Translations under genes and position numbers: made by a program
IMG/VR virus record: IMGVR_UViG_3300030106_007995
Span: 1 to 20,572 of that record
Length of the DNA stretch: 20,572 bases
DNA from: a virus
Reading direction: 5' to 3' (one strand)
The notes under the pieces: model-generated
What the model was told of the DNA's origin: nothing
What the model saw: the letters and a program-made list of their open reading frames with translations, nothing else
Database searches by the model: none
Shown here: in pieces, positions 1 to 20,572 of the stretch
How the letters are laid out: every line of letters starts with the position of its first letter
How positions within the stretch are numbered: the first letter of the stretch is position 1

Positions 1-100
1 TTTGAAAAGAAGAAAAATAGTATTGCTCTTGCCAACACCTACCACCGAATTCTCCTTCCCTATCACCGTAATATATTGCTGTTACCAGGGTTGTACTCAT
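1..100 (-). CDS. 5' part of an unidentified protein, possibly a glycosyltransferase (runs off left edge)
   Basis: An open frame reads leftward from an ATG at 100-98 for 33 codons to the window edge without a stop. It begins MSTTLVTAIYYGD and continues with EFGGR. A short beta-strand-like start (TLVTAIYYG) is how several phage and LPS glycosyltransferases begin, and the neighbourhood is rich in such genes, but 33 residues do not establish a family. Support for a real gene is a TATAAT box 8 nt upstream of the ATG on the minus strand (109-114), the same arrangement seen before most genes here. It is divergent from gp47, with a 25-bp gap between start codons. Confidence 0.55.
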   Translation of the reverse strand, partial: MSTTLVTAIYYGDREGEFGGRCWQEQYYFSSFQ

Positions 101-118
101 TTGTAATTATTATATCAT
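91..118 (+). promoter_or_regulatory. Sigma70-like promoter of gp47
   Basis: TTGTAC (91-96), a 16-nt spacer and TATCAT (113-118), ending 7 nt before the GTG start of gp47. The position fits the pattern at other genes in the window and supports the GTG start. Confidence 0.5.
109..114 (-). promoter_or_regulatory. -10 box for the leftward partial gene
   Basis: On the minus strand this reads TATAAT (TATAATA with the next base), 8 nt before the ATG at 100. No convincing -35 hexamer is visible at 15-17 nt. It overlaps the -10 of the gp47 promoter on the other strand. Confidence 0.45.
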
Positions 119-125
119 ATTTACA

Positions 126-1187
126 GTGAGTTCTGTAAATTTCAAACAACCTAAAATTTGTTGTATATCAGATATCCATTTAGGTGTTCATCAAAATAAC
201 AGCAGTTGGCATAAAATACTTTTGGATTGGGCTAACTGGCTTAATAAAGAATTAGAAAAAAGAAAAATAAAAGATATAATGATATGTGGTGACTTGTTTC
301 ACTACAGAGATGAAATTGCAGTAAACAGTCTTCATGTTGCAAATGAATTTTTTGATATTCTTCAATCTTATAATATCGTTCTTATAACCGGTAACCATGA
401 TTGTTATTATAAAGACAACAGTCTGGTTAACTCTTTATCTATCTTAAAGGGTAGACCTAACTTAAAGATAATTGATCAATACCATACACAGACAATTTTT
501 GATAGAGACATTACTTTTTGTCCTTGGGGTACAAAGATAAGTGATATTAAAGCAAATAGCGATATTATTTTTGGTCATTTTGAACTTCTTGATTTTAAAA
601 TGAATAATTTTAAGGTTTGTGATCATGGCGACTCTCCAGAAAAAATATTAGAAAGAGGCAGCAAAGTTATTACAGGTCATTTTCATCTAAGAGATAAAAG
701 AAAGTATAAAAACGGGGAAATTTTATATCTTGGTAACCCGTTTGAAATGGATTTTGGGGATGCTGGTAGTACTAAAGGTTGGTATGAGTTAGATTTCAAT
801 ACTCTTGAAACGAAATTCCATTTAAATGATATATCTCCCAAACATATAAAAATACCTTTAAGTGAGCTTATAAAATATGACGGTATAACTAATGAACTAA
901 AAGCGATACTTAAAGGAAATATAATTAAGTTGGTTATTGATAAGAATATACAAGCCGATGACTTGGATATTATAATGGTTTGTTTGAATAACCTTAAACC
1001 CTTTTCAATTAATGTTGATTACGAAATTAATTTTAATAAGTTTTCAGTAGAAGGTGAAGTAGAATATGAATATTCTGGCGTTGATTATGAAACAGCGATA
1101 ACCGACTTTGTTAGTATGTTAGATATTAACAATAAAAAAGACGTCATACAGTATACAATAGATTTATATAAAGCATGCAAGGAATAG
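126..1187 (+). CDS. 47: gp47, SbcD/Mre11-like recombination nuclease subunit
   Basis: Catalytic subunit of the T4-type gp46/gp47 complex, which resects DNA ends for recombination-dependent replication. All calcineurin-like phosphoesterase motifs are present in order: D16-x-H18, GD at 55-56, GNHD at 89-92, GH at 150-151 and GHFH at 184-187. These supply the two-metal site. The length of 353 residues is close to T4 gp47 (about 340). The start is a GTG; the first downstream ATG would remove motif I, and a promoter-like element ends 7 nt before the GTG. The 3' end overlaps the next gene by 13 nt. In T4, gp47 and gp46 lie close together; here a glycosyltransferase gene separates them. The family call is firm. 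Confidence 0.95.
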   Translation: MSSVNFKQPKICCISDIHLGVHQNNSSWHKILLDWANWLNKELEKRKIKDIMICGDLFHYRDEIAVNSLHVANEFFDILQSYNIVLITGNHDCYYKDNSLVNSLSILKGRPNLKIIDQYHTQTIFDRDITFCPWGTKISDIKANSDIIFGHFELLDFKMNNFKVCDHGDSPEKILERGSKVITGHFHLRDKRKYKNGEILYLGNPFEMDFGDAGSTKGWYELDFNTLETKFHLNDISPKHIKIPLSELIKYDGITNELKAILKGNIIKLVIDKNIQADDLDIIMVCLNNLKPFSINVDYEINFNKFSVEGEVEYEYSGVDYETAITDFVSMLDINNKKDVIQYTIDLYKACKE

Positions 1188-1942
1188 GTATAGTATTATT
1201 TACGTTAGGTGGTAAAAATTTAAAAAGAGCCATTAGAGGGTTGACTGATTACTTAGATAAAACAGTCATCGTTAATGATGGTAAAAAAGAAAACGTAGAT
1301 GAAACAAAAGTTAGAAAATATATTAAACCAGCATATGTAAAATACCCTTCTGCTTGTTATAATATGGGTATTAGAGAACTTCTAAAAGATGATACAATTG
1401 AACATATTTTTATCTTAAACGATTCAATTGAAATTTTGGACGATACTTTATTTGAAGATTACATTAATGCTGCAAAGAAAACAAATTTAAAATCTTTTTA
1501 TTATTGTACCGCTGCTGATGACCCAACTGGTACATTTAATAATGAAAGAATGAAAGTAGATATAGGTACTGGGTATAAAAAAATGACATTAAACATGGGT
1601 ACGTCAGGTAGTTTAGTTTATCTACATAAAGATATTTTTAAGAAAGTGGGTTTCTTTGATGAAAGATTTAAAGGAGCTATTGAATGGTCTGATATGTGTT
1701 ATAGAATATCACAAAAAAATCTTTCCACTCCCTTTCTATGGTTTCCTCATTTAGAAGCGGTAGATGCTAAAATATATGTTAGTGACAACGAAGAAATATA
1801 CAAAGATGATATGGAAGATAGGATTATTAGAGGGTTTAAATTGTTTCATATGAAATATAAATGCCAGATACAAGATCTTATCAATACATATTCCAAAAAA
1901 GACGTTGTACAAAAACTAAAAAAGAAAGCTAGATCTTCTTAG
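1175..1942 (+). CDS. GT-A (GT2-like) glycosyltransferase
   Basis: Likely transfers a sugar from a nucleotide-activated donor; donor and acceptor are unknown. The N-terminus (IGIVLFTLGG, then VIVNDG at 31-36) has the start of a GT-A Rossmann-like fold. LNDSIE at 81-86 sits where a DxD-type metal and nucleotide motif is expected. GFFDERF (159-165) followed by EWSDMCYR (170-177) matches the acceptor-side FDE...ED..R pattern of GT2 enzymes. At 255 residues it is a single catalytic domain with no membrane segment. It overlaps gp47 by 13 nt, so it is probably translated with it, and lies 23 nt before gp46. It is an insertion between two subunits of one complex. A role in DNA or virion glycosylation is inference. 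Confidence 0.8.
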   Translation: MQGIGIVLFTLGGKNLKRAIRGLTDYLDKTVIVNDGKKENVDETKVRKYIKPAYVKYPSACYNMGIRELLKDDTIEHIFILNDSIEILDDTLFEDYINAAKKTNLKSFYYCTAADDPTGTFNNERMKVDIGTGYKKMTLNMGTSGSLVYLHKDIFKKVGFFDERFKGAIEWSDMCYRISQKNLSTPFLWFPHLEAVDAKIYVSDNEEIYKDDMEDRIIRGFKLFHMKYKCQIQDLINTYSKKDVVQKLKKKARSS

Positions 1943-1957
1943 TAAATCTTTTATAAT
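1930..1957 (+). promoter_or_regulatory. Promoter-like element of gp46
   Basis: A perfect TATAAT (1952-1957) lies 8 nt before the gp46 ATG. The -35 at 16 nt is weak (TAGATC, 1930-1935). The -10 match and distance to the start codon are the same as at gp43. Confidence 0.4.
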
Positions 1958-1965
1958 AAAGATCA

Positions 1966-3786
1966 ATGAAGCAAATCTTCTTCGAAGAAGTCTCTATTCA
2001 AAACTTTCTTTCTGTTGGTAATGAACCAGTAAAAGTTCAATTTAATCGCGGCTTCAATATAATAACCGGGTCAAATAAAGATAAAGAAGATAGACGCAAT
2101 GGTGTAGGTAAAAGTACAATAGCTGATTCAATAAATTTTGCTGTATTTGGATCCACTTTAAGAGAATTAAAAAAAGAACTAATCCAAAATAACCTAACTA
2201 ATGAAACTTGTTCAGTAACTTTATCGTTTAAGGTCGTTACACCACAAGATACAAATAATTATACCATTAACCGTACTATTTCTCCTTCTAAATGTTACAT
2301 TTACAAAAATGGGCAAGATATAACTAGAGATTCTATAATTAACACTAATGATTACATAAAAGAACTTATTAACTGTTCAGAAGACGTCTTTCAAAATTGT
2401 GTAATTATGACAGTAAACAATACTGTACCTTTTATGGGTAAGAAAAAGGTTGAAAAACGTAAATTTATAGAAGGTATTTTTAATTTAGAAATTTTTAGTA
2501 ACATGATTTCTAATCTTCGTAGTGATTATAATGAAACTAAAAAAGATTTCGATATTGAATCTACACGTTATGATGAAAACAATAGTACTTTAGAAAACTT
2601 TAAGTCTCAAAGAAACAATCTATTAGAAGAACGCAATCAAAAAATTACAAAATACAAAAATAGACAGGAAGACAATAAACGTGCTCTTTTAGATATAAAA
2701 AGTAAAATAAAAAGCATTGAAGATGATGCAATTAAACAAAATGAAGAATTAATTAGCAAGATAGAATCGAAAATTAAGGAACTATATGTACAAAAATCTG
2801 AAAAACAAACCGAAATTGGAAAAATCGGTGGGTTACAATCACAACTTGAAAGTACTCTTTTAAAAATAGGTACAGATGAAGAGATATGTCCTACTTGTCT
2901 ACGTAAATTAGAAGATCACGATACCGAACACATTAATAAAGAAAAGAAAGCAATTGAAGACGGTATAAAAAAATATGACTCTAGGATATCTGAACTTAAA
3001 GCTAATATATCTGAGTATACTGCATTAGAAACCAAACTTACAACCGGTATACAAAAGATAAGAACTAAAATTAAAACAATAAACAATGAAATTTCAGACC
3101 AAAAAGTACTAAAACAAAAAGCAAAACAACTTTTAGAATGGCAATCACAATTAAAACTGGATATTAAGGAACTAAAATCTGGTGATTCCAATTTAGATGA
3201 AGTTATAGATGAATATATTAGTAAAGTAAAGGATATAAAAAGTAAACTTGACCGAGTAAAGAAAAAGATTAATATGCTTGATGTGGTAAAGTATGTTGTG
3301 TCTGAAGAAGGGGTAAAATCCTATATTGTTAAAAAGATATTAACCGTATTCAATCAAAAACTAGCTTATTATCTTAAAAAGATGGATAGCAATTGTGTTT
3401 GTATTTTTAATGAATATTTTGAAGAACAAATAATAAATGAAAAAAATAAAATCTGTTCATATTTTAACTTTTCTGGAGCAGAGCGGAAAAATATTGATTT
3501 GGCTTGCTTATTTGCTTTTATGGATATAAGAAGGCTACAAGGTGACGTTGCATTTAACTTCAGCATGTATGATGAACTTTTTGATAGTAGTTTGGACGAA
3601 AAAGGAGTAGATTTGGTAACAAATATTTTAAGAGAGCGTGTAGAAAAATTCAATGAGTGTGTTTATGTTATTAGTCATAGGAAAGAAAGCGTTAAAGCTG
3701 CTACAGGTGAAGTTATTTACCTTGAAAAGACAAACGGTATTACTCGAAAAGTAGAATATAGAGAAATTGATAAAGATTTAGACTAA
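1966..3786 (+). CDS. 46: gp46, SbcC/Rad50-like recombination ATPase subunit
   Basis: ATPase partner of gp47 in DNA-end resection. The N-terminal half-ATPase carries an unusual Walker A: after ITGSN there are seven extra residues before NGVGKST (45-51); T4 gp46 has a compact TGRNGGGKST. A long coiled coil fills roughly residues 185-440, with a zinc-hook CPTC at 308-311 at its tip. The C-terminal half has the ABC signature SGAERK (from S503), Walker B MYDE (D536, E537) and the H-loop ISH (H571). The length of 606 residues is near T4 gp46 (560). All catalytic elements are present, so it should be active. It follows a glycosyltransferase rather than gp47 and is followed by another, with the clamp (45) and clamp-loader (44/62) genes not beside it. 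Confidence 0.94.
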   Translation: MKQIFFEEVSIQNFLSVGNEPVKVQFNRGFNIITGSNKDKEDRRNGVGKSTIADSINFAVFGSTLRELKKELIQNNLTNETCSVTLSFKVVTPQDTNNYTINRTISPSKCYIYKNGQDITRDSIINTNDYIKELINCSEDVFQNCVIMTVNNTVPFMGKKKVEKRKFIEGIFNLEIFSNMISNLRSDYNETKKDFDIESTRYDENNSTLENFKSQRNNLLEERNQKITKYKNRQEDNKRALLDIKSKIKSIEDDAIKQNEELISKIESKIKELYVQKSEKQTEIGKIGGLQSQLESTLLKIGTDEEICPTCLRKLEDHDTEHINKEKKAIEDGIKKYDSRISELKANISEYTALETKLTTGIQKIRTKIKTINNEISDQKVLKQKAKQLLEWQSQLKLDIKELKSGDSNLDEVIDEYISKVKDIKSKLDRVKKKINMLDVVKYVVSEEGVKSYIVKKILTVFNQKLAYYLKKMDSNCVCIFNEYFEEQIINEKNKICSYFNFSGAERKNIDLACLFAFMDIRRLQGDVAFNFSMYDELFDSSLDEKGVDLVTNILRERVEKFNECVYVISHRKESVKAATGEVIYLEKTNGITRKVEYREIDKDLD

Positions 3787-3794
3787 AATAAATA
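3767..3794 (+). promoter_or_regulatory. Sigma70-like promoter of the GT-B transferase gene
   Basis: TTGATA (3767-3772) inside the end of gp46, a 16-nt spacer and TAAATA (3789-3794), ending 6 nt before the ATG at 3801. The -35 is strong and the -10 fair. Confidence 0.45.
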
Positions 3795-3800
3795 AGCACA

Positions 3801-5036
3801 ATGTTTCAAGCACCATTTCAAAACGCACCGAGACCTTTTGGGGCCGCAAACCCTTTTCAAAATAATTTTGCTGCGTTAGCTCCAAAAGAACCACCAAGAA
3901 CCCCAGATGTAGCTCATGCGGGTGATATACCTCGTTTTATGAATTACGTTGCCGATTATGGTGGTTGTGGTTTTTGGAGAGTAATATGGCCAGAATATCT
4001 TTTAAATGCAAGCGGTAAGTGTATGGTGCATACTTCAACTTGTATGACAATGGACCCTGCTCATTACAGGCATTGTAAAGCATTAAAAATACAAAGACAA
4101 GCATCTGAAGATCATTATAAATTTGTTCAGCACTTAAAAGCAATTTCTAAAGAACTTAAATTTAGGATAATATATGAAATAGATGATATTCCATTTAGAG
4201 AAGATATACCAGACTATAACAAATATAAATTTGCTTTTACTGATGATTCAATTAGAGAAAATATTCAAAGAATAATGGAATTGTGTGACGAGATGACCGT
4301 TACATGTAAGTTCATGAAAGATTATTTTAGTGAAAAGTTAGGTGGTAAAGTACCTATTACAGTTATACCTAATTGTGTACCTAAATTTTGGATGGGTAAC
4401 TACTACAATAGAGATAAAATAGAAAGAGATTATGAAAAGTATAAACGTAAACCAAGAATAATTTGGTCGGGTTCAGGAGCTCATATTGATGTAGATAGAA
4501 GAGTAAAAGGTAAAGATGATTTTTATCATGTTAACGATGCAATTAAAAAAACTATCAATGATTTTCAGTGGGTGTTTATGGGTGCCGTACCTCGTGATTT
4601 AGTACCTTACGTTGAAAAAGGAAAAATAGAATTTCACCCTTGGGCTGAATTATTTAACTACCCTGAAAAGGTGTATACTCTAAATGGTAATATGATGATA
4701 GCTCCGCTAATAGATAATAATTTTAATAAATCAAAAAGTGATTTAAAATATTTGGAAGCGGGTTGTTTTGGGTTACCGGTTGCATGTCAAGACATTTGTA
4801 CGTATGAAAATGCTCCAATTAAGTTTAATACTGGAGATGAAATGATCGATCAAATAAAAGCAGTATTAGGAGATGAAAGACGTTTTATAAAAGAATCCGT
4901 TAGTGGTAGAAATTTTGCGGAGTCAAGATTTTTAGAAAAAGAAGAAAATATTGGTAAATTTTTCGAATCTTATAATTTTGAATACGGTTCTCCGCAACGT
5001 AAATTCATTAATTCACTTGAAGAAAACAAAGTTTAG
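3801..5036 (+). CDS. GT-B (GT4-like) glycosyltransferase
   Basis: Probable retaining glycosyltransferase of the GT-B fold; substrates are not evident. Residues 1-37 are low-complexity and rich in Pro, Asn and Phe, probably a flexible tail. The N-terminal Rossmann-like domain follows. The C-terminal domain begins around RIIWSGSGAH (near residues 219-228), typical of GT4 proteins. SKSDLKYLEAG (311-321) followed by GLPVAC is the nucleotide-sugar binding region, with E319 in the place of the conserved acidic residue. The length of 411 residues is normal for the family. It occupies the interval between gp46 and gp43 where T4 has genes 45, 44, 62 and regA. No transmembrane segment is seen. Confidence 0.82.
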   Translation: MFQAPFQNAPRPFGAANPFQNNFAALAPKEPPRTPDVAHAGDIPRFMNYVADYGGCGFWRVIWPEYLLNASGKCMVHTSTCMTMDPAHYRHCKALKIQRQASEDHYKFVQHLKAISKELKFRIIYEIDDIPFREDIPDYNKYKFAFTDDSIRENIQRIMELCDEMTVTCKFMKDYFSEKLGGKVPITVIPNCVPKFWMGNYYNRDKIERDYEKYKRKPRIIWSGSGAHIDVDRRVKGKDDFYHVNDAIKKTINDFQWVFMGAVPRDLVPYVEKGKIEFHPWAELFNYPEKVYTLNGNMMIAPLIDNNFNKSKSDLKYLEAGCFGLPVACQDICTYENAPIKFNTGDEMIDQIKAVLGDERRFIKESVSGRNFAESRFLEKEENIGKFFESYNFEYGSPQRKFINSLEENKV

Positions 5037-5064
5037 TTGAAACATTCGCAGATTACTCTATAAT
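5037..5064 (+). promoter_or_regulatory. Sigma70-like promoter of gp43
   Basis: TTGAAA (5037-5042), a 16-nt spacer and a perfect TATAAT (5059-5064), lying just after the upstream stop codon and ending 8 nt before the gp43 ATG. The predicted transcript starts at about 5071, leaving almost no 5' leader. There is no Shine-Dalgarno sequence. Confidence 0.65.
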
Positions 5065-5072
5065 AGATCTGT

Positions 5073-7661
5073 ATGTATAGGAATGTAGTTTATGAACCAA
5101 ACTTAGAACAAATGAGACTGTTTACCTGGGATGAAGACGGTAACAGAATACAAGTACTACAAAGCTACAATCCTTATCTTTATATTGAACCGAAGGATAA
5201 AAGACATTCAAACGCAACTTCAATTTATAAGACACCTTTACGTAAAATGGTCTTTAAAAGAGAATCTGAAAGAAGGCAATTTATTCGAAATAATGGCATA
5301 AAAAGACTTTTTGAAAACTTACCTATTAAGCAACAGTTTTTATTAGATAATTTTTGGCAAGTAAACGAAACTGATGAGTTTACTAAACATCCAGTAAAGA
5401 TGCTTTTGTTAGATATTGAGACTTATTCACCTGATGGGTTTCCAAATATTGAAAATGCTAATCATGCGATTAATGTTATTACTGTTTATGATAATCTTGA
5501 GAAAAAATTTTATACTTGGGGTACAAAAGAATATAATGGTAAAGGTAGGGACGATGTTGAATATATTTACTGTGAAACCGAAAGGGTACTGTTTGCAAAG
5601 TTTTTAGATTATTTGGAACAAGACTACCCTGATATATTAAGTGGTTGGAACTCTGAGTTCTTTGATATTCCATATATTATTAAACGTTGTGAACGTATTA
5701 TGGGCGAAGAACAAATGAAAAGGCTATCACCTGTAAATAACGTCTATTATAGGAGCCTTCAAGGTGCTTTTGGTAGACAGCAAATACGTTGGTATATCGA
5801 AGGTATTGCATTGTTAGACTATTTAGACATATATAAAAAGTTTGCACCATTGAGAGAGTCATACAAACTTGATGCAATTGGTGAACTTGAGTTAGGTGAA
5901 AGAAAGATAGACTTTCAAGGTATGGACCTTGCAACATTATCAGATGTAGATTGGGATAAGTTTATTGATTACAATATTCAGGACGTAAATCTACTCGTAA
6001 GGTTAGAAGAAAAGTTACAGTATTTGGGATTGATACGAATGTTAGCTTATGTTGGTTGTGTTACGTTTGATGCAGCAATGGGTGCATTATCTGTGATTAA
6101 CGGTGCGTTTTGTATACGTGCAAGACATAAACAACAGATAATACCTACATTTATACGGGGTGAAGATACGGGTAAGAATCCAGGTGCATATGTGGGTGAA
6201 CCTCAACAAGGGTTTCAAAATTATATTTTATCGTTTGATGCAAACAGTCTGTATCCTAATGTGATGATATCATTAAATTTATCACCAGAGACGAAGATCG
6301 GTAAAATACTTCAAAAGGATGATAAAGAAATAGTTATGGAAATGGTAAGTGGTAAAGTAAAAGAATTTACTTACCCGATGTTTGCTAAAATGATTAAGGA
6401 TTATAATTTAACTATATCAAAAGCAAACATCGTATTTCATCAACAAGAAAAGGGTATCATTCCTGAGATCGTTGACTATTATTATCAAAAACGTAAAGTG
6501 TTTAAAGATGAGTATGTTGAACTTAGGAAAAAGCATGTTGTAATGAAAAAAGATGACCCTGAGTATGAACAACTTGGGGTAAACGTTCAAAGAGCTGGTA
6601 CTAAACAGTTAACGGTAAAAATTTTGATTAACTCAATATATGGATATTTCGGTAACAAAAATGCACCTATTGGTGATGATGATATTGCATCGTCAGTTAC
6701 GTTAAGTGGCCAAGCAGTAATCAAACAAAGCAATGTAATTATTAGAGATTTTATCAAACTCAAAACTGGTTTAAGTGATGAAGATTTAAAGAAGAAAGAC
6801 CCTATCATTTATAATGATACAGATTCATCTTATGCATCAATCGAGTTGCTGATTAAGCATTTAGGACTAAACTTTAAAAATGAAAAGGGTGAAGTTCATG
6901 ATGACATATACAAGCTTGAAGATGAATTGGTTGAATACTTAAATCAGCAAATAATGATATGGGGTAAGAAGACTTTCAATAGTAAAGATTGTAGGTTTGT
7001 ATTCAAGCGTGAGTGTATTGGTGAAGTGGGTGTGTTCTTACAGAAGAAACGTTACGTTATGAACATACTTGACGACGAAGGTGCTAAGATAAACAAAACG
7101 AAATATACTGGGGTAGAGGTAGTTAGAACTACATTACCCAACTCGTTAAAACCTCATATGAAAAACGTAATTGAGATAATGCTTAGAACCCAAGACTATC
7201 AACAAACTAATGAAGCAATGAAAGTGGTTTATGAAAAATTCAAAGACTTACATATAACTGATATTGCAAGTGTAATGGGTCTAAAAGGGTATGAAAAATA
7301 TGCAGGTCAATGTGATGGTATGAAAACTGTAAAAGGTATGCCTATACACTGTAAAGCAAGCTATTTTTACAATCAATTGTTAAAGTTGCATAAACTCGAT
7401 AAGAAATATGAAACTATTGGATCGGGAGATAAAGTTCGATTCTTTTATGTTAAGAAACCAAACAGATATAATGTTGATTCTATAGCATACAAATATGAAT
7501 GGCCTGAAGAATTTGAGGAATTCTTTAAACCTGATTATGATAAGATATATCAAAAGTTAATTTTTGCTCCTATCGAAAGATTTTACAATGCAGTAAATTG
7601 GAAGTGTTATTTACCAGGCCAGGCAGTCCAATGTGATTTGTTTAGTCTGTTATCTGAATAA
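5073..7661 (+). CDS. 43: gp43, family B replicative DNA polymerase
   Basis: Replicative polymerase with 3'-5' proofreading. The exonuclease motifs are all present: Exo I D114-I-E116, Exo II N193...FD198, Exo III Y300...D304. The polymerase motifs are motif A D389-x-x-S-L-Y-P (389-395), motif B K516...NSIYG (520-524), motif C Y580-N-D-T-D584-S, and a KKRY motif in the thumb-proximal region. At 862 residues it is slightly shorter than T4 gp43 (898) and has no intein. The last ten residues, QCDLFSLLSE (853-862), look like a sliding-clamp-binding peptide of the kind at the C-terminus of T4/RB69 polymerases. The clamp itself is not in the window. A strong promoter abuts the start codon. Confidence 0.97.
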   Translation: MYRNVVYEPNLEQMRLFTWDEDGNRIQVLQSYNPYLYIEPKDKRHSNATSIYKTPLRKMVFKRESERRQFIRNNGIKRLFENLPIKQQFLLDNFWQVNETDEFTKHPVKMLLLDIETYSPDGFPNIENANHAINVITVYDNLEKKFYTWGTKEYNGKGRDDVEYIYCETERVLFAKFLDYLEQDYPDILSGWNSEFFDIPYIIKRCERIMGEEQMKRLSPVNNVYYRSLQGAFGRQQIRWYIEGIALLDYLDIYKKFAPLRESYKLDAIGELELGERKIDFQGMDLATLSDVDWDKFIDYNIQDVNLLVRLEEKLQYLGLIRMLAYVGCVTFDAAMGALSVINGAFCIRARHKQQIIPTFIRGEDTGKNPGAYVGEPQQGFQNYILSFDANSLYPNVMISLNLSPETKIGKILQKDDKEIVMEMVSGKVKEFTYPMFAKMIKDYNLTISKANIVFHQQEKGIIPEIVDYYYQKRKVFKDEYVELRKKHVVMKKDDPEYEQLGVNVQRAGTKQLTVKILINSIYGYFGNKNAPIGDDDIASSVTLSGQAVIKQSNVIIRDFIKLKTGLSDEDLKKKDPIIYNDTDSSYASIELLIKHLGLNFKNEKGEVHDDIYKLEDELVEYLNQQIMIWGKKTFNSKDCRFVFKRECIGEVGVFLQKKRYVMNILDDEGAKINKTKYTGVEVVRTTLPNSLKPHMKNVIEIMLRTQDYQQTNEAMKVVYEKFKDLHITDIASVMGLKGYEKYAGQCDGMKTVKGMPIHCKASYFYNQLLKLHKLDKKYETIGSGDKVRFFYVKKPNRYNVDSIAYKYEWPEEFEEFFKPDYDKIYQKLIFAPIERFYNAVNWKCYLPGQAVQCDLFSLLSE

Positions 7662-7666
7662 AAAAT

Positions 7667-8698
7667 ATGAGTAAATCTGAAAATAGATTAAAATTAAATG
7701 AACAAATGCCAGAACTAGCTGGTGAAGTATCTTCTTTTTTTGAAGATCTTGAACAAACAAAAACGGTAGACGAAACTATTTTTGTTATGGTACCAAGTTA
7801 CAGGGATAAAGACCTTAACAATACGCTAATTGATCTTTATAGTAAAGCTAAAGACCCTCATTTACTTTCAGTGTGTGTTTTTGATCAATCTGAAAAAGAT
7901 GTGTTGGTAGATTTTGATAAAACTAATATGCATTATATACACACCAATTATAGAAATGCAAAAGGTATAGGACATGCAAGAAATATGATTCAAAATTTTT
8001 ATAACAACGAAACTTATTTTTTATCTATTGATTCGCATATGAGATTTACCACAGAATGGGATGTTAAATGTAAACAAATATATAAAACGTTAAAAGGTTA
8101 TTATCGAAACCCTTTAGTTACTAATTATTGTAATGAATTGGTTTATGATTATGAAATAGATTTATACCCTGACGATGTAAAAGAACAATTTACGAAAATT
8201 GATAACTATTATATTAAAAAAGACGAGTTAAGCTATATTGACGTTAAAAAATATACAGACTATGATGGAAAAAGAGCTCGAAAAACTCCTGAAGAACCGG
8301 TAGGTGAATTTAGAATGTCTTCTTGGGTGTCTTTACATTTTACATTTACAGAAGGGTTATTTTTTAGAAAGATGGGTTTTGATTCCGATCACTTTTTTTC
8401 TGGAGAAGAATATAATATAACGCTTAGATCTTTTACTAATGGTTATGACTTAATAAGCCCTTATGAACCGATTATGTATCATCATTATCGAACCGATTCA
8501 TATAGAAATGAACCACAAAACTATATTGTTGATAATAAAAAGTGGGCTGATTTAGATTCAAAAGGTATTTTAAAAAATAAACTTTTAACTTCAGGAGAAA
8601 TCTGCACTTGGGGTCTTGGTGACGAAAGAGATATAGAATCGTTTTTCAAATATATGAGGGATAAATCTGGTAAAAAATTATCGGTTGATTTAGATTGA
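7667..8698 (+). CDS. GlcNAc-transferase-like (GT60-type) glycosyltransferase
   Basis: Resembles the family typified by Skp1 polypeptide GlcNAc-transferase, soluble GT-A enzymes also found in phages and giant viruses. Residues 1-36 are a variable, acidic lead-in. FVMVPSYRD (39-47) starts the fold, GIGHARN (100-106) is a family hallmark, and LSIDSHMRF (119-127) holds the D-S-H metal motif in place of DxD, followed by WD. A later region with SSWVSLHFTF and GLFFRKMGFD fits the acceptor half. The length of 343 residues fits a single domain. It starts 5 nt after gp43, with no clear promoter or Shine-Dalgarno, so it probably depends on gp43 transcription. The actual acceptor is unknown. Confidence 0.85.
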   Translation: MSKSENRLKLNEQMPELAGEVSSFFEDLEQTKTVDETIFVMVPSYRDKDLNNTLIDLYSKAKDPHLLSVCVFDQSEKDVLVDFDKTNMHYIHTNYRNAKGIGHARNMIQNFYNNETYFLSIDSHMRFTTEWDVKCKQIYKTLKGYYRNPLVTNYCNELVYDYEIDLYPDDVKEQFTKIDNYYIKKDELSYIDVKKYTDYDGKRARKTPEEPVGEFRMSSWVSLHFTFTEGLFFRKMGFDSDHFFSGEEYNITLRSFTNGYDLISPYEPIMYHHYRTDSYRNEPQNYIVDNKKWADLDSKGILKNKLLTSGEICTWGLGDERDIESFFKYMRDKSGKKLSVDLD

Positions 8699-8711
8699 GA
8701 GTAGATAAAAT
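8685..8711 (+). promoter_or_regulatory. Sigma70-like promoter of the 119-residue gene
   Basis: TTGATT (8685-8690), a 15-nt spacer and TAAAAT (8706-8711), ending 6 nt before the ATG at 8718. It lies in the last codons of the upstream glycosyltransferase. Confidence 0.4.
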
Positions 8712-8717
8712 ATTGAT

Positions 8718-9077
8718 ATGAATCTTAAGATTTTTGTTGATCAAGTCGGACGAACGGTAATCGGTGAATTACTTAAAGAATGCGATGCATGCATCGAGCT
8801 TAAAAACCCGTGCACCATTTTTGTACAACCTAACGAAACCGGGCAGTTACAGGTACAAACAGTACCAATGTTTTTTAGAGAATTTCTTACCGAAAAAGGT
8901 AGGGAAGAAGGCACAATTTGGACTTTTAATAAGTCTACTATTATTGATAGTGATTGTGCCACACATCTGGACGATAAGTTGACCAACCAATATAAAGCCA
9001 TCATTACTAACTTGGGCCAAGCAGACACTCCTGAAGAGCCTGAAGAAGCTGAGGTAGTAAAATTGTTTGACGATTAA
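8718..9077 (+). CDS. Small acidic-tailed protein, possible Sm-like beta-barrel
   Basis: 119 residues, no confident family. The first 75 residues alternate short predicted strands (LKIFVD, TVIGELLKE, CIELKNPCTIFV, QLQVQTVPMFFREFL), which is compatible with an Sm/Lsm-type barrel like small proteins in other T4-like marine phages. That is inference from pattern only. The last 20 residues are acidic (EEPEEAEVVKLFDD), and the LFDD end resembles the acidic C-termini of phage DNA-metabolism proteins. It sits between the polymerase/GT operon and uvsX, with a strong terminator 21 nt after its stop. Arrangement next to gp43 and uvsX suggests a replication or RNA-related role. Other open frames over this interval were judged shadows. 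Confidence 0.8.
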   Translation: MNLKIFVDQVGRTVIGELLKECDACIELKNPCTIFVQPNETGQLQVQTVPMFFREFLTEKGREEGTIWTFNKSTIIDSDCATHLDDKLTNQYKAIITNLGQADTPEEPEEAEVVKLFDD

Positions 9078-9098
9078 CAAAAACACAACTATATTGGT

Positions 9099-9124
9099 AA
9101 GCGCCCTTATGGGCGCTTTTTTTT
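9099..9124 (+). terminator. Strong intrinsic terminator
   Basis: A perfect GC-rich stem AAGCGCCC / GGGCGCTT (9099-9106 with 9111-9118) around a TTAT loop, running into eight T (9117-9124). It ends the polymerase-side transcription unit before uvsX. There is no matching T-run on the other strand, so it acts rightward only. Confidence 0.93.
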
Positions 9125-9125
9125 C

Positions 9126-9153
9126 TTGATAACTAATTTTTATACTATATAAT
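9126..9153 (+). promoter_or_regulatory. Sigma70-like promoter of uvsX
   Basis: TTGATA (9126-9131), a 16-nt spacer and a perfect TATAAT (9148-9153), immediately after the terminator T-run. The -10 ends 6 nt before the ATG at 9160, so the predicted start of transcription is the A of the start codon. This is the clearest promoter in the window. Confidence 0.75.
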
Positions 9154-9159
9154 ACTTGT

Positions 9160-10245
9160 ATGGCTAAAGATCAGATCGCAGATGTATTCTCAAGTTTAGA
9201 TAAATTAAACCCTGAAGCAACCTACTTAAGTGAAAACGCTCTTTCCAACGTTGATACCTGGTATGACACAGGTTGTTATGCATTGAATGCTATCATTGGT
9301 GGTAGGTGTGTAGGTAGTGGGGTACCAAAAGGTAGATTAATTGGTTTTGCTGGACCGTCACAATCAGGAAAAACGTATATTATTAATAAAATTTTAGGTA
9401 ATGCTCAAAAACAAGGGCTTCATCCTGTTATTTTTGATACAGAGTTTGCAGTAGATAAGGAAAGCACTGAAGGTGTTGGTCTAGACGCTACTAAAACAAA
9501 ATATGTACCGGTGTATACGGTGGAACAATGTCGTAACCAAGTAGTAGCTTTGCTTGATAGTATTGTTGAAAAGGGGTTACAGGGTAAATTTATTATTTCT
9601 ATCGACTCTTTAGGTAACTTGGCATCACAAAAAGAAGTAGATGACGCTGCTAAAGATAAGAGTGCAATGGATATGGGTCTTAGAGCTAAACAGTTAAAGT
9701 CTATGATGAGAATTTTAACTTATAAAGCTGGTTTATCAGGTACTACTATTTTGTTTAGTAATCACACATATGATGATCCATCTGCTTTAATGCCAACATT
9801 GGTAAAAACTGCTGCTGGTGGTAGTGGGCCTCAGTATATGGCTAGTGTGTTAGTACAACTTGCTAATAAAAAAGAACGACAAGATGCATCAAATGATAAT
9901 GATGAAATGTTACCTGAATCTCGTAATTATTCTGGGGCAACATTACGATTCTTAACAACAAAAAATAGATTTGTACCACCCTTTTTACAAGCTGAAATAT
10001 ACCTTAACTTCCGTACTGGTTTAGACAAATACAGTGGTTTAAAAGACATGGCTGTTAATCATGGGATATTAACGCAGACCGGTAGTACCTTTCAAATAGG
10101 TATAGAGAGTGAGGACGGAAAACGCAAGGCAGGAGACAAGATTGGCTACTATAAAAACTGGAGAAAAGATGAAGACTTGTGGGAAAATTTCATAATTCCT
10201 GAGTTGGATAAGAAGTTGAAATTAGTGTATAGTTACGGTAAATAA
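9160..10245 (+). CDS. uvsX: UvsX, RecA-like recombinase
   Basis: RecA-family strand-exchange protein driving recombination-dependent replication and repair with gp32 and gp46/47. Walker A is GPSQSGKT (65-72), preceded by RLIGFA. Walker B is IISIDS (145-150). SNHTYDDP (200-207) and the Gly-rich AAGGSGPQ (218-225) correspond to the loop and sensor region after the second core strand. The length of 361 residues is close to T4 UvsX (391). It is insulated upstream by a terminator and has its own promoter abutting the ATG, without a Shine-Dalgarno. It is followed after 4 nt by a carbamoyltransferase gene instead of another T4 replication gene. Confidence 0.95.
   Translation: MAKDQIADVFSSLDKLNPEATYLSENALSNVDTWYDTGCYALNAIIGGRCVGSGVPKGRLIGFAGPSQSGKTYIINKILGNAQKQGLHPVIFDTEFAVDKESTEGVGLDATKTKYVPVYTVEQCRNQVVALLDSIVEKGLQGKFIISIDSLGNLASQKEVDDAAKDKSAMDMGLRAKQLKSMMRILTYKAGLSGTTILFSNHTYDDPSALMPTLVKTAAGGSGPQYMASVLVQLANKKERQDASNDNDEMLPESRNYSGATLRFLTTKNRFVPPFLQAEIYLNFRTGLDKYSGLKDMAVNHGILTQTGSTFQIGIESEDGKRKAGDKIGYYKNWRKDEDLWENFIIPELDKKLKLVYSYGK
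10216..10244 (+). promoter_or_regulatory. Possible promoter of the carbamoyltransferase gene
   Basis: TTGAAA (10216-10221), a 17-nt spacer and TAAATA (10239-10244), ending 5 nt before the ATG at 10250. It lies within the last codons of uvsX. The -10 is imperfect. Confidence 0.4.
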
Positions 10246-10249
10246 GCGT

Positions 10250-11851
10250 ATGGCAAATATTGCTATCTATGGTTCGCATAACGGAGCAATTGCAATTGAA
10301 GATAACGGTGAATTTTATGTTATAGAATTTGAACGTTTCTTTAACGTAAAAAATATCGGGTTAGCTCAATACAAACCTTTACGTTTCAGAGAAGAAGCTG
10401 TATATGCGATGCTACAATACTTGGAAAAAGAATTGGGTTATACAACACCGTTTGATAATTTAATTCATATAAACACCGAATGTGTTCACGACGATATAAC
10501 ATATAGTTATAAAGACTTTATACCTGCAGAAAACGTTTTAGAAGGCTGGCATCATCATGCTCATGCAAGTGGTTCTTTTTATCAATCTAATTTTAACGAA
10601 GCACTTATTTTTAGTTTTGATGGTGGTGGTAACGATGGATTTTTTAACATCTTTACTGCTGACAGAGAAACCGGTGTAACCTATTTAGATAAAACTAACC
10701 CGGCTGATCGGACTGATTTCGATTTTGACTTTGGTTTTCCTTATATGTGTTTTGCTCATTTTTGCCCAGATATAAGACAAGAATGGATTTCTGATGGTAA
10801 TCTTGTCTATAGTGGTAAAATTATGGGGCTTTGCAACTATGGTAAAGTTAATAAAGAATGGTTACCACACTTTAAAAAGTTTTATTATTCAAAACCTGAT
10901 GGAGAAAATTATGAGGCTAAATTAAAGGAGTATATTACAGATACTTGTGGTTTAGTTTTCGATGCAGATAACAGATTAGAAAAAGAACTAAGCTGGGATG
11001 TAGCTGCAACATCACAAGCTGCTTTTGAAGAGTGTTTCTTTGAAGTAGCAAACCCTTACTTAGAAAAATACAACTTGCCTATTATTATTACCGGTGGGTG
11101 TGGTCTTAATATTTTATTAGCTACCAAAATTAAAGAAATGTTTCCAGACAGACCAAGTTTTGTTGCTCCAAATACCAACGATTGTGGTATTGCATTAGGG
11201 CTTTTAGCTAGTTGGACTAGACCTAAGAAACCTATCGATATTACTTACGGTGGTATGGAACTTTTAGACAAAAACACTTACCCCGCTTGGATAGAAAGTA
11301 ATGCAGCTAAACCAATTAACTTCGGAGATATTGCAAACGAACTTGCAAATGGAAAAATATTTGGTTGTGCAAGAGGTAGATGTGAACACGGTCCTAGAGC
11401 TTTAGGAAACAGGTCTATTTTTTGTAACCCTGCATTTCCAGATATGAAAGACATTCTCAACTTTAAAGTTAAAAATAGAGAATGGTATAGACCTTTTGCT
11501 CCTGTTTGTAAGTTAGAAGACGTATCAAAATACTTTGAATGGGAAGGTGAAAGTAGACATATGCTTTACTGTCCTAAAGTTAAAAAGGAATGGAGAGAAA
11601 AACTTTCATCTATTACACATATAGATGGGACCGCTAGAGTTCAAACCATTACAAGAGAACAAAACGAGTTTTTATATGACTTAATAACCGTTTTTGAAGA
11701 ACTAGCTGGTCATGGAGTTTTACTAAACACTTCTTTTAACATAGCTGGTAAACCTATTCTAAATACTATTTCAGATGCAATGAAAGTTTTAGAATCCACG
11801 CAAATGGATTACCTAATTGTTGAAGATTTTTATTATGGTAAACATTGGTAA
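10250..11851 (+). CDS. NodU/CmcH-type O-carbamoyltransferase
   Basis: Family enzymes use carbamoyl phosphate and ATP to carbamoylate a hydroxyl, often on a sugar (NodU) or antibiotic (CmcH, TobZ). Seen here: the His-rich HHHAHA at 101-106 (HxxxH metal/carbamoyl-adenylate region), SFDGGGNDG soon after, GGCGLN in the core (families usually have GGxALN), and the C-terminal domain signature GRCEHGPRALGNRSI followed by REWYRPFAPV and TSFNIAGKPI. The length of 533 residues is slightly short for the family but both domains are complete. It lies 4 nt after uvsX and 19 nt before the QueC-like gene. With glycosyltransferases and an epimerase nearby, sugar carbamoylation is the simplest inference; the acceptor is not known. 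Confidence 0.9.
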   Translation: MANIAIYGSHNGAIAIEDNGEFYVIEFERFFNVKNIGLAQYKPLRFREEAVYAMLQYLEKELGYTTPFDNLIHINTECVHDDITYSYKDFIPAENVLEGWHHHAHASGSFYQSNFNEALIFSFDGGGNDGFFNIFTADRETGVTYLDKTNPADRTDFDFDFGFPYMCFAHFCPDIRQEWISDGNLVYSGKIMGLCNYGKVNKEWLPHFKKFYYSKPDGENYEAKLKEYITDTCGLVFDADNRLEKELSWDVAATSQAAFEECFFEVANPYLEKYNLPIIITGGCGLNILLATKIKEMFPDRPSFVAPNTNDCGIALGLLASWTRPKKPIDITYGGMELLDKNTYPAWIESNAAKPINFGDIANELANGKIFGCARGRCEHGPRALGNRSIFCNPAFPDMKDILNFKVKNREWYRPFAPVCKLEDVSKYFEWEGESRHMLYCPKVKKEWREKLSSITHIDGTARVQTITREQNEFLYDLITVFEELAGHGVLLNTSFNIAGKPILNTISDAMKVLESTQMDYLIVEDFYYGKHW

Positions 11852-11863
11852 TTGATATATACT
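11836..11863 (+). promoter_or_regulatory. Weak promoter-like element of the QueC-like gene
   Basis: TGGTAA (11836-11841), 16 nt, TATACT (11858-11863), ending 7 nt before the ATG at 11871. It is reported only because spacing and distance match the clearer promoters in the window. Confidence 0.25.
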
Positions 11864-11870
11864 ATTTTAT

Positions 11871-12659
11871 ATGGATAAAGCAGTAATGATTTTTAGTGGT
11901 GGCATGGATAGTGCTGCTATGTTAAGAATGGCTCAATTTTCATCTGGTGAACTACACTGTTTAACTTTTGATTATGGTCAGAGGCATAAACGAGAACTTG
12001 ATTGTGCAAAAGTACAAATTGAACATGCTAAGTTGGTTGCTTTTAGTCATAATTTTGAAGATTCAGATGTAAAGCATAAAGTTATTGACGTATCTTTCTT
12101 AAAAGATATGCTAACTTCAAGCTCGCTTACTAATGAAGAAATAGACAACCCTGATGTAAAAGATATGGTTGGTGAAGCACAACCAGTAAGTTATGTACCT
12201 TTTAGGAACCAAATGTTTTTATCTATGGCTTGTGCTTATGCAGAGTCAATTGGTGCTAATAAAGTGTATCATGGTGCAACAGCAGTAGATAGTTTAGCTG
12301 GTTATTGGGATGGAAGTGAAGAGTTTAGAGAGCAATTTCAAACTTTGATATCACTAAACAGAACAAATGAAATACAATTAGATTGTCCTTTACTTAGTAT
12401 GAATAAACAAGCAATTGTAGATTATTGCGTTGGTAGTAGAGTAGACCTTAAGTATACATACACATGTTATAGCGGTGAAGAACTTTCAGATGCAACTACA
12501 CCAAGTAGTTCATTAAGAATAAAAGGTTTTGCTGATGCTGGTTATATTGACCCTATCCCATATAAGCAAGACTTAACTGAATTTTGGGAAGAACATAAAT
12601 GCAAACCGTATCCTATTAATGAGGTATTTTCTGATAGATATGGTACAAGAGGACCATAA
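11871..12659 (+). CDS. queC: QueC-like PP-loop protein lacking most zinc cysteines
   Basis: QueC converts carboxy-deazaguanine to preQ0 with ATP and ammonia. The PP-loop SGGMDS is at 9-14, followed by family stretches FDYGQRH (33-39), VPFRNQ (109-114), ATAVDS and CPLLSMNK (172-179). The C-terminal region keeps TCY (C199) and LRIKGF (215-220) but not the rest of the usual C...CGxCxxCxLR zinc site: aligning on LR, the three cysteines correspond to D207, T210 and S213. Length is 262 against about 230 for typical QueC, the extra being C-terminal. No other preQ0 gene (QueD, QueE, FolE, DpdA) is in the window. It may make preQ0, be a Gat-QueC-type amide-handling partner, or have a new substrate. 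Confidence 0.82.
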   Translation: MDKAVMIFSGGMDSAAMLRMAQFSSGELHCLTFDYGQRHKRELDCAKVQIEHAKLVAFSHNFEDSDVKHKVIDVSFLKDMLTSSSLTNEEIDNPDVKDMVGEAQPVSYVPFRNQMFLSMACAYAESIGANKVYHGATAVDSLAGYWDGSEEFREQFQTLISLNRTNEIQLDCPLLSMNKQAIVDYCVGSRVDLKYTYTCYSGEELSDATTPSSSLRIKGFADAGYIDPIPYKQDLTEFWEEHKCKPYPINEVFSDRYGTRGP

Positions 12660-13345
12660 TGAAAATATTTAACAAAGAAGAAATAGCTAAAAAGGGCTAT
12701 CCTGACGACACAGCATTTTCATCACATATACCTTATCTAAGTTATGTGGTGGATTTTTTATTTGATAAAAACGGTGGCGAAAAACTTAGCATTTTAGAAT
12801 GCGGCACCGGTCATGGTAGTAGTAAATTTTTTAGTGAAATAACTAAAGAAGGAAAAGCAAAAGTATGGGGTATAGAATATCATAATACAAAACCAGACTG
12901 TTGGTTTGATACTATGAAAAAGCTATATAGTAATGAAAACTACAATATAACACTTGAGCCACAAGGTATTTTTGTTTGGGGTTCTCCAACATTTGAAAAA
13001 TTAGATAATCATTACGATATTATATTTGTCGATTCGAGTGGTTATGAAAATAGAGCTAATTGGGTAAAATTTGCTTCTAAAGGAAGAGCTAAAGTGGTAA
13101 TATTACATGATAGTGAACACATGCATAGATTTAAACCGTGGTTCTTAAATTTTGTAACTGAAAATTTTAAACATGTATATGATTCATGGCCTACTCAAAA
13201 TCCTGGAACTTTATTTGCAAGTAATATAGATTTAGATTGTAATTTAATATTTGAAGGTAGGCATGATGATATGCCTCAAATTGATGATCATGAAGAATTA
13301 GATGCTACAAAGTATGGTTACCCTATTCAAGAACATACAGATTAA
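12659..13345 (+). CDS. Class I SAM-methyltransferase-like protein
   Basis: Motif I ILECGTGHGSS (45-55) gives the glycine-rich SAM-binding loop after the first strand; IEYHN (72-76) fits the acidic second-strand end; YDIIFVDSSGY (119-129) and VVILHDSEH (146-154) fit the later strands of the Rossmann fold. This resembles small methyltransferases of polysaccharide and phage clusters; O-methylation of a sugar is an inference. The start overlaps the QueC-like stop by one base and is preceded at 5 nt by AAGAGGA, one of the few good Shine-Dalgarno sequences here, consistent with translation from an upstream promoter. Its stop codon overlaps the stop of the convergent gene. Confidence 0.8.
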   Translation: MKIFNKEEIAKKGYPDDTAFSSHIPYLSYVVDFLFDKNGGEKLSILECGTGHGSSKFFSEITKEGKAKVWGIEYHNTKPDCWFDTMKKLYSNENYNITLEPQGIFVWGSPTFEKLDNHYDIIFVDSSGYENRANWVKFASKGRAKVVILHDSEHMHRFKPWFLNFVTENFKHVYDSWPTQNPGTLFASNIDLDCNLIFEGRHDDMPQIDDHEELDATKYGYPIQEHTD

Positions 13346-13887
13346 TAATCTTCTAAATCAGTTTCGGTTTCAGCAGTAAAATCTTGAAAAGCTTCAATCT
13401 CCCCTAATTTATCTGGATCTACTTCATCCATTTGCGGTTCTTCTTCACCAAAGACTTCATCTAGTAAACCATTTATTATCATATCCTTTACTATATTTTC
13501 AACTTCATCTTTATCGAATATTTTTGAACCGAAATCTATAATTTCTTTAGCTGTAGTTGGTGTTACTTCTACAAAACTTATAATATCTTTTTGTAACCCC
13601 TTTAATGGGGTTTCATAGGCTTTATCAGCTACTTTAAACTTACGTTTTCCTAAAGCAACCTTTCCTTGTGAAGCTTTTTTATATCTTGTATCTCTACTTC
13701 TTGCTCCAGCTCCACCTCTAATACCCTTTATTCTCATCATCATCTCATAATATGACTCTTTCCGTTCTTCTCCGGTATCGGGATCGATAACAGTTTTTCT
13801 TACACGGTCTTCGAATTGTTTCTTTCTTCCTTCAGTTAAAGACTTTTCATAAGATTCGAATAAAAATTGAGTATCTTTGTCTTTCAT
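13342..13887 (-). CDS. Unidentified basic/acidic protein, candidate virion-associated
   Basis: The only complete minus-strand gene. 181 residues, no recognised domain. Residues 1-20 form an amphipathic start (FLFESYEKSLTEG) containing LFE (9-11) and LTE-G (17-20). L/I-x-E is the known target of T4-type prohead protease gp21, and many T4 internal head proteins start with a cleaved targeting peptide of this kind. Residues 20-95 are rich in Lys and Arg and could bind nucleic acid; the tail from about 147 is strongly acidic. Upstream is TAATAAATA ending 7 nt before the ATG, near the T4 late consensus TATAAATA. Opposite orientation plus late-like promoter suggest a late gene, but function is unproven. 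It converges on the methyltransferase with a 4-bp shared stop overlap. Confidence 0.8.
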   Translation of the reverse strand: MKDKDTQFLFESYEKSLTEGRKKQFEDRVRKTVIDPDTGEERKESYYEMMMRIKGIRGGAGARSRDTRYKKASQGKVALGKRKFKVADKAYETPLKGLQKDIISFVEVTPTTAKEIIDFGSKIFDKDEVENIVKDMIINGLLDEVFGEEEPQMDEVDPDKLGEIEAFQDFTAETETDLEDY

Positions 13888-13888
13888 A

Positions 13889-13916
13889 TTGAAATATTTA
13901 TTAGATTCTTTATAAT
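13889..13916 (+). promoter_or_regulatory. Sigma70-like promoter of the amidotransferase gene
   Basis: TTGAAA (13889-13894), a 16-nt spacer and a perfect TATAAT (13911-13916), ending 8 nt before the ATG at 13925. The whole element fits into the 37-bp divergent gap and overlaps the minus-strand late-like box. Confidence 0.65.
13894..13903 (-). promoter_or_regulatory. T4-late-like promoter box of the minus-strand gene
   Basis: On the minus strand this contains TAATAAATA (13903-13895), one base from the T4 late box TATAAATA over the last eight positions. It ends 7 nt before the ATG at 13887. It lies within the 37-bp divergent region shared with the amidotransferase promoter. Confidence 0.4.
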
Positions 13917-13924
13917 ATAAACAA

Positions 13925-14566
13925 ATGTGTGCAATATTTGGTAGTTTGAGTAGAGAACGTTTTATCTCTTTGTATGATCTTAATAAAGATAGAGGCGGTT
14001 ATGCATCTACATTTTGCGGAATAAAAGATGGTAAGATAAACGTTTTTAAGAACAAACTCTTTAATATAGAAGATCTTTATCTTGAAGATTGGGATTATTA
14101 TTTGGGTCATCATCAAGCTCCGACTAGTAAGGTACGAAAATATAGTGAGAATACCTCACACCCATTTAATTATGGTAGGTGGTATGTAGCTCATAATGGT
14201 GTGTTAACTAATTATAGGGATGTAACTGACGTTAGTAATACAAAAGATATTGATACATCTTATATACCAGCATATATGCAGGAATTAGATTTATTGCCTG
14301 TTGAATTAGATGACGATTATATCTTAGAAGAAACATTTACTTCATTTAAAGGAACCCATACATGTTGGGTTTTTGATGAGTCAAAAAGTATATTGTATCT
14401 AACAAAAAATGGTAGTACTTTATTTTCAAACGGAACCGACTTTTCGTCGGTGAGTTTTAATGGTGGTAAATCATTATTAGATGGATATGTATATAAGATG
14501 CACGAAGGAAAAGCGTTTTTAGAATATGTAAAATTTAAAGATAGTAATCCATTTGCAGTAATATAA
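13925..14566 (+). CDS. Stand-alone class II glutamine amidotransferase
   Basis: Ntn-hydrolase glutaminase domain releasing ammonia from glutamine for a partner synthase. After Met removal C2 would be the nucleophile (MCAIFGS). GHHQAPTS (61-68) is the phage-type version of the GHxRxxT loop, with Gln in place of Arg. SHPF (78-81), AHNG (89-92) and D110-T111 match glutamine-binding positions. At 213 residues there is no synthetase domain (no isomerase or asparagine-synthetase part), so a separate partner is needed. The nearby QueC-like PP-loop protein is one candidate, since Gat-QueC fusions exist in archaea and phages; sugar amination is another. It has a clear promoter and starts a transcription unit with the next gene. 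Confidence 0.85.
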   Translation: MCAIFGSLSRERFISLYDLNKDRGGYASTFCGIKDGKINVFKNKLFNIEDLYLEDWDYYLGHHQAPTSKVRKYSENTSHPFNYGRWYVAHNGVLTNYRDVTDVSNTKDIDTSYIPAYMQELDLLPVELDDDYILEETFTSFKGTHTCWVFDESKSILYLTKNGSTLFSNGTDFSSVSFNGGKSLLDGYVYKMHEGKAFLEYVKFKDSNPFAVI

Positions 14567-14569
14567 AAA

Positions 14570-15145
14570 ATGAAAGATTTACTTGATTATAAAGAAACGC
14601 TTGATGTAAATAACCGCAATATTTATAATTTATTTGAAAAGCATAAACCCGAATCTGGTGTTTTTATCGAAACCGGTTGCCACCTAGGTGGTGGTTTAAC
14701 TAAAGCGGTTCACTGTGGTTTTACCAAACTTTATTCTTGTGATATCAACATGGAAAGAGTTGAAACATCAATAGAAAAAGTTTCTGAACTTGCTAGATAT
14801 GGTTCAATAATTGAACCGTATATTTATAATTGTGATTCTAGACTTTTTTTAGCTCAAGTATTGCCACTTATAGAAGAAGATGCATTATTTTGGTTAGATG
14901 CTCATGATGAAGGTGGAGGTGTACCTGTTTTAGAAGAATTAACTCAAATAAGAGATATTTTTAAAAGCAAAACAAGTACTATAATGATTGACGATATTCC
15001 ACTTTATCTTAAACAAGAAGGAATAGAAGAGCTTAAAAAAATTATTAAAGAAATAAACGAGGACTATGAATTTGAAAATCTCACAACTAATGATGGTGGT
15101 AATTATGTAATTATAGCTTCAATAGTTGATAAAGAGGAAAAGTAG
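14570..15145 (+). CDS. Class I SAM-methyltransferase-like protein
   Basis: 191 residues. FIETGCHLGGG (32-42) is a SAM-binding loop; LYSCDIN (54-60) holds the second-strand acidic residue; FWLDAHDEGG (107-116) with PVLEEL and a later TIMIDD (137-142) is a pattern seen in FkbM-like and related methyltransferases of surface-sugar clusters. Which substrate it methylates cannot be told. It is not closely similar to the other methyltransferase-like protein at 12659. It starts 3 nt after the amidotransferase stop with no clear promoter, so the two are probably co-transcribed. Confidence 0.72.
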   Translation: MKDLLDYKETLDVNNRNIYNLFEKHKPESGVFIETGCHLGGGLTKAVHCGFTKLYSCDINMERVETSIEKVSELARYGSIIEPYIYNCDSRLFLAQVLPLIEEDALFWLDAHDEGGGVPVLEELTQIRDIFKSKTSTIMIDDIPLYLKQEGIEELKKIIKEINEDYEFENLTTNDGGNYVIIASIVDKEEK

Positions 15146-15152
15146 TTATAAT
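15126..15152 (+). promoter_or_regulatory. Sigma70-like promoter of the epimerase gene
   Basis: TTGATA (15126-15131), a 15-nt spacer and a perfect TATAAT (15147-15152), ending 6 nt before the ATG at 15159. The TTG of this -35 box could be misread as an upstream start codon of the epimerase. Confidence 0.65.
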
Positions 15153-15158
15153 ACTGAT

Positions 15159-16235
15159 ATGAAAACAGCGTTAGTATGTGGTGCGGGTGGGTTTATTGGT
15201 AACCACCTAGTTAACAGATTAAAAAAAGACGGTTATTGGGTAAGAGGTGTGGATCTTAAGTATCCTGAATTTTCACAAACACAAGCAGATGAGTTTATTA
15301 CAGGTGATCTTACAGGACAGAATTTTGTAGACAGAATAGTTCGTACCGGTGATTATCATTCCAGTGTACCTGTTCAATATCAAGAACAGTTTGATGAAAT
15401 TTATCAATTAGCTGCTGATATGGGTGGCGCTGGTTATATCTTTACAGGTGATCATGATGCTAATGTCATGAGAAACTCAGCAACTATTAATCTTAACGTT
15501 TTAAATTCAGTAAACAAGTTAAATCAGTATGTAAAGATTCCTTGGTTTAATGATTCAAGGGTATATCCTTATGAACAAAAAACGACAAAGATTTTTTATA
15601 GTAGTTCTGCTTGTATGTACCCAGAACATAATCAATTAGACCCAGATAACCCAAATTGTGAAGAATCCTCTGCATACCCTGCTAACCCAGATAGTGAGTA
15701 CGGTTGGGAGAAGTTATTCTCCGAAAGGTTATATCTAGCATATCAAAGAAATTATGGTATTCCTTGTAGAATAGCAAGATTTCATAATATTTACGGTCCT
15801 CAAGGAACGTGGCAAGGTGGGAGAGAAAAAGCTCCTGCAGCCATGTGTAGGAAAGTGGCCGAAACTGAAGATGGCGGTAGTATAGACGTTTGGGGTGACG
15901 GGACCCAAACACGTTCATTCTTGTATATTGATGAATGTGTGGAAGGAATAAGACGTTTGATGGAATCGGACGTTTCAGAACCGTTAAATCTTGGTTCTGA
16001 TGAAATGGTAACAATTAACCAGTTAATTGAAACTGCTGAAACAGTTGCAGGTAAGAAATTAACAAGAAATTATATTGATGGCCCTCTAGGAGTAAGGGGT
16101 AGAAATAGCGATAACAAATTAATCCAAGAAAAGTTGGGATGGGCCCCGCATTACCCACTACTTAAGGGTATTACCCATACATATGACTGGATATATGATC
16201 AAATTAATATCAGCACGTTAAATCGTGAAGCTTGA
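15159..16235 (+). CDS. GDP-mannose 3,5-epimerase
   Basis: Short-chain dehydrogenase-type epimerase converting GDP-D-mannose to GDP-L-galactose and/or GDP-L-gulose. NAD-binding GAGGFIG is at 8-14. C152 (SSACMYP), Y181-x-x-x-K185 and K224 (GREKAPA) match the plant enzyme's catalytic residues, which I recall as C145, Y174/K178 and K217, with the same spacing. Long stretches read like the plant protein, including RFHNIYGPQGTW, DGTQTRSFLYIDECVEG, and GVRGRNSDN near the end. 358 residues. I chose ATG 15159 because the family begins at this strand and the upstream TTG lies in a promoter. It overlaps no neighbour and likely supplies a donor sugar to the glycosyltransferases; GDP-mannose must come from the host or elsewhere in the phage. 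Confidence 0.9.
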   Translation: MKTALVCGAGGFIGNHLVNRLKKDGYWVRGVDLKYPEFSQTQADEFITGDLTGQNFVDRIVRTGDYHSSVPVQYQEQFDEIYQLAADMGGAGYIFTGDHDANVMRNSATINLNVLNSVNKLNQYVKIPWFNDSRVYPYEQKTTKIFYSSSACMYPEHNQLDPDNPNCEESSAYPANPDSEYGWEKLFSERLYLAYQRNYGIPCRIARFHNIYGPQGTWQGGREKAPAAMCRKVAETEDGGSIDVWGDGTQTRSFLYIDECVEGIRRLMESDVSEPLNLGSDEMVTINQLIETAETVAGKKLTRNYIDGPLGVRGRNSDNKLIQEKLGWAPHYPLLKGITHTYDWIYDQINISTLNREA

Positions 16236-16259
16236 TCATTTTAGTTAATAATCTATCAT
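16232..16259 (+). promoter_or_regulatory. Sigma70-like promoter of gp41
   Basis: TTGATC (16232-16237), a 16-nt spacer and TATCAT (16254-16259), ending 7 nt before the ATG at 16267. The -35 overlaps the epimerase stop codon. TATCAT is the same -10 variant as at gp47. Confidence 0.5.
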
Positions 16260-16266
16260 TGTTTAT

Positions 16267-17601
16267 ATGTCTGATAATTCACTGGACTTAGAATACTACG
16301 AAAATGTAGTGCTTTACAAGAGTATTACTGATCCTAGATATTTGGGTTCTATTATAGATCACATTCAACCAAGGTATTTTGAAAATAAAAGCTATCGAAG
16401 CATTATTTCGATCATAAAAGCTTTTTTTATTAAAAGACAAACTATTCCTAGTGCAACCGAGATAGCATCTTATTGTACCACACCGGAATTGAAGACCGAT
16501 TTAAAAGATACCTTATTAAAAATCGATCAATTAGATAAAACGTTTAATACTGAAGAGCTTTATGTTAACACCGAAAGGTTTTTAAAAGAAAAGTCGGTAT
16601 TTCATACAATGTTAGACGTTGCAGATGACTGTGCAAAGGGTAAAGTAGAACCAACAGTAATATTTGATAAGTTTGAAAAGTGTTGTGGTATAAATCTATC
16701 GGTAGATATTGGTTTTGACTTGTTAGTTGATCACGAAAAGTTAATAGAAAACTTACAAATAGAAGAACCTACTATTCCTTCAGGTTGGACGTGGGTAGAT
16801 GAAATGTTAGATGGTGGTTTCTTAGAAAACGGAAGATCAATTTATGTGTTTGCTGGTGAAACTAACGTTGGTAAGTCTATATTTTTAGGAAACATAGCCG
16901 TTAATATGGCTAAACAAGGAAAAACGGTATTAGTGGTATCTCTTGAAATGAGTGAGCTCATGTATGCTAAGAGATTAGCAGGTAATTTAACTGGAATTGA
17001 AATAAACAGCTTAAGACATGAAATACCAGAGTTAAGACATAAGATAGAAAAAGAAATAACCGATAACCCTAAAGGTAAACTACTAATTAAAGAGTTTCCA
17101 CCAAGTACTATTACATCAAATCAGTTGGGTGCATTTATGAAGAAGATAGAACAGAAGGGTATTAAGATTGATGCCTTGGTTCTTGACTATATTAACTTGA
17201 TGCATTCACCTATAGGTAATAATAGTTATGAAAGAGTAAAATATGCAACAGAACAAGTAAGAGCATTATCATACCAACATAATTGTCCTATAATAACTGC
17301 AACTCAGTTAAATAGAACTGGTTACGATACTCAAGACCCTGGATTAGATACAATTGGTGAAAGTATGGGGTTAGCTATGACAGCAGATGCAATATTTTCC
17401 ATATTTCAAAACGAAGAAGATAGAGGGTTAGATCAAATACGGTTGGGGGTTATGAAGAATCGTTTTGGTCCTAACTTTGGTCAGACGGAAATGAGTATAC
17501 ATTACCCTACTTTAACTATTTCCGACGGTGAAGGTGCTGAAGATATGGGTAACGCTGCAGCTAACGTCATGGGTGCTATAGAAGCATTAGCTAATGGTTG
17601 A
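16267..17601 (+). CDS. 41: gp41, DnaB-family replicative helicase
   Basis: Hexameric 5'-3' helicase of the T4-type primosome. Residues 1-140 are the helical N-terminal domain; the RecA-like core has Walker A GETNVGKS (197-204), the second conserved acidic stretch VVSLEMS (223-229), Walker B LVLDY with D307, and the DnaB sensor motif TATQLNR (344-350). The PSGWTWVDEMLDGG lead-in (171-184) is a standard start of the core. The length of 444 residues is near T4 gp41 (475). It is preceded by a promoter and is not next to a primase gene (gp61) in this window. Downstream come the DHH enzyme, a small unknown, the probable loader gp59 and gp32. Confidence 0.95.
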   Translation: MSDNSLDLEYYENVVLYKSITDPRYLGSIIDHIQPRYFENKSYRSIISIIKAFFIKRQTIPSATEIASYCTTPELKTDLKDTLLKIDQLDKTFNTEELYVNTERFLKEKSVFHTMLDVADDCAKGKVEPTVIFDKFEKCCGINLSVDIGFDLLVDHEKLIENLQIEEPTIPSGWTWVDEMLDGGFLENGRSIYVFAGETNVGKSIFLGNIAVNMAKQGKTVLVVSLEMSELMYAKRLAGNLTGIEINSLRHEIPELRHKIEKEITDNPKGKLLIKEFPPSTITSNQLGAFMKKIEQKGIKIDALVLDYINLMHSPIGNNSYERVKYATEQVRALSYQHNCPIITATQLNRTGYDTQDPGLDTIGESMGLAMTADAIFSIFQNEEDRGLDQIRLGVMKNRFGPNFGQTEMSIHYPTLTISDGEGAEDMGNAAANVMGAIEALANG

Positions 17602-17623
17602 GTATCTTCATGAAAATCATAAT
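17598..17623 (+). promoter_or_regulatory. Weak promoter-like element of the DHH gene
   Basis: TTGAGT (17598-17603), a short 14-nt spacer and CATAAT (17618-17623), ending 7 nt before the ATG at 17631. Position fits the pattern but both boxes and the spacer are imperfect. Confidence 0.25.
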
Positions 17624-17630
17624 TATCTAA

Positions 17631-18533
17631 ATGAACGGTAAAGATTACGTATTTACTGATTCGGATTTAGACGGTGTTGGTAGTTTATTAGTGATAAAAT
17701 GGTTGTTGGGAAAGGAAACACTTTTCAAAACTACCACGCATAAGCATTTTAGAGAAGATTTTGTAAACTTTCTCACTAGAAATAAAATTTCCGAATATGA
17801 TACGATCTATATATGTGATTTAAATGTTAGCGAACACGGAGATTTACTTAATTATAAAAATATTGTTGTTATTGACCATCATAATGGTAAAAATAATTAC
17901 GATGAGTTTACAAAGCCTACTTTAATATTAGATAGTGATTATTCTTCTACTACAAAATTAGTATTAAAGTATCTTATTGATAATGTTCCAAATTCAGCTA
18001 CAAAATTAAATGGACCTAAAGCTAAATTAATAGAATTTATTGACGATTACGACTGTTATCGTTTAGCTCATAGAGAAAGCCTCGGTGTAAATTTCGTTTT
18101 ATGGAGCTATACAGGTGCAAGAGTAGATAAATTCATAGATGAATTTTATAACGGGTTTACCGAATTTACATTACACCAAAAAAATATGATTTCGTTAGCT
18201 AATAAGAAGATTAAAGATCATTTAGTTAACGGTGAAGCTTTTTCATATAAAACAAAAATAGATAATAAAGAATATAAACTCATTTCCACGGTTTGTTCCT
18301 ATCACATTAATGAAATAGCATCGGGGATATTAAAAAAGTATGACGCGGACATATCTTTCGTAATAAATACAAAGTCAGGAAGTGTAAGCATTAGAAAACG
18401 TAGCGGGGTACCTGTTAACTTAAACAAACTCGCTGGTAAATTGATAGATGGTGGTGGTCATACCGATTCAGCAGGCGGAAAACTAACAGAAACATTTTTA
18501 AAGTATACAAAACTATTTGATCTTGAATCATGA
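17631..18533 (+). CDS. DHH/DHHA1 phosphoesterase (nanoRNase/RecJ-like)
   Basis: Members hydrolyse phosphodiesters in short oligonucleotides, pAp, cyclic dinucleotides or single-stranded DNA ends. Metal-binding motifs are complete: D10-x-D12-x-D14-G, D63 (CDLN), D82-H-H84 after VVI, and D138-D139 with YD. The C-terminal DHHA1 substrate motif is GGGH (274-277) followed by SAGG, close to the usual GGGHxxAAG. At 300 residues it matches NrnA-like enzymes and lacks the extra domains of RecJ. It stands between gp41 and the gp59-gp32 pair, the place held by RNase H (rnh) in T4, so removal of primers or their remnants is a plausible role. The 3' end overlaps the next gene by 4 nt (ATGA). Confidence 0.88.
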   Translation: MNGKDYVFTDSDLDGVGSLLVIKWLLGKETLFKTTTHKHFREDFVNFLTRNKISEYDTIYICDLNVSEHGDLLNYKNIVVIDHHNGKNNYDEFTKPTLILDSDYSSTTKLVLKYLIDNVPNSATKLNGPKAKLIEFIDDYDCYRLAHRESLGVNFVLWSYTGARVDKFIDEFYNGFTEFTLHQKNMISLANKKIKDHLVNGEAFSYKTKIDNKEYKLISTVCSYHINEIASGILKKYDADISFVINTKSGSVSIRKRSGVPVNLNKLAGKLIDGGGHTDSAGGKLTETFLKYTKLFDLES

Positions 18534-18823
18534 AATACGAAAACCATAATCCAGTAGAGCATACACACAATAAAGAAACAGCTCATGCATTTATGGGGTT
18601 TTGTTCCTTTATTTCTATTCTTAATAATAAGAAAGTAAACCTTCCTAATATTTTTATTTTACTTTTAAAGGATAAGAAGCTTAGAAACCTTTTTAAAGAA
18701 CAGATTGATATAGATACTGACTTTGAAATGGTAAAATTATTTTTATTTTATGATCCTTCCTTGCATAAAAGCAAATATATCATGAAGTATATTAACAGCA
18801 GCAAAAATAAATTGATTCATTAG
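18530..18823 (+). CDS. Small unidentified protein
   Basis: 97 residues, no recognised family. The start overlaps the DHH stop by 4 nt (ATGA), so it is probably translated by coupling. The protein is rich in Lys, Asn, Ile and Leu, mostly helical by composition, with a Leu/Ile/Phe-rich stretch (NIFILLLKD) too short for a confident membrane segment. In T4 the gene just before 59 is gene 33 (late transcription coactivator, 112 residues). Size and position fit gp33, but I see no sequence match and its end (NKLIH) lacks the clamp-binding tail, so I do not call it that. Confidence 0.7.
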   Translation: MKYENHNPVEHTHNKETAHAFMGFCSFISILNNKKVNLPNIFILLLKDKKLRNLFKEQIDIDTDFEMVKLFLFYDPSLHKSKYIMKYINSSKNKLIH

Positions 18824-18839
18824 TGGAGTTATCTATAAT
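18812..18839 (+). promoter_or_regulatory. Sigma70-like promoter of the gp59-like gene
   Basis: TTGATT (18812-18817) in the last codons of the small gene, a 16-nt spacer and a perfect TATAAT (18834-18839), ending 6 nt before the GTG at 18846. It supports the GTG as the true start. Confidence 0.6.
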
Positions 18840-18845
18840 AAGTTA

Positions 18846-19508
18846 GTGACTGACTTTGAAAAGCTAATTTACAATACTCATCTAAAGGTTAGTAGGGTAA
18901 TTAATAATAAACCCTACAAATTTAGAAACAATTTTGATAATTTAGACGATAATAAAAGATTTCTTTGCAAAAAATTAGCTCACTTCTTTTCTAAGCATAA
19001 AAATATCAATATTGATAGATTTTTTAATGCACCATATAAGATTTATCAAGATAAACCTAATTTAGATTTAAAATTTTATACTTCCCTTAAGGCATGTAAG
19101 CTTTATTTTGATTATGTTAATAGTTTGAATAGAGCTGAAGTTAATTCTAAAGAAAATAAGGAATTTTTTCTTAATTCTGGATTGTTTATTACAAAATACT
19201 GCAGTAAACAAAAAATAAAATGGGACGACTATATTAATCATAAAGAAAACAAAACCGATACCTTAAATTCGTTTTTTTCTCATATTAAATCAGGGGATGT
19301 ATCCGTTTATATGCTTTTTACCTTTCAAGATTTTTCAAAAGAGTTTAAAAAGGCAGATAGAGAAGTGGTAAACATGATGTTAAAAGATGTTATTGACGAT
19401 ATAAGCGTTTATCGCGTAAAATTCTACAATATGAACTCTGATTTAAAAGAATATTTTAATAAAATAGTAAGATTATGCAAACAAAAAGTGGAAACTTTAG
19501 TAGATTAA
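18846..19508 (+). CDS. 59: Probable gp59, helicase loader
   Basis: T4 gp59 loads gp41 onto gp32-coated forked DNA. This 220-residue, basic, all-helical-looking protein has the right size (T4: 217) and position, directly before gp32. Pattern similarity I can see: an early KPYKFR-type segment, KRFLCKKLAHFFSKHKNI against T4's R-D-K-Y-F-F-Q-K-L stretch, a following KFY...YFDYVN against T4's VFYREYIGRL, and IKSGDVS...FTFQDF against T4's LQSNIIS...LLDSF. These are weak matches judged from memory, so the call is moderate. The start is a GTG with a promoter 6 nt upstream. Arginine is mostly AGA, unlike gp32. Confidence 0.65.
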   Translation: MTDFEKLIYNTHLKVSRVINNKPYKFRNNFDNLDDNKRFLCKKLAHFFSKHKNINIDRFFNAPYKIYQDKPNLDLKFYTSLKACKLYFDYVNSLNRAEVNSKENKEFFLNSGLFITKYCSKQKIKWDDYINHKENKTDTLNSFFSHIKSGDVSVYMLFTFQDFSKEFKKADREVVNMMLKDVIDDISVYRVKFYNMNSDLKEYFNKIVRLCKQKVETLVD

Positions 19509-19516
19509 TATATAAT
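19489..19516 (+). promoter_or_regulatory. Sigma70-like promoter of gp32
   Basis: TGGAAA (19489-19494), a 16-nt spacer and a perfect TATAAT (19511-19516). Unlike the others, it is 70 nt upstream of the start codon. The predicted first base, about 19523, is right at the hairpin, giving gp32 the only long leader here. Confidence 0.6.
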
Positions 19517-19525
19517 TGTGTGAGT

Positions 19526-19541
19526 GGCAATTGGAATTGCC
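19526..19541 (+). promoter_or_regulatory. 5'-end hairpin in the gp32 leader, candidate autoregulatory operator
   Basis: A perfect stem GGCAAT / ATTGCC around TGGA, 45 nt before the gp32 ATG and only about 3 nt from the predicted transcript start. No T-run follows, so it is not an intrinsic terminator. The remaining leader (19542-19586) is almost pure A/T with repeated AATAAT and should be unstructured. T4 gene 32 has a 5' pseudoknot followed by an unstructured A/U-rich leader that gp32 coats to shut off its own translation; this is a likely analogue. I see no pseudoknot partner for the loop. Confidence 0.55.
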
Positions 19542-19586
19542 ATAACGAATAATAAGAATAATAACTAAGAAGAAAAAATAATAATT

Positions 19587-20459
19587 ATGGCAGATATAAA
19601 GAAACTATTCGAAAGTATTAAGGCTGAAATGACAAAAGATTCAGGTCAATCTAATCGTTCTCAGTTCTTAAGGACAGAAGTTGGTAATACTTATACGGTG
19701 CGTTTATTACCTAATGTAAAGGATGCAAATAAAACGTTCTTTCATTATTATACGCACGGGTGGACATCGTTTGCTACCGGTCAATACATTAATCAGATAA
19801 GCCCACAAACGTGGGGTGAGCGTGATCCAATTGGTGAAGCTCGATATCGTATTACTAAGACTGGTACCGAAGAAGAAAAGGAAAAGGCTAAAGCAATTAT
19901 GCGTCGTGAAAACTGGATGGTAAACGTTTATGTTATAAACGACCCGGTCAATCCAGATAATAATGGTACGACTAAGTTGTTGCGATTTGGTCGACAGCTT
20001 CATAAGGTAATTATGGAAGCTATGCAAGGAGATGAGGCTGATGAATTGGGTCCTCGTATCTTTGATCTAAGTGATAGTGGGTGTGATTTTCGTATTAAGG
20101 TTGAGAAGCAAGGCGACTTTCCGACATACGTATCATCCAAGTTTGGTATGCCGAAAGCAATTGAAGGCATGGACGACGGGAAGGCAAAAGAAGTGTATGA
20201 CAGCATTACTGATCTTGAGACCGTCTTTACTGTAAAAAGTTTTGACGAGCTTAAAGATATGTTGAACGAGCATTTTTATTGCCTAAGTACTGATGAAGTT
20301 GCGAACGTCTCGACTAGTACAACTATTATCGAGAACAAACCAACCGAGACTTCAACGACTAAAGAAACAAGTGAGCCAGTATCAAGCACGACGAACAATG
20401 ACGAAAGCGACGATGATGATATTGCTAACTTGCTCAATAGTCTAGAAGACATCAAGTAA
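19587..20459 (+). CDS. 32: gp32, single-stranded DNA-binding protein
   Basis: Coats single-stranded DNA and coordinates replication, recombination and repair. The basic N-terminus with SNRSQFLR (22-29) fits the region used for cooperative binding. The core has TYTVRLLPN (35-43), FHYYTHGW (52-59), NWMVNVYVINDP (109-120) and KLLRFGRQ (130-137), like T4's ILVVKDP and YRFGKK. The acidic tail ends DDDDIANLLNSLEDIK, matching T4's D-D-L-L-N-D-L end. The length of 290 is near T4's 301. The T4 zinc ligands (His and three Cys) are absent; the only cysteines are C166 and C232. Of 12 Arg codons, 8 are CGT and 3 CGA, unlike neighbours, suggesting high expression. The stop overlaps the next start by one base. 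Confidence 0.93.
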   Translation: MADIKKLFESIKAEMTKDSGQSNRSQFLRTEVGNTYTVRLLPNVKDANKTFFHYYTHGWTSFATGQYINQISPQTWGERDPIGEARYRITKTGTEEEKEKAKAIMRRENWMVNVYVINDPVNPDNNGTTKLLRFGRQLHKVIMEAMQGDEADELGPRIFDLSDSGCDFRIKVEKQGDFPTYVSSKFGMPKAIEGMDDGKAKEVYDSITDLETVFTVKSFDELKDMLNEHFYCLSTDEVANVSTSTTIIENKPTETSTTKETSEPVSSTTNNDESDDDDIANLLNSLEDIK

Positions 20460-20572
20460 TGGAGCAAGGACCTAAATTACCACCAGGTGAACCGACTAAC
20501 GCTGACGTAAATGTCCCTCCGGTTAATCATAGTGCTGGTTTAGATCCAAGTTTAGATCCGGGGGCGGGTGCG
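20459..20572 (+). CDS. 5' part of an unidentified Pro/Gly-rich protein (runs off right edge)
   Basis: An ATG sharing its A with the gp32 stop (TAATG) opens a frame of 38 codons to the window edge with no stop. It starts MEQGPKLPPGEP and is rich in Pro, Gly, Asp and Asn, probably a disordered N-terminus; GLDPSLDPGAGA is the last visible part. AGAAGA about 9 nt before the ATG, inside the gp32 end, could be a weak ribosome-binding site. Co-translation with gp32 suggests high expression. No family can be assigned from this fragment. Confidence 0.65.
   Translation, partial: MEQGPKLPPGEPTNADVNVPPVNHSAGLDPSLDPGAGA

Follow-up and report, generated by a model that had tools for sequence, protein, structure and literature searches.

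Why should a T4-like phage carry promoter-like sequences directly against its start codons, and what kind of message would be read from them? The question is raised by the window analyzed here, a stretch of 20,572 nucleotides (positions 1 to 20,572 of IMG/VR record IMGVR_UViG_3300030106_007995), for which an earlier note had predicted near-leaderless, gene-by-gene transcription from sigma70-like promoters. The putative promoter elements at its gene starts are listed below, with distances given from the end of the box to the start codon.

91..118, plus strand: gp47 promoter, TTGTAC (91-96), 16-nt spacer, TATCAT (113-118), 7 nt to GTG 126
1952..1957, plus strand: gp46 -10 element TATAAT, 8 nt to ATG 1966, canonical -35 absent
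3787..3794, plus strand: T4-late-like box AATAAATA of the GT-B glycosyltransferase gene, 6 nt to ATG 3801
5037..5064, plus strand: gp43 DNA polymerase promoter, TTGAAA, 16-nt spacer, TATAAT (5059-5064), 8 nt to ATG 5073
8685..8711, plus strand: promoter of the 119-residue gene, TTGATT, 15-nt spacer, TAAAAT (8706-8711), 6 nt to ATG 8718
9126..9153, plus strand: uvsX promoter, TTGATA, 16-nt spacer, TATAAT (9148-9153), 6 nt to ATG 9160
11858..11863, plus strand: weak -10 element TATACT of the QueC-like gene, 7 nt to ATG 11871
13889..13916, plus strand: amidotransferase promoter, TTGAAA (13889-13894), 16-nt spacer, TATAAT (13911-13916), 8 nt to ATG 13925
13895..13902, minus strand: T4-late-like box AATAAATA of the 181-residue gene (13342-13887, minus strand), 7 nt to ATG
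15126..15152, plus strand: epimerase promoter, TTGATA, 15-nt spacer, TATAAT (15147-15152), 6 nt to ATG 15159
16232..16259, plus strand: gp41 helicase promoter, TTGATC, 16-nt spacer, TATCAT (16254-16259), 7 nt to ATG 16267
17618..17623, plus strand: weak -10 element CATAAT of the DHH gene, 7 nt to ATG 17631
18812..18839, plus strand: promoter of the gp59-like gene, TTGATT, 16-nt spacer, TATAAT (18834-18839), 6 nt to GTG 18846

The five perfect sites that had been described (gp43, uvsX, amidotransferase, epimerase, and gp59-like gene) are present, and the variants at gp41 and gp47 (both TATCAT) and at the 119-residue gene hold at the same geometry. Of the sites ranked as weaker, gp46 has a perfect TATAAT but no canonical -35, and the boxes of the QueC-like and DHH genes are weak. 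The GT-B gene, by contrast, had been assigned a sigma70 site where the box is in fact T4-late-like, and the proposed carbamoyltransferase promoter is ambiguous, the candidate sitting inside conserved coding sequence of the preceding gene. The Shine-Dalgarno (SD) sequence ascribed to the methyltransferase at 12659 is not clear evidence of such a motif, because it lies inside the conserved GTRGP end of QueC. For the epimerase, the start picked by the ORF caller, TTG 15126, was rejected, as that TTG is the -35 box itself; the true start is likely 15159. The name of the gp59-like gene was not confirmed by PHROGs, and the corresponding box is absent in all six distant homologues found.

Both computational checks that the earlier note had asked for, against chance and against relatives, came out in favor of the start-adjacent -10 element. 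Exact TATAAT at a gap of 5 to 8 nt precedes 6 of the 20 window genes, compared with a mean of 0.22 in dinucleotide shuffles (0 of 2,000 shuffles reach 6), and with one mismatch allowed the count is 11 of 20 against a mean of 2.28 (again 0 of 2,000); the other 452 plus-strand ATGs of the window include 1 with an exact and 17 with a one-mismatch match. Among ortholog starts, box and distance are kept in 93 of 138 versus 9.0 expected from the control. With a -10 defined by at most one mismatch to TATAAT and a gap of 5 to 9 nt, the element was found in 11 of 18 deduplicated gp47 starts (every one at gap 7; TTGA in 2), 12 of 20 for gp46 (every one at gap 8; TTGA in 1), 19 of 21 for gp43 (TTGA in 14), 15 of 21 for the 119-residue gene (TTGA in 13), 12 of 17 for uvsX (TTGA in all 12), 6 of 14 for the QueC-like gene (TTGA in none), and 8 of 10 for the amidotransferase (TTGA in 4); -10 plus TTGA occurs in 6 of 7 epimerase and 4 of 10 gp41 starts, and in relative L006 the DHH gene is preceded by TTGA and, at 8 nt, by TATAAT. 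The 45 of 138 ortholog starts without a -10 at 5 to 9 nt count against a start-codon design. In some orthologs TATAAT lies farther out and a short leader would therefore be left, of about 15 nt for gp43 in L024 to L026 and gp46 in L010 and L011, and of 11 to 12 nt for gp41 in L012 and L036.

The record belongs to the T4 superfamily: gp47, uvsX, gp41, gp32, and gp45 were matched by PHROGs and gp43 and gp46 identified by tblastn, while a gp23-type capsid protein was detected via Pfam in related contigs (G001, G002, G006, and G007) and was not among the Pfam matches of this 25.6-kb record. The closest gp43 identity is approximately 31%, all 2,585 phage records matched lie below 60%, and none is thus a named isolate with at least 60% identity in gp43; gp23 of G001 shows 31 to 34% identity among the 25 matches listed. 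The lineage has many IMG/VR members and is uncultured, no isolate having been found among the records searched. MotA_activ, for the activator of T4 middle promoters, matched T4 alone among 18 records and had no match in the 12 lineage records, all fragments. Leaderless phages of the phiYS40 type are marked by a shifted IF2/IF3 balance of the host or by a phage translation factor; the IF3 C-terminal domain had no match in the 18 records.

Genome-wide counts were made on six lineage contigs, including the window's record, with 536 genes; each start was set at the farthest upstream ATG or GTG, a choice that can be wrong. In three subgroups, TATAAT at 5 to 8 nt precedes 31/210, 19/245, and 4/81 genes and ATAAATA at 4 to 7 nt 20/210, 45/245, and 8/81 genes, never both at one start; far-upstream expectations per contig are 0.10 to 1.05 and 0.00 to 0.35 genes, respectively. 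A TTGA element 15 to 17 nt upstream of the box accompanies 31 of the 54 exact-TATAAT genes, as in sigma70 promoters, where TTGA(CA) stands 15 to 18 nt above TATAAT, but only 2 of 74 NATAAATA genes. Position-locked -10 boxes, a -35 at fitting distance, the conserved box and gap, and the loss of most SD motifs together lend strong sequence support to host-type promoters on start codons and to predicted leaderless or near-leaderless messages. Box class tracks function: replication-type ortholog families comprise nine with TATAAT and one with NATAAATA, whereas the numbers for virion families are one and ten (Fisher p = 0.0003). The box is absent for gp32 in the window, G003, and G005, no convincing box precedes gp46, gp41, or uvsX in G001 and G002, and none is present at the called starts of gp23, gp4, gp44, and gp55 in any lineage contig examined.

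SD motifs precede 4 to 15% of lineage genes (control, 4 to 7% per contig), compared with 57% in T4, 51% in HTVC008M, 48% in Mosig, and 52% in G011, which bears out the claim that SD sequences are generally lacking. Tetramers occur before 4 of 127 boxed versus 42 of 409 boxless genes. The loss is not complete, as the 15% in G002 exceeds its control of 6%; gp23 of G002 has AAGGAG 9 nt before ATG, and SD-like motifs at unusual spacing precede gp23 of G001 and gp18 of G001 and G002. A -10-like box about 10 bp upstream combined with no SD, the in-silico signature of leaderless genes, is displayed by the boxed genes, not by all genes. Gene-by-gene transcription was an overstatement, since only 205 of the 536 genes (38%) have their own start-adjacent box, and of the 331 without one, 44% overlap the preceding gene and 15% lie within 15 nt after it. 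This overlap, together with an AAGGAG just upstream of the late box of G002 gp19, would fit a dual use in which a leaderless transcript is merely added, much of the protein stemming from read-through transcripts and coupled translation with leaderless initiation minor. We regard this as unlikely, though it is the most serious alternative: for 48 to 51% of boxed genes the nearest upstream gene on that strand is more than 60 nt away and SD tetramers are scarce even before boxless genes, and therefore most leadered transcripts would also be without the usual ribosome site.

T4 late promoters lack a -35 element. The late boxes of the lineage likewise combine a TATAAATA-type box with no -35 and a position before virion genes, ATAAATA without -35 ending 4 to 7 nt before 73 of the 536 starts. 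In seven of seven nonduplicate relatives of the 181-residue gene, NATAAATA is kept, five having it at 7 nt and two at 6 nt; many GT-B relatives have a TAAATA-type box near the start, at variable distance. Among late-box genes, a pyrimidine precedes ATG in 58 of 69 at gap 4 to 5 but in 16 of 34 at gap 6 to 7 (p = 0.00016), which would fit a start codon that doubles as initiator; for the TATAAT class this bias is weak (43 of 63 at gap 5 to 6 versus 178 of 331 boxless, p = 0.04). In the earlier note, late boxes had been mentioned only in passing, as lying near transcript starts but having no -35, and had been treated as a contrast to the start-codon promoters; in this lineage they make up the other half of one design. 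That they are instead a second host sigma site, independent of gp55, is improbable. No gp55 homologue was found in G000 (25.6-kb fragment) or G001, nor gp33 by phmmer in the lineage contigs; however, gp55 homologues are present in G002, G003, G005, and G006, and NATAAATA is the late box of cyanophages and T4 according to PMC2984593.

If the boxes were promoters but transcripts began farther downstream, or translation at a later codon, leadered mRNAs would result, and the most-upstream rule of start calling leaves room for such errors. This reading is very improbable given that residues Y2, R3, and N4 of gp43 are the same in all 12 sequences of the alignment, that the amidotransferase homologues all keep a Met-Cys amino end supporting ATG 13925 (the Cys presumably being the catalytic one), that in-frame stops occur 1 to 6 codons upstream in 7 of 11 window genes, and that in HTVC008M 10 of 14 ATAAATA-N4-7-ATG matches coincide with CDS starts of an independent annotation, among them those of baseplate, tape-measure, and end-protector genes. 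Least credible of all is that the boxes are a by-product of AT-rich, unstructured sequence aiding ribosome access, suggested by the genome's GC content of about 31% and by AT-rich upstream signals in Bacteroidetes and other groups (PMC3160421), since exact hexamers at fixed distance exceed shuffles and far-upstream controls, box type follows gene function, T4, HTVC008M, and Mosig lack the pattern to this extent at similar GC (33 to 35% in T4 and pelagiphages versus 32 to 36% in the lineage), and the TTGA element 16 nt above the box, recurring for the TATAAT class only, already contradicts it.

T4 (Straboviridae) shares the late box TATAAATA without -35 with the lineage, but its ATAAATA copies lie mostly 12 to 29 nt from the start and none closer than 12. 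The phage phiYS40, which is not known to be T4-like, is a precedent for leaderless phage messages such as are predicted here. Most middle and late transcripts of this lytic Thermus phage are leaderless (PMC3594737), and its host belongs to a phylum in which leaderless genes abound (PMC3160421); the lineage differs by its T4-type gene set and late box. In bacteria, leaderless genes are recognized in silico by a TA-like signal some 10 bp before the start (PMC3160421), and in Deinococcus such mRNA has been demonstrated to arise from -10-adjacent promoters (PMC12340547). The leaderless genes of both Deinococcus-Thermus and Actinobacteria share the -10 a few bp before the ORF (PMC12340547; PMC3160421). 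Those genomes are cellular and use one signal, of the -10 type, whereas the phage lineage shows a clear -35 at more than half of its sites and has late boxes as a second class. The two cultured pelagiphages HTVC008M and Mosig show the late part of the pattern in a few genes, with ATAAATA exactly 5 nt before the start in 8 and 6 genes, respectively; they differ in that about half of their genes keep an SD, TATAAT at 5 to 8 nt occurs in one gene each, and other ATAAATA copies are scattered, those of Mosig mostly 15 to 28 nt out. The earlier note had called the use of many host-type promoters together with leaderless messages for core replication genes unusual, but host-type promoters on T4-like middle genes are no rarity in themselves, with precedents in T4-like cyanophages and Ma-LMM01; work by Doron (2016) on Syn9 is said to add another. 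Syn9 itself has no start-adjacent box, its ATAAATA lying mostly 20 to 28 nt out and never closer than 12, and of the 196 genes of P-HM1, two carry ATAAATA and three TATAAT at a start-adjacent gap; MotA had no match in either record. The marine T4-like cyanophages Syn9, P-HM1, and S-PM2 share host-like sigma70 motifs and NATAAATA late promoters, with MotA and AsiA described as absent (PMC2984593). Ma-LMM01 has SigA-type promoters in all classes, early and middle genes included; its late promoters, unlike those of the lineage, are also SigA-like, and the available text of PMC5780444 describes no start-adjacent placement.

Boxes, spacing, conservation, functional partition, SD loss, and gp55 homologues in four of six contigs are direct observations, from which we infer transcript 5' ends, sigma usage, and leaderless translation. 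Very probably, this uncultured T4-like lineage has host-sigma and gp55-type late promoters fused to start codons and mainly leaderless mRNAs. Host RNA polymerase carrying its main sigma factor would read the middle-type genes, which comprise those for replication and recombination as well as some sugar and nucleotide genes, from TTGA-16-TATAAT promoters with the -10 ending 5 to 8 nt before ATG. Late-type (virion) genes would be read from NATAAATA without -35, ending 4 to 7 nt before ATG, presumably by RNA polymerase bound to the gp55 sigma of the phage. The first nucleotide expected in both classes is the A of ATG or 1 to 2 nt from it; messages would therefore be leaderless or nearly so, carrying no SD, and a 70S-type start at the 5'-terminal AUG is therefore the likely ribosome entry. 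Boxless genes, often following or overlapping an upstream gene, are probably reached by coupled translation. As to origin, we lean toward a scenario in which SD initiation was abandoned for most genes as both promoter types were pulled onto start codons, whose bases became the initiator, while a few heavily made proteins, e.g., capsid, kept an SD leader; pelagiphages, in which a few such late promoters occur, would be an intermediate stage.

Textbooks explain phage gene timing with T4, in which a leader with a ribosome-binding site stands between promoter and start codon. The lineage is predicted to keep T4's two-class logic without room for a leader: with promoters right against start codons, many messages should therefore begin at the start codon. 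For pelagimyophages, cyanophage methods for middle and late promoters "did not provide satisfactory results" (PMC7029224), and an OM43 phage with 15 reported late promoters "lacked identifiable middle promoters" (PMC9004378); start-codon promoters are a possible reason for these failed searches. The design gives a rule for locating promoters and the right start codons in genomes of this kind, suggests hosts in which leaderless messages are translated well, and may be tested in culturable pelagiphages.

Five perfect sigma70-like promoters had been described in an earlier note as lying directly on start codons of the window, and on re-reading of all sites they were found exactly as described. 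An exact TATAAT with a gap of 5 to 8 nt between the end of the box and the start codon precedes 6 of the 20 window genes, compared with a mean of 0.22 in shuffled sequences (0 of 2,000 shuffles reached six) and with 1 of 452 ATGs that are not starts. With one mismatch allowed, 11 of the 20 genes are boxed, versus a shuffle mean of 2.28 and 17 of the 452 other ATGs; the rows for gaps of 52 to 55 were left out of this count as an indexing artifact. As far as sequence can tell, the observation of start-adjacent promoters is right, and the same record carries a further box beyond the window:

L001:487 (remainder of the record), gp45 clamp gene, TATAAT at gap 5

At the GT-B gene, a box does lie near the start, but the late type fits it better than the sigma70 type proposed, and the promoter assigned to the carbamoyltransferase gene is ambiguous, the site overlapping conserved coding sequence. 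For the epimerase gene, the TTG at window position 15126, taken as the start by the ORF caller, is the -35 box, and the true start is likely 15159. The 37-bp gap between divergent genes at window positions 13888 to 13924 contains, interleaved, a late box serving the minus-strand 181-aa gene and a TTGA/TATAAT promoter serving the amidotransferase gene.

The full viral record comprises 25,586 bases with a GC content of approximately 31%, and the window covers its first 20,572 bases. PHROGs matches were obtained for gp47, uvsX, gp41, gp32, and the gp45 clamp, gp43 and gp46 were identified by tblastn, and other genes encode a nucleotide-sugar epimerase, a carbamoyltransferase, QueC-like and DHH proteins, and a glycosyltransferase; the name of the "gp59-like" gene is merely positional, as the PHROGs search gave no match for it. 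The closest isolates are cyanophages and pelagiphages, with a gp43 identity of only about 31%, and an IMG/VR search with gp43 returned 49 loci of 30 to 100% identity. A host search in genome contigs gave three matches (26 to 30%), none of which represents the lineage; WhiB, looked for as a sign of an actinobacterial host, was absent from 15 lineage records, and an Rfam scan of the window gave no match reaching the gathering score.

For genome-wide counts, one gene-calling rule was applied to six lineage contigs (G000, G001, G002, G003, G005, and G006, the window's record included), the outgroup contig G011 (30% gp43 identity), and six isolates. Genes with less than 160 nt upstream were left out, giving 536 lineage genes (537 in the -35 profile count). 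Because contigs are related within subgroups (G000, G003, and G005 mutually, and likewise G001 and G002), the gene counts are not fully independent, and they are also broken down by subgroup and by ortholog. Among lineage genes, TATAAT is most frequent at gap 5 to 8 and the T4-late-like ATAAATA at gap 4 to 7; by subgroup, TATAAT genes number 31/210, 19/245, and 4/81 and ATAAATA genes 20/210, 45/245, and 8/81, and none of the 536 genes has both. Start-adjacent TATAAT and ATAAATA were found, respectively, at 1/67 and 0/67 genes of G011 and at 0 and 0 genes of T4 and of Syn9, 1 and 0 of BUCT-ZZ01, 3 and 2 of P-HM1, 1 and 9 of HTVC008M, and 1 and 6 of Mosig. Unguided hexamer and octamer enrichment 4 to 8 nt before starts was led by TAAATA, ATAAAT, AAATAT, and TATAAT, together with AATAAATA, ATAAATAT, and TATAAATA. 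A composition artifact was rejected on four grounds: the shuffles, the ATGs that are not starts, the controls taken far upstream, and the profile of the -35.

Wide class limits raise the exact counts of 54 and 73 genes to 96 for the TATAAT type (gap 5 to 9, with one mismatch tolerated where TTG lies upstream) and 109 for the late type (TAAATA after A, C, or T, gap 3 to 8), and even so 331 of the 536 genes fall in neither class. Of the gene-by-gene transcription that had been proposed, many short units stand and one promoter per gene does not. Boxless genes overlap the preceding gene in 44% of cases, versus 4% and 2% for the boxed genes.

TTGA stands 15 to 17 nt upstream of TATAAT in 31 of the 54 genes and at that position in just 2 of 74 NATAAATA genes. 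The TATAAT class accordingly resembles sigma70 promoters of a host, and the NATAAATA class resembles the late promoters of T4. With orthologs named via HTVC008M proteins, replication-type families divide into nine TATAAT and one NATAAATA, and virion families into one and ten (p = 0.0003 per family); by gene, the ratios are 26:1 and 1:15, the genes not being independent. Exceptions are nrdA, which is of late type, and gp6 of G002, which has TATAAT without a -35. No box lies at the called start of gp23, gp4, gp44, or gp55, and 18/45 replication-type and 12/28 virion genes are boxless. A late box precedes phoH in 5/5 cases, and a gp55 homologue was found in four lineage contigs. Transcription by MotA was rejected, a MotA match being absent from the lineage records searched, all of which are fragments. 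In G003, 39 nt separate the start of the gp17 terminase gene (17904, minus strand) from that of a divergent gene (17943, plus strand), and a TAAATA-type box lies close to each of the two.

The box-to-start distance proved to be conserved among orthologs of nine boxed genes, whose starts were placed by protein alignment: a -10 within one mismatch at gap 5 to 9 is present at 93 of 138 starts, compared with 9.0 in a shifted-start control, and TTGA at spacer 15 to 17 accompanies 56 of the 93. Ortholog starts were left out if their upstream region differed from that of an earlier row by no more than 2 mismatches, if the offset exceeded 18 nt, or if less than 60 nt lay upstream, and L002, L019, L040, and L041 were dropped as near-identical to the window. 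For gp43, the -10 is present at 19/21 starts, the misses being L047 (an outgroup of 30% identity) and L025 (a relative of 56% identity, with TATAAT about 15 nt out). The 45 starts without a -10 belong chiefly to relatives of approximately 42 to 66% identity (gp46, 8; QueC, 8; gp47, 7; gp41, 6; 119-aa gene, 6; uvsX, 5). Both gp46 and uvsX are unboxed in G001 and G002 and overlap the preceding gene there, the unboxed gp41 does so in G002 but not in G001, and in L012 and L036 the gp41 TATAAT lies 11 to 12 nt from the start.

The usual distance from the -10 to +1 is 6 nt, so that a gap of 6 would set +1 on the A of the ATG. In the late class, the base before ATG is a pyrimidine in 58/69 genes at gap 4 to 5 versus 16/34 at gap 6 to 7 (p = 0.00016), as if the start codon doubled as initiator; in the TATAAT class, the bias is weak (43/63 at gap 5 to 6 versus 178/331 boxless genes, p = 0.04; 17/31 at gap 7 to 8). 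Shine-Dalgarno (SD) motifs are mostly missing: SD tetramers 4 to 13 nt upstream of starts occur at 4 to 15% of lineage genes (control, 4 to 7%), with the highest share in G002 (15% versus 6%), and at 4/127 boxed and 42/409 boxless genes. The share is 57% in T4, 55% in BUCT-ZZ01, 51% in HTVC008M, 48% in Mosig, 52% in G011, and 23 to 25% in P-HM1 and Syn9 (controls, 11 to 15%). The scarcity of SDs in the lineage is not a matter of AT content, since GC is similar in the five large lineage contigs (32 to 36%), T4 (35%), and pelagiphages (33%). The start calls are backed by conserved amino ends (L038, with stop codons in the stretch used, and L042 left out of the alignment), the amidotransferase Met-Cys, in-frame stops shortly upstream, and HTVC008M, in which 10/14 ATAAATA-N4-7-ATG matches are annotated starts.

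Leaders are kept at gp23 in two contigs:

G002:86432 (L078), gp23, leader upstream
G001:9391 (L051), gp23, leader upstream

Both have a hairpin-like repeat with differing stems (GCAGA/TCTGC and GTAGAA/TTCTAC), a common AGGTCGAAATA stretch, and an AAGGAG SD-like motif; the G002 leader folds no better than shuffles (z -1.1). The SD-like motif suggests that the lineage uses an SD where one exists.

An archaeal host was rejected: leaderless genes of archaea have a TATA box at about -26, whereas the boxes here lie 4 to 8 nt from ATG, a -35 accompanies one class, and a gp55 homologue was found. A phage initiator tRNA was likewise rejected, as the sole tRNA-CAT of G001 (L057, 5593-5668) pairs G1 with C72 and by eye is not initiator-like. 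Neither IF3 nor S21, considered as phage-encoded helpers, was found in 12 lineage records; S21 is present in HTVC008M and Mosig.

T4 carries the late box chiefly 12 to 29 nt from its starts, the spacing expected if there is a leader, whereas in the lineage the distance is 4 to 7 nt. ATAAATA stands exactly 5 nt before the start of 8 HTVC008M and 6 Mosig genes, and a reversed-pattern control was concordant (14 versus 3 and 10 versus 1 matches); unlike in the lineage, the remaining copies are scattered (in Mosig chiefly 15 to 28 nt out) and SDs are kept in half of the genes. The following boxed starts are candidate leaderless late promoters:

HTVC008M (NC_020484), plus strand, ATAAATA 5 to 7 nt upstream of annotated starts: 6280, 7562, 19456, 31132, 49760, 75559, 117049, 142360
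HTVC008M (NC_020484), minus strand, ATAAATA 5 to 7 nt upstream of annotated starts: 16007, 18916

Work by Doron from 2016 is said to place sigma70-like motifs on T4-like cyanophage middle genes. Sigma70-like motifs are known on T4-like cyanophage genes (PMC2984593) and in Ma-LMM01 (PMC5780444), leaderless messages in the Thermus phage phiYS40 (PMC3594737), and -10-adjacent leaderless genes in bacteria (PMC3160421, PMC12340547); one source says of phage transcripts in general that they "are often leaderless" (PMC5312081), which makes leaderlessness in itself less novel. Published promoter searches had no success with the middle and late classes of pelagimyophages (PMC7029224) or with middle promoters of an OM43 phage (PMC9004378). 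A search of literature listings with little coverage of subscription journals turned up no account of T4-like phages whose promoters sit on start codons or yield leaderless messages. For the lineage, the sequence signs point to messages that are probably leaderless, and the finding is wider than the note had described.
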